Shown here: piece by piece, positions 1 to 64,000 of the stretch | How positions within the stretch are numbered: the stretch's first letter is position 1 | How the letters are laid out: every line of letters begins with the position of its first letter | Origin: Cloeon dipterum | Lineage: Eukaryota > Arthropoda > Insecta > Ephemeroptera > Baetidae | Reading direction: 5' to 3' | Length of the DNA stretch: 64,000 nt | Assembly: GCF_949628265.1 (NCBI RefSeq) | Contig: NC_088788.1 | Location: 8,370,001 to 8,434,000 of the forward strand | Notes under the pieces: model-generated | The model's input: only the letters and a program-made list of their open reading frames with translations | The model's database searches: none | What the model was told of the DNA's origin: nothing | Program-made: the position numbers and the translations under genes

Positions 1-55
1 ATGAAGCCAGATGAAACATAGAAATGATTTTATAAATTAATACATTTTATTTCAG

Positions 56-1479
56 ATGCAGTTAAGACTTTCATGGAGACCCTCGATGAGTTCACTTCTC
101 AGAAGAAAATTGAAAACGCCACTTTCCAGCAGTTCTTTTATTCACTGCTTCAAAAATCAGAGACCAACGGGAAAATCCCTCCTATGATTGTCACGACTCT
201 ACACAAAATCTTAAGAATGAGGTTTCCACCACCCATCGTAACTGAATGCTTCACAAAGACTACGAATGGGAATACAAAGCCTTGTACCATAAGCGATCTT
301 GAATCCTTCATCAGCCATTACATCACAAAGCTAAGACTCGTATTTGCGGAGACGAGTTCCCATGGCGCAGAAGTTGAGGTCGATCATACAATTCCAAAGT
401 ACCCAACAGCAAAACCTTTTTCCTCAAATGAAGCGACAGAAGTTTCAAACACCGAAGTAGAAACAGAGGAAGCTGTAGATGAGCTCACGGGCTCAGAGGA
501 AGCCGTAGACACGGTGTACGTGGTGTCGGCCGATGCGGGCTCTGGAAAATCAGAGCTGGCTAAGTATCTCACTTTCTTCGCCCAGAGCACTCGAGAGGTG
601 ACATGCGTGGACCTGATGACGATCATGTACCAGTTCGTCAAGAGATTCGACTGGGACAAGCAACAAAATTGCCACTCAGCTTTTGTCGAAGAGTGCGGAG
701 AGCATATAAAGCAGGAACTGCAGAACGGACCAAACGACCGAGTCTTGATTATCGACGCCATTGACTCCTTGTTTGAAGACTTGCGGAAAAATGTGCTTGA
801 GACAGTGAGAGGACTGGCAGAGAACAAGGTGCCAATGTGGATTTTCACGAGGCCTGAATGCAAAGATGAGTTGCTTTCTCATCTTTCTGGAATCTGCTCA
901 ATCAGCGTGATCGAAATCGACCCTCTTTCCAAAGAGAAACAAACCGAATTTCTGCAGAAATGGGGTTTTGAAAAATTAAAAATTGATCAACTCATTGAGA
1001 AAATCAAGCAGCAAGAAGCCGAGGACCTGATCAGCAAGGTTGGCTACCTGGCAAAGCTCTCAACCTTTCCTGACCTCGCGAAAAATCTGGAAACCGTCAA
1101 TATTTACAATTTAAGTGCACATGTCGTTGACACGGCGATCAAGTCGTACTTAAACAAACAAAGGCCAGATTTGGAAATTTCGAAACGTAACGAGGTTTTC
1201 GACAAAATCAAGAATGAACTCGCTAATGAGGCCTGCAATTATTTCCTAAAACCTCAAATCCAGAAGAAAAACTCTATTCAACAAGGGAAAAAAGCCCTCC
1301 ACGATCACTTCTTCAGATACCCTGCAGTCGAGGTGAGAGGGACCCTGGCCGCCTACCTCTTCGTTAGAAAAATGGATATCGAACTGGACGAGGTGCTTGA
1401 GACGCTCAAGGATGATGACAAGAAAGCAAGCCTTGAACGCATGTTTAACTTGAAACGCGAAACTTTAAATTTGTTTTGA
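56..1479 (+). CDS. Cpn-A, last exon only: pseudocaspase p10 plus P-loop (STAND/NACHT-like) NTPase; 5' part outside window
   Basis: This is the final coding exon of a gene whose earlier exons lie left of the window. The first bases are the tail of an intron almost identical to the one before Cpn-B's last exon, ending TTTCAG at 50-55, and the stop is at 1477-1479. The exon starts with a segment resembling the small subunit of a caspase, ending in the conserved IPPMIVTTL block (compare the IPxIVSML near the end of caspase p10). An acidic linker follows, then a P-loop NTPase: Walker A ADAGSGKS, Walker B LIIDAID, and an FTRPE motif where STAND ATPases carry a sensor arginine. The C-terminal motif HFFRYP...TLAAYLFV recalls the FxHxxFxEYxxA helix of NACHT proteins, a weak match. 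The exon is very similar to the Cpn-B last exon, so the two are a recent duplicate pair. NTPase call firm; substrate and partners unknown. Confidence 0.8.
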
Positions 1480-2298
1480 TCAAGGCAATGCTGCATCGGC
1501 TTGTTAATTTAAAAAATATGATATTATGTTATATCTATCACCTAAACTTTGCATCATTTTATTTTTAAACCTGTCTTGCTTTTGTTTATTTTAAATTGCT
1601 TCGCTGGATCGGCACTGGTACTCAGATCAATTTTAACAATATTTTGTGTTAATCATATAGATCTTGTTCCTACGGATGCATAGCGATGGCTCGTATCTGT
1701 TTTATGGTTCTATCCCGCAAGTTTTCTGTCTTTTCTTATCTTGTGTTTCATATAAGACATCTGTAATTAATTGTAACAAAGACAAAATGATTATTTAAGG
1801 TTAGAGGTATGAAATATGAGATTTAAATAAAGCTTTCGATTTAAAATAGAAATGGTTAATTTTATTTAGATTTTGAATTAAGAAATTTGAATGTTTAAAA
1901 AAAGAGGTTTATTGAGCACATTGCAGGAAAATGCTTTCGCCTCCTCGACGTTAAATGAACATCTGCTTTTCGTGCTTGAGCGACTCCCGCAGGCTGGAAG
2001 CAGTTATTAGCTCGAGGATCTTTCCTCATTTTAGCGAGCTGCAAAGTTTTAGAGGAGTCATTTTGAAGGCGTAAATCTCGTTGAAAATTTGCTATTTTTT
2101 CTTATTTAATATTAAGAACAAAACATCTGATCTGTTATGGGATTCAAACTTTCATTTTTATCACTGACTTGGCTAATTTCTAAAAAAATATCACTTATTT
2201 TTACTTTACCCAAATAAAAAATGAATTATTTATTTCTAACAAATTGAAGTTGAGTGATTTAAATTAAAATTGAAACATGGCGGCGGTGCATAACAAAT

Positions 2299-2586
2299 TT
2301 ATAATTTGTCTGAAATAACGCAGGATGGAGAGTGTATATCCAAAGCTTTTGTGCTACCAAATTGACGATAGGCAGCAGGCGAGACAGCAAGCAGGGCTTC
2401 TTCAGTCGTAAGATACGAAAAATTTGGCAGTTCGCGTTTCATAAATAGCAATAAATTACGCTCACGTGTTCCACGGGCTTGTGCTGTTTCAACTAGTATG
2501 TCAGAGATAAACAACTGGTTTAAAGTTACCTTTTTGCCGAGTAAACCACAATGAATCACGGAAAGCAAGACTTTGAATTCATCCAA
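2299..2586 (-). CDS. Unrecognised 95-codon open frame
   Basis: An ATG-to-stop frame of 95 codons with a balanced amino-acid mix (LLFMKRELPNF, YLTTEEALLAVSP), unlike the low-complexity frames of the surrounding AT-rich DNA. I do not recognise the product. It has no signal peptide, no convincing splice partners and no paralogue elsewhere in the window. It may be a fragment of a gene or of a transposon, or chance. It lies on the opposite strand from Cpn-A, about 800 bases downstream of it. Confidence 0.2.
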   Translation of the reverse strand: MDEFKVLLSVIHCGLLGKKVTLNQLFISDILVETAQARGTRERNLLLFMKRELPNFSYLTTEEALLAVSPAAYRQFGSTKALDIHSPSCVISDKL

Positions 2587-3114
2587 TTTAAATGCTACTA
2601 ACTTTCATTAACTTGTTGTTGGCGATAATTTATTTAAATCAAAGTATGTATTTGATAAACGTTAAAAGTTTTCTCCTAAATGAATTTAAATTAACCACCA
2701 TTCACTTTATTAACTTGACGACAGGATAGACGCCCATAGATAGGGTTAAAGGCAAACTGACAATGAAATCACACGCTGATGTCACCATGGGTTAGCTTGC
2801 TCCTCTTAAGGATCGCATTTTGTTGGACTGAAAAAAATCACTAATACGATTTTGGCGTTTGCTTTTCTCTTTTTATCCCCATTTTCCAGGAAGTGTTATA
2901 ATCATAATTATCCAATTTTTTAAAGTTGGTTATTTTAAACTCTCGTTGCTCACTAAATGCCATCCATTTTCCCAGGGTTTTGCCAAATATGTTGGTTATT
3001 ATTTTTAACATCTGCACAGCACATCCCGTGGCATATTATGAGATCACCGGCGGATCCCTAAAATAACACCACCGACCACCACCGACCGGATGACATGTGG
3101 CCCGAGTAGCTGCA

Positions 3115-3377
3115 GATGAGCTTGGTTCCAATGTGGCCATATTTTTGCCTCCCCGCACCGAGGTCTTTTTATTTAATCACCAGACATTTGTCCCTAATGC
3201 CGCTGGCATGTTGCGAAAAGCAGCAAGTCGCGAGTCGGCGCTGGTGCGCTTTCCGTAGCCCGTTAAGCTATTTGAGAATTTCAAGTCACTTTACTAGCCA
3301 CCTTTTGCCATCTCTGACATTGGGCAGCCAGTATATTAGATCCCCAAACTGCTCAAATATCTCCCACTCCTGAGAAT
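3115..3377 (+). repeat. Dispersed SINE-like repeat, copy 1
   Basis: About 260 bases that recur in inverted orientation at about 17765-18012. Shared blocks include CCCGCACCGAGG, a block ending GCGAGTCGGCG, and TTTTGCCATCTCTGACATTG. Weaker pieces of the same family appear near 7900-8050 and 10090-10205. The sequence is GC-richer than its surroundings and non-coding. The size and spread suggest a short non-autonomous element, but I could not identify RNA polymerase III boxes with certainty. Confidence 0.55.
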
Positions 3378-4020
3378 TCATTAACAAGGCGAGCCAACAG
3401 GCTGGTCACAGATTTTTGTTGTCAAATATATTTTTTTCTAAACAAAAATCAAGGATTAGAGGTATTAATATTTTTCTATGCAGATTTTTAAAAATGCCAT
3501 TCTAAAAATAAAAGCACTTGTAAAAATGGCGGTAGTTTCTACTGAATGGAAATCTAGTAGTTTCTAATATATAGATGTATTTTTATTTTGGTTTCTAAGT
3601 TATCTTTATCATGGTTCTGTGGGGCAATTTTTCCCCATATATTGCCACATCCAGACAAATAAATTCAAATATGAACATTTGCCAAAAGAGATGTGGTTCA
3701 ATATCTCTTAAGTAAGGAAATTCTCTTTTCCAACATTATCATCTTTTCATTCTATCGGGTCATGGAAAAATTTCATAGCATCCCTCGTGAAGGCGTACAA
3801 TTGGGAAATTAACATCAATTCAACAATCCAGCTCCACTACTTGGGTGAAAAAACAAAAGGAAAGCATGCAAAACATTCTACGCTTGTTGAATCACATTGG
3901 AGAAAATCTTTAATCTTAAATCAATTGATTTTAATTAAGGAATGTAGAGTAACCATAAATATTTTAAAATATTATACTGTATATTTTTAATGTAAAATTT
4001 TTCTACATTATGAATTTGGT

Positions 4021-5470
4021 TACAGAAACAAACCTTCATTATGACTCAGAAAACAAAGAGGGTGAAAATGAGCCGCAGATCATTGAATGGTAGTAAAATT
4101 AATTTATTTCTAGTCATTTGCCTGATATTTAACATTCTTAAATTCAATTTACCGAAAATTCTGCAACAAAAACTGGGATGAAGACAAAATTGTTGGGTAT
4201 GATATTATAATTATGATATTTTTCTTGAGAATTGTTATATTCTTTGATTGTTCCTATATTTCTTAGAATTATACGGATATAATAAAAATGAATATCGGCA
4301 ACAAGGGCCGGATTCCTTTACTCGAAAGGCACATTGATATGACCGTTTGCGAGCTATCAGGAAAGCCGAGGAGCCAATCCGCGACGTGCATCCGCCGGCC
4401 AGGATTTGATATTACAAAAGGGGGCACGTAGGCGTCCCGCCACGACTGAGTTGAACCGCGAATAACAAATAGAGTCTCTCAGCAATCTCTTGTTTCTCGC
4501 GATTCTCCTTTTAATATTTATATTTTTTTGACGAGCTACTATAGAGTAAACTCCTCAAAGAACTTTGAGCAGTAAGTTAATTTTTAGGCACTTAACTGCT
4601 AGCGTGATTAAAATGTGATAAATTATTTAATCCCACCAGTCGATCTTTCTATTCAATAAATCATAGCTTCCACCTATCTGCTTGAAATTTAAGTTTTATT
4701 CAAAGCAGACACACAAACGGACTTCTTTCTTAAAAATAATAAAATTTAATTTTATAAGGGCAAATCTCCCTGATTGATCATTTTAAGAAAAAATGAACCA
4801 TAGTTGCAATAATATGAGTTGCAGCTTCAAAACTCCTAGTGGATCAGTACTGAAAAATCAGATAAAAATTTAAAACTAGTTTTCCACGTGGAGTAGAACT
4901 AGTTTTTCTTAAATTTTAAGATTAATTGTGTTTCTTTGTGTCTTTAAAATAATTTTGATCGTTAATACCTAGCTATGAAAATTGGGAAAGAGAAAGAGCT
5001 AAAATTAATCCAAGCGTCCGTTTTAAATTGCGAAAAATCGACTTCAAACTTTGCATGCTTATCAAAAGTGGCGAGCACTGTCTCCTTATTGAAAGTCGTG
5101 ATTTATTTTGCCAGAAGGTAAATTTACGTCATAAATTTGTACGCCGTTGGATTGATCGTGACGAGGAATCAAAACCAAGTAAAAATCATTATACATATCG
5201 TTGATTATTGTTCATACATATCAAAGTACAGACAATTAAAAATTTTCATGAACAATATGACATAAAATGACAAGCAATAACAGCATGATCGCCCGAAACA
5301 AACATTTGCCCGATCACCGTTTAATTTTTTGAAAAATATGTAGCAAATTAATAAAATTAACTTATTCAGACCTAATTTTACAATTGCACATTGTTGAGTA
5401 AATTATTTCAAGAGGGTTGATACTGCAAAATCTGGGAAAATCATTGTTGCAAATACATAAAATCATCCCT
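4021..5470 (+). pseudogene. Decayed 5' end of a Cpn gene (caspase-NTPase family)
   Basis: This stretch aligns with the 5' part of Cpn-B (about 10485-12000), including intron sequence, but has no downstream coding exons. The first coding exon is still visible: after an acceptor at about 4023 the frame opens at 4042 (MTQKTKRVKM), with an internal ATG at 4069 that aligns with the Cpn-B start, and a GT donor in the conserved phase. The next exon (about 4157-4190) is broken: its acceptor reads CCG instead of CAG, and a net loss of about 10 bases removes the conserved IGYW motif and shifts the frame. Similarity stops near 5470, before the expected caspase p20 exon. It is a truncated relic of a tandem duplication. 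Confidence 0.7.
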
Positions 5471-5778
5471 TAGGATTCAGTGGAAGCCAAAATTGATCTA
5501 AGCATCATTGAAATATTTTTAAAAAGAGTATGCAAAGTTTGCATTTTTTTAAATGGCAAGGTTTTTCTCCCTACTTAAAATTTTATTTTGAAACAAAAAG
5601 ATACCCCAAAAAGTGACATAGACTGTTGGATAGATCTCTTTCTCTCTATTGCGCCTCTCAAGCTGCGTGTATCATTATCGATATAAAAAAGTGGGAAGGA
5701 AATAAAATTCCAGGTTGAGAGGCGCGACTGCGGTTTAAACCAAAATATGAGACAGCAGCAAGTGCCGGCATTTTTAAA

Positions 5779-6130
5779 ACAATTTCGACCAAGCCGGTTA
5801 TAACCGGTTTTTACCCGGCTGAATTGGCTAAAATTGGCTGAAATTAGGTTTCCTTGAGCTGAAGTATGTAAAGTAAGAATAAAATGGATTCACCTGAAAA
5901 ATCATGATTTTGAATCTTTTTATTCAAAAATATTTCATGAAAATATCGTGATTTTGTTCGCATTAAAATTTTTCTATTCCCGTAATTATTAATTGAGCTC
6001 GTTTTATGCCTAAAAATTAAACCAATTTAAAAAATGCTAATTTTAGCCAATTTTAGCCTGACAAAAATTGCTCGGTTTCATCCGGTTTTAACCGCCCCGG
6101 CAAAAACCGGCTGGTCAAAATTGCGAACAC
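5779..6130. mobile_element. MITE-like inverted-repeat element
   Basis: Imperfect inverted repeats face each other: the left arm carries TTTCGACCAAGCCGGTT and the right arm CCGGCTGGTCAAAATTG, with a further matched pair of GGCTAAAATTGGCT-type blocks inside. There is no open frame. The element sits just upstream of the putative Cpn-B promoter. Exact ends are uncertain by several bases. Confidence 0.5.
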
Positions 6131-6140
6131 AGCAGCAGGC

Positions 6141-6269
6141 AAATAAAAGGAACCGTGCGCCGATTTGACAGTGTTAGTCGCGTCTGAGGCAGCGGTTGTG
6201 CTTCACACCAGACGAGGCATAACTAACCGCTGCATCTCGATTCTAGGTGGACTTGATTTACTGAATTCA
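6141..6269 (+). promoter_or_regulatory. Putative promoter and 5' non-coding exon of Cpn-B
   Basis: A TATA-like AAATAAAAGG (6141-6150) lies about 30 bases upstream of an initiator-like GTGTTAGTCG (6171). A possible non-coding first exon then ends at a consensus donor ATTCA|GTGAGT (6269). The first coding exon of Cpn-B follows an acceptor at 10485 (TTACAG), so a 5' untranslated exon must exist upstream, and this is the best candidate I see. The resulting intron of about 4.2 kb would contain the 6430-7750 foldback element. This is inference; no transcript data were used. Confidence 0.35.
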
Positions 6270-6429
6270 GTGAGTTGTTTTCAATGATTCCTTTTCTTAA
6301 ATTTGTTTCAGTGAGATTTTTTCTGGCATTTCTATTTTCTCCATTGCTATAATGTTTTAAATTTCAGACCGAGAAAAGTCATTGAAGCCCTTTTTTTTAA
6401 AAAAAAAATTCACTAATCAGTTTAACATA

Positions 6430-7750
6430 GTGTGTGTTCGGGAGACTTTTAAGGGTAATTGTCAATTTTACCGACTTTATTTCTCCATCCTGAATTTTAC
6501 ATATGTTGTTAGGGGTGTTTCATAGTGTGTAACCTGAAATTTTGAGCAAAAAATTCGGGGGCTTTTTTGGGAAATCACGATTTTCGAAAACGGAAAATTT
6601 CAGATAGTAAATCCGAAATATCAAGGTATCTTCGGTCCAGATTGGAATTTCCATGTGGTTTTTTCACCTCCACACGTAACTTTTTTAGTAGAACAAATTT
6701 GCCATTGGTCAAAAATTTGTAGGTCAAAGGTCAAGGTCACAAATTCGCGTCAAAATGTTCAATTAAAAATATCGCGAAATACGCCCCCTCGGATTTTTTT
6801 CATGAAAACGAAAAAAATGTAGCCCTGAATGTGTAGAATCGAATGGTGAAGAGAAAGGTTTAGGGGTGTTTACCCTCCACCCCTAAGTTGCTGAACTTCA
6901 ACCCCCAAGAAAAAAAACAAAAAATGTAGCATCTTACGGTTAGGGGTGGAGGCTAAACACCCCTAAACATCTCAGCTGGTCAGGGAAGGTCGAGACGAGT
7001 CCAACGGTGGGTAGTTTTTGCAATTCTGATGGTTAGAACCCGAGATTTGAGATTTGTAAATATGTCAATATTTGAAAAATCTATATTTTCTTTTCGCGCG
7101 CCCCTATTTCTTGAGAAGTTTGAAACCAAAACAAAATGTAAGCACACCACTGGAAAGCTAGTTTATTTTTCTAGGTAATCATATGCATAACATGTGGCTT
7201 ACTTATCAAATTCCAACGTAAATTACGAAAGTAAAATCGCCGGATGATATTGTCGTCGTGCCGGACGCGCGACACGAATTCTTAAATTCAAAATATTTCG
7301 CGATCTGTTAGAGTCTCCATCGATTTCTCTTCACCATTCGATTCTACACATTCAGGGCTACATTTTTAACGTTTTCATGAAAAAAATCCGAGGGGGCGTA
7401 TTTTGCGATATTTTTAATTGAACATTTTGACGCGAATTTGTGACCTTGACCTTTGACCTACAAATTTTTGACCAATGGCAAATTTGTTCTACTAAAAAAG
7501 TTACGTGTGGAGGTGAAAAAACCACATGGAAATTCCAATCTGGACCGAAGATACCTTGATATTTCGGATTTACTATCTGAAATTTTCCGTTTTCGAAAAT
7601 CGTGATTTCCCAAAAAAGCCCCCGAATTTTTTGCTCAAAATTTCAGGTTACACACTATGAAACACCCCTAACAACATATGTAAAATTCAGGATGGAGAAA
7701 TAAAGTCGGTAAAATTGACAATTACCCTTAAAAGTCTCCCGAACACACAC
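6430..7750. mobile_element. 1.32-kb non-coding foldback (inverted-repeat) element
   Basis: Two arms of about 430 bases (about 6430-6860 and 7320-7750) are near-perfect reverse complements, separated by about 460 bases of unique sequence. The outer ends begin GTGTGTGTTCGGGAGAC and end with the reverse complement. The flanks both read CATA (6426-6429 and 7751-7754), which looks like a 4-bp target-site duplication. No open frame of note is present, so it is non-autonomous. The high identity of the arms suggests a recent insertion. Its superfamily is not clear to me. Confidence 0.8.
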
Positions 7751-8084
7751 CATATTGAAAATTTAAATTTCTTTTAATTTTGGTCAATTTTTGTTGAAAT
7801 GTTTGTACAATAGTTGTATTTATGTTTTTTTTAACTTGCTCAGAAAATCCCGTGGGCTATGTGCTTTGAGTTCACCGAGTCCTAATAACACCGCTGATTT
7901 TAAGCGGATACCATGGGACTCGAGTGGTCGCAGAGGAGCTTGGGCTAAATTTGGCCATCTTTTCGCCTCCCCGCACCGAGATCTTTTATTGAATCTCCAG
8001 AAATTTGAACCTAAAGCCGCGACCTCTGCCGAGCAGCATCACTCCTGCCTTCCGCCAGTTAGCGGCCTTTTTGCCTTGTCGGTT

Positions 8085-10205
8085 ACAGTAAGAATTTTCC
8101 TTTTTATTTGTCTAAGTCTCGCCCGCGTTAAATTCAATCTCAGTAACTTAAATTACGGCCAATTTTCGCGATCGCAAGTCTTTCTTTCCTGTTAGAGCCA
8201 TTTAATTTTCTATCAGCGTCTTAAGATTTCTTTTGTCGTCATGCTGCGCCCTATGCCCCCCAAGCTCAACCCAACTGGACACCCGCGACGCAGCCAGGCT
8301 GGCAACCACATGTGCAACTGCAGTCTCACTCATGTCACGACAGTGCTCAATTTTAAAAATAGTTCAGTGGAGACAGTGACTTTTTACTAGTCCTGGTCGC
8401 GGTAAAATTGCGCATTGCTCAACAACAACCCAAATTTTATCTGTCGCATTGATTGTTGACCTTTTCTTGGAACAGGGAAATTCGCGTTCGGTTGTTGAAA
8501 GTTGCTCCATTTTCCACTACCAGGGAAATTTATTGCTTATTGCTCCACGGTTCCCAAAAACCTTAATTTTCCCGGAAAAAACCACTGCATTACAAAAAAA
8601 AAATGCTTTTTGCTTTTTTCCTCCAATTTTGCGCATTTGTCAGAAATACATGCATTTTTTTGTAGAAGATAAAATAGCATCACGATGGATGACCAAATAT
8701 AGGGATTTTACAAAATCTGTATAAAAGCCACTGGTTCGGGGTTCGCCAACTTTGCAATGCGCAAAAATGCACCATTGGATTTTTTGCGCACAAAAAAGTT
8801 AAAAAACCCACCAGTTTTGAGTTTTTTAAATTTTTTTTACTACCCGAAAAGGTTAAATTTTGCGCTAAAAAAGGTTGGAAATTTTGGAAAATTGCGGTTT
8901 ATGTTACAATTGTCTGTCTTTTGTAGAAACCAGTGGCATTTTTACTGAATTTTAAAAATCCCATTTTTTGGTCATCCATTATGTGAATTTTTTTTTTTCA
9001 AGAAAAATGCATGTTTTTTGGAAAAAATGCATAAAAACCCGTAAAAAAGTTTGTGCAATGCAGTGGGATTTTTCTGAAAAAATGCGGGTTTGCGAACGCT
9101 GTACTGGTCACGCAGATACCAAAAACTTTAACTTTTATCGTTATTTTCCAAAATGTTGATTTTTTAGGCATGGAATATTTAACTTTTTTTAAATTTAAAT
9201 TCGGAAAAATTCGTATAAAACCAAAACTAGTGTTTTCCAGCTGCTTTTTTGCGCAAAAAACCCAGTGGTGCATTTTTCCGTATTGCAAATTTGGCGAACT
9301 CTGATTGCTTCCTTTCCTCCTCAGACTGACAAACTGAGAATCTTTGGCCTTTTAATTTTAATGCTGCCATTGCTGCCGATAAAACTGTCCCTCGTCCCGC
9401 TGCCGTTTGTCCCTGTCCCGTCCCTGTCCCGAAATTCAAAATTCGTCCCGTCCCTCAGGGAATTCCTCAGGGACGGGACGGGAATCCCGTAATCCCTGTC
9501 CCTGGTCCCCTCTCTATACGCAGGACTGCGACGACTCCTGACGTGCCAAGCGAACTCACTGCCGAAGCATTGTCTCTTTTATTCGCTGTCGCGGTGGCCG
9601 CCTCTCACGATCGTTCATCTCTCTTATTTGCTAATTGCTATTGCCTTCTTATTCCTCCAGCGGCCACAAGGTCCCACAAACAATCAACAAATTCCGGAGC
9701 CAATCTCAATTATTCAGCGTCGAGAGTGGCTCTCAAGCCGAGAATAATCAGGATGTGCCGCGGTATAATTCAAATTAGACTGTTTCAAGTGTTTGAAAAT
9801 GCAAGAAAAGCTGCTCCTCAGCGAGCCTTTAATTAATAGTAGAATATTTGAGTTACTTTATCGTTTCTTTAATTCTGCTATTGATCAAGAAATGGGACAA
9901 ACCAGTGAAACAGCGAGAATTTAGAAAAATAAGTTGAACTTCGACTTATTGTTCGAAGTAACTCTAAGAGAGAAAAGACTTCGATCGCGAAATTGGCCGT
10001 GAATTACGTTACTACTGAGGTTCAAGTTAACGCGGGCGAGACTTGGAAATAAAAGGAAATCCTTACTGTGACTGCGGGGAGGATAACCCCCCGCGGCCGC
10101 TCGTCGCGCCTTGGGTCTGCAGGCACGCCTTAAGGCAGATGAGGCCAAGGACTGTTGCACGACATGCGAAAAGCAACAAGTGGCGAATCAGCGCCGGTGG
10201 AATAT
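8085..10205. repeat. Mosaic of repeat fragments including an inverted pair (8085-8190 / 9965-10075)
   Basis: A block containing TCTCGCCCGCGTTAA and a GGCCAATTTTCGCGATCG-type core at 8085-8190 recurs in reverse complement at 9965-10075. Between and beside them are the 8741-9299 MITE and a GTCCC-rich simple-sequence stretch (about 9390-9510). Pieces related to the SINE-like repeat lie at 7900-8050 and 10090-10205. Nothing codes for a recognisable protein. The whole tract probably lies inside the long 5' intron of Cpn-B. Confidence 0.45.
8741..9299. mobile_element. MITE-like element with ~60-bp terminal inverted repeats
   Basis: The left end GTTCGCCAACTTTGCAATGC is mirrored by the right end, which closes with TTGCAAATTTGGCGAAC. 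The similarity continues inward for about 60 bases (AAAAATGCACCA blocks on both sides). The interior is T- and A-rich with only weak, chance-like open frames. It is non-autonomous. Confidence 0.6.
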
Positions 10206-10525
10206 CAACATCTGTTCAAAAATTAACCATCATTACTTAGGTGAAAAACAAAAGGAAGGCAGGAACAACATAGTGCACTGATTGGATCACATTGGAAAAA
10301 AATTGTTTTATGCAAATAAACTTTGTTTTAAATGTTTTAAATCAAGTAAATTACACAGCTATAGTTTAGAAAATGTAGTAAAAATATATGTTGTTTTAAA
10401 ATATCTCGTCTTTTTTGAGCTTTTGAATGGAATAAATAGACTTAGTTTCAGTAAAATTGATCTATAATATAAGTATTTTGTTACAGATTTAAACCATCTT
10501 AATCATTAAGAAAGCAAAGAAGAAA

Positions 10526-13500
10526 ATGAGCGACAATGCATCGAATGGGGCCACTACCAATAGTTAATAAGATTTATTTATTTATTTGCCGGATATTTAA
10601 CATTGAAGTTCAATTTACAGAAAATTCTGCAAAAAAAAGTATTGGCTACTGGAACAAAGACGAAACGGTTGGGTATGATATATTTATGATATTTCTCTTT
10701 AATTATTCTCTCTTCTTAATTATTATTCTTTGATTTTCCTATAACTTTCTTTTAGAATTATACGGATATATTAAAAGGAATCTCGCTAGGATTTGATATT
10801 ATAAAAGGGGGGCATGTAGGCTTCCCGCCACGACTGATTGTAAGTTGAGCCGCGAATAACAAAAATTGAGTCTCCATCTCCACGCAATGTCATTCCCTTG
10901 ATTCTTCATTTATATTTCTCATTTTTGCCTATGGTTACTATAGAGTTAACTGAATCTCAAGGAACTTTGACTAATGCGTTAATTTTTATGCACTTAACGC
11001 GTGATCAAAAAGTGAACAATTTTTTAATCACGCCAATCGACCTCCCCTTTCTATTCAATAAATCACAGCTTTCACTTCTCTGTCTAAAATTTAAGTTTTA
11101 ATCACAGCAGACGCAAAAATGGATTTCTTTCTTAATAAGAGTAACAAGGCTTTGAAAAAGGCAAATCTCCTTAATCATTTTCAGAAAAAATACCCCGTAA
11201 ATGCAAAAATTAGAGTTGCAGCAAAACATTCAAAGTGAATGAGCACTGGAAAAATCTGAAAATATTTATTCATTTAAATTATCTTTCCCCACTTATAGTT
11301 CAGTTTTTTTCTAAATTTAAAGATGTCAGGAATTTACCTGACGAGAATACGATCAGGCTCCTCCCTTCGCTCTCCCCTTTGAGCGCCCAAATGGTAAACA
11401 TCGTTTATATCGGTAACAATAATATTGATCGTATTCTCTTCAGGGGGCGGATCACGGGGGTGGATTACGGCACCGTTTTTTTAGCTTGATCTTGAAACAC
11501 TGTACAATGCTTGCCTTATGCCCAGCGTTGCCATTTTTTTCTCAAGGTTGCGTTGCCGAGATCCGCCCCCAGGTAAATTCCTGACAAAAGACTTAACCAG
11601 TAAGCATGTGATTTTTTTTAAATAATTATATCATAACTATATATGCTCTGAAAATTGGGATAGAGCTAAAATTATTTCAGGCGTCCATTTTATCTTGCGA
11701 AAAAATCGGCTTCAAAATTTGCATGCTTATCATGTGGCGAGCAAATGTCTCCTTATTGAAAATCGTGATTTAATTCATCAAATAGAAAATTTACGTCATA
11801 ATTCGCACAAAGTTGGATGGATCATGACGAGAGGAGTCAAAACCAAGCATAAAATCACCATTTAATTTAATTTTTAAACAGCAAAAAATTAAAAATTAAC
11901 TTATTTAATCCTAATTTTATTATTGCTGGTTGTTGAGCATATTGTGTAAACGGTTTAAACTAACAATTCAAAGTATGTTAATTTTATATAGTCTACAATT
12001 CAAAATCATTTTAATTGTTGCCCTTTATCAATCCTCTTTAACTATTTGAATTTTTCCAGGCCAACATGCATTTTGATTATTCACTACGATTTCGCCGATC
12101 AAGAAAAACCCATGAATCGCAGTGTAGATGACAAAATAGACGTCGAAAATATTACGTCTACTTTCAAATCAGTCGGCCATATTTGTGAGACATCTGATCG
12201 GAAGGATGAAGTGCTGAAGTTAGTTGGCAGTGAGGATGGATTAAGAACGAAATTCCAGCTCGAAAGTAAGCTAGATTTTATTATGTAATATTACAGATTA
12301 GAATTTTCGTTACATATTTAGAGAACCAGACACCCGAGTTGTTCATTGTTTTTATCATGACGCATGGAAACAAGGATGGAAAACTTACAACACATCATGA
12401 CGAAGAGTTTAACGTGTATGAAGTGTGCGAAAAACTGAAATCAAACCCACTCCTTGAAAACGCCATGAAACTTATATTCATTTCTGTGAGTGTAAAGTTA
12501 AAACTGTTTCATGCGCACACTAATTGATATATCAAAGGCGTGCCGTGGACAAATTGTAGACGAGTTGACTCAAGCAGTATATATCAGAGAAAAACTACTT
12601 CCTCCACGAGGCACAGTTTTCAGCAAAGATTTGGACAAAGAAAATCCGGACAACCTGAATGCAACACGCGTGACAACTGACCCCAACAGCGAAAATTTTG
12701 TCATTATGTTTTCCTGCGTTGAAGGTATGCAATTTTCTTCGTTTGCAATTGAATATCAGGAATTTATTTCGTCTGGCAGGCACATATTCCCTGCGCTCAG
12801 GAGGATCGTACTTTGTCAAAAACATCTGCGTCTGTTTCAAAGAGTTGGACAGGGATGTGGACCTTGAGGAGTTTCTAACCAGAATCATGTGGTACCAACA
12901 TAATGACCCCAATCAAAGAGCAAAAGGATACACATCAACGCCAGAAGTCAAGATTTTTAAGCACAGCAGACATCTCACCATTGTCAAGCAGTGTGCTGAA
13001 AAGAATTGCAATGATTTCTTATACAGGTGGGAGTCCGACGATGCGTACCGCCTTCTCACGCGAAAAGCACATATCTTCGCAGCATCCGACGAAACATACC
13101 AGTCAGTAAGCGAGGAGTTGAAAAAACATTTTCAGTTTGAACCAAAGCGCTGGGAAACACTAGCAGAGCTGACAAATTCTGGTTAGGAAAATATTTCAAA
13201 TTTTCAACCCAATTCCTATGTTTAAATCACTTTTTTACAGTTTCCCACGAGAGTGGAAATAAAGACGGCTGCATGCTGATTTGCGTCGTGGCTAAACTGG
13301 TCACAAATAAAAACCAAGAAGTTTGTGTGGTGACAGACAAAGAGAGAATCAAAATAAAATCGATCCTGGGCATCCCAATCGGTCCTATGAATGCAATATG
13401 GGTTGGAAAACCTAAAATTTGTGTTTTCCTAAACGCAAAGACCGTTTCCCAATCATTCTCGGTCGATATAGATCAACAGGTAAAACCAATTTGTTTCAAG

Positions 13501-16500
13501 GTTCAAACAACTATCTGTAAAGATTTTCCGAAAATTTCTTCGGGATTACCTAGCGCACAATATCCAACTGATCCGTAAAAAGATATTTAAGCTATACAGT
13601 AATTTAAATTTTTACTAAGCCTCTTAAAGAGGAATGATAGTGAATTTCCCCGCAAAATCCTTTAACACACATACAGATTGGGTCCGAAAAATCATGTACG
13701 GTTAAAAAAATACATAGGCAGCACTGTAAATTTTCGAGAAAATCGGCCTCAAACTAAGCATTGTTTTAAATGGAGAATTTTCAACGGAATTGTGTAATCG
13801 CGATTTTCTCTGAAATTCCGCATTTCCCCAAAAAAATACTCTGGCTGTCCGATAGATCTCGATGAGAGGATTCCAAATCATGTTAGAAAACATAGTGTAG
13901 CACTGTAAATTTCGGAGAAAATTGGCAAAAACAATCTGATTGGTCAGCCGCTGCTAGCCAACAGGGGGGGGGGGGGGGGGGGCGTTTCACGCCATCGCTT
14001 CTGGTTGCATTACAGAAGGTGGCCGGCGCGCAACTTAATTATCATTTTAATAACGTTTTCATTATCAGAAAAATTTGAAATTTTCGCACATGGTAAACAA
14101 TGAATCTGTCCTTGAAAATCAATAAAAAAATTTATTTGTATCATACGTAGTCTCTGATAACCATAAGGGTCCGAGTTTGCCTCTAAAAATCATTGAAATA
14201 ATTAAAATGAAAAAACATTTTTTCTAAGATGATTCTTGAATAAAGTAAATTAATTTTGGGTATTTCGATTTTTCCCAAAAAATTTTAAACGTTCGTTAAC
14301 GGACATCTGAAATTTGTAGAGGATTTTTTTCGAAAATTTTAAATTTGAGAAAATTTTGCTGAGTGGGGAAAATCTGGAAATTTAATCAGCTCTCTGAATT
14401 TGACGCTACTATGAACAGGTGAATTTTAATGAAGCCAAACACAGACCCCTTTTGAAAATCTGCAATTTTTGAAAAAAACAAAATTTCTTTCAAGACTCAA
14501 AAGCACTATTTTTTATTTTCTCAGTATTTCATAATTTTTCTCACCCCGGAAGCAATTAATTTCCAATGCTAAAAAAGTAGGCGTAACCGGTAAAATTGGA
14601 TTTTGGGGCACTTTTGGTCAGATTTTTAAATAAAAAAATTAATATAAAATTCTACTTTAAAATGCGCAACTTCAAATAATCTTAAGCTGGAAATCACTAA
14701 AAAATAATTTATATATTTAAACGCCATTTCTCAAGGATGAGAATGAATTTAAAAATTGACCCTTGAGTGAAATCGAGACAAACGTTAGTTTGAAATATTT
14801 TAGAGTGGTTATTGGATATTTTGCCCTATGATATTTTCAGACTTCTCTTCCTGGAAACAGGGCGATACATTTGAATTGTAAGGGTTGCGTTTCCCTATGA
14901 TTTTAAAGACCGTAAGAGAAACTTGGCCTAGTAATATTGCTAATTGTAAAATAGTGGACCTTCCTACGTGCAAACGTCTCAAAACCTGTAGAAAGGGGGC
15001 AGTATAGTTATTAGAGGACAAAACGTGGAATTGTTTTTTCCAAATGTCCGGCCTTTTGTTACAGTCAATTCCCATATTATGTGTTTTGAGATACTAAATT
15101 TATATTTACACATGTTTCAGAAGTACGAAAAGACGAAATTATCGATCAGCGGAACCATCCACGCGGGCCTCTTATCTATTATCCTGCCACAAGAAAGTAT
15201 GAATGAAGCCAGATGAAACATAGAAATGATTTTATAAATTAATACATTTTATTTCAGATGCAGTTAAGACTTTCATGGAGACCCTCGATGATTTCACTTC
15301 TCAGAAGAAAATTGATAACGCCACTTTCCAGCAGTTCTTTTTTTCACTGCTACAAGCATCAGAGAAGAACGGGGAAATCCCTCCGATGGTTGTCACGACT
15401 CTACACAAAACCTTACAAATGAAGTTTCCGCCATCCTGCTACACAGAAAGCTTCACAAAGACTAACACTAAGAATTGGGAAACAGAGCCATGCAACTTAA
15501 AAATACTTGAATCGTTGATCAGCAAAAAAGACAAGAAGGCAAGACAAGAATCAGCGAAGGTGAGTTCCCAGGGCGCAAAACTAAAGGTCGATGTAACGAT
15601 TGCCAAGTACCCATCTACTACAAAACCTATTTCCTCAAAAGAAGCGACAGAAGTTTCAAACACTGAAGTAGAAACTTCCGATGACGCCGTAGATGAGCAC
15701 ACGGGCTCAGAGGGAGACGTGGACACGGTGTACGTGGTGTCGGCCGATGCGGGCTCGGGAAAATCCGAGCTGGCTAAGTATCTCACTTTTTTCGCCCAGC
15801 GCACTCAAGAGGCAACATGTGTGGACCTGATGACGATCATGTACCAGTTCGTGATGAAATTCGACTGGGAAAAGCATCAAAATTGCCTCTCAGCTTTTGT
15901 CCAAGAGTGCGGAGAGCATATAAATCAGGAATTGCAGAACGGACCGAACGGAGTTTTGATTATCGACGCGATTGACGCTTTGCTTGAAGATCTGCGGAAA
16001 ATTGTGCTTGATACAGTGCAAGGGCTGGCAGAGAAAAAGGTGCCTATGTGGATTTTCACAAGCCCTGAATACAAAGATGAGTTGCTGTCGCATCTTTCTG
16101 GAATCTGCTCAATCAGCGTGATCGAAATCGACCCTCTTTCCAAAGAGAAACAAACCGAATTTCTGCAGCATAAGGGGTTTGAAAGAGTACAAATCGACCT
16201 TCTTCTTGAGAAAATCAAGCAGCAAAAAGCAGAGGACCTGATCAGTAAGATTGGTTACCTGGCAAAGCTCTCAACCTTTCCTGACCTCGCGAAAAATCTT
16301 GAAACCATCAATATTTACAAACTAAGTAAACATATCGTTGACACGGCGATCAAGTCGTACTTAAGTGAATATAAGCCAGATTTGGAAATTTCGATTCAAG
16401 AAGAAGTTTATAACGAAATCATGAATGAACTCACTAATGGGGCGCGCAAATTTTTCCTACCAACTGAAATCCAGAAGACACCCCCCATTGAAAATGGGAA

Positions 16501-16690
16501 AGAAGCCCTCGACGACCACTTCTTCAGATACCCTGCGTCCAAGGTGAGCGGAACCCTGGCCGCCTACCTCTGCGTCAGAAATATGAGATACAAACTGGAG
16601 ATTTCTGAAGAGCTCAAGGATGCTGACAAGATAGCAAGCCTTCAACGCATGTTTAACTTTAGACGCGAAATCTTGAATAAGATGTTTTGA
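10526..16690 (+). CDS. Cpn-B: caspase - pseudocaspase - P-loop NTPase fusion protein (about 931 aa)
   Basis: Exons read from splice signals: 10526-10562, 10621-10672, 12060-12265, 12322-12485, 12538-12724, 12780-13181, 13241-13479, 15121-15196, 15258-16690. They total 2796 nt and stay in frame, and each phase matches Cpn-D. The N-terminus is short, with an IGYW motif and no CARD/DED. Residues ~50-349 form a caspase domain: LIIHY strand, catalytic His in MTHG (about 113), catalytic Cys in ACRG (about 155), and p10 segments YSLRSGGSYF and LEEFLTR. Residues ~300-510 repeat the fold: VGKPKICVFL stands where caspases have GKPKLFIIQACRG, but Cys and His are absent (LNAKT; VVAKL), and it closes with IPPMVVTTL. 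A Glu/Asp-rich linker leads to the NTPase: Walker A GSGKS (about 620-624), Walker B VLIIDAID (about 691) and FTSPE, where the paralogues have TRPE. Probably cytosolic; expected roles are ATP-dependent oligomerisation and proteolysis (inference). Confidence 0.85.
13964..13982 (+). repeat. Run of 19 guanines in a Cpn-B intron
   Basis: An uninterrupted poly-G tract inside the 13480-15120 intron of Cpn-B. Such a run can form a quadruplex and is prone to length change and to sequencing error, so the exact count is uncertain. Confidence 0.8.
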
Positions 16691-17764
16691 TTTAAGCAAT
16701 GCTGCATCGGTTTGTTAGTTTAATGTATGTATTGATATGTTATTTCTATCACCTAATCTTTGCATTACGTAATTTTCAAACGTGTGTTTAATTGATTTTA
16801 TATTATTAAAAAATTTCAGTTTGATAGTCATATTAATACTTTTAATTGGTTTCTCCCGCAATTATTTAATGGTGGAGCAATATTCATGCACCAGAGAAAC
16901 GAATTAGCCCTTCGTCCAACTATTGCAATTAAAAACGCCTTGCAAACGTTAGCAAGCTGTGCCGCATAACAGCACTTCGCTGCGAGTTGCCTGCTTTACA
17001 AGCGGTATAGATTTCATTTTAAGCAGTATTTTTGTTGATACGTTCAGGACAGGTCTTCAAGAATTAATTTGCTCAGTCCTTTTTCAGTGCAATAATTTGA
17101 ACTGAGGAGTAAATGATAGCGCCACAGGAGGTACAAAATTGCTTTGACAAAGTTTCAAGGAAAAGAAGACGTCAGGTGCTGGAGCAGATTCTGAGACTAT
17201 AATAAAGACGTCCAAATAGCTTTAATACGGCCAAGGTGTTTGGAAAGGAAAGTAAAAAATTCAAACTTTCTCCTCACAGGAAGAAATAAGACTATGAGTA
17301 GTATAATCCCTCAAAGCACGAAAATTCGAGTTTAACACATAAATGCAAACGCGCCAGTTTCGCTGGCTAAAAACGAAATTGCGCTCTGCCACCTCTATAC
17401 AAATTTAGCCGGTCTTTGCATCATATTGATCAGCGCCGACGAGACCCAAGGGCCTCATTGAGCCCAATACTCTACGCAAATAAAAAGGATAAAAATGTCA
17501 ACACTCACCAGGAATGTCTCGAATCCAAAATTAAACCACGCATGTTCCTGCTGATCCTGAAAAAAATCACAAAATACATCACCTCATAATTCACAACTTT
17601 TTCATCACGACCCTTGCAAAATATAACAACTTTAAATTCAATTCAGACACTAAAGCTGAACTAGGTTAGCGCAAACTGAACACAGACTGCTCTATAATTG
17701 ACAGACACTTAGAACATATCAAATTGTTTAAACCAGCCCATTGGCTCGCATTGTGAGGCACTCT

Positions 17765-18012
17765 CAGGAGTGTCAAAGCAATGGGAGGTATTTGAGCAGT
17801 TGGGACATCTAATACTGGCTACCCAATGTCAGAGATGGCAAAAAGTTGTTAGTTTAGTGACTCGAATTGCTGGCTGGGATGCGGAAACGGGCTGGGATGC
17901 GCACCGGCGCCGACTCGCTACTTGCTGCTTTGCACCTTTCCAGCATGCGTGATTTGGCTTCACGGGACAAATGTCTAGCGTTTCAATGCAGTCCTCGGTG
18001 CGGAGGCAAGTG
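17765..18012 (-). repeat. Dispersed SINE-like repeat, copy 2 (inverted)
   Basis: Reverse complement of the repeat at 3115-3377, sharing GCAAAGCAGCAAGTAGCGAG, GGCGCCGGTGCGCATCCC and GCCATCTCTGACATTGGG. It ends where a second element (about 18030-18830) begins, so the two may be nested or simply adjacent. Confidence 0.55.
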
Positions 18013-18029
18013 GCCCTTGAGTGGGCTCG

Positions 18030-18832
18030 TAGAGCGTATTCCAAGACAGGAAATTGAAACAGGAAACAAGAATTCCTGCTTTTTCCTGGAATTCCGGCAG
18101 GACAGGAAAATATTTTTCAGGAACAGGACAAGACAAGAATTTTGTTTCAAAACAATTCCATTCTTGGTCTATTTTATATCAAATATACCTCATTTATAGA
18201 CAGCATTACTTTTCATTTTGATACTGCCTTACAATGTTTACTTTCTTTCATGTAACTATAAATATTTTTCCAAAAAAGCCTAAAAATTATCCACGACGTT
18301 TACAATTTTGCTCTAAAGCTTTAATTAAAATGCACAACTCTTTAATTATAGTCAGCGGTGTTCGAAAAAACAAGCGTTTTGCGGAAACTATCAACTGTAT
18401 CAAAAATAACATTTTTTAGAGTTTTTCTGCAATTCTTTTTCATTTTAAGCACTTTTTGAAATACTTTTTGTTGGATACTAAATTCTGTGCGGGGTGCATA
18501 TTAATTTTTCCGTTTTGTTCATAAAGGGGAATTAGATGAATTAGAAATTATATTCTCTATCAAAATTTAAACACTTAGAAAATCTGTCAAATGGAAGTCT
18601 CAAATAATTAAAAGCAAACAAAAAACAGGTATAAATATTAATATGGAAGAATTAGAAGACCATTTTGTAAATTTGAATTAAATTAAAGAAAAAAAACAGG
18701 AAAAAACAGGAACAGGACAGGACCGGAAATCCAATTTTGGAACAGGAACAGGACAGGACAGGAAATTTTTTTCCCGGAACAGGTCAGGACAGGAACAGAA
18801 AAACCTTTCTTGAATACGCTCTGGTGGGCTGG
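18030..18832. mobile_element. Element with short inverted ends and GGACA-type satellite tips
   Basis: The left end AGAGCGTATTCCAAG is mirrored by CTTGAATACGCTCT at the right. Inside each end is a stretch of AGGACAGGAACAGG-type simple sequence; the centre is AT-rich and non-coding. A related GTCCC/GGGAC stretch lies near 9390-9510. I could not define target duplications. Confidence 0.4.
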
Positions 18833-19251
18833 GTCCCTGTGCGGCCCGGTGCACCCATGTTATCCGTTCGCGGTGTTATTGGGACTCGGGTTTCAGCATT
18901 CGTGCTAGTGCAGTGTGCGCCCTTCCCGGTCCTCGGAGAGGGATAAAAAGAGCAAAAAAAAAATCGTTTGGATCGGCCGATCCGATAAAATTTTTACCTA
19001 TCACGAATCTTAATTATTCCTCATTTCCACTAGTCTAGCGCGAAATAAATTGAAAAAATCATGACTTTCAATATCGCGACGGTGCTTTCCACGTCTTGAT
19101 TTCTTAAAAAATATATTGGGCCAACATTGGAATATTTAAGTCAATTCTTGATTTTTAAAGAGTATTTTTTGAACTAATAGCGTCATCTAAATTAAGGACG
19201 GCAATAGTTCATAATAATTATTTTTCAACAGTGTTATGAAATCAATGAGCT

Positions 19252-19257
19252 TTTATT
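19252..19257 (-). terminator. Polyadenylation signal overlapping the Cpn-C stop codon
   Basis: On the minus strand AATAAA overlaps the TAA stop of Cpn-C (19253-19255). If used, the transcript would have a very short 3' untranslated region. Confidence 0.4.
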
Positions 19258-22200
19258 TTATAGATCTGGACAGTCGACATTTCCAAAGGTTCGCGATTAA
19301 AATTTGAACATTAATTGGTAGCTTTTCAATAATTCCCAATCTCATTGAGAAATTTTCTTCCTTGACGATGAGGTATGCCGCCAACGTTACGCTGAGAGCA
19401 GCTACTCTGGATCCCTGAATGCGGAAAATCCCATAATCAGCAATCAACGCATCTTGCTCCTGGTTTACATTTCGGCCGAGATAGAAGTCGTAGGCACGCT
19501 CGGTGAGGATTTTAACCTGTTTACTATACAGGTCACGGTAACGTTTGAAGCCTGGAGTCTCACCAGTGCTTCTCAGGACGGATACGATGGTCTCCTCGAA
19601 AACGTGCTTGCTCAACAGGTAAAAATTGTCTATTTTCTGCCCATTTAAATGAAGAAAGTCGGCGACTTTTGCCAGATTGCCAACCTTCTCGATCAGGTCC
19701 TCAGCATGGGCCTCCCGGATTTTCGCCAGGATTTTTTTAATCTCCGTCTTGTTCATGCCGAGATTTTGGTGCAGAAAAATTATCTGGCTTTCTTCAGAGA
19801 GCTTGTTAATGGTGACGACATTTACAGGGCAAATTTCCTTGAGACTTTCCTTCAATGCGTCTTCACATTCCGGTCTCGTGGTGACCACCAAATCGATTTT
19901 ATTTCTGGCTAGGGATTCGATCATCCTGAGCATGCTCCTCTGATAATAGCCTGGCTGCAACGAATCAAAGCCGTCCAGAATTAGGAATTCGTCATTCCCG
20001 AAAGGCTGATGCAGCTCGCCTCTGAATTTCTCAATGAATGCTTTATATCCTTTGACCCAGTGACGAAACGATTGAATAAACCTGATATTATTCCTCAGGT
20101 ACACCAGGGTGACCGGTCTCTGCTCCCTCTGAGCCCTTTCTGCTAGAATTTCTGCAAGAGCTGTCTTCCCAGAGCCTATCTCTGCTGACACTACGGTCAC
20201 TGAGTATTTTGAAACGTTTTTTTCGCCTCCTCTGGCATCTTTCGCAATTTTTGCAGAACAGAGGCTCCGCTCTAGCTCATTCATTGAGTAATCCTGGCTT
20301 GTATCTCCTGTCCTCTGTGTGAACTTGTCTGTGAAGAATTTCACCGGAAAATCCAAACACAATCTATATTCAAGCGTGCTTGACACCATTGGAGGCATCC
20401 CGTTCTCGACCTTTGCTTTTCGCAAGAGTGCAAAAAATAACTGCAGAAACGAAGTTTTCTCTATTGTACCTGGTTTAGTAAATTCTTGTAGCGTCTCTAC
20501 GAACAATTCTAAAGAGTCTGTAAAAGATATCAGCATAGCGGGCTTATTTATTGTAAAAAAATGGGGCACCTTTTTGAGGAAGAATTAAACTCAGCAAGCC
20601 CGCGTGCAGAGTAGAAGCTCTTGTGAATGCTGTATTTTGATATGACTTTTAACATATTATTATTTTTTATTTAATTATTTGAAATCTTAAGACTTACTGG
20701 ACTGTCTGATTGAATGAATCGATCACTCTTTCTCTCGGTAGCATGGGTAGCATGGAGGAAGATAAATATTTTTGGCTTTCCAATCCACTGTTCTGTTTTA
20801 GGACCAATGGCAGAATATTGGATGTTTTTAATCGGTGAAGAAACACCCCCAATATTAACGCACAGTTCACGGTCATCTCCACAATAAAAGAGGGGAGCTA
20901 CGATGCAAACGAGAATGCAGCCAGCGTGATTATCTTTTTCGCTAGATACTAAAATCTATACATTGTATTTCTATTAAGATTTAATTGAAACTTAAACACG
21001 CCTGAATTCTGAAGCTGTGCGAGACCGTCGTGATTTTTAGTCTCAAACCCAAAAACAGTCTTCAAGCTTTGTCCTAAGGTTCGTGCGTGTACTGAATCTC
21101 TGCTTTTTGGGGTGATGTACAAATGCGCCTTGCGTGTCAAGAGAGCAATATCCTGGTCTGATTTCCAATCGTAATCATATTGGATAGGCTTTTGGGTTCC
21201 TGACAACGGTGCTATTTTCTTGGGCCTCAGTCTGCATTATAAAGCTGTCAATTTTCTCTCAATATACTTATTAAAATTGACGGCAAATCCAAAAAAAGCG
21301 AAGCTGCCATGTTGAATCACCCACTCAGATAGTATTAGAAAATAAATGCATTTTCAGTCGATTGATAGAGAGAAACAATTTAAATAAATTTTAATTGTTG
21401 TTAACTGCAACAGTAAAAATTTAAATTTATAAGCCAGTTTTCTTAGCAGATTATTTTGATCGTCTCGTTAACATTTGTTAGGAAACCTGTTTGCTTTGTA
21501 ATAAAATAAGATTTCAAACAAGAGGACTATTTGTAAATCATGCGAACTGTGTACCAAACATTTTTACTATTTACAGTGCTTCCTTGATCAATATTGGATT
21601 TAAGTAAATCCCTAGAAATTATATTGTACATATTGGCAATAGGGATATAAAGCGTTTCGCATTTTATCGACCCTCTTTTACATGGCGTCTTCTCTCATCC
21701 TAGTTTTGCCGTCCTTACCATCACGCACCTCCAAGACGTGGGACTCTCGAAAAATTTCTTTGATATGGTGAGCGGCCTATGCTTGAGAACCTTGATTTCA
21801 GGGGTGGGTCCGTACCCCCTCTGAGTTTCCGTGTAATGGTGTTGGCACATGCATCTGGTGAGAAACTCATCGAGGCCGATGTCCTTCTCCACAGTCCTAA
21901 AGGTTGCGCAGAACGCATTCACCAAATTTGAGCCATTCCTAACCAGCGCAGAAGTTGCTTTGAAATGCAGATAATTATTAATCAATCTTTGATAAAATGC
22001 AATAAAATTTTTACTTTCAACACATTCAAATATTGTGACGCAATTTTCGTGGATCGGGTCAACATCAACAGTCACTCGCACTGCATTCAGATTATTTTGC
22101 CCTTTTACGTCAATATCTCTGCTCATCATTCTGTTTTTTCTAGGGGGAGGGTTAAACCGCCCTTGAACCAATTCGTCTACGATTAGACCTCTGCATGCCT

Positions 22201-22955
22201 TATTGTTAGTTGGAAATAAAAACATATTTTAATGTTACCGTAATCTTAATTTTAATTACCGCAATGTAAAGGAGCTTGAGGGCATTTGAAAGAGCAGGAC
22301 TTTGGTTCAATACGGACTTCAGATGTGAAACATGAAATTTTTCTCCATGATCCGTCCCTAGTGTTCTGCCTATGTTCCCATGGGTGATGATAAAAATGAT
22401 GAACAGATCCGGCAATGCATCGTCTGATGAAAAAGAACGTATTTTATTTATTTTGTACTCAAAGAAAAACGCATAATTAAGCTTAATCTACCTTTCAGAC
22501 CAAATATTTTCCGGATATTATGCTCATGGGACAAAATTTCGCATATTTCTTGGTATTTAGCAGAAGTGTCGTAAAAGTGCACATGGCGGCCTAATGTATC
22601 TCTTAGATTTGCTATGCTCTCTTTAACATGTTTAGTTATTTCTTTATTTTCAATATCAAGATACGAATAGTGTATCATCAGCACACAGGTTGTCCTAAAA
22701 AAAATCTGGTTAAAACCAAAACTAAAATGACGATGGTCCACGATGGCATCGAAAAATCCGATCTAACATGATAAATCTCACAAAAAAGTAGTAATAAAAG
22801 GATTCGATTAATCCCAAAAATTAATACCTCACAGACGATAATATAGGAAAATCGAACCTGACGGGTTTTGACTTGTCTTCGTCCCAGTAGCCTATGCATT
22901 TCTTGTAATCCACCAACATTTTCTCAAAATTTTTGCAATTCATTTTAAAAGCCAT
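19253..22955 (-). CDS. Cpn-C: caspase - pseudocaspase - P-loop NTPase fusion protein (about 899 aa)
   Basis: Exons on the minus strand, 5' to 3': 22955-22858, 22694-22492, 22423-22260, 22198-22015, 21957-21729, 21231-21002, 20948-20698, 20645-20570, 20517-19253, totalling 2700 nt in one frame. The start at 22955 follows an in-frame stop; a further 5' exon is possible. Caspase domain: catalytic His in ITHG (about 115), Cys in ACRG (about 157), p10 segments VRNGSN and LDEFLTR. The second, inactive caspase-like domain has QWIGKPKIFI followed by LHATHA in place of QACRG. NTPase: Walker A AEIGSGKT, Walker B LILDGFD, sensor motif TTRPE. Two oddities set it apart: an extra intron (21728-21232) splits what is one exon in Cpn-B and Cpn-D, and the intron after 21002 appears to start with GC rather than GT. 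It is the most diverged copy and is inverted relative to the others. Confidence 0.82.
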
Positions 22956-23640
22956 CAGCTAGACGAGACAAGTTTGAAAGTAAGAGAGATCATATCATGG
23001 AGCCATCTCTTCCACAGTCGCTGCCCCACTTGACACTGTGAAAAAAAAAATTAAAAATGTATGAGGAAATTACGCTTTGGCCTATATTACAAGATATAAT
23101 TTGTTAACACAATCTGAACAAGAGAGTCAATAAAAAATATTGTGCCTGTTAAATTTATCTTTGTTCAAAATATAGCTAACCCCATGGCCTTTGAAGGGCC
23201 GCCGTCCCAGAAGCCTATATGCTCTCTTTTTCAGCATCTGTCACGAATTGAATTTATTGCTTAAAATATTAATTCACACATTTGAAATTAATGTACCTTG
23301 GTTAAGCCTAGTGAAGAGTGTCATGTTCCTCCTTTAGGCGCCGAACTCGAACTACTCTATATCTTCCAATGAAAGCTCTGAACCCCGCCACTGATACTAA
23401 CAAAACTTTTGTTTAATCATTAGACAATAAATAATATAGAGGAAAAACAAAGAGCAGCGTTTCTATTAAAGATTAAAGACATGTACAAACTACTGGGAGC
23501 ATATAAAATATTCTTGCTTCCTGGGCTTGGTTGAATTCGAAAATTTTGATTTGCAACTCTTAAAATGTATTTAGATAAACGTTTAGAAACTTCACTGAAA
23601 TCCGTATTATTACAAAAAAAATACGTACAATAAAGATATA
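22956..23640. other. Upstream region of Cpn-C
   Basis: Probably carries the promoter and 5' untranslated exon of Cpn-C on the minus strand. A pyrimidine-rich tract ending in CACAG (minus strand, near 23040) could be the acceptor of an untranslated exon that holds the start codon. I see no clear TATA box and no other gene. Confidence 0.35.
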
Positions 23641-26600
23641 CACTCAAAGAAAAAATTCTCATTTTGAGACGAAAAAATCGGCTCTCAAGTGAGAGCAAAA
23701 AAAATTCGTCTCACTTTGAGAGCGAAAAGCGGCCTGCCGCTTTTGCGTCTCAATTTGAGACGAAAAAATCGGCTCTCAAAAGAGAGCGAAATTTTTCGTC
23801 TCACTTTGAGAGCGAAAAGCGGCCGGCCGCTTTTGCGTCTCACTTTGAGACGAAAAAATCGGCTCTCAAGTGAGAGCGAAATTTTTCGTCTCACTTTGAG
23901 AGCAAAAAGCGGCCGGCCGCGTTTCGCTCTCAAAGTGAGACGAAAAAATCGGCTTTCAACTGAGAGCGAAATTTTTCGTCTCACTTTGAGAGCGAAATGC
24001 GGCCGGCCGCTTTTGCTTCTCAATGTAGAGCCTATTCTGTTTTGTACTTACGATCGGCTATGGCAGGCCCCGCAGAACTTTATTTTCAATCCATTTGATG
24101 ATCCGCTTGGCCGAAAAACTTGAAACGTCGATCACGAACAGCATTATTACCGCACTTTTTGCCACTTAGGGACAATGCACTTGACATAAAACGACCTCAA
24201 AACCCGACTAAAAACGCCAGCGTGAGCCCTTGCCGCGAAAATAGACGGACCAGCTGAAACTGAAACTTTAAAATGTAAACAATGACACTGATAGGCCAAT
24301 TTTAATTTTTTGGACCAATCACAAATTAGTTCTGGTTATAACCTCACATCCTTGACTTTGACTGGCGCGAAGTCAGTCTGAAAAAAAATAGAAACAAACT
24401 AATTTTTTTCAAATCAAGAGAGATGCCAACAATAATAAAAGTGGAAATAAATTATAAAATAAATACAAAATTAATTGAAATAATAAGTGGTATAATAATT
24501 AAAATTATGAAAGAGTAAAATATAAATTAATATGGATAAAAGAAATTTAAATTAAAAAAATAAATAATTTAAACATGAAAATAAATACAGTCTTTAGGAA
24601 TTATTGTTAAAAAAAACTTCTTAAATTCAAATCTGGAATATATAACATGCTTCATAAAACGAATAGCAGGTAGACTGGACATGGCTTAAAGAAGTATACA
24701 TGGTTAGACTCTCAGTTACACTGTTAGGAATAAACCTTTTTTTAAACCAATTGCTTGCATAATTTTGAATGTTAATTTTGATTAAATCTTTAGAAATCTA
24801 GAGTCGGCCACAGGGACATCATAGATTTCAATTTCACGTACAAATTTACATGTTTTAATGTTTCCTGAGCGGCATATTAACAATGAGCAACATAATTTGA
24901 ATCAATCTGGCATATTTTTTGGATGAGGACTGTCATCAGTGATGTAAATTAGTGATTAGAAGCATCGTTTTCGTCTTCTTTCATGACAGTATGGACCTGC
25001 TTTTAACTTGGAAATTTTATCAAGAATTTTAATTTTAACCCACCAATTCTAATTAATCTGAATTGAATATATTTAAACCATCTCAATTAAGAAAAAACAT
25101 AATAACGGCGCATCTCTTCCAAATTTCCGCAAATTTGCCTGAAACTGCCCCGATGGTAAAATGTGATAACATGCACCAGGAAAGGAAAACATATGGCTAC
25201 AAATAAAAAAATTGATTGGACGCGATTTTTTGACTTCAAATTCGAATTGCAGCAAAACAATCGCCACTGGAGCTTTGGAACTTGTTGTGCTGTTGCAGAT
25301 ATTTACGATCATCCTTTTCAATTTTAAAATTTCAAATAATTTTGCTAAAGGGGACCTTGACCTTCGACCTGTGAATGTTTTTAAAATGAAAAGTCGCCCA
25401 GGAACGTAAACTAGGTTGGGCAGTGTAAATTTCAATTTTAAAAGCAAACGTAATTGTCTCATAAAAATTCAAAAAACAAATCGCGACCAATCAATTTCCA
25501 AATTCGCGGAGAACTGCGCCATTATTATTAATTTCTAAATCTAGACGGTTTAAAATAGAGCGTCCATCGGGATTATTTTTGTTGTTGCGAGTTTGACTTC
25601 TTCGAAAATTATTTGCCGGGTTCGGCCCAGTCCCGGGACAATGTTCTAATTATTTGCGTGATATCCCAGAAGCCTGAAAACAAATTCCCGGGAAATCCTG
25701 GCTTTCTGGTCAATCTATGCATAAATGTCTCAAAATTTTTATTTGTAGCAATATTTTCCTTTCCTGGTGCATGTTATCACATTTTACCATTGGGGCAGTT
25801 TCAGGCAAATTTGCGGAAATTTGGAAGAGATGCGCCGTTATTATGTTTTTTCTTAATTGAGATGGTTTAAATATATTCAATTCAGATTAATTAGAATTGG
25901 TGGGTTAAAATTAAAATTCTTGATAAAATTTCCAAGTTAAAAGCAGGTCCATACTGTCATGAAAGAAGACGAAAACGATGCTTCTAATCACTAATTTACA
26001 TCACTGATGACAGTCCTCATCCAAAAAATATGCCAGATTGATTCAAATTATGTTGCTCATTGTTAATATGCCGCTCAGGAAACATTAAAACATGTAAATT
26101 TGTACGTGAAATTGAAATCTATGATGTCCCTGTGGCCGACTCTAGATTTCTAAAGATTTAATCAAAATTAACATTCAAAATTATGCAAGCAATTGGTTTA
26201 AAAAAAGGTTTATTCCTAACAGTGTAACTGAGAGTCTAACCATGTATACTTCTTTAAGCCATGTCCAGTCTACCTGCTATTCGTTTTATGAAGCATGTTA
26301 TATATTCCAGATTTGAATTTAAGAAGTTTTTTTTAACAATAATTCCTAAAGACTGTATTTATTTTCATGTTTAAATTATTTATTTTTTTAATTTAAATTT
26401 CTTTTATCCATATTAATTTATATTTTACTCTTTCATAATTTTAATTATTATACCACTTATTATTTCAATTAATTTTGTATTTATTTTATAATTTATTTCC
26501 ACTTTTATTATTGTTGGCATCTCTCTTGATTTGAAAAAAATTAGTTTGTTTCTATTTTTTTTCAGACTGACTTCGCGCCAGTCAAAGTCAAGGATGTGAG

Positions 26601-27301
26601 GTTATAACCAGAACTAATTTGTGATTGGTCCAAAAAATTAAAATTGGCCTATCAGTGTCATTGTTTACATTTTAAAGTTTCAGTTTCAGCTGGTCCGTCT
26701 ATTTTCGCGGCAAGGGCTCACGCTGGCGTTTTTAGTCGGGTTTTGAGGTCGTTTTATGTCAAGTGCATTGTCCCTAAGTGGCAAAAAGTGCGGTAATAAT
26801 GCTGTTCGTGATCGACGTTTCAAGTTTTTCGGCCAAGCGGATCATCAAATGGATTGAAAATAAAGTTCTGCGGGGCCTGCCATAGCCGATCGTAAGTACA
26901 AAACAGAATAGGCTCTACATTGAGAAGCAAAAGCGGCCGGCCGCATTTCGCTCTCAAAGTGAGACGAAAAATTTCGCTCTCAGTTGAAAGCCGATTTTTT
27001 CGTCTCACTTTGAGAGGGAAACGCGGCCGGCCGCTTTTTGCTCTCAAAGTGAGACGAAAAATTTTGCTCTCACTTGAGAGCCGATTTTTTCGTCTCAAAG
27101 TGAGACGCAAAAGCGGCCGGCCGCTTTTCGCTCTCAAAGTGAGACGAAAAATTTCGCTCTCTTTTGAGAGCCGATTTTTTCGTCTCAAATTGAGACGCAA
27201 AAGCGGCAGGCCGCTTTTCGCTCTCAAAGTGAGACGAATTTTTTTGCTCTCACTTGAGAGCCGATTTTTTCGTCTCAAAATGAGAATTTTTTCTTTGAGT
27301 G
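23641..27301. mobile_element. 3.66-kb foldback element with satellite-tipped arms
   Basis: Two arms of about 1.57 kb (23641 to about 25213, and about 25727 to 27301) are nearly exact reverse complements, with about 0.5 kb between them. The ends read CACTCAAAGAAAAA and its complement, flanked on both sides by TA (23639-23640, 27302-27303). The first ~380 bases of each arm consist of four ~90-bp tandem units. The rest of the arm is AT-rich unique sequence. No transposase-like frame is present; the open frames across the satellite (RRKNRLSSES-type peptides) are by-products of the repeat. The layout resembles Foldback-type transposons. It lies between the divergent 5' ends of Cpn-C and Cpn-D. Confidence 0.85.
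23667..24025. repeat. Four ~90-bp tandem units, each internally palindromic (left arm)
   Basis: Units start at about 23668, 23759, 23849 and 23939 with GACGAAAAAATCGGCT. Each contains GAGAGC/GCTCTC and GAGACG/CGTCTC inverted pairs around the 12-bp palindrome GCGGCCGGCCGC (one unit has CTG in its centre). The mirror array is at about 26925-27280. The unit can fold on itself as well as with the opposite arm. Confidence 0.85.
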
Positions 27302-28100
27302 TATTGTGCTGCAAATGATGGCGCAAGTAAATCGTTAATAATTAGGCCTAATCTGGGATGATTATCTCACTTGGACAAACCATGTCTAACGAAAAAAAGC
27401 AATTTTGTTTAATAAATCGCGAGCTAGCCTTGAGTCAATGGGTGCGAGTTGATTGTGCTTTCAAGCACTTTAAGAGCACACTAGACCAGTGACGCTGCCG
27501 GCGCAAACAGGTGCTCTTTATTTCTGCGTCTCACCTTACTCTTTCTCGATTAGTGTAAAAATCAACGTAGTTATTAAAACGTAAACTAAAAGTTAAGTTA
27601 ATAGGAAATCGTTAAAAAAATTTTGTATTCTTTTAGTTATATTGCATTTAAAATTAAATTAATCAAATTTTAAAATTTCATTTTATTTAAATAAAATTAA
27701 TTTCGAAATTTTCGTCATTAATTTATAAATAGCTTTGACTTGTTCAAACAATTAAATATATTTAGTGTCCGTGACGTAGAGAAGTGTGGCTGTGTGGATC
27801 TTCTTTTCATGTGATTTAATTTAGGAGAGAGGTTCAATGAATGAGTTTTATGAAACACATCAGTGTCAGAATTGCGGTTAAATTGCGATTAATAATTGAT
27901 CACTGTCGGTAGGAAAGAAAGAACATTTTGGCTGCTGAAGGCGTATGAACTGTTGAAAATTGCGGAAAATTAAACAATTAGCATAAAAAGAGGATTAGTG
28001 GCAAGCTAAATAATTAGTTAACCTATAGTGCAATATTAATAGGATTAATAGCACCGATACTGAATTAGAAATACCGGTATGATAATAAGGACAGTGACAC
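27302..28100. other. Spacer upstream of Cpn-D
   Basis: AT-rich with no gene recognised. It borders the foldback element on the left and the putative Cpn-D promoter on the right. Confidence 0.5.
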
Positions 28101-28109
28101 GCCTACCTC

Positions 28110-28181
28110 TATATAATAACCACATTGCGGTTAGTGTAGAAGCTGCGCTAATTAACAAGCAATTAGCTGACTAAAACATCA
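28110..28181 (+). promoter_or_regulatory. Putative promoter and 5' non-coding exon of Cpn-D
   Basis: TATATAAT at 28110 is followed about 20 bases later by an initiator-like GGTTAGTG (28129-28136). A possible untranslated exon ends at a consensus donor ATCA|GTAAGT at 28181. The coding exon of Cpn-D follows an acceptor TTTATTCAG at about 28740, as this model needs. The arrangement parallels the one proposed for Cpn-B. Confidence 0.45.
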
Positions 28182-28759
28182 GTAAGTTTGACATGAAACA
28201 TTTGATTAAACAGCTTGAATATCTGCCGGAGGCAATGCATGCCAAATATAGTAGTCTCCGTGTACATTTAACTATTAATAATTAAATTATTTATAACAAC
28301 ACGAGTGACTGTACACATGACTCACGTACAAAACTAAATAATAAAAATAAAACTGACACAAGCGCAAAGAGAAAGGAGTTGATGAAATTCCAGAATTTTC
28401 TTAAACTCGAGAGTAATTAAATTCCCAACAGTTCATATCACACATATGGGAAAGAAACCGGCATTATATCGCAGGTATTTGTTAAACTAGATGCTGAGCT
28501 GACAAATTTCTCCCGATGAAACACATACATACGGCACCAAAACACTCCATTGAACGACTGAAGCCAAAACTCAAGCCAGTATAAAGGTAAATTTTTATTC
28601 ATAAAAAATATAAAAAATCACTTACGAAACAGATCAAGGCATTGTTTTGGTTCTGAACTTATATGGACCGATCGCTTAAAAATTAAAATTAAACCTGTGT
28701 ATTTTTAAGTATTTTTTTAAAAATGATAATTTTTATTCAGGTATCGTTTTACCATCGAG

Positions 28760-31700
28760 ATGGAATCAGCGGCCAAAAGGAAAAAAATGTGTCGAAATGA
28801 TTCTGCCGAAGGTAAATATAATCAAAATTCAATTATTATACTAGTCTAAGTTTTAAATTTGATTTAAAGGCAGTGCTGAAAGGGTAATTGGCTTTTGGGA
28901 TAAAGCCGTTGCAGCAGCAGCAGCAGCAGTGAGGTATATCAATTTAAGTTAAAGAGGACAATGTTCAAGTTCAAAAACATTAAAAACAGTCCTCTCTGAT
29001 CGATAATTAAAAACAACAGGTCCAGATTGATCAATGGTTCATTATTTGCAGGCTGACGTGCATTTTGATCATTCACTACAATTACGCTGGACAGAACAAA
29101 AAAGATCGGAGCAAAGACGACTCAGCAGACTGCGAAAGGATTAAAAAAACTTTTGGAACTTGCCTAAACACTCGTGTCCGCGACACAAGTGGCCGCAGCG
29201 ATGAGGTCCTTGATCTAATCGGCAGCGAAGAAGGAATGAGAAACTTATTCAACCTGAATGGTATACTAAAAGCAGCAGTTTATTATTAAAAACTGCTTTT
29301 CAATTAATAAGCGTGTTCTCTATAAATGCAGGCGATCAAAAACCAGAACTTTTCATGGTATTTATCATGACGCACGGAGGAAGCGATGGACTGCTAAAAA
29401 CTCATCATGGAGATCAGTTCTACGTGTCCAATGTGCTGGAGCAGTTGCACAGAAATGCCTCTCTTGAGGACGCACTCAAGCTCCTTGTTGTTTCGGTAAA
29501 TTTATAAATTTCCTAACTTTATAAGTGGATAGATGAAAAGTTCAAGGGAAAAAATATCTAGCAGCAGATTCGGCGTCTAAAACTTCAAATAAGTCCATGC
29601 AAAATAAAAAATAATTTCACTTTTTTATTACACAGTGCCTGAATATTTGATATTCATTAATTTATGATGATTCAAGCGTTTCAGGATTTGCTATATTTAT
29701 TTAAACGTGTAATCAAAATTAGTTTTGCTAAAATTTTAAGGGGTATTTTAGTGCAAAGCATGTGATACAAATTGATCAGTCCATGAAAATAAGCTGAGAT
29801 CGTAGGTTAATTTTTTTCTAAACGCAGTCCCCAAATGCGTTGCTGTAATAATAAATAAAATTACTGCTTGACATTTATAGGCTTGCCGTGGAGACATTCA
29901 AGAAGAGGTTATATACCGGAGGGAAGAGATGCCGTTTGATGTCCAAGGCGTTATTTTAAGCAGTCAGCTTGATATACAAAAATTTCAAAATCTGAATGCA
30001 ACTCAGATCAAGAGTGTGTCTGGGATGGAGAATATCGTCATTTTGTCTTCCTGCGTTGAACGTCGGTGAATGAAATATTAATTCATGGATAAATTTACTA
30101 ACATTATTTTAAAACCAGGTACTACTTCCCCTCGAGCAGGTGGAACATTTCTCATTCAATCCTTCTGCAATGCTTTCGAAAGGTTGGAGAGAAACGTAGA
30201 TCTAGAAGAATTTCTCACCAGAGTCTTGAATATTCACCACTCGGAAAACAAAAAGTGGGGATACGGCTCGACACCAGAGTACATGGTGATCACGCAGAGA
30301 AGACTCACCTTTTCAAGGCAAAGCTTTGACGGAAAAGGCCGCGAAGAAGAAGAAGGGTCTTACAGCTGGCTGTCAGATGCACAAACTCCTCTTCTCAAAC
30401 GTGATGCTCACGTTTACTTAAATTCAGCCAGCAGCTCAACTCGTGAGACGGTGAACTTGATCAAAGAAGACTTGCGGAAAATTTTCAGCTTTGATGTAAA
30501 AAACCACAGCAATCTTAAGCAACTTCAGAGCTCAGGTGATACACATTATATAAAATCACATATTGGAAAGCCAATTCCACTTATGTGCATTCTTGGCGTA
30601 AAAATATTTTGATGCTAATATTAAAAATCGGTTCAGTCAATCGCGGAAGACACCAAAAAAATATTTTCTTAGCTGTCGTTTGTGCAGAAATTCTGGTTAT
30701 CAAAACGTGAAATGAGAAAATTAATGCTATAAATGCAAAAAATCTAGATAAAAACATAAATTTCAGCGCCAGAAGATTTAAATAAAATTAGCGGCTCTGA
30801 TCAAAGGAATTTCCCTGTTCCCATGATAATTCTTGACTGTCTTAAATTACAGTTGGCGATCAGGACGGGGAAAAAGCTGGCTGTATCTTCATGCTCATCG
30901 TGACCATGCTTTCCAGGAATGTAACAACTGGAGAACTTTGCGTTCTTATGAACGGACAAATGATACCAATGAAATTTGTTTTGAACACAATGATCGGTCC
31001 GACCACTGCCAACTGGATCGGGAAGCCAAAAATTTGTGTTTTCCTGAATACTTCAGCGGACACTGAATCTCTTGCTATTGATGTTTCCAGGGTAATTTAT
31101 GTTATAAACATTATGCAAAGATCCATATTTTTGTGTTAGGACTATCCACGAACCCAATATACGGTCAGCGGAACCATCCACTCAGGCCTTTTGACCTTAA
31201 TTCTGCCGCAAAATGGTAGTTTATTTGAAGATTTAAATTTATTTGGTTTAATCCGCGTTTTTCTTTCAGATGCTCCTGATTTTTTCCTCAAAACGCTCAC
31301 AGATTTTGCTGCAACCAAGAAAATAGAAAGCGGAACATTCCAACAGTTCTTCCACGAAGTGCTGCAAAAAGCGTCGACCGCGAACGACATTCCCCCGATG
31401 ATCGTCAGCACTCTGCCCAAGAGTCTAGAAATGAAATTCCCCAAGCCAATTGTGATCGACAGCTTCAGGATGACGACGCCAAAGGAAACCTTTAACGTCT
31501 CTTTAACAGATCTGGAGCGTTTGGTCAGCATGGCAGGCGCAATTAAAATCTGGCCAAACGCCCAAGCAGAGGAGACTTTTGCCATTGACGCAGCGTCAAA
31601 GGGAGTTGTTCCGAAAGGAGCGAACCCGATGACTCAAATTGAGGAGCCCTCAAATATGGAAGTCGAAGTAATGGCAGAAAGCGAAGAAAATGAAGCAGAA

Positions 31701-32600
31701 GAGCAAGCTCCAGAGTACAATGTGTTCTTGGTGGTGGCTGAAGCTGGCTCTGGCAAATCGCACCTGGCCGCACATCTGGCAAAATTCGCCCAGAACCGGC
31801 GGTTGGTCACTCTTTTAGACGATCCTGACAGGAGCAAAGGATTTAAAGCTCTTCATGAAGAATATCTTAACAATCAGCCTTTTGGTGCGAATCAAGTCTT
31901 ATTTCTCGACGCGATCGATGCTTTGCATGAAGAACTGCTGGAAAAAGTGCTGAGGATGGTGCAAGCCCTCGCCGAAAATAAGGTGGACCTCTGGATTTTT
32001 ACGAGGCCCGAGGGCGGAGCCAGGTTGAGGGGTCTTTTCCCTGTTACCGTGATCGAGATCAACGATCTCTCCATGGAGAGCAAAAAGATATTTCTGCAGC
32101 AAAGCGGATTCAATGATGCTAAAATCGAACAGGTCCTGAGAAAAATTGAAATGGAAGACGCTGGCGACCTAATCAGCATAGTCGGCAACCTCGAAAAGGT
32201 CTCTTCATTTCCAGAGCTTGCAGATCCAGAATCCGTCAACATTTACGAATTGTGCACTCACATCTTCCAAGAAGCGGTCGATTCGTACATGGAGAAACGG
32301 CACGCATCATTTTCAAAGACCAAACGTAAAATTCAAATAGATAAAATCGAGAAAAATCATTCCAAACGCGCCTCTATCTACTTCCAAGAAGACCAAGACA
32401 TCAGTGCAAACGAAACTTGCTCAGGATACGACGTTTTTCACGTCGCCGACACAATGGCTGCCTACCACTTTGTCAAGAATGGCGGAGTTGAGAGTGTTGA
32501 TCAAATCGTCGAAATGAAAATCGAGCCTAGAAAGAAATCATGCCTCAAACGCATGATTGTCTCCAAAAAAGTTTTTGATCAAGAGCTCTGCTCTTATTAA
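28760..32600 (+). CDS. Cpn-D: caspase - pseudocaspase - P-loop NTPase fusion protein (about 910 aa)
   Basis: Exons: 28760-28811, 28870-28933, 29052-29260, 29332-29495, 29881-30061, 30119-30535, 30853-31091, 31140-31215, 31270-32600, totalling 2733 nt in frame. The N-terminus has a basic AKRKKM patch (possible nuclear signal), an IGFW motif and an alanine run from a GCA repeat. The caspase domain has His in MTHG (about 123), Cys in ACRG (about 165), and p10 GGTFLIQSF and LEEFLTRV, close to the caspase GSWFIQSL and FMHILTRV blocks. The second caspase-like domain has WIGKPKICVFL then NTSAD instead of the catalytic pentapeptide, and FMLIVTML instead of the His-Gly strand, closing with IPPMIVSTL. 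NTPase: Walker A AEAGSGKS (GSGKS about 627-631), Walker B VLFLDAID, sensor FTRPE. One donor (after 30061, GTCGGT) is weak but keeps the conserved phase. Intact and probably functional. Confidence 0.87.
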
Positions 32601-34830
32601 TTTAAAAAAGCAAAACTGCGGGCATTTCGCTATAAAAATGTGTGCCTTAAATTTATCTTATAAAAGTTAAAAAACGATATTAATTAAGTAAATTATACTT
32701 TGCACTTAAAATCGCAGAACTTTACAACTGTCGAGAGCACTATTTTAAAAATGTCAAAAATATTCATCGTTTAGGTGAATATTTACTAGTCGAGCTGTGG
32801 AAATTATCCCAATTTAAATTTAGGTCGAATTTATAAATTTATAATTTAGGCATTTAAGCAAGCGACTATGTTTACTAGATTTGTTTGACTCCGTTAGGCT
32901 GGACAAAAAGACTCATGCCAAAAGTGTTCTTGGCTATTCCAAGCTGTGCAATTGTTGATGAAATCTTGGCAAGTGCATTTAAACAAAAATCAAAGTATCT
33001 CACCAATTTTAATTCAAACTTTAAGAAGATCAATAATCGATAGTCCACAGGAAAAAGCATAGATGCGTATTCAGTTAAAGCCAAAATTAACTAGGCATCG
33101 CATTTAGGACAAATTTTGATCAAAGATGCCGCAACGTTCAAAATTATGCTTTTCAATTTTTAATTTTATTTTGTGTAGTCTATGAAATTTTTATTTTATT
33201 GTGAGACGTTACTTAAAATAAATCTTTAACACTTTGTATTAAAAAAACTGAATTTATTGGAATGAATGAGCCCTCGCCCCCTTTTACGCAATCCAGAAAG
33301 GAGACACTGACCTGGGCCAACGCTGTCACTTCGTCATTTAAGGCCGAGTTGACGCGCAGCGAACGAGATAATCTTACAAACGAGTGGGCGAGAAACGCGC
33401 GCGAGTGCCTTACTCAACGCGGTCGAGAATCAGGCGTTTTGTCAACACTTCCAAAATAAATCGCCGCGCGCGCGTTGGCGCTTTTCTCGCTTCTCTGCCA
33501 CTTTGTTGCACATTTACTCTCTCGTCAGGCGCAAAGGTTTGCAACACCAAGTTACCAAATAATGCTTCTCAGACAGGCTCACCTGTAAAATCTAAATTAA
33601 TTTTCAAAATATTAAAAAAATAATTTAATTCATTTTGTAAGCACTGTGATTACAATAATTACAACAATTGCTCGGTTTATCTAGATCAATACCGACAATT
33701 TCTGTTCTCACGGTGTTTTGCCATTTTCTATTTCCCCAGGGGCAACTAATGAGCTGCATTAATTATTATTTTTCGACGCAATAATAAAAATTAAATTTTC
33801 GCTTTCAATTTGTTACATTTGGCTGGCGACTCGCCCAAGCGGATCGATTTGTTTACAGTTACACGTGAGCGGCGCACGTTTTTCGCCGGCTGTCAGCTCC
33901 TTTTTTCCGCCGAGTCAGCCTGAAAATGAAACAAAATAAACGCCTCCCGCCGGCATTCACGATGCCGCCGCTACGTGCCCATTGTCAGCAGAGCGACCGC
34001 AGTGTAATTATTGCAAAATACGACGCTCTTTTCATCTTGCGGCCGCACCACGACAACGAGATCATCTTTACACTCCTCCACGATCCACGGCACTGCGTTT
34101 AACAACAACAGAGAGAAGATGAAACTCACACCAACCGTTTCTCCTGTGAGATTCAATGCCCGGAAAAGTGTTTTAACTGTAATTGATCATTTAATAAGAT
34201 TTAAAATTAGCAATTAATTTAAATTATAAATTTTAGAACTCAATATACACTGATGAATTGATAATAATAAAAAATTTATTAAATAATTATCATTTAACTG
34301 GATAATTTCTTTTTGGAGCTTCTAATCGTTTTGTGTTAATTTAAAATTGTATTATTGATAATTATTATTAAATTAGGATTTAAAATTGCACGCAATAATT
34401 TCTGAGAGATTAAAATAGACAAACTGTATTATTCATAGGGATAAAATATGACCAATTAATTTTTTAACAGGCATTATAGTTAGTTTAAATTAAGGCAAGT
34501 AGCAGAAATGAATGAATCGCCTCTTCTCGAATTAAGACTTCGCATATACAGTTTAACGAGCATCTTTCAACGGACCATAAAAATCCTCAAACGTAATAAA
34601 ATGCTCACAATTTGCATTTTAATTCAAATTATCCACGAACAAATAATAATAAGCGATAATTTTAGCACAGTGCTGAAACTCTAGGCGAGTTACTTCCTGC
34701 TCGGCTGCATAACCGCGCTGCGCTGTTGTGTGAGTGTGTCAATGGCTCTCGACAGGTCATGCCGGCCGTGAAGCAACATAACAATGCATTTTATTTCTCG
34801 ATTACCGCGCGCGATTGAGCGCCTGGGGAG
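32601..34830. other. Spacer between Cpn-D and the desaturase
   Basis: AT-rich spacer with a possible polyadenylation signal for Cpn-D (AATAAA near 33218). A GC-richer stretch at about 33270-33580 has open frames but no family I recognise. No tRNA or other RNA gene was seen. Confidence 0.45.
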
Positions 34831-34839
34831 GCAGAAGAG

Positions 34840-34898
34840 CCGATAAAGGCGGCCCATCCCGCCTCCGACACCCCAGTACAAAGCCGCCACTCAATCAG
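34840..34898 (+). promoter_or_regulatory. Candidate 5' non-coding exon of the desaturase gene
   Basis: A GC-rich segment ends in an excellent splice donor, CAATCAG|GTGAGT, at 34898. The desaturase start codon (37412) is preceded by an acceptor TTTTAG at 37404-37409, so an untranslated exon upstream is required. This is the best match in the preceding 3 kb. Inference from splice signals only. Confidence 0.35.
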
Positions 34899-37411
34899 GT
34901 GAGTTGCTCTCTTCGCAATTATATTTTTTTTGCTCTTGTCAGCTTGACTCTGACTCAGAGTGTTTTGCTTAACGACCAACTCGAGCATTTCGCTGCCGAG
35001 GCGCATGTCTGATCTCTTCGTAACTTTTAATTTGTTCACGTTTTTATCCAGACGGGAATAAGGTTTCATTCATTTTTAATTTAATACACTTAAAGGGGGA
35101 AATACATTTTAAATAATTTCAAATTCAGCAATTAATTTTTGTTAAAATACAGATAAACAATTTGAATGACTTATAAAGTAATTAGTAAAAAAATACTTAA
35201 AAAATTCAAATTTTACCAATTTCCTGCCGAACTTGCAGCATTTTTGACCAAATTTTTTCGGCAGATTTTAATTTCTTTCGCCGAAAGCTATCCAACGGTG
35301 TACGGAAAAATTCTAGGGTACTCTGTGTTGCGTGGGAAAAACAAAATTTCGAGTAGAGACGTAGAGAGACAGTCCTCCGTCTCTTGAAAAACATTGAAGC
35401 CACTTTTCTAAACTATTTACTCTGCTACCACGGTCAATTTTGACTTTGAATCCTTGTAATGATAATTTTAATTTAATGGCAATAAGGTTTTACTGAAGTT
35501 TTGCAGTAGCAAACCCCGTTAAATCTTAAATACTCAAATTATATTTATTCTAAAATGCAATATTTTTTTTTAATTTAATTAAGTTAAAATCCATATTTTG
35601 GTAATTTTCTACTAAAGAGTGCACGTCATGGCCATGTTTTTCCCTCTAGATTAACGAAAATAAATAGAAACCTCTGCTCTTTTGTGGAGATTTCAGGCAA
35701 GAAAAATTATGTTCTTGACTACATATATTGCAGTTTGTGAAATTTAGCAACAGGTTTCTCAATTCAATGTGCAATAATTAAATCAGGACCGAGGGGCGGT
35801 TAAATTTCATATTTTGCCAAAGATCTTAAAATTTGAACGGTTATTTTTGTTTGTCAATGATATTTTCGCTTGATTTAGATTCCTCTCGACACGATCTATC
35901 TAATGGTGGGCGAATCATTAGGTAACAAAGATTTTCACGAATTTTCTGAAAGGCTTTCGATTATGTTTTGCGTCAAATTGCAGCTGATTGGTAATTTTCC
36001 CAGAACGTATACGGCTTGAATTAAAGAATGCTTAGCTCTTTAAGCCACTAAACTAGGTTGAACAGTTCCTGAAAACTATCCAATTTATGCTGAAGCTATT
36101 CTAAAGATGTTTATAATTCAAATCAATTAATAATGCAACCAAGAACATAAATTGATATTTAACCCTGCACAAAATTTCGTTTTTTTTTTTGCTGATTCCC
36201 TTTCTCGTCGAGTAATGGGTTTTGTTATTTTAATTTGAAATGCAAAAGGACGAGAACCCGGTCCAAAATCAGGGTTGAAATATATGTTCTTTGACTGAAA
36301 AGGTTGGTTCTCTCTTCGGAAGTTGCCAAATGATTGAAATGTAATTTTTCCGTAAGGGAAATTGTCACAGAAATTTTGAATTTTCGGTGAGTGCCTGTCT
36401 CCGTTATCGACATCTTTTTATCTTCAATTATTATTACTTGATCCATACGCATGGACACACAATTGAGCTCGATATTCTAAAGAACATCGTCGTAATTTAT
36501 TCTAACAAGTTTTAACACTCACCGGTCCGGATTCCGCATGAATGACACTTGGATTCTGCCGTCGGAAAAGGACGAATCAATCACTAAACAGTTGAGCACA
36601 TTGTCTTCATTGTTCTCACTGAAATTAACACGAAATCCGATCAAAAGGGCCGGCGTAAACACTGAAAAGTCTAACCAGCTGATCGATGAATAGGGGAGCA
36701 GATCACTTGACCAGCGCTATAGCGGCTGAAAAACTGAACGACCAATCACAAAGAAGTGCTATACTCAATCAGTAAATTATTATTATGTTTGTGTTCTCAT
36801 TCGGCGCGAAGGCAATTAGGAAACTTTGTAAAACGAGGAGAAATTCCCGCATAAATTTTACTTCAAATTTAAATAAAACATGCGTTATTAAAAAATATAT
36901 ATTAAATTTAATGATACATTGTAAGCCAGATTTTATTATATTTTAATTTTCAGGCAGTGATGCGTGATTGCTTGCCACATATTTTTATATGCAAATTTTA
37001 TGCTTTAAAAACCGATAAAATTAATTTTAACAAATATTAAGTTGGCCTCTCCAGGAAAATTTTCAAAAATGATCTGCAATTGTTCATTTTTTTTTAAGCA
37101 AAACCCTGATTTTTTGTTATTTTGTTGAAAACAACCAAGTTTGCAGGAAAAAAATTAATCGCATATTTTTGGAAAATCGATCGGGAAGAAATCTGAACAA
37201 ACTGCGTTTTTTTATTTCTAATAATGCTAGAAAATTAAAATTAATGCGAAAATATTCCCAATATTCTACAATTTAATTGTAACCATAATTTTGCTACTTT
37301 CTCAATTAACAGAGTAATTTTGTACCATTTTAATGTTAAAAAAGAAATATTTCGATTTTTACCGTGTATTGGATGAAATTTTTACCCTAAGTACGGTTTT
37401 TAATTTTAGCA
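34899..37411 (+). other. Probable first (untranslated-region) intron of the desaturase
   Basis: About 2.5 kb of AT-rich DNA without a recognisable gene, between the candidate untranslated exon and the start-codon exon, which begins two bases before the ATG. Confidence 0.35.
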
Positions 37412-40400
37412 ATGGCGCCGAATCTGCCAAGTCCGACGACCGCCGAGTACCTCGCCGCAAGCGGCCTGGCCGGAGCGAGCAAAACGACGGCGGAGGCGGC
37501 ACTGGAGGCGGACCACTCTGATCAGCAGCAGCAACAGGAGCCGTACCGGGTGCAGCTGGTGTGGCGGAACATAATCGCCTTCATTTACCTGCACCTCGGC
37601 GCCGTCTACGGACTTTACCTCGTTCTCACCGCGCAGGCCAGCTTCCTCACATTTCTCTGGGGTTAGTACAAAAATTCATTATTTATGGCTTCTCAAATTT
37701 AATTTTTTGCAAACAAAATCCAGTTTTCTATTTTAGCTCACCAAATAAATTTTGTATGTATTTTGACAATTCAAATAATTCATATTCACGAGCAGAATTT
37801 TTGACACATTTACAAAGCAAAAATGTTATGACAATCCAGTCTGCAATTTTTTTTGGACCTATTTATATGTTAAATTTTGTAAAATTTGGATGTTATAAAT
37901 GTATCATTTAAAAATCTATTTTAAATGGTAGAATTTTGTGTGTTTTATTATGTATTTATAGGCTCAGAGAGGGTGACAAAATTATGGAAATTATTTCTAA
38001 GAACCCTGATACTATCAAAAATTAAACATAAGTTTTTATAGTTAAACCGTTCCTTTTCGATATTGAAAAGTGTCAATATGCTATTATTCACAAAATTGTT
38101 TTCATCAAAATAATTAGCTATACTAATTGATTGAAAGAGTATTCCTATTGTATTTAAATTGTACTTATTCATATAATTAATCACGACACTCAGGAAAAAA
38201 TATAATTAATTGCATAAATATCCTGGATAATATATATTTTTATTTTCAAAATATGTCTTTATTTTGTTAAATATTTATTTAAATTTTTAAAATTAAAGTA
38301 TAATTATGTTAAATATTTACAATTATTTTAGAGAAGCAATAGACTGCTCCAATAAGAATGATTTAGACATTTTTAAAATTATTGAAACAAATATTTTGCT
38401 GTTAAAATTTAGCATTTGTACAAAAAATCTACCCTTTTTCGTCCTATTTTCAAGATTTTGTCACTTCTACAATGATTCACACGAATTGCATGAAATTAAA
38501 AATAATATATCGAATTAACATTATAAGTGCCCCGTTCAATTCGTATTTAAGAAAGAAATCGTTGTGGAAGATTGCCCTAATTGTCTTATGAGCATGAAAT
38601 GGAAGCTCATTTAATGGTCCCGCAACGATTGGAATTTAGAAAAATATTTTATCGACAAACTTTCGCAGCCCTACTGGTGGTGTTTTTATATCAGCATTTA
38701 AATAACAATTTTATGCATTAAGAATCGACCTTTTTTCCATATAACAGCAATTGTTAAAAGATAAAATTTGTCCGTCTCTTATTTTCCCTAAAACCTCATT
38801 TTTTTTAATTTCTAGCAGTTTAAAGCACCTGCCAGATTTCCACTTTCAAATTTGAAATTAATTCTAATGCAAATTACAATTGCAGCGGTGTCTTTCGCGT
38901 CCCTGGCTGCGATGGGGATCACGGCGGGGGCGCACCGGCTGTGGTCGCACCGGGCATACAAGGCGCGGTGGCCGCTGCGTGTGTTTCTGGCGGCGCTGCA
39001 GACGATGGCCTTCCAGAACGACATCCGCGAGTGGGTGCGCGACCACCGGGTGCACCACAAGTTCAGCGAGACGCACGCCGACCCGCACAACGCCAGCCGC
39101 GGCTTCTTCTTCTCGCACGTCGGCTGGCTGCTGTGCCGCAAACACCCCGACGTCCGCCGCAAGGGCGCCGCCGTCGACCTCAGCGACCTGGACGCCGACC
39201 CCGTCGTCGTCTGGCAGCGCCGCACCTACCTCGTCCTCATGCCCCTCCTCTGCTTCGTCCTCCCCGTCTGGCTGCCCTGCCGACTGTGGAACGAAAACGC
39301 CTGGACTTCCTGGTCAGTATCAAAATCTTACTTAAACGCCGGAAATTTCCGTTGACAAAATTAAAAAAGTTAAAAAAAAATAGGAGCAATTAACAATTAA
39401 AATGCATACATCATTAATTAAGGCGTTTTTGCTTTATTATTTGTACGGTTTAATAAATTTAAATTCCATTTCTTAACGATCTTTGCAAAAATTTGAAACC
39501 AGCGGGGGCCAGATGTTCGATAAAATTGGTTCGCTTTGCGCAGATCCAAGATGGCTTCTGAATGTGGGAAACAAAAAGCTCTCTTTGGATTGGCGTACGA
39601 GTGTCAAGAGTTTGTTTTTACGATCCAAAAGACAATTAGTACAAGTTATGCAAATTATGTCACAATATTGACGAAAACTTGCTTCTTTTCGCGCATTTTC
39701 ACGTGACCGTTTTTTCGCGCCATACTCCACCGGACGCCATATCTGCGCGTCGCACGAATCTAGTCCCCGCTGTTTGAAACTTTTTTGGTAGAACTTTTTT
39801 CTTCTTGAAACGAAATAACTGACAAGGAAAATTGTATTTAGCGGGGTATTTGTTAGCAATTTTTAGCATTCGTGAGGGAAAAAATAAATAATTTAATTTA
39901 ATCATGTCTAGCCAATTGTAACCAATCAATTTATTCGTATTCTACGTCTACGCATACTCATTTTGAAGATTTCAAAGCACGCACAGGGCCCAGAGCAGGT
40001 CGGTTGACTTCGCGTACATGAGGGTTGCGTCGCTGAGTCTCATAGCGATGGCGTCGTAGCCGGGTCCTGGCAGGGTCGGATTGGCTGCCGTGAAGTCCTT
40101 TAATAAGTAATCAGAGTCCTCGGAGCACCACCTCGGGTTGGCCAGGCTTCCTGTTATAGTGGTCGCAACCCAGGAAATTTCTTCATCTATGGACATTTTA
40201 ATTAAAACCAAGTGATTTTCTTTTGTTTGGACTCAACTGAAATGTGCCTTGACGCAGTTTAGGTCCATCAGGTTGGCCACCGACGCCAGTTTCAAGCCCA
40301 TTTGGCAGCAGTTGATATATGCATCCGCATAAGTAGCCTTTTGTTAATACACACTTAACCAAACACGTATTAGGTTTTGGGGATATTTTACGCGAATAAT

Positions 40401-40746
40401 GTAGTGAATGTACTTCCTGTCTTTGGCGTCGCACAAAAACGTCACATAGCCGGTTGAAATCAATCCCCAAGCTATATTTTTTTCTTTTAAAACTATACAG
40501 GCTTTTTTATTTGGAAAATACCTTTTTGGTTATCAAACTCTGTACGCAGAGCCGCCTGCAAGATAAGTGGGGAGCATTACGTCGAAGTTTTTACTTTCTC
40601 TCAATTTTACATTAAAGGTGCAACTGACGACTGGGCATTCAGCCCGTATAATTTTCTGCAAAAGAAGGAATTTTGTCACTCATATTTAGTGAAATTAATT
40701 AAATTTTACAGTGGTTGTTGTAGTTGGTTGTGTTGTAGTTGTTGTT

Positions 40747-40799
<53 letters not shown>

Positions 40800-42734
40800 T
40801 GTTGTTGTTGTTGTTGTTGTTGTTGTTGAAGTACTTGTGGAAGTACTTGTTGTAGTGCTTGTTGAAGTGCTTGTTGAAGTACTCGTTGAAGTACTTGTTG
40901 AAGTACTCGTTGAAGTACTTGTTGAAGTACTCGTTGAAGTACTTGTTGAAGTACTCGTTGAAGTACTTGTTGAAGTACTCGTTGATGTACCTGTTGAAGT
41001 AGATGTTGAAGTTGTAGTGCTGGTTGAAGTTGACGAAGTTGTTTCTCCTGTTGTTGTTGTCGTAGGGGCTGCAGTTGAGGAAGTCTCAGGCTCGGTGGTT
41101 GCTTCTACAGATGTGGTCGTAAGTTCTAATGACGTAGTTTCTGGTGGTGATGTCTCAGCAGAGCTCGTGAGTTGGACAGTCGTCACGACGTCGGTGGCCG
41201 TGCTGGTGGCGTCTTCTATTGAAGTTTCCTGTAATTCAGTAATTTTCGTTATTAGGGGCTGCGCTGAACTTCTTGATGTCGTGGGCAGTTGCGTCTGCTC
41301 TGTGGTGCTTTTCGTATGGTTTGTTCCTCGGCATTTCTTTTTGCCGCAGCATTTCACGATGATAACCCTCCGCTTTGCCGTCTTCAGATACACAGTTTGT
41401 CCACGCCCTGTTTATCAAGATACTTCAGACTCATGGAATCAAATCTGAGGAAAGCACTGACAACCTGATATAGAGATGACCTTTCTACCAGCTCGCAAGG
41501 CAACGCTCCCCTGTTTTGAAATTAAAATTTATTTGTTTCAAAATGTACTCAGAACTGAACCTTGTTGATGCTGAACACGGATTGAGACAGCAAATAAATC
41601 AGGATTAGGGAAAGAATAAAGTTCTTCGAATTGCATGAACAGAGGCACAAAATATTGTATATCATATCAATTATTTTGTCCAGGCACATTCGACAGCGAT
41701 TTTATCCGAGGGAATACTGATAAAATTATTCCGTTTGGAAAATCAGGGCAAAACAAAACAAAGCAGCAAACCTCTAGCGGATGCGTCGCGTCACAGTTCG
41801 AAGTGTCACGTGTGCTGTGGTTTTGACATTCAGCAGCTGTATAGTTATCCTGCTGCCAAGCACAAAAATCAAATTGTATTGAGCCTGTGCTGCATAGATA
41901 AATCGCAATTCTATAACAACTGCAGAAAGAAAAATCTTCTTTCGATTTTGATATCATTGTGGATGAAATAAATATTTGATATTTTAATTAATAAAAATTT
42001 TAAAGTGTGAAATTGGGATTTGTGGCAGGTACGTTGCGGGTGTGATGCGATACGTGCTATCGCTGAATGCGACCTGGCTGGTGAACAGCGCGGCGCATAT
42101 GTGGGGCAACAGGCCCTACGACAAGGGTATCAGCCCCACAGAGAACCGCTCCGTGGCCATCGCAGCCTTCGGAGAGGGCTGGCACAATTACCACCACGTC
42201 TTCCCCTGGGACTACAAGGTAAGTGAATGAATATAATCCATAATAAATAGAACGTACGTACCCTCCTCTGACGAAAGGAATACGTAATTGTCTAGAGGAA
42301 AGGCGATTTCTAAAACTGTACCAGTCAATAATGGTTAAGTTTTTGCCAATAATACAAGCGCACATTCCATGACTCCGAGTTGTTGAGGGGGCTTAATCTC
42401 ATGGTGGGAAATTGTTGATTTGGACGATCTTTTTTTTTTAATTACATGACATCATTTTTAATTAAACTAATTAGGAAAATTGTGTTTTGGTTAGGCGGCC
42501 GAGCTGGGTGACTACAGCATGAACCTGACGACGGCGTTCATCGACCTGTGCGCGCGGCTGGGGCTGGCCTACGATCTCAAGTCGGTGCCGGAGTCGCTGG
42601 TGCGGCGCCGCGCACTCCGCACCGGCGACGGAAGCTGGTTGGACCACCACCACCCCGATCAGCCTGCCCTCTGGGGCTGGGGCGACACCGACATGAGCCC
42701 TGAGGATGCTGCCGACCTCTCCAACTCAAAATAA
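37412..42734 (+). CDS. Acyl-CoA delta-9 desaturase (stearoyl-CoA desaturase family), 368 aa
   Basis: Exons 37412-37661, 38886-39312, 42029-42218, 42495-42734 join in frame (1107 nt). The family puts a cis double bond into saturated acyl-CoA in the endoplasmic reticulum membrane, using a di-iron centre, cytochrome b5 and oxygen. All three histidine boxes are present: HRLWSH and HRVHH in exon 2, and HNYHH (in EGWHNYHHVFPWDYK) in exon 3. Other signatures are GITAGAHRLWSH, NATWLVNSAAHMWG and NRPYDKGISPTEN. Hydrophobic segments occur in exon 1 (IIAFIYLHLGAVYGLYLVL) and at the end of exon 2. The length matches insect members. The N-terminus has a Gln run. Which acyl chains and which carbon are used cannot be read from sequence. 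A polyadenylation signal AATAAA follows at 42783. The second coding intron hosts lectin gene L1 on the other strand. Confidence 0.93.
39972..41665 (-). CDS. L1: secreted mucin-type C-type lectin-like protein, nested in the desaturase intron
   Basis: Multi-exon gene on the minus strand. A signal-peptide exon starts at ATG 41665 and includes NFILSLILIYLLSQSVFS. It is followed by a KRRVIIVKCCGKKKC segment, a long Thr/Ser tract (about 40695-41250; first TSTSTS, then poly-Thr), and the lectin-like exons: AECPVVSCTFN, AALRTEFDNQK, AWGLISTGYVTFLCDAKDRKYIHYIIR, AYINCCQMGLKLASVANL, and the last exon from EISWVATTITG to the stop at 39972. The C-type-lectin fold is indicated by the CCxxGxKLAS helix, WVA, the RWC...C pair and a terminal WALC. 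No EPN or QPD sugar-binding motif is seen, so a calcium-dependent sugar specificity cannot be claimed. Likely secreted and O-glycosylated. The long Val-rich frame on the plus strand is a shadow of the Thr repeat. Confidence 0.78.
40727..41010. repeat. Trinucleotide and 12-mer repeats in the L1 mucin exon
   Basis: On the plus strand a GTA/GTT triplet run of about 100 bases is followed by higher-order units of the type GTACTTGTTGAAGTACTCGTTGAA. Read on the minus strand they encode poly-Thr then repeated Ser-Thr. Copies differ slightly, which suggests slippage and unequal exchange. Confidence 0.85.
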
Positions 42735-43214
42735 AACGCTTTTTCCAGTCTTTATTTTAAATATTTGTAATTTTGTATAGGGAATAAAATTTTTTACTGA
42801 TTTAATAACCATTGTTTTTTTTATATCGATTTCTCTATCAGTTGAACGAGTGAATAATTTTGAGAACATATTTTTTGAATAAAAAAACAGGTGACTCTTT
42901 TGAATTTAAAATATAGATTGAAAAATAGAAACTTTTAATTGAACAGTTTAATAAAATGTTAAAAAAATTCATTGATTTTATTACATAGAGTAAGAGTGAT
43001 AGCTTTGAATTTTGTTTTAAACGACGTTTTAGAATATAAAACTAATTGTAAGAAATCAAGTTGACCGTTTAGGATGGTTGAATGAAATGTATTCTGTGCT
43101 TTGCGTCCAAGGTGTGTCGCGTGAGCCAAGATCGAATCCATTGAACATTTTTAAGGCATAGTAGCACTACAATTTTTGTTGCTTGCCGGATTTTTTTATA
43201 AAATAAAACAGTCG
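42735..43214. other. Spacer downstream of the desaturase
   Basis: AT-rich. Sequence at about 43050-43140 recurs at about 48060-48160 after the second copy of desaturase exon 4, marking the extent of the tandem duplication. No gene seen. Confidence 0.5.
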
Positions 43215-43805
43215 TTATAACTCTTCAACGAAATTTTGACACATTTACAGAGCAAAAAAGTTTTGACAATCCAGTGTAGTAATTGTTCTTGAACCTATTT
43301 ATTAGTTGAATTTTGAAAAATTTGAACGGTATAAATCGTATAAATATATCCTGTAAAAATCTATTTCAAATGGTAGAATTTTGATAGTTTTATTGTGTAT
43401 TTATATCTTCAGAGCGGTTGAAAAAAATAAGGAAATTATTTCTAATACCCTTGAAACTGATACTATTGAAAAATGAAATATTAGTTTTTATTTTTAAACC
43501 ACTCCTTTTCGATATTGAAAAGAGTAAAACTTCTGTCATTTTGCAATATTGTTTTCATCATTAAAAAAAAGATATTCTGGCACAGTTGCCCCTAAGTGAA
43601 TTTTGTATTAATTGTACATCTTCACACACTATTCTGACACTCGGGAAAATAAAAAAAATTAATTGTTAAAATATAGCTAAAATAATCAGATATTTTTATT
43701 TTCAAAACAAAGGTTTTTATTATGTTTAATATATATTTACATTTTTAAAATTAAAATATATATGTGTAATATTTACAATTAGTTTAGACGTTTTTCTCTA
43801 AAAAA
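43215..43805 (+). repeat. Second copy of desaturase intron-1 sequence
   Basis: This stretch aligns with 37785-38340 inside the first coding intron of the desaturase (shared TTTTGACACATTTACA and AAATGGTAGAATTTTG blocks). It shows that the duplicated unit once reached at least intron 1. The expected exon 2 copy is missing between here and L2. Confidence 0.65.
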
Positions 43806-44051
43806 TTATTGTCCACTGAAACCCCCGTTAATACATTATTTGAGAAGAATTTTTTGATAAGAAGTTTTATATATGAAGCTGAATATGTTTAATTCGTATA
43901 TTTATTGATTTTTTTACTCTCAACAATTTACCAATTTTTAGCACCTATGAGGGAACAAAATAAAAAATGTAATTTAATCACGCTTGTTTAGCCAATTGTA
44001 ACCAATCAATTTATTCGTGTTCTACGACTGCGTATACTCATTTTGAAGATT

Positions 44052-45672
44052 TCAAAGCACGCACAGGGCCCAGAGCAGGTCGGTTGACTTTGCGTACATG
44101 AGGGTTGCGTCGCTGAGTCTCATAGCGATGGCGTCGTATCCGGGCCCTGGCAGGGTCGGATTGGCTGCCGTGAAGTCTTTTAACAAGTAATCAGAGTCCT
44201 CGGGGCACCACCTCGGGTTGACCAGGCTTCCTGTTATGCTAGAGGCCACCCAGGAAATTTCATCATCTATGAACATTTTAATTAAAACCAAGTGATGTTT
44301 CTTTTGTTTGGACCAACTGAAATGTGCCTTGACGCAGTTTAGGTCCGTCAGGTTGGCCACCGACGCCAGTTTCAAGCCCATTTGGCAGCAGTTGATATAT
44401 GCATCGGTTAAAGTAGCCTTTTTTATACACAGTTAACAAAACACGTATGTACTGTAAGCTTTCGGGAAAATTTACGCGAATAATATAGTGAATGTACTTC
44501 CTGTCTTTGGCGTCACACAAAAACGTCACATAGCCGGGTGAAATCAATCCCCAAGCTATATTTTTTCTTTTAAAACTATACAGGTTTTCAAATTTGGAAA
44601 ATACCTATTTGGTTATCAAATTCCGCACGCAGGGCCGCCTGCAAGACAAATAGGGAGTATCACGTATGAATTTCTACTTTCTCTCAATTTTACATTAAAG
44701 GTGCAACTGACGACTGGGCATTCAGCTCGGAAAATTTTCTGCAAAAGAAGGAATTTTCGCCAATTATATCAAGTTAAATTAAATTTTACAGTGGTTGTAG
44801 TTGGTTGTGTTGTAGTTGATGTTGTAGTGGTTGTTGTTGTTGTTGTTGTTGTTGTAGTTGTTGTTGAAGTTGATGGTGCAGTTGGGGTTGACGAAGTTGA
44901 CATTTCTGTGAAATTGTTTTATAAACTGAACTACTTTATAAATTTAAAATTATCAAGAGATTAAACATAAACATTTTAGTATGAAAAAAATAGTTTATGA
45001 TTTTTATCGATGTTTGTGCAGCTAAAAGATCAATATTTTGCAAACCCAAAGAGCTTGTCTCCGCTTCGGTGGATGCCGAAGTACGCAGGGTGGTCAGCAG
45101 GACTACCGTGACTTTGCTCGCGGTCGTAACGCTCAGCGTCGCGTTTGAGACTTCGCACTTTGTGTTGCCGCAGCACTTAATGATGATTTGCCTACGTTTG
45201 GGCTTTTCTAGAATCAGAGTTTGCCCATTGCCCAGCACTATGAACTTCGATCATTTATTGAGTCCTAATTAATTGTTGATCACTTACACCCTGTCAGTTT
45301 GATGGCGTTTTGTGATTTACGGCTCTCACGGGTTTCATTTTCCTATTGAACGATTTTTTGTAATTGATGCATGCTCAAAAATATTACTGAAGGATCTGAG
45401 CAGCTCAAATGTTATCAATCACATCATTGTTCCTCGAATCGAATTGTCAATTCGGTATTAAAATATTAGCATGAAAACATCAGGAAAAAATAAACAATTT
45501 AAAGCTGATATTCTTGTATCATCATTTGATAATCTAAATATTATTAAATTTGGTGTATTTTAACCTTTTGGAAGGCGAGCAACGATGGGTAGAATGCGCA
45601 AAGAATTATGAGCACTGTGAGCACAGTTCTAAAGGAGCATGGGGACGAACCGGACAAAAGAAAGTTCATCAT
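44052..45672 (-). CDS. L2: secreted mucin-type C-type lectin-like protein, apparently chimeric
   Basis: Minus-strand gene. The signal-peptide exon begins at ATG 45672 (MMNFLL..., hydrophobic VLTVLIILCAFYPSLLA). A small exon follows near 45290-45350, then an exon with GNGQTLILEKPKRRQIIIKCC (about 45050-45235). A short mucin exon (about 44792-44910) leads into the lectin exons, ending with EISWVASSITG to stop at 44052. All frames and splice signals checked hold. The 3' half is nearly identical to L1, whereas the 5' half from the mucin exon upstream is nearly identical to L6. The Thr tract is much shorter than in L1. Lectin fold evidence is as in L1 (AYINCCQMGLKLASVANL, RWC, WALC). Confidence 0.75.
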
Positions 45673-46019
45673 CCTTCTAAACTGGAAGAAAATATAAACT
45701 TAAAATGTGAAATTTTTCGAGCAAACTCACTGTCGATATTGGAAAATTGGCTTTGTCACGACTCACGACAAAATCGAGTACTTGTCGCCTGCATTGGCCG
45801 CATTGATTGGACGTCGAGTGGAAACAGCGCACCGATACTACAAAATCCAGTAGACACACGGCAAAACAGTGTCGTTAAAATTTCCAATAAACAAGGGCGG
45901 ATGTCCTGGCACGGAGCACGGAGTAAAGGGCCCGCCATTTGTAACATCAAACATTGCTATGCAACTTATCAGGTGGTCAAAGATATTAAAAAAAAAAAAT
46001 GAAAATAAAAATTAACTTG

Positions 46020-46723
46020 GAAAAATAAAAGAATTCAAGTACTTGTTGAAGTATCGTTGATGTACTGGTGGAAGTTGATGTTGTAGTTGAAGTGCTAGTC
46101 GAAGTTGATGTAGTCGTGGATTTTTCTGTTGTTATCGTAGGGGCTGCAGTTGAGGAAGTCCCAGGCTCTGTGGTTGTTTCTATAGTTGTGGTCGTAGGTT
46201 GAAATAGATGTCTCAGCAGAGCTTGTGAGTTGGACAGTCGTCACAACGTCGATGGCTGTGCTAGTTAAAGTTTCCTGTAGTTCCGTAATTTCCGTTATTA
46301 GGAGCTGAGCTGAACTACCTGAGGTCGTAGTCAGCTGCGTCCGCTCTGTGGTGCTTTTCGTATATGGTTTGTTCCTCGGCATTTATTTTTGCCGCAGCAT
46401 TTCACGATGATAACCCTCCGCTTTGCCGTCTTCAAATACACAGTTTGTCCTCGCCCTGTTTATCAATATACAAGACTCATGGAATCAAATCTGAGGAAAG
46501 CACTAGCAACCTGATATAGAAATGACCTTTCTACACTTCTCAAGTCAACGCTCCCCTGCTTTGAAATCAAAATTTATTTGTTTCAAAATGTACTCACAAT
46601 CAGAACTGGACCTTGTCTATGCTGAGCATGGATTGAGACAGCAAATAAATTAGGATTATAGCAAGGATAAAGTTCTTCGAATTCCATGAGCAGAGGCACA
46701 ACACGTTGTGTATTATACCAAAC
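46020..46723 (-). pseudogene. Orphan 5' half of an L1-like lectin gene
   Basis: Matches the signal-peptide exon of L1 (ATG at 46723; NFILAIILIYLLSQSMLS), the KxCRG exon (46095-46382) and the beginning of the Thr/Ser tract. The mucin frame breaks soon after TSSAETS, and no lectin-domain exon follows. It is the other half of the duplicated L1 copy whose 3' half now belongs to L2. Confidence 0.7.
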
Positions 46724-47078
46724 ATTTTAACCGCGCACATTCGACAGCGATTTTATCCGAGAGAATACTGATAAAATTATTCCTTTTGGAAAATCAGGGC
46801 AAAACAAAACAGCAAACTCTAGCGGATGCGTCGCGTCGCAATTCGAAGTGTCACGTGTGCTGTGGCTGTGACATTCAGCAGCTGTATTGTTATCCTGCTG
46901 CCAAGCACGAAAAATCAAATTGTATTTAGCCTGTGCTGCATAGATAAATTGCAATTCTATAACAACTGCAGAAAGGAAAATCTTCTTTCGATTTTGATAT
47001 CATTGCGGACGAAATACATATTTGATGTTTTTAATTAATAAAAAAATATTTAAAGTGTGAAATTGGAATTTCTGGCAG

Positions 47079-47761
47079 GTACGTGGCGGGTGTGATGCGA
47101 TACGTGCTATCGCTGAATGCGACCTGGCTGGTGAACAGCGCGGCGCACATGTGGGGCAACAGACCCTACGACAAGGGTATCAGCCCCACAGAGAACCGCC
47201 ATCGTAGCCTTCGGAGAGGGCTGGCACAATTACCACCACGTCTTCCCCTGGGACTACAAGGTAAGTGAATGAAAATAACCCACAATAAATAGAATGGCAT
47301 ACGTAATTTCGCCTCTATTACCTAGAGGAAAATGGGATTTCTAAAACTTTACCGAACAATATGGTTCGATTTCATGCCAATCATAAGGGCACTTTTTCCA
47401 TGACTCCGAGTTGTTGAGGGGGCTTTATCTCAAGGTGGGAAATTGTTGATTCAGACGATCTTTTTTTAATTAAATGAAATAATTTTTAATTAAACTAATT
47501 AGGAAATTTGTGTTTGGTTAGGCGGCCGAGCTGGGTGACTACAGCATGAACCTGACGACGGCGTTCATCGACCTGTGCGCGCGGCTGGGGCTGGCCTACG
47601 ACCTCAAGTCAGTGCCGGAGTCGCTGGTGCGGCGCCGCGCCCTCCGCACCGGCGACGGAAGCTGGCTGGACCACCACAACCCCGATCAGCCTGCCCTCTG
47701 GGGCTGGGGCGACACCGACATGAGCCCTGAGGATGCTGCCGACCTCTCCAACTCAAAATAA
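47079..47761 (+). pseudogene. Truncated desaturase copy (exons 3 and 4 only)
   Basis: Exon 3 copy 47079-47260 and exon 4 copy 47522-47761 keep their splice sites and are nearly identical to 42029-42218 and 42495-42734. The exon 3 copy has lost 8 bases after PTENR, which shifts the frame and destroys the third histidine box. No exon 1 or 2 copy precedes it. A non-functional duplicate; the exon 4 copy by itself is still open (one His to Asn change in the WLDHH stretch). Confidence 0.85.
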
Positions 47762-49355
47762 AACGCTTTCCAGTCTTTATTTTAAATATTTGTAATTTTG
47801 TATAGGGAATAAATGTTTTACAGATTTAATAACCATTGGTTTTTTTATATCGATATCTCAATCAGTTGAACGAGTAAATAATTTGGAGAAATAAGTTTTC
47901 TTGAATAGAAAAACGGAGGCGGCGCTTTTAAATTAAAAATATAGATAGAAAAATATAAACTTTTAATTTAAGAATTTAATAAAAAGGTCAAAAAATCATT
48001 AATTTATTTTATTACATTATTTAGAATGAATTTGAGTTTGAATTATTTGTTTTAAACAAACTCTATGCTATCAAGTTGACCATTACGATGGTTCAATGAA
48101 ATGTATTTTGTGCTCTGCGTCCAAGGCAGTCCAAGGTGCGTCGCGTGAGCCAAGGCCGAGCAGCTGCTGACGTCAAACAGTAAAGTGAGTTTAGCAGCGA
48201 CCGCCTGCCAAAAGCGGTGATGCAACCAGCGCGACAGCACGGCTAAGAAGGCTGCATATAAACTGACCTGGATCAACGTAAATAATTGCTTGTTACCAGC
48301 CGGAAAGAGAAATTTGAGACTAATTGCGCAAGATTGAATTCTATTTTAAACTCTGACAATTTTAAGGCTTAGCAAGGAAAAATAGAACTCATTTAAACAT
48401 GATCCGCTCACATGGTGTGAGATTTTCCACTTTGCAGTGAAACTGTCCGAGCGGAAAATAACAAATTGGGGTCCGCACGTGCATGGAACGCAGCAAACGT
48501 AGAGCGGAAATGCACCAAGTTGACGTCAGTCACCATATGTTCTCGATTATAATTAACTTAAAGCCATTAAAATTTAGCATGATGTGCTCTTTTGATATAT
48601 TCATCATTCCTAATAATTAATTGTCTTTACACAATTCCATCGCTTTTTATTTCTCATACAAAAATATGGTGATCTCTTAGCCATTAATCTAATAGTCATT
48701 TTTAATTATTCAATCAAATAAGCAGATATGAAAGTAAAAATAGTTATATTTATTTATTCTTGCTACATGTTCTGCATTTAACAAATAAGTGCAATACAAT
48801 AGATCGATTTGAGCACGTTTCCGAGGCCAAGGACAAGCATGAGTAACGCTAATTGACATTCACGTTTAGCAGTGACGTGACTATGATAAATGCGGACGCC
48901 TAACAGAGCTGTGAAGCAACCAGCTCGACAACCCGCCTCTGCAGGTTGTATACCAGCCGCTAGTTAACGATTTCTGCTCAGTCAGCTCAAAAGAAAAATA
49001 TTAACATTTCTTATTAAATTCTATTTCCTTCTCCTCTATTTATATTTTTTCTTGAGTTCTTAAAAATTTTAAAGAAAAATATTCTTAGACCATGCGAAAT
49101 TTTATTCTCTTTCCAATATCTAAAGACAAATTAAGTTCTAATTTATACTAATTTCTGTTCGGGATTTAAATTAAAATAAACAAATTAAAAATTTAAATTG
49201 ATATTTAAAGACTCAAATTACATTAAGGTAAGAAGATGTAATAATTAAAAGACAAAAGTTTATTTAGTTTATTGTTTATTTTCGACAAAATTGTAAATTA
49301 TCACCCTTATGAGGTTTATAAACAAAAACCAGGTCCATGATTACGGATTGATTTT
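47762..49355. other. Spacer before the lectin array
   Basis: Contains a duplicate of the post-desaturase spacer (about 48050-48160). A block at about 48780-48960 recurs at about 51920-52100 and partly at 55500-55570 (TAGATCGATTTGAGCACG). That block therefore belongs to the lectin tandem unit. No coding gene recognised. Confidence 0.5.
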
Positions 49356-51072
49356 TCACTCTACGCAGAGAAACCAGGTCAACGTGGAATTGGACTGGAC
49401 GTACGTGAAGGCCGTGTGGCCGATGGCCATGGCAATGGCATCATAATCGGGCCCTGGCAGAGTCGGAAAGGCCGAGGTAAAGCCCTTGAGCAAGTAGGAC
49501 GAGTCGGCCGTGCACCACCTCGGGTTGCTCGGGTTGCCGTCTATGCTGGCCGCCACCCAAGACCACTCGTTATCTGCACTCTTTAAAGTTACTAAATATC
49601 CGCATTTTGTCTCTGTGAACTCAACTGAATCGAGTTCGGACGCAAGAGGCTTCACTTTCGTTCGCAAAAGACGCCAGTTTCAGCCCGTATTGGCAGCACT
49701 TCAGGTATGCATCGGCCTGGGTTGCCTATGCAAATCATAATTTGTTTTTTTAGATCGTGATTTAAACTCATTTTGAAACGAAATCTAAAGACTTTGTCTT
49801 TTATATTATAAGAGGATGATTGCCGGAAATTATGCTTAATATATATAATATGTATATTTCCCGAAAAATTATCGGAAATTTCCACTGTTTGTCCCTGCCT
49901 TCGTGGAATTTTCCACTAGCGACTAAATCCTGCAACGCATTTCTACGGAACCATGGCTATATCCATATGAAGAAGGGTTTTTATCATTTTAATTGGCTGT
50001 TAACAGGCAAACTTACGGTAGTAAACGAGTGGACGTACTTCTTGTTGCACAAAATAATCACGAAGCCAAAAGAGAGCGGCACTCCGTACTGAGTGATAGC
50101 TGAACAAAAATTTATTATCAGTTGAAATGATTTGTATCTGAAATTCACTGTTGAAGTTTTTAACTTCGTTCTGTTGATCGATCTAAAGTTATAATCAAAT
50201 CATAAAATGAATTTAATATGAGTAATTTTTGTTACATTCACGGTGCAGGTGATTGTTGGACACACTGCCGGTTTCTGTAAAACAGATGGAGTTTAGAACT
50301 AAATTTGTTTGTGTCTAAAGCAAATGGAACAGGCGGAGTTAAAATAATTAAATATACAATGGTAGTTGAAGTTGTCGTGGTTGTAGTTGTAGATGTTGTT
50401 GTGGTTGAAGTTGTAGACGTGGTTGTAGTGGTTGAAGTTGAGCTGGAAGACGTCGTGGGCGCCGCAGTTGTCTCTAAATTTAGTCCCAAAAGATATAAAA
50501 ATGAGTTCAAAAAAAATCAAACATATTGCGCAATCAAAATTCGGAAGAGTTTCTAATTTGAACATTTCACACACCTTGCGGTTCTGTTGTGGAGTTTGGA
50601 ACAGTCGTTTTTTCAGGGTCTCCTTTAACCATTGGGGGCAATTGTGACCCTTTCAGGGTGGTCAGCAGAGTCGTGCTGTTTGCCGGAAAGATTGCAGTCT
50701 TGTTGGTATTCGCACATCTTTCGTTTCCGCAGCACCTGATGATGATCTGCCTCCGCTTGATTGTCTCCAAGATAAATAACTGTCTGTTTCCTATTTTTTA
50801 GATCGGTTGTTTGCCCCCTCGTGATTTGAAACATTATATTTTCTTACGTGGTACTTTTACGGCATTTCCCGAGATCGAGAGCCTTCTCTCCTGGATCGCT
50901 TCACTCTATTGAAACGAAAATTTAAATTAAATCCAGTTTGATATCGTTATTTTCAAACCTCTTGCGTGGTGCTGAGGCCGAGCACCAATTGGGACAGTGA
51001 ATAAAGGACGAGCAGCGCGAAAGACAGATATTTCGAGGGACGCGGACTGAAGCAAAAGATAAAAAGCAGCAT
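49356..51072 (-). CDS. L3: secreted mucin-type C-type lectin-like protein
   Basis: The signal-peptide exon is 51072-50959 (YLSFALLVLYSLSQLVLG). Next come an ISGNAVKV exon, a KRRQIIIRCCGNERC exon (about 50585-50780), a short Thr/Ser exon (about 50360-50480), KPAVCPTITCTVN, and a segment with LCNKKYVHS. The helix CCQYGLKLASFANESEASC follows. The last exon with EWSWVAASIDG, PRWC and a terminal TWFLCVE stops at 49356. Splice phases match those worked out for L6. Its Thr tract is the shortest of L3-L5. Function inferred from family: secreted recognition or surface-coating protein; ligand unknown. Confidence 0.72.
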
Positions 51073-52335
51073 CTCGGACCCGTATAGTTTTAAAATATCA
51101 ACGCTTGTTCGCGGTCCACTTCGATTTGGTGTCTGATGTGTCAGGCTGAACGGAAATTGATCCAACAGCCATTGTTATACACTTGGTGTAAAACAGAAAG
51201 GCGTCAAACACATATCGACTTCCTGCACGTGTCAATTTTCCACTCTTCTCGTTACAGATAAAATTTTAACAAGCTAGGTGTAAATTGGAGCTTTTTAAAT
51301 AAAATTAATTGGGAAAAAAATTCATTTTTAATAAAAACCCAAATGAAACATATTATTTTTTAGACATCTGTTATCAAACTTCACATTACGCATGGATTCA
51401 GAACAAGACGTCCGTTGATTTTGTGTATATTTTCCATATTTTATCGCCTTTATTTGAGTTGCCAAGATTTAGAGAATTTAAAATAATTGAAAAATCCATA
51501 CTTGCTCTTGCTAGACGAGTCAGCCGCGCAATTTTCAGGCAGCAGCTGGCTCATTTTCCACCATCGGAGCGAAAACTGACAAATTGGATTCCGCACGTAA
51601 AGGAAACGCATCAAACGCTGATTGAGAGCGGCTAGATATGCACCAATTTGACGTCGGTTGCCATGTTCACGTAAGCAATTAAAATTTAGCAAGATATTAT
51701 GCGCTTTTGATATTCATCATCACCAAAAAAATAATTTTCTTTACTCAAATCCATCGCTTTTTATTTGAGAAGAAAAATGGTGATCCCTTTAAGCCAATTA
51801 ATTATAAGCAGTCATTTTTAATTATTAAATCAAAATCACAAAGAGTAGATAAGAAAGTAAAAAATAGGTAAATTTATTGAACTTTATTATTGCTATGTAC
51901 ATAATATGTTCTGTTTTTAACAAACAAATGCAATACAATAGATCGATTTGAGCACGTTTCCGAGGCCAAGGACAAGCATGAGTAACGCTAATTGACATTC
52001 ACGTTTAGCAGTGACGTGACTGTGATAAATACGGACGCCTGCCAGAGCTGTGAAGCAACCAGCTTGACCAGTCGCCTCTCCAGGTTGTATACCAGCTGAT
52101 AGTAACAATTTCATATCAAGTTTTTGTTAGGGATTTTAGTTTTTATTGGAACAAATTTGAAATTTAAATTGATATTAAAAAAAAATCAGGCTATCAAAAT
52201 CCACTAATAGGTTAAGAAGGTGAGAAGATAAAGTAATCAAATCTTAATATGACATTACTTTTATTGTTAATATCCGCTAAATTTTATTTTTGCACCCGCA
52301 TTAGATTAATAAACAAATCTCGCAGGTCCACGATT
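51073..52335. other. Inter-lectin spacer with a relic lectin exon
   Basis: Near 51360-51425 is a fragment resembling the 3' end of a lectin last exon (ACAAGACGTCCGTTGATTTT, compare L6 near 59590). It is too short and broken to code. The rest includes tandem-unit flanking sequence (about 51900-52100). Confidence 0.4.
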
Positions 52336-54208
52336 TCACAATTCGCAAAGAATCCAGGTCATGGTGGAATTGGACCGGGCGTACGTGAAGGCCAAGTTTC
52401 CGATGCTCATGGCAATGGTGTCGTAATTGGGCCCTGGCAGCGTCGGGTTGGCCGAGGTGAAGTTCTTGAGCAAGTGGGACGAGTTGGCCGTGCACCACCT
52501 CGGATTGCTCGGGTTGCCGTCTATGGTGGCCGCCACCCACGTCCATATGTTATCTGCACTCTTTAAAGTTACTAAATATCCGTATTTTGTCTCTGTGAAC
52601 TCAACTGAATCGCGCTCGGGCGCAAGAGGATTCGCTTTCGTTCGCAAAAGACGCCATTTTCATTCCCCATTGGCAGCACTTCATGTACGCTTCGGCCAGG
52701 GTAACCTTTGCAAATCGTAATTTGTTTTTTTCAGATCGTGATCTTTTTTATATTGAAAGAGGGTGTTTGCTGGAAATTGTGCCTGTAAAATTATAAGTCC
52801 AATATTTCTCGGAAATTTCCACTGTTTGTCCCTGCCTTCGTAGAATTTTCAGCTAGAAAAGAAAAGCTGATGCAACATATTTCCACGGCACGAAGTGTGT
52901 TTAGTCATTATATAACTGTCTAACAGGTAAACTTACGGTAATTTCCGAGTGGACGTACTTCTTGTTGCACACAATAATCGCCCAGCCATAAGTGAGCGCA
53001 ATCCCGAACTGAGCGAAAGCTGAACAAAAATTTGTTGTTTACTGAAACGGTTTGTATTTGAAACTCACTGTTGAAGTTTTTAATTTCGTTCTGTTGACTA
53101 ATCTGAAAATTAAAATCAAACAATAAAATGGATTTTTTGTTTGGAAGGATTTTGTATACATTCACGTTGCAGTTGACTGTTGGACACACTGCTGGTTTCT
53201 GTAAAATATTTTTGTTATCTAAATTAAATGGGAACAGGTGTAGAGTGAAAATATTTAAAAGTACAGTGGTTGTTGTAGTTGTCGTGGTCGATGTTGTAGT
53301 ACTTGTAGTTGTAGTCGGGGTTGTTGTGGTTGAAGTTGTGGTCGTGGTTGTTGTTGTAGTTGGGATTGTAGTTGTAGACGTGGTTGTTGTTGTAGTCGGA
53401 GTTGTTGTTGTAGACGTGGTTGTTGTTGTAGTCGGAGTTGTTGTTGTAGACGTGGTTGTTGTGGTTGAAGTTGTGGTCGTGGTTGTTGTTGTAGTCGGGG
53501 TTGTTGTTGTAGTCGGGGTTGTTGTTGTAGACGTGGTTGTTGTGGTTGAAGTTGAGCTGGAAGACGTCGTGGGCTCCAAGCTGGTTTCTGTAGCCGCAGT
53601 TGTTGTCTCTGCATTTAGTTCCAAAAGATTTGAAAATGATTTCAAAAATCAATGAAGTATTTCAACGTATATTGCTTAAAATTAAAATTTGGAAGAGTCT
53701 ACTTTGAATATTTCACAAACCCTGTGAGTCAGTGGTGGAGTCTGGAACAGTCGTGTCTTCAGGGTCTGCTTTAACCGTCGGGGGCCGTTGTGACCCTTTC
53801 AGGGTGGTCAGCAGAGTCGTGCTGTTTGCCGGAAAGATTGCAGTCGTGTTGGTATTTGCACATCTTTCGTTGCCGCAACATCTGATGATGATCTGCCTCC
53901 GCTTCAACTTCTCCACGATAAAAATCTGTAAATTTCCTATTTTTTGGATTGATAGTTTGTGATTTTGAAATAATTTATTTTCTTACGTCCTGATATTTTT
54001 ACGGCATTTCCCGAGACTAAAAGCCTTCTCTCTTGGATCGAATTGCCCTATGGAAACAAAATTTTAAATTGAATCTAGGTCCAGTTAGCTATTGTCAAAC
54101 CTTTTGCGTGGAGCTGAGCACCAACTGGGGCAGCGAATAATGGACGAGCAGCGCGAAAGACAAGTATTTCGAGAGACGCGGACTGAAGCAAAAGAGTAAA
54201 AGCAGCAT
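52336..54208 (-). CDS. L4: secreted mucin-type C-type lectin-like protein
   Basis: Signal-peptide exon from ATG 54208 (FSPRLSKYLSFALLVHYSLPQLVL). Further exons carry KRRQIIIRCCGNERC (about 53713-53916), a long Thr/Pro/Ser tract of TTTTTPTTTT type (about 53265-53620), KPAVCPTVNCNVN, and ISQQNEIKNFN. These are followed by FAQFGIALTYGWAIIVCNKKYVHSEI, the helix CCQWGMKMASFANESESSC, and the last exon to stop at 52336 ending TWILCEL. Each junction I followed has GT-AG borders and a compatible phase. It is closest to L5. Confidence 0.75.
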
Positions 54209-55921
54209 CTCACCAAACCCATTCGCTATAGTTTCAAAAAATCTACGCTTGTTCACAGTCCATTTCGATTTGGCATATGATGTGCCAGTTTAACCGGAAA
54301 TTCATCCAGCAGCCGCTTGATGTAAAACAGAAACAGAAATGCGTGTCAAACACATAATATATGGACTTCCTGCGCACGCGTCAATTTTCCACTCTTCTCG
54401 TTTTATATAAAATTGAACATGCTGGATGTGAATTGAATCATTTTAAATAAGCTTAAAAATAATTTAATGTTTAAAATAATTCATTATTAACTAACAAACA
54501 AACGGAAATTTAACAATTTAATTCATAACTTTGCAGACATCGTATATCATATTACATTTTACGCACAGAGTAAAAAACAAGACGTTCGTCGATTTGACGT
54601 ACGAAAGGGTGCCAGCGTTGAGGTTCATAGAAATGGAATCGTACCCTCTTGTCGTTTCTGATTGCTGCAGCACCTGGCAATGATCTGCCTCCGATTGGTT
54701 ATCTCCGCTGCCTAAACATGCCTACTCTCTAATTTACTTCAAGTCATGACCGTGCGTCCCTCAATCGGATTTTTGCGCTAACGTTTTTATTAATGATTTG
54801 GCCGCGCGTATATCGTAAAGGTTTATATAAGGCTAGAGAATTGAAGAAGCATGGAAACTATAATGATGCAAATAACAATTTAATATGGGGAAAGCATGAG
54901 TAATATGACTTCCAAAAATATGCTTGATCTTAAATATTCAATCAGACTAATTCGAGTATCATATTTTTTGTGTTTTCCATATTTTTCTGCCCTTCCATTT
55001 GAGCTGCCATGATTTACAGAATTGAAAATATATTATGAATATCTAAAAACTTTTGGTTAGCCAGAACTGAATAGCAAAGCGATAAAATAATTATTAACGC
55101 AGAAAACTAAACACCCAAAAAATACGGGCAGATGCTCAACAATATCTGAAATGAATTAAATTAAATTTAATACTTGAGTCTCGGTACAGGTACAGCACAC
55201 TTAAAAAAGAGGCTTCGGCCTTGGCTAAACTAGTTCTATACGTCCCTAAATTAGCTCTCCAAGTTGTCATTTTTACCATTTTTATGAGTCCATTTAATAA
55301 AACATTAAAAATAATTTAAAAAAATTCATACTTGCTCTCGCTAGACGTCTCAGCCGATCAATCTCGAAGAGGCAGCTGGCTCATTTTCCACCTTGCAGCG
55401 AAGCCATCCGGGCGGAAACTGACAAATTGAGATCCCCACGTGCATGAAACGCAGCAAACGCTGATTGTGAGCGACTAGATGTTCACCAAAAGTTGACGTC
55501 GGTCGACGCCTACCAGAGCTGAGAAGCAACCAGCATGACCACCCGCCTCTCCAGGTTGTATACCAGCTGCTAGTTAACGAGCTCGAAAGAAAAAAAATTT
55601 ATTTCATTCCTCTATTTTTTTCTTGTGATTTAAAAAATCAAACAAAATATTCTTATATCATGGGAGATTTTATTGAATAATTTATTTTTCTTCCAATGTA
55701 TCTAACTCAAATCAAGTTTTTGTTAGGGATTTTAGTATTCATCAACAAATTTGAAATTTAAATAGATATTAAAAAAATTCAGGCTATCATCATCCACTAA
55801 TAGGTTAAGAAGGTGAGAAGATATAGTAATCAAATCTTAATCTGACATTACTCTTATTTTTAATATCTAAAAACTTTTTTTCATTAACTTTGATTTATAA
55901 GCAAATATCAGGTCCACGATT
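54209..55921. other. Inter-lectin spacer with a relic lectin exon
   Basis: At about 54540-54660 the plus-strand text parallels the L6 last exon (ACGAAAGGGTGCCAG, AATGGAATCGTACC) but with frameshifts and loss of the middle. At 54650-54715 there is a piece of the CCGNERC exon (CAATGATCTGCCTCCGATTG). They are remains of a lectin copy that was deleted internally. Confidence 0.5.
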
Positions 55922-57709
55922 TCACTCTTCGCAGAGAATCCAGGTCATGGTAGAATTGGACCGGGCGTACGTGAATGCCAAGTTGCCGATGCCCATGGCA
56001 ATGGTGTCGTAATCGGGCCCTGGCAGCGTCGGGTTGGCCGAGGTGAAGTTCTTGAGCAAGTGGGACGAGTTGGCCGTGCACCACCTCGGGTTGCTCGGGT
56101 TGCCGTCTATGCTGGCCGCCACCCAAGACCACTCGTTATCTGCACTCTTTAAAGTTACTAAATATCCGTATTTTGTCTCTGTGAACTCAACTGAATGGCG
56201 TTCGGACGCAAGAGGATTCGCTTTCGTTTGCAAAAGACGCCAGTTTCATTCCCCATTGGCAGCACTTCAGGTACGCGTCGGCCAGGGTTACCTGATCCAA
56301 ATCGTAATTTGTTTTTCAGATCGTGATTTTGATCCGAAACTGGGAAACCCTTTTTTATATTAAAAGAGGTCGTTTGCTGGAAAATATGCCTGTAAAATTA
56401 TAGGTCCAATATATTTCTCGGAAATTCCCACTGTTTGTCCCTGCCTTAGTGGAATTTTCAGCTAGAAAAGAAAAGCTGCAACATATATTTCCACGGCACC
56501 AAGTGTTTTTAATCATTATATAACCGGCTAAAAGGTAAACTTACGGTAATTTCTGAGTGGACGTACTTCTTGTTGCACGCCATAATCACCCAGCCAACAG
56601 AGAGCAGAACCCCGTACGGATTGACAGCTGAACAAAAATTTATAATCAGCTGAAACTGTTTGTATCTGAAACTCACCCGTGAAGTTTTTTACTTCGTTCT
56701 GTTTACTGATCTGAAAATTAAAATCAAACCATGAAATGGATTTTTTATTTGGAATGATTTTTTATACATCCACGGTGCAGTTAATTGTTGGACACACTGC
56801 CGGTCTCTGTAAAATGAAATTTATTTGTTGTCTAAATCAAATGGGAACAGGTGTAGAGTGAAAATAATTGAAAATACCATGGTTGTTGTGGTTGTCGTGG
56901 TTGTAGGTGTAGTGGTTGTAGTTGTAGACGTGGTTGTTGTGGTTGAAGTTGTAGTCGTGGTTGTTGTTGTAGTCGGGGTTGTTGTGGTTGAAGTTGTGGT
57001 CGTGGTTGTTGTTGTAGTCGGGGTTGTTGTTGTAGACGTGGTTGTTGTGGTTGAAGTTGAGCTGGAAGACGTCGTGGGCGCCGAGCTGGTTTCCGTAGCC
57101 GCGGTTGTTGTCTCTGCATTTAGTTTCAAAAGTTTTGAAAATGAGGTTAAAAATTCAAAGAAGTATTTCGACATATATTGCGCAGTCAAAATTTGGAAGA
57201 GTCTACTTTGAACATTTCACAAACCCTGTATTTCAGTGGTGGAGTCTGGAACAGTCGTGTCTTCAGGGGCTTCTGTAACCATTGAGGGCCGTTGTGACTC
57301 TTTCAGTGTGGTCCGCAGAGTCGTGCTGTTTTCCGTTGTCTTGTGGGTAATCGCACATCTTTTGCTGCCGCAACACCTGATGATGATCTGCCTCCGCTTC
57401 AACTTCCCCTTGATCAAAATCTGTACGTGTCCTACTTTTTATTCGATTATTTGCCCCCTCGTGAGTTTGAAGCATTATATTTTCTTACCCCCTGATACTT
57501 TTACGGCATTTCCCGAGATGGAGAGCCTTCTCTCTTGGATCGCATTGCCCTGTTGAAACGAAATTTTAAATTAAATCTAGGTCGAGTTCATATTGTCAAA
57601 CCTTTTGCATGGTGCTGACCACCAACTGGGACAGCGAATAAAGGACGAGCAGCGCGAAAGACAAGTATTTCGAGAGTCGCGGACTGAAGCAAAAGGGAAA
57701 AAGCAGCAT
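55922..57709 (-). CDS. L5: secreted mucin-type C-type lectin-like protein
   Basis: Signal-peptide exon from ATG 57709 (FSPRLSKYLSFALLVLYSLS). Next are an exon with KRRQIIIRCCGSKRC (about 57217-57417), a Thr/Pro tract (about 56880-57100), and later exons ending with the helix CCQWGMKLASFANESESSC (about 56230-56280). The last exon has EWSWVAASIDG, PRWC and terminal WILCEE, with the stop at 55922. An alternative long frame across the last intron gives an apparent N-terminus (MQTKANPL), but splicing from TTCA|GTTGAG to GTGCAG|AT keeps the family phase and is preferred. Function as for L3 and L4. Confidence 0.74.
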
Positions 57710-59562
57710 CTCGCCAAACCCATTCGCTATAGTTTCAAAAAATCTAAGCTTATTCACAGTCCACTTCGATGGCAACTGATGAGCCAGTTTAACCGGAAAT
57801 TCATCCAACAACCACCGTGATACACAACAGAAAAGCGTCAATCACATGGGCTTCCTGCACACGTCGTGTCAATTTCCCACTCTTAATCTCGATAATATTA
57901 AGTTTAACAAAAGCTAGAGGTGAATTGGAGCTTTTTTTTTTAAAAAAAAACCTTCAAAATAATTTAAAGTTTAAAATAATTCATTTTTGATAAACACATT
58001 GACGGAACATTTAAATTTTTTTGCAGACATCATATTTCACTTTTCGCTCAGAGTCCAGAACAAGACGTCCGTCGATTTGGCGTAGAAAAAGGGGTGCCAG
58101 AGTTGAGGTTCATGTAAATGTCTCGTACCTTTCCGACGTTTCTGATTGCTGTAGGACTTGGCGATGATCTGCCTCCGATTGGTTATCTCCGCTGCCTAAG
58201 AAACTTTTCTCCCTAATTATACTTCAAGTCATGAACGTGCGTCCCTCAATCAGATTTTTTTGAGTAATGGTTTGGCCGCGAATATCATATAACTTTTAAG
58301 TCTATATAAGGCTAGAGAATTGAAGAACAATCGCAAAATATATTGATGTAAACATTTAAATCTTGGGAAGCGTGAGAAAGACCGTGAGTAATGCTTTACA
58401 AATAATGTACTTGATGTAATTATTTAAGCAGACTAATTCAAACAGCAAAAATTTACTATGCATTTTGAATTTTTTCCTCCCTTCTATTTGAGTCACCAAG
58501 ATTTACAGAATTTAAAATTATCAATGAATTATTTAAAAACCTGTTATCCGAATAAAAAAATAATTAACGCAGATAACCAAACCCGATAAGAATACGGGCA
58601 GATGCTCAGCAAAACAATCAACAATAATTGTCTGAAGAGAATTTAATTTAATTTAAAACTATAAGAGTCCCAGCAGGTATAACAAACTTAAAAAGAGGCT
58701 TCGGAACAGTTTAAACTAGTTTGTCAACATCGATCTGGAGGTATAGTAGTGCTTACTCTGATGGAAATTGATCCATCATGCCTGCTGTATGTATTACGAA
58801 TACAGAGCTTTGTGTCGCATATATAACCATACAAACAGCTATAGTGACGCAGAAACTTGACATTTGTAGTAAAATCCTGTTCAAGTGTTTATTTTTTTGT
58901 CATACTCCCTTTGTCTATTTATTTTAGGACAAATTTTGTGATTACACAATATTTTTAGATAATTGTGCCTAAACTTTATTTCAATTTTGAATAAATAAAA
59001 AAATTTATTTCAATTTTCAAAAGTAAAAAATATGATAAGCTTCACAATCAGCTGAGCAAGTTGATGTTTTTACCTTATTTTTTATTAATCCAACTTAGAT
59101 AATAACACAAAAATCCATACTTGCTCTTGCTAGACGTCTCAGTCGAGCCATTTTGAGGCGGCGGCTGGCTCATTCTCATCGGCTTAAGTCGAAATTCATC
59201 CCAGCGGCGGCTGAGAATTTTTGCTGGCAGCTCACAATATTTTAAACATGATGTTTGATAGTGCGGTCAGCCGGTCACTAATATATTTCTCCGGAATTAA
59301 TCGTTTTTTTAAACCACAGCTCAGACAAATTCACGGTGGCTGACGTTTGAAAAAATTCATTCAAATTTAGCAGATTCAAATTATAATCAGAACCTTTAAA
59401 AACGCTTGATTATAAATACAAGTAACGGGAAAATGGGTTATTTTGCAATAAATAAAATGATTCAGGTCGTCCAATTCTCGTTTGCTTCTGTAACGCTAAT
59501 TATTTTTTTCGGTAAGTATATATTGAGCCTTTTTACACGGTTTCTTCGCTAATTTTGATAAT
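57710..59562. other. Inter-lectin spacer with a relic lectin exon
   Basis: At about 58025-58185 lie degraded pieces of a lectin last exon (ACAAGACGTCCGTCGATTTG) and of a CC exon (GATGATCTGCCTCCGATTGG), the same pair as at 54540-54715. The spacers are therefore paralogous to each other. No intact gene seen. Confidence 0.5.
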
Positions 59563-61378
59563 TTACACAACGCACAGAGTCCAAGAAAAGACGTCCGTCG
59601 TTTTTGCGTATGAAAGGGTGCCGGTACTGATATCCATACTGATAGCGTCGTATCCGGGACCAGGCAGGGTCGGATTGGCCGCCGTGAAGTCCTTCAAGTA
59701 GAAAGATGAGTTCTCAGTGCACCAGCGCGGATTTACAATGCTGCCGGTGATGCTGGCCGCCACCCAGGTCGGTCCAGAGCCTATTGAAATTTTATCACAA
59801 TTCGCACGAATTCACTATTTCAGGTCAATTTAGTTTACTGAAGTGGTTTTTCAGGCAATCAACTTGACTTTGGTCGGTGAACGAGGCCAGCTTCATACCG
59901 TACTGGCAGCAGTTTGAGTAAGCAGTGGCTAAATTCGCCTGTGAACTCATCAAGTCAGTTTTTGAAATCAAATAATTTTTACAAAATTTTACTGCGATAT
60001 CGCTGTGAACGTATTTCTTGTTGCAAAGGATAATCGCGTAGCCAGATGTCAGCTTGACCCCGTTTGAAGAGACGGCTGCGAATTAATTACAATTTTATAA
60101 TGAGTATGTCCAAATCATTTTGATGTTCGGCATACTGTTGAAAGTGTTAACTTCATTCCACAAGGCTTGCTGAAATGTTAATAATTTTAATTAATAGAAT
60201 ATGGAAGGCGGAGAGGCCATTTTTACATCTACGGTGCAGCTGACGGCTGGGCACGACGCCTGATCAGACAGAAAAGAAAATAGTTGCAAAGATTTAAAAT
60301 TGTATTTTGTGGCTTAAAACTCACAGTGGTTGTCGTTGGAGTGGTTGTAGTTGTAGTTACGGTTGTTGTAGTTGATACCGTCGTGGAAGTTGAGGTCGAA
60401 GTTGATGTGGATGTTGAAGTTGGTCTTGTAGTTGTAGTTGAAGTTGTAGTTGTGGTTGAAGTTGTAGTTGTGGTTGAAGTTGATGTTGACGTAGAAGTTG
60501 AGGTCGACGTTGATGTAGAAGTTGACGTTGAGGTCGACGTTGATGTTGACGTAGAAGTTGATGTTGAAGTCGACGTTGATGTTGATGTGGCAGTTGGGGT
60601 TGAAGAAGTTGACGTTTCTGTGAAATTGATTTATGACTTCTTAATAAATTTCAAATTATTAAGAGATTTAAAAAACGAAAAACATTAATTTATGACGTTT
60701 ATCGATTTTTGGTGCAGCTAGAACAATATTTTGCAAACCCAAAGAGCTTGTCTCCGCTTCGGTGGATGCCGAAGTACGCAGGGTAGTCAGCAGGACTACC
60801 GTGACTTTGCTCGCGGTCGTGACGCTCAGCGTCGCGTTTGAGACTTGGCATTTTGTGTTGCCGCAGCACTTAATGATGATTTGCCTTCGTTTGGGCTTTT
60901 CCAGAATCAGAGCTTGCCCATTGCCAAGCACTATGAACTTCGATCATTTATTGAGTCCTAATTAATTGTTGGTCACTTACACCCTGTCAGTTTGATGGCG
61001 TTTTGTGATTTCCGGCTCTCACGGGTTGCATTTTCCTATTGAACGATTTGAAAGTGATGCATGCTCACAAATATCAATAAAATATTTCTTGAAGACCTGA
61101 GCAGTTAAATAATAGCAACCATCATTGTTCCTCGAGTCAAATTGTCAATTTGATATTAAATTTATTAGAAATATTAGCATGAAATAATCAGAAAAAAACA
61201 ATTTAATGCTGATATTGTTGTATAATCATTTTTGATCATCTAAATATTATTAAAATTGGTGTATTTTAACCTTTTGGACGGCGAGTAACGATGGGTAGAA
61301 TGTGCAAAGGATTAAGAGCGCTGTGAGCAAAGTTCTAAAGGAGCATGGGGACGAGCCGCACAAAAGAAAGTTTATCAT
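59563..61378 (-). CDS. L6: secreted mucin-type C-type lectin-like protein (371 aa, fully assembled)
   Basis: Exons on the minus strand: 61378-61271, 61035-60981, 60930-60739, 60617-60325, 60259-60227, 60169-60136, 60075-59993, 59938-59839, 59780-59563, giving 1116 nt in one frame. Exon 1 encodes a signal peptide (LLTALLILCTFYPSLLA). Exon 3 carries KRRQIIIKCCGNTKC. Exon 4 is a Thr/Ser-rich mucin-like stretch of about 95 residues dominated by (TS)n. Exons 5-9 form the lectin-like domain: SCPAVSCTVD, GYAIILCNKKYVHS, the CCQYGMKLASF helix, TWVAASITG, RWCTENSS and terminal WTLC. There is no EPN/QPD triplet, so calcium-dependent sugar binding is not supported. Its 5' half is duplicated in L2. Confidence 0.85.
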
Positions 61379-61887
61379 CCTTCTAAATTGGAAGAAAATT
61401 TAAACTAAAAATGTGAAAACTTTCGAGCAAACTCACTGCATATTGGTAAATTGGCTCTGTCACGACAAAAGTGAGTGCTTGTTGCCCGCATCGGCCGCAT
61501 TGATGGGACGTCGAGCGGAAACTGCGCACCGCGAACCCACAAAATCCAGTAGGACACACACACACGGTAAAACTGAGCCGTTCTAATTTCCAATAAACAA
61601 GGGCGGATGTTCTGGCACGGAGTGAAGGGCCCGCCATTTGCTAACCTCAAACATTGCTATGCAACTTACCAGGTGGTCAAAAATATTAAAAAAAATTAAA
61701 ATAAAAAATTCCAAGTTCCTGATGCCTTTCTTTTTAATTAATTTATGGGGGTTAGTTGGATCAATTAAAATTAGACAAATTGTACCTTCAGATTAAGCAA
61801 AGACGATCTCAGTTTATCGATTAGATAAGATAGCAGAGTCGTTCCACGCTGTCATAGTGTGTTGCTCTTGTTATTGTGCGCGAGGTG
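61379..61887. other. Intergenic region between L6 and the UDP-glycosyltransferase
   Basis: The two genes diverge, so both promoters should lie here. The block at about 61380-61700 is paralogous to 45670-46005 upstream of L2, so both lectins may share upstream control sequence. On the plus strand, TTAGATAAGATAGCAGAGTC near 61822 precedes the glycosyltransferase start, but I see no clear TATA box. Confidence 0.4.
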
Positions 61888-63717
61888 ATGCAAAATCCGG
61901 TGCTGCTGGCCGTACTTTTGGCCGCTGCGGCCTGCGGGGCGGCGGCCGAGCGCATCCTGGCCGTCTTCCCCTCCTCCTCGCCCAGCCAGGTCAACGTCTT
62001 CACCGCCCTGACCAAGGAGCTGGCCCGCAGGGGACACCAGGTCACCAATAATTTCACATTTAATTCACTTAAAAGAAAATTAAATTTTTCATATATTAGG
62101 TGACGGTTTTGAGTCCATTTCCGCAGAAGGCAGCGCCGCCAGGTTACATCGACTTCGATCTAATGCACGGGCCGGTCGCCGAGTTCAAAAATTCGCTGGC
62201 AAACGAGGGGCCCGTGCTCTACTCGCCGGAGCCCAGGCACTTTTTCCACACGGCCCTGCACCTGTGGCGCGTCTCCGTCGGACTCACGCACGCCGTCATG
62301 ACTTCTCCCCAGGTGTGTTTTAGAATATTTCTGTTAAATGTGGTATTTAAAGAGTTATTGAATTTGAAAATTATAAGCACCAGCTAATTGCAGATTTAAA
62401 ACTGCTACCAAGTTTTTGCGAATGCGTAATTAAATATTTGAATAAAATAAAAAAATAAAATCGTGGAATCTAAAATAATCCAATTGAATATTTTTATTGA
62501 ACAATTTTTTTTAAATTTGTTAAAAGTGATATATTTGAAATTAGGGTGATTTTTATTACTAATTCTTTGTCTATGGGTAGGACTTTAAATATACATTTAA
62601 TATGTATTTAGAACAAAATTTAAAACAATATTTGAAGACATTTGTAATGACCTATTTTTTAACCAATAAACATCCCTATTCCATGAACATTTAAATATAT
62701 TTTTATAGAAATAAAATTTTAGTATTTTTCATCCTACAATTTTTGCGTCAGGTGAAGGACGTGATGAAGAACAAGGGCGGCTACGACCTGGTGATCGCCG
62801 AGCACTTTCTGCACGAGGCGCTGCACGGTCTGGCCTGGTACTTCGAGGTGCCGCTGGTGCTGTTCGCACCCTCCGACCTGGTGCCCCTTCCCTCGGGCGT
62901 GGCACCTCTTTCCTACGTGCCGCACCCCCTACTCGCCCTCAACAAGCCCATGAGCTTCACCGACAGATTGGTCAACGTGCTGGCCAACGCTTTCTGGACC
63001 CTGGGATACAATTATTACTATCTGCCACAGCAGGACGCCATCAGCAAAGAGGTTAAAATTATGAAGAGCAGATTTTTTTCAATTTAAATTTGTATTTCAT
63101 ATTTAATTATTATTGAAGCAGTTAATGTCTAATGGACAGGGAAACAAAGGAAGCATTTAAATTAATTCAGTAATAGCATTATATTTTACTCTCTCTCTTT
63201 AAAAAAAAATTAGAATATATTAAAATGAAATATTATAAATTAAAATAGTTTCTTAAGAACAAGAATTCAAATTAAAATATAAATACAAATAAAAATAACC
63301 CAAATTTATATAATTTTCTATTTATGTTGTTTTACTAGGTTTTTGGTAACGAGGCGCCTAGCGTTTGGGAAACGGAGCCGTGGCTGGTTCTCCTAAATTC
63401 CGATCCAGCGTTAAACGGGCCGGTGCCCCGCATGCCCTGGGAGGTGGAGGTGGGCGGGCTGCACGTCCGGTCGACGCCGTGGCCGCTGCCGGACGAGCTG
63501 CAGGCCTTCCTGGATGGCGCCGACGCTGGCCTCATCTACTTCTCGTTCGGCAGCAGCCTCAGGTGCTCGCAGATGCCGCCGGCCCTGAGACAGGTTTTTG
63601 TTGACGCATTTAGAGCGTTGCCGCAGCGCGTCGTCTGGGTCTACGACGAAGACGAACTGCAGGGCAAGCCGGAAAACGTGTTCATCGCCAAGTGGGTCCA
63701 CCAGCAGGAGGTGCTAG
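61888..63717 (+). CDS. UDP-glycosyltransferase, N-terminal part (gene runs past window end)
   Basis: Exons 61888-62040, 62100-62312, 62752-63051 and 63339-63717 join in frame. The start at 61888 gives a clear signal peptide (MQNPVLLAVLLAAAACGAA). Family features: RILAVFP and the RRGHQVTVLSPFP block typical of the acceptor-binding N-terminal domain, the DLVIAEHF segment, SPVP-like NGPVPRMPWEVEVGGLHV, and LIYFSFGSSL at the start of the UDP-sugar-binding domain. The frame ends at KWVHQQEVL, matching the WxPQxxVL region of the UGT signature. The HGG part and the C-terminal membrane anchor must lie beyond 64000. These enzymes add sugars to small lipophilic compounds in the ER lumen; the substrate is unknown. 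The first donor (CAG|GTCACC) is weak. Confidence 0.88.
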
Positions 63718-64000
63718 GTTGGCAAAATGGTTTTCTTTTTTTAAATGGGACGTAGAACAGAGAAAACAGTTTTGGCTCATTCTAACTACATTACTGAAAA
63801 TCACACCGCCGTTTTTTTTAAACACAGTATTTTTTGATCTCGTAAAAAACGGTGTATATGCATCGAATTCCTCTCTATCAACTTGACACCAAATTAAAGG
63901 TTATTGGTCAAGTAAAAAGGTAATTCTGGGTATTTACTTGAAAATTTCAGTTGTTTTTTGTGCTCTTTAAAAAAACAGCATTATTTTTAATTAAATTAAA
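63718..64000 (+). other. Probable intron of the UDP-glycosyltransferase
   Basis: Begins with GT after the fourth exon in phase 1 and remains AT-rich to the window end; no acceptor followed by UGT coding sequence is visible. Confidence 0.5.

Follow-up and report, generated by a model that had tools for sequence, protein, structure and literature searches.

A tandem gene family in the window (the whole stretch of 64,000 nucleotides analysed here) is predicted to join three parts in one protein: a caspase, a second caspase-like unit that is probably a dead partner of the first, and a nucleotide switch of NLR type. Caspases are the proteases of cell death and inflammation; in apoptosomes and inflammasomes the sensor, the adaptor and the caspase are normally separate proteins, and NLRs recruit a separate caspase. 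We reconstructed three complete genes as splice models, B (931 aa), C (899 aa) and D (910 aa), together with the last exon of a fourth copy, A (Table 1). Each complete gene has nine exons that splice into one open frame, which bears out the three single-chain genes of 899-931 codons claimed in an earlier note on this DNA.

Table 1. Positions of the family members and of their predicted domains within the window, with the basis of each assignment.
Feature	Positions	Strand	Basis	Motifs and remarks
Gene A, last exon only	28..1479 (stop-to-stop frame); exon from 56	+	acceptor AG 54-55	window begins inside gene
Gene A, NTPase part	about 508-1476	+	Pfam NACHT 8.2e-8, 32.7 bits, over cut-off	
Broken relic of gene B 5' flank, exons 1-2 and intron 2	about 3992..5404	+	four blastn pieces, 70-79% identical	
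Gene B, 931 aa	10526..16690	+	splice model with phases	
Gene B exons	10526-10562, 10621-10672, 12060-12265, 12322-12485, 12538-12724, 12780-13181, 13241-13479, 15121-15196, 15258-16690	+	splice model	
Gene B caspase unit 1, residues 18-285	10635..12988	+	Pfam PF00656 5e-17; PDB caspase-7 7.6e-7	MTHG from residue 111, SACRG from 153, SLR at 219-221
Gene B unit 2, probable pseudocaspase, residues 297-520	13022..15454	+	PDB profile match, ancestral caspase-6, E 0.02	Cys-equivalent Ala (register extended by hand)
Gene B NACHT-like NTPase, residues 609-931	15719..16687	+	Pfam NACHT 2.5e-5, 24.6 bits, under cut-off 26.7	Walker A ADAGSGKS, Walker B VLIIDAIDAL, sensor TSPE
Gene C, 899 aa	19253..22955	-	splice model	
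Gene C exons	22955-22858, 22694-22492, 22423-22260, 22198-22015, 21957-21729, 21231-21002 (GC donor), 20948-20698, 20645-20570, 20517-19253	-	splice model	
Gene C caspase unit 1, residues 19-284	21755..22901	-	Pfam PF00656 7.9e-4, 19.6 bits vs cut-off 21.4	ITHG, AACRG; small-subunit Arg shifted by one position
Gene C unit 2, probable pseudocaspase, residues 313-544	20321..21173	-	alignment and PDB profile	Cys-equivalent Ala (register extended by hand)
Gene C NACHT NTPase, residues 583-899	19256..20206	-	Pfam NACHT 9.2e-8, 32.5 bits, over cut-off	AEIGSGKT, FLILDGFDSL, TRPE
Gene D, 910 aa	28760..32600	+	splice model	
Gene D exons	28760-28811, 28870-28933, 29052-29260, 29332-29495, 29881-30061, 30119-30535, 30853-31091, 31140-31215, 31270-32600	+	splice model	
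Gene D caspase unit 1, residues 22-291	28881..30321	+	Pfam PF00656 2.9e-13	MTHG, SACRG, SPR
Gene D unit 2, probable pseudocaspase, residues 305-533	30361..31466	+	alignment and PDB profile	Cys-equivalent Thr (register extended by hand)
Gene D NACHT-like NTPase, residues 617-910	31716..32597	+	Pfam NACHT 1e-4 (22.6 bits), AAA_22 4.8e-5; both under cut-off	AEAGSGKS, VLFLDAIDAL, TRPE

The order caspase, second unit, NTPase is identical in all three complete copies, which lie on both strands, and the copies are well separated in sequence (full-length identity to B is 36% for C and 40% for D). Intron phases are conserved between them and the frames are open throughout; since frames, phases and motifs match in copies so diverged, these results argue against a chance pattern. 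Synonymous change between B and C and between B and D is close to saturation, while the uncorrected nonsynonymous/synonymous ratios of the three domains lie at 0.47-0.60, and by sequence comparison we regard the coding regions of the family as being under purifying selection. In gene C the junction of exons 5 and 6 is ambiguous, with 24 open-frame joins listed, and exon 6 requires a GC donor. Copy A is 74% identical to B over the last exon, and the divergence of the two across the end of unit 2 (68 codons) has a ratio of 0.89, near neutral; in the interval of the relic of the gene B 5' flank, tblastn matched none of the exons from exon 3 onward. Scans of viral contigs and prokaryotic genomes for relatives returned pattern matches only, with none confirmed; these being collections of viruses and prokaryotes, absence there says little about animals. 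Bacterial promoter patterns in this DNA were dismissed as meaningless here.

The first unit is, on its sequence, a caspase (Peptidase_C14). The THG and ACRG blocks that had been claimed for it are present in all three complete genes, with the catalytic His and Cys aligned to the HG and ACRG/ACQG of caspase-7/8; the residue before ACRG is S or A, not Q. Peptidase_C14 was matched by two of the three members in the full-length Pfam scan, so that the caspase (C14) profile search suggested in the earlier note succeeded for B and D and missed C, which fell just under the cut-off. In the PDB the caspase-7 match of gene B unit 1 (7.6e-7) aligned both ACRG and the small-subunit SLR, caspase-8 and CED-3 are among the best 60 of 96 matches of the unit 1 profile, and the caspases matched (among the best 60 of 96 and the best 60 of 95) are metazoan caspases. 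Of the arginines of the Asp pocket, that of the small subunit is aligned in B, in the same register in D and displaced in C; that of the large subunit in B is one residue off in the caspase-7 alignment. The substrate pocket of the predicted gene C caspase appears degraded. The top PDB match of the caspase profile was a designed repeat protein, 4yxx, dismissed as chance (repeated short helix matches). At least two further designed repeat proteins occur among the best 60 of 96.

The last exon is predicted to encode a P-loop NTPase of NACHT/STAND type. Copies A and C exceed the Pfam NACHT cut-off (26.7 bits) and copies B and D fall under it. The Walker A (GSGK[ST]) and Walker B (D..D) motifs of the earlier description are present in all four NTPase exons, including that of A; its TRPE sensor holds for A, C and D and fails for B, in which TSPE lacks the sensor arginine. 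A model built from the A exon as a single sequence (mean pLDDT 40.8) was set aside; an AF2 model of the A-copy NTPase built from the four NTPase segments (mean pLDDT 59.3) has a better core, its residues 1-140 averaging pLDDT 55-89 in blocks of ten residues and showing strands and helices in P-loop order, as the claim of a P-loop fold would have it, and its last quarter (247-329) lying below 50. With this partly confident model, the top Foldseek match was NLRP3 (9.6e-5); at E<=0.001, six of 34 matches are NLRs by title, with TM-scores across the 34 of 0.24-0.34. Sequence searches of the PDB returned four matches for the NTPase profile (an ABC transporter first, no NLR) and two weak unrelated ones for the A exon as a single sequence. 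PADLOC and NCBIfam gave weak matches only, among them the STAND defence proteins Avs2 (9e-5) and EruA (5.7e-4), which we take only as support for the STAND class.

The second unit is probably a dead caspase, the evidence for a caspase fold being moderate. Its profile matched seven PDB entries at E<=10, four of them caspases, in their large-subunit region (best E 0.02), and three of them unrelated proteins; the two control profiles had no caspase among their five matches (0/1 reversed, 0/4 column-shuffled). The intron phases of this unit, 1-0-1, follow the same order as those of unit 1, for which the chance is about 1/27. Set against these two observations is the reading that unit 2 is an unrelated linker or dimerisation domain, which would leave a protein of caspase plus NACHT only. 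That reading, which we consider doubtful, draws on the missing Pfam caspase match for unit 2, on the small-subunit half, which alone matched no caspase in its two PDB matches, and on the comparison of the two units with each other: hhalign found no significant similarity (probability 1.9%, E 0.026), and the whole-unit score of a profile alignment was equalled by 38 of 100 shuffles. The second caspase-like unit of the earlier note stands, then, to a moderate degree through its PDB profile matches and is left without a match in Pfam. Exon by exon, among four matched pairs the score for pairing exon 3 with the beginning of unit 2 was reached by 8 of 300 shuffles and the others by 43, 91 and 255; the scores of six mismatched pairs were reached by 27 to 282 of 300. 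As the similarity between the units is not significant, we claim no internal duplication, of which the common phase order is only suggestive; the middle introns of the two units lie at different residue positions, and an extra phase-2 intron before unit 2 occurs in gene C only, at its ambiguous junction.

That the caspase and the NTPase belong to one chain is supported by the splice models and by the position of the domain junctions. Exon 6 of B and of D holds both the last part of unit 1 and the first part of unit 2, and in all copies including A the end of unit 2 and the NTPase both lie in the last exon; with both junctions of B and D within exons, a false join of two genes is unlikely. We therefore give very little credence to a caspase gene and an NTPase gene transcribed apart and wrongly joined here: exons 6 and 9 are connected only by way of the predicted splicing of exons 7 and 8, and gene B has a 1,641-base intron before exon 8, but these two exons are conserved with the same phases in all three complete genes, the introns between exons 6 and 9 are short in D (48-317 bases) and C (52-53), and the order of units recurs on both strands. 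Profile scans likewise agree with the proposed union of caspase and NACHT-type NTPase without an adaptor domain: no CARD, PYD, DED or death domain was listed in three full-length scans of B, C and D (18 families at E<=1), and none in 69 ORFs taken from the introns and the DNA upstream (E<=0.1). The same full-length scans found no LRR, WD40, TPR, ankyrin or other repeats (E<=1), and little sequence follows the NACHT module in these proteins, whose stop codon lies in the NTPase exon. Lacking repeats after that module, a 'one-protein inflammasome' of this kind would have no obvious sensor.

We lean towards the hypothesis that this tandem animal family encodes an all-in-one death or inflammatory protease, made of an active caspase, a built-in pseudocaspase partner and a NACHT nucleotide switch. 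In a resting ADP state the NACHT module would keep the chain closed; upon a signal, which in a chain without sensor repeats would probably be delivered by another protein, the module would bind ATP and a ring would form. The ring would draw caspase/pseudocaspase pairs together. The active unit would then dimerise with the pseudocaspase, much as caspase-8 does with FLIP(L) in heterodimers that are active (PMC7586951), and no CARD or DED adaptor would be needed to switch the caspase on. Among proteins with similar parts, coral caspase-X, which pairs an inactive domain with an active one, kills mammalian cells (PMC4715348). What we infer is the pseudocaspase fold, the dimerisation in cis, the formation of a ring, the trigger, one-chain activation and a role in cell death or immunity.

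The contrary role, in which the chain is a FLIP-like regulator or decoy that restrains or titrates other caspases and the NACHT module is an assembly platform with little protease output, seems to us unlikely. One unit is apparently catalytically dead and the active unit of C appears degraded, as such a role would suggest, and caspase-like decoys are mentioned for insects (PMC3141678). Coral caspase-X is more lethal once its inactive domain is removed; that domain seems to dampen the active one, which favours a brake over a helper (PMC4715348). Against this stand the His and Cys of unit 1, kept in all three complete genes, and the arginine of the small subunit, which B and D have in register. 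The nonsynonymous/synonymous ratio of unit 1 also speaks against it: in B/C no other domain has a lower one (0.52), and in B/D only one of the other two does (0.51). With B lacking the sensor arginine and the C caspase apparently degraded at its substrate pocket, there is no one activity that every copy of the proposed all-in-one protease clearly retains.

A wider reading, somewhat less likely than the main hypothesis, is that an animal lineage has re-invented or kept a bacterial all-in-one death switch of caspase, FLIP-like pseudocaspase and NACHT ring, with tandem copies diverging in catalytic and switch residues. If either is true, nature would offer, in one chain, a minimal system for testing how nucleotide-driven assembly and a pseudocaspase partner govern a caspase. 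It would bear on the proposal, raised as a possibility in PMC4986451, that 'all-in-one' proteins of effector plus STAND module are ancestral and adaptors came later. It would also bear on reports of NLR absence from arthropods and nematodes (PMC4986451; 'various arthropods' in PMC7308585), since which a shrimp NLR with LRRs has been reported (PMC12370184). Should the host be an arthropod, a phylum to which classical NLRs are often denied would have an apoptosome or inflammasome with neither adaptor nor sensor. In the open-licence PMC literature consulted, with most subscription papers outside its scope, we found no animal caspase-NACHT fusion and no animal protein with all three parts; the portions consulted of PMC2246300 hold nothing on such fusions, and a figure of sponge NLR architectures includes CASc (caspase) among its domain abbreviations (PMC12909245), so that a sponge caspase-NACHT protein may exist.

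Among known systems, STAND proteins of the NLR/Apaf-1 type share the NACHT-type P-loop NTPase, as the NLRP3 match suggests, but LRRs together with a CARD, PYD or death domain are typical of NLRs (PMC7308585), and none of these was found in B, C or D. The prokaryotic metacaspase-NACHT-WD40 proteins likewise join a caspase-fold protease and a NACHT NTPase in one chain (PMC3501461, PMC2853523), and a survey found NACHT in 15 prokaryotic metacaspases (PMC3501461); these are of metacaspase type, often with WD40, whereas in the proteins described here the caspase is of metazoan type and is followed by a second caspase-like unit, and no repeats were found. The LRR-caspase and TNFR-caspase genes of amphioxus also place a receptor part and a caspase in one chain and skip adaptors, but that receptor part is an LRR or TNFR rather than a NACHT switch, and a pseudocaspase goes unmentioned in the available portions of their description (PMC2575513). 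Coral caspase-X, multi-copy and likened by its authors to procaspase-8/c-FLIP, carries in a single chain one caspase domain that is active and one that is not (PMC4715348); its inactive domain is N-terminal, whereas the probable pseudocaspase of B, C and D is second, and the word 'NACHT' is absent from the main text of that paper. Mammalian caspase-16 (CASP16), modelled as resembling a caspase-14 homodimer, has tandem inactive and active caspase domains as well, but with the inactive one first and with internal sequence similarity, the pair being attributed to exon duplication, and NACHT is unmentioned in the sections seen of its report (PMC12198278). Each half of the architecture has precedents: the union of protease and NTPase in metacaspase-NACHT-WD40, and the paired caspase domains in coral caspase-X and mammalian CASP16.

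The three complete caspase-NACHT genes, B, C and D, each splice into a single open frame of nine exons, encoding 931, 899 and 910 residues respectively, which confirms the three genes of 899-931 codons proposed in the earlier note. Splice sites were set by eye and by script. When the three proteins were compared with the window by tblastn, these exons were recovered and a fourth copy came to light, A, of which the last exon lies at the window's start. All eight intron phases are common to B and D (1-2-1-0-1-1-0-1), whereas C lacks their first intron and has instead an intron between the N-terminal caspase (unit 1) and the middle caspase-like unit (unit 2). The exon 5/6 junction of C is ambiguous (24 drawings were listed), and the join used was chosen for its clear donor and acceptor; exon 6 of C ends with a GC donor. 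The window has a eukaryotic character: its introns are short and bordered by GT-AG, apart from one GC donor, long open frames are few, and neither tRNAs nor Rfam families at gathering score were found in it.

Judged by its sequence, unit 1 is a caspase. The THG and ACRG catalytic blocks described earlier are present in all three genes, and Pfam Peptidase_C14 matches B (5e-17, starting as early as residue 33) and D (2.9e-13) over the curated cut-off; C falls short, with 7.9e-4 and 19.6 bits against a cut-off of 21.4. In the PDB, a three-gene profile matches caspase-8, CED-3 and caspase-4/11, and a search with B by itself reaches caspase-7 (7.6e-7), in an alignment that covers ACRG, the small-subunit 'TYSLR..GSYFV' and the next helix. 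B and D have the small-subunit arginine at its expected position; in C it is shifted. The position preceding the A of ACRG is Ser or Ala, not the Gln of QACXG, the caspase motif as given in PMC2575513. The inter-subunit linker carries a conserved Asp, the invariant D186 (B numbering), a possible processing site.

For unit 2, probably an inactive caspase, the second caspase-like unit of the earlier note finds evidence on both sides. Four of the seven PDB matches at E<=10 are caspases, aligned over their large-subunit region and led by an ancestral caspase-6 (E 0.02), the others being a lectin, an OS-9 homologue and an uncharacterised bacterial protein (E 0.31-0.39); control PDB searches with a reversed profile (one match) and a column-shuffled profile (four) returned no caspases. 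Against this, no unit 2 member has a caspase match in Pfam, direct comparison of units 1 and 2 gave no support for likeness, and a PDB search with the small-subunit half alone found no caspase. Two of the caspase alignments reach 'GKPKI', the strand leading to the catalytic Cys; with the register extended by hand, the Cys equivalent is Ala in B and C and Thr in D, and the strand-loop equivalent to the catalytic-His one holds no His. Intron phases over unit 2 are 1-0-1, the same as over unit 1, and in C they are preceded, as in unit 1, by a phase-2 intron, at the ambiguous exon 5/6 junction.

The NTPase encoded by the last exon is NACHT-like. Copies A and C exceed the Pfam NACHT cut-off but B and D fall under it; of the motifs claimed before, Walker A (GSGK[ST]) and Walker B (D..D) hold in all four copies and the TRPE sensor in three, B having TSPE. 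An AF2 model, made from A with its three paralogues, has a mean pLDDT of 59.3 (10-residue blocks within residues 1-140 average 55-89; 247-329 lie below 50). With this model Foldseek places NLRP3 first (9.6e-5) among 34 matches at E<=0.001, six of them with NLR titles and the remainder mostly AAA+ ATPases; the TM-scores are low (0.24-0.34), as expected because the C-terminal part is poorly modelled. PDB sequence searches with the NTPase found no NLR. Within about 50 residues of the chain end stands a conserved 'T(L/M)AAY' stretch, which we take to be the winged-helix end of the NACHT module, and no repeat domains follow it.

That both parts sit in one chain stands at the level of the splice models. 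A caspase gene and an NTPase gene could have been mistakenly joined, and the link from exon 6 to exon 9 does depend on predicted splicing of exons 7 and 8, where the introns measure, in bases, 59, 1,641 and 61 (B), 317, 48 and 54 (D) and 53, 52 and 52 (C); but the same error would then be needed in each of three diverged copies, which lie on both strands. Exons 7 and 8 are conserved with identical phases in all three genes, exon 6 of B and of D spans the passage from unit 1 to unit 2, and exon 9 of B, C and D carries the last part of unit 2 together with the NTPase. The reported lack of an adaptor also held: no CARD, DED, PYD or death domain appeared in the three full-length scans (E<=1), nor any adaptor domain in 69 upstream and intron ORFs of at least 38 aa (E<=0.1), out of 120 of at least 30 aa.

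Compared with B over the full length, C shows 36% identity and D 40%, and among the three genes synonymous differences are near saturation at 0.71-0.77 per site, with nonsynonymous differences of 0.39-0.44. Uncorrected nonsynonymous/synonymous ratios (B/C, B/D) are 0.51-0.52 for unit 1, 0.47-0.56 for unit 2, 0.57-0.60 for the NTPase and 0.67-0.95 for the acidic linker. Between A and B the ratio over the last exon is 0.67 overall (NTPase 0.58, linker 0.90) and reaches 0.89 over the 68 codons at the unit-2 end; recent constraint there is therefore weak. The motifs checked are all present in D; in B the caspase is retained and the sensor arginine lost, and C keeps the switch with a weakened caspase. 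The copies look to be taking on different roles.

Between A and B lies a tandem-duplication relic, in four pieces 70-79% identical to B, with later exons missing, and an inverted repeat (436-base arms, 99% complementary, 467 bases apart) that looks like a foldback-type element. The 1,495-base arms between C and D, 100% complementary around a 558-base spacer and bearing shorter inverted repeats (77-82% complementary) at their outer ends, could stem from a very recent inverted duplication, or else from an artefact of assembly or of long reads. The repeated segments beyond D are spaced about 3-5 kb and 15.7 kb apart, with copies 60-96% alike to the reference. In Pfam scans of 76 of the 132 ORFs selected outside the genes, single ORFs matched NNH2 (NACHT N-terminal helical domain 2; 3.1e-4) and a LITAF-like zinc ribbon (5.8e-4), either of which may be due to chance, and two ORFs matched a fatty acid desaturase.

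Genes, repeats and other features in the window
Feature	Position	Strand	Remark
Copy A	28-1479	+	last exon only (open frame from 28, exon from 56), cut by window edge
Degenerate copy of B	3992-5404		5' flank, exons 1-2, intron 2
Inverted repeat, A-B	6421-6856 / 7324-7759		
Gene B	10526-16690	+	complete
Gene C	22955-19253	-	complete
Inverted repeat, C-D	23698-25192 / 25751-27245		
Gene D	28760-32600	+	complete
Many repeated segments	37500-62000		low-complexity stretches read as putative Thr/Ser-rich, mucin-like frames
Fatty acid desaturase, best of two ORFs	38816-39352	+	Pfam 2.5e-7
Putative mucin-like frame (example)	40698-41411	-	
UDP-glucuronosyl/glucosyltransferase exon-like frame	63339-63752	+	Pfam UDPGT 8.9e-13

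Caspases require a dimer partner, and ring formation is established for NACHT proteins, NLRs among them. On the simplest reading the chain would be gated by nucleotide: a NACHT ring would cluster chains, the chain's own pseudocaspase would act as partner or brake, and the trigger would be supplied either by something outside the chain or by its NACHT part; diverged copies perhaps combine in mixed rings. FLIP(L) and caspase-8 form an active heterodimer (PMC7586951; PMC11121540), and coral caspase-X, with inactive and active domains, killed mammalian cells, more strongly without its inactive domain (PMC4715348), which by analogy would favour a brake rather than an activator for the middle unit.

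The individual parts are already known: from prokaryotic metacaspase-NACHT-WD40 proteins (PMC3501461, PMC2853523), from bacterial STAND proteins that carry caspase effectors (PMC8195603), from coral and mammalian tandems of an inactive and an active caspase, and from LRR- or TNFR-caspase shortcut proteins in amphioxus. Searches of a partial, open-licence literature library turned up no animal protein that combines caspase, pseudocaspase and NACHT; going by one paper, sponges may have a caspase-containing NLR.
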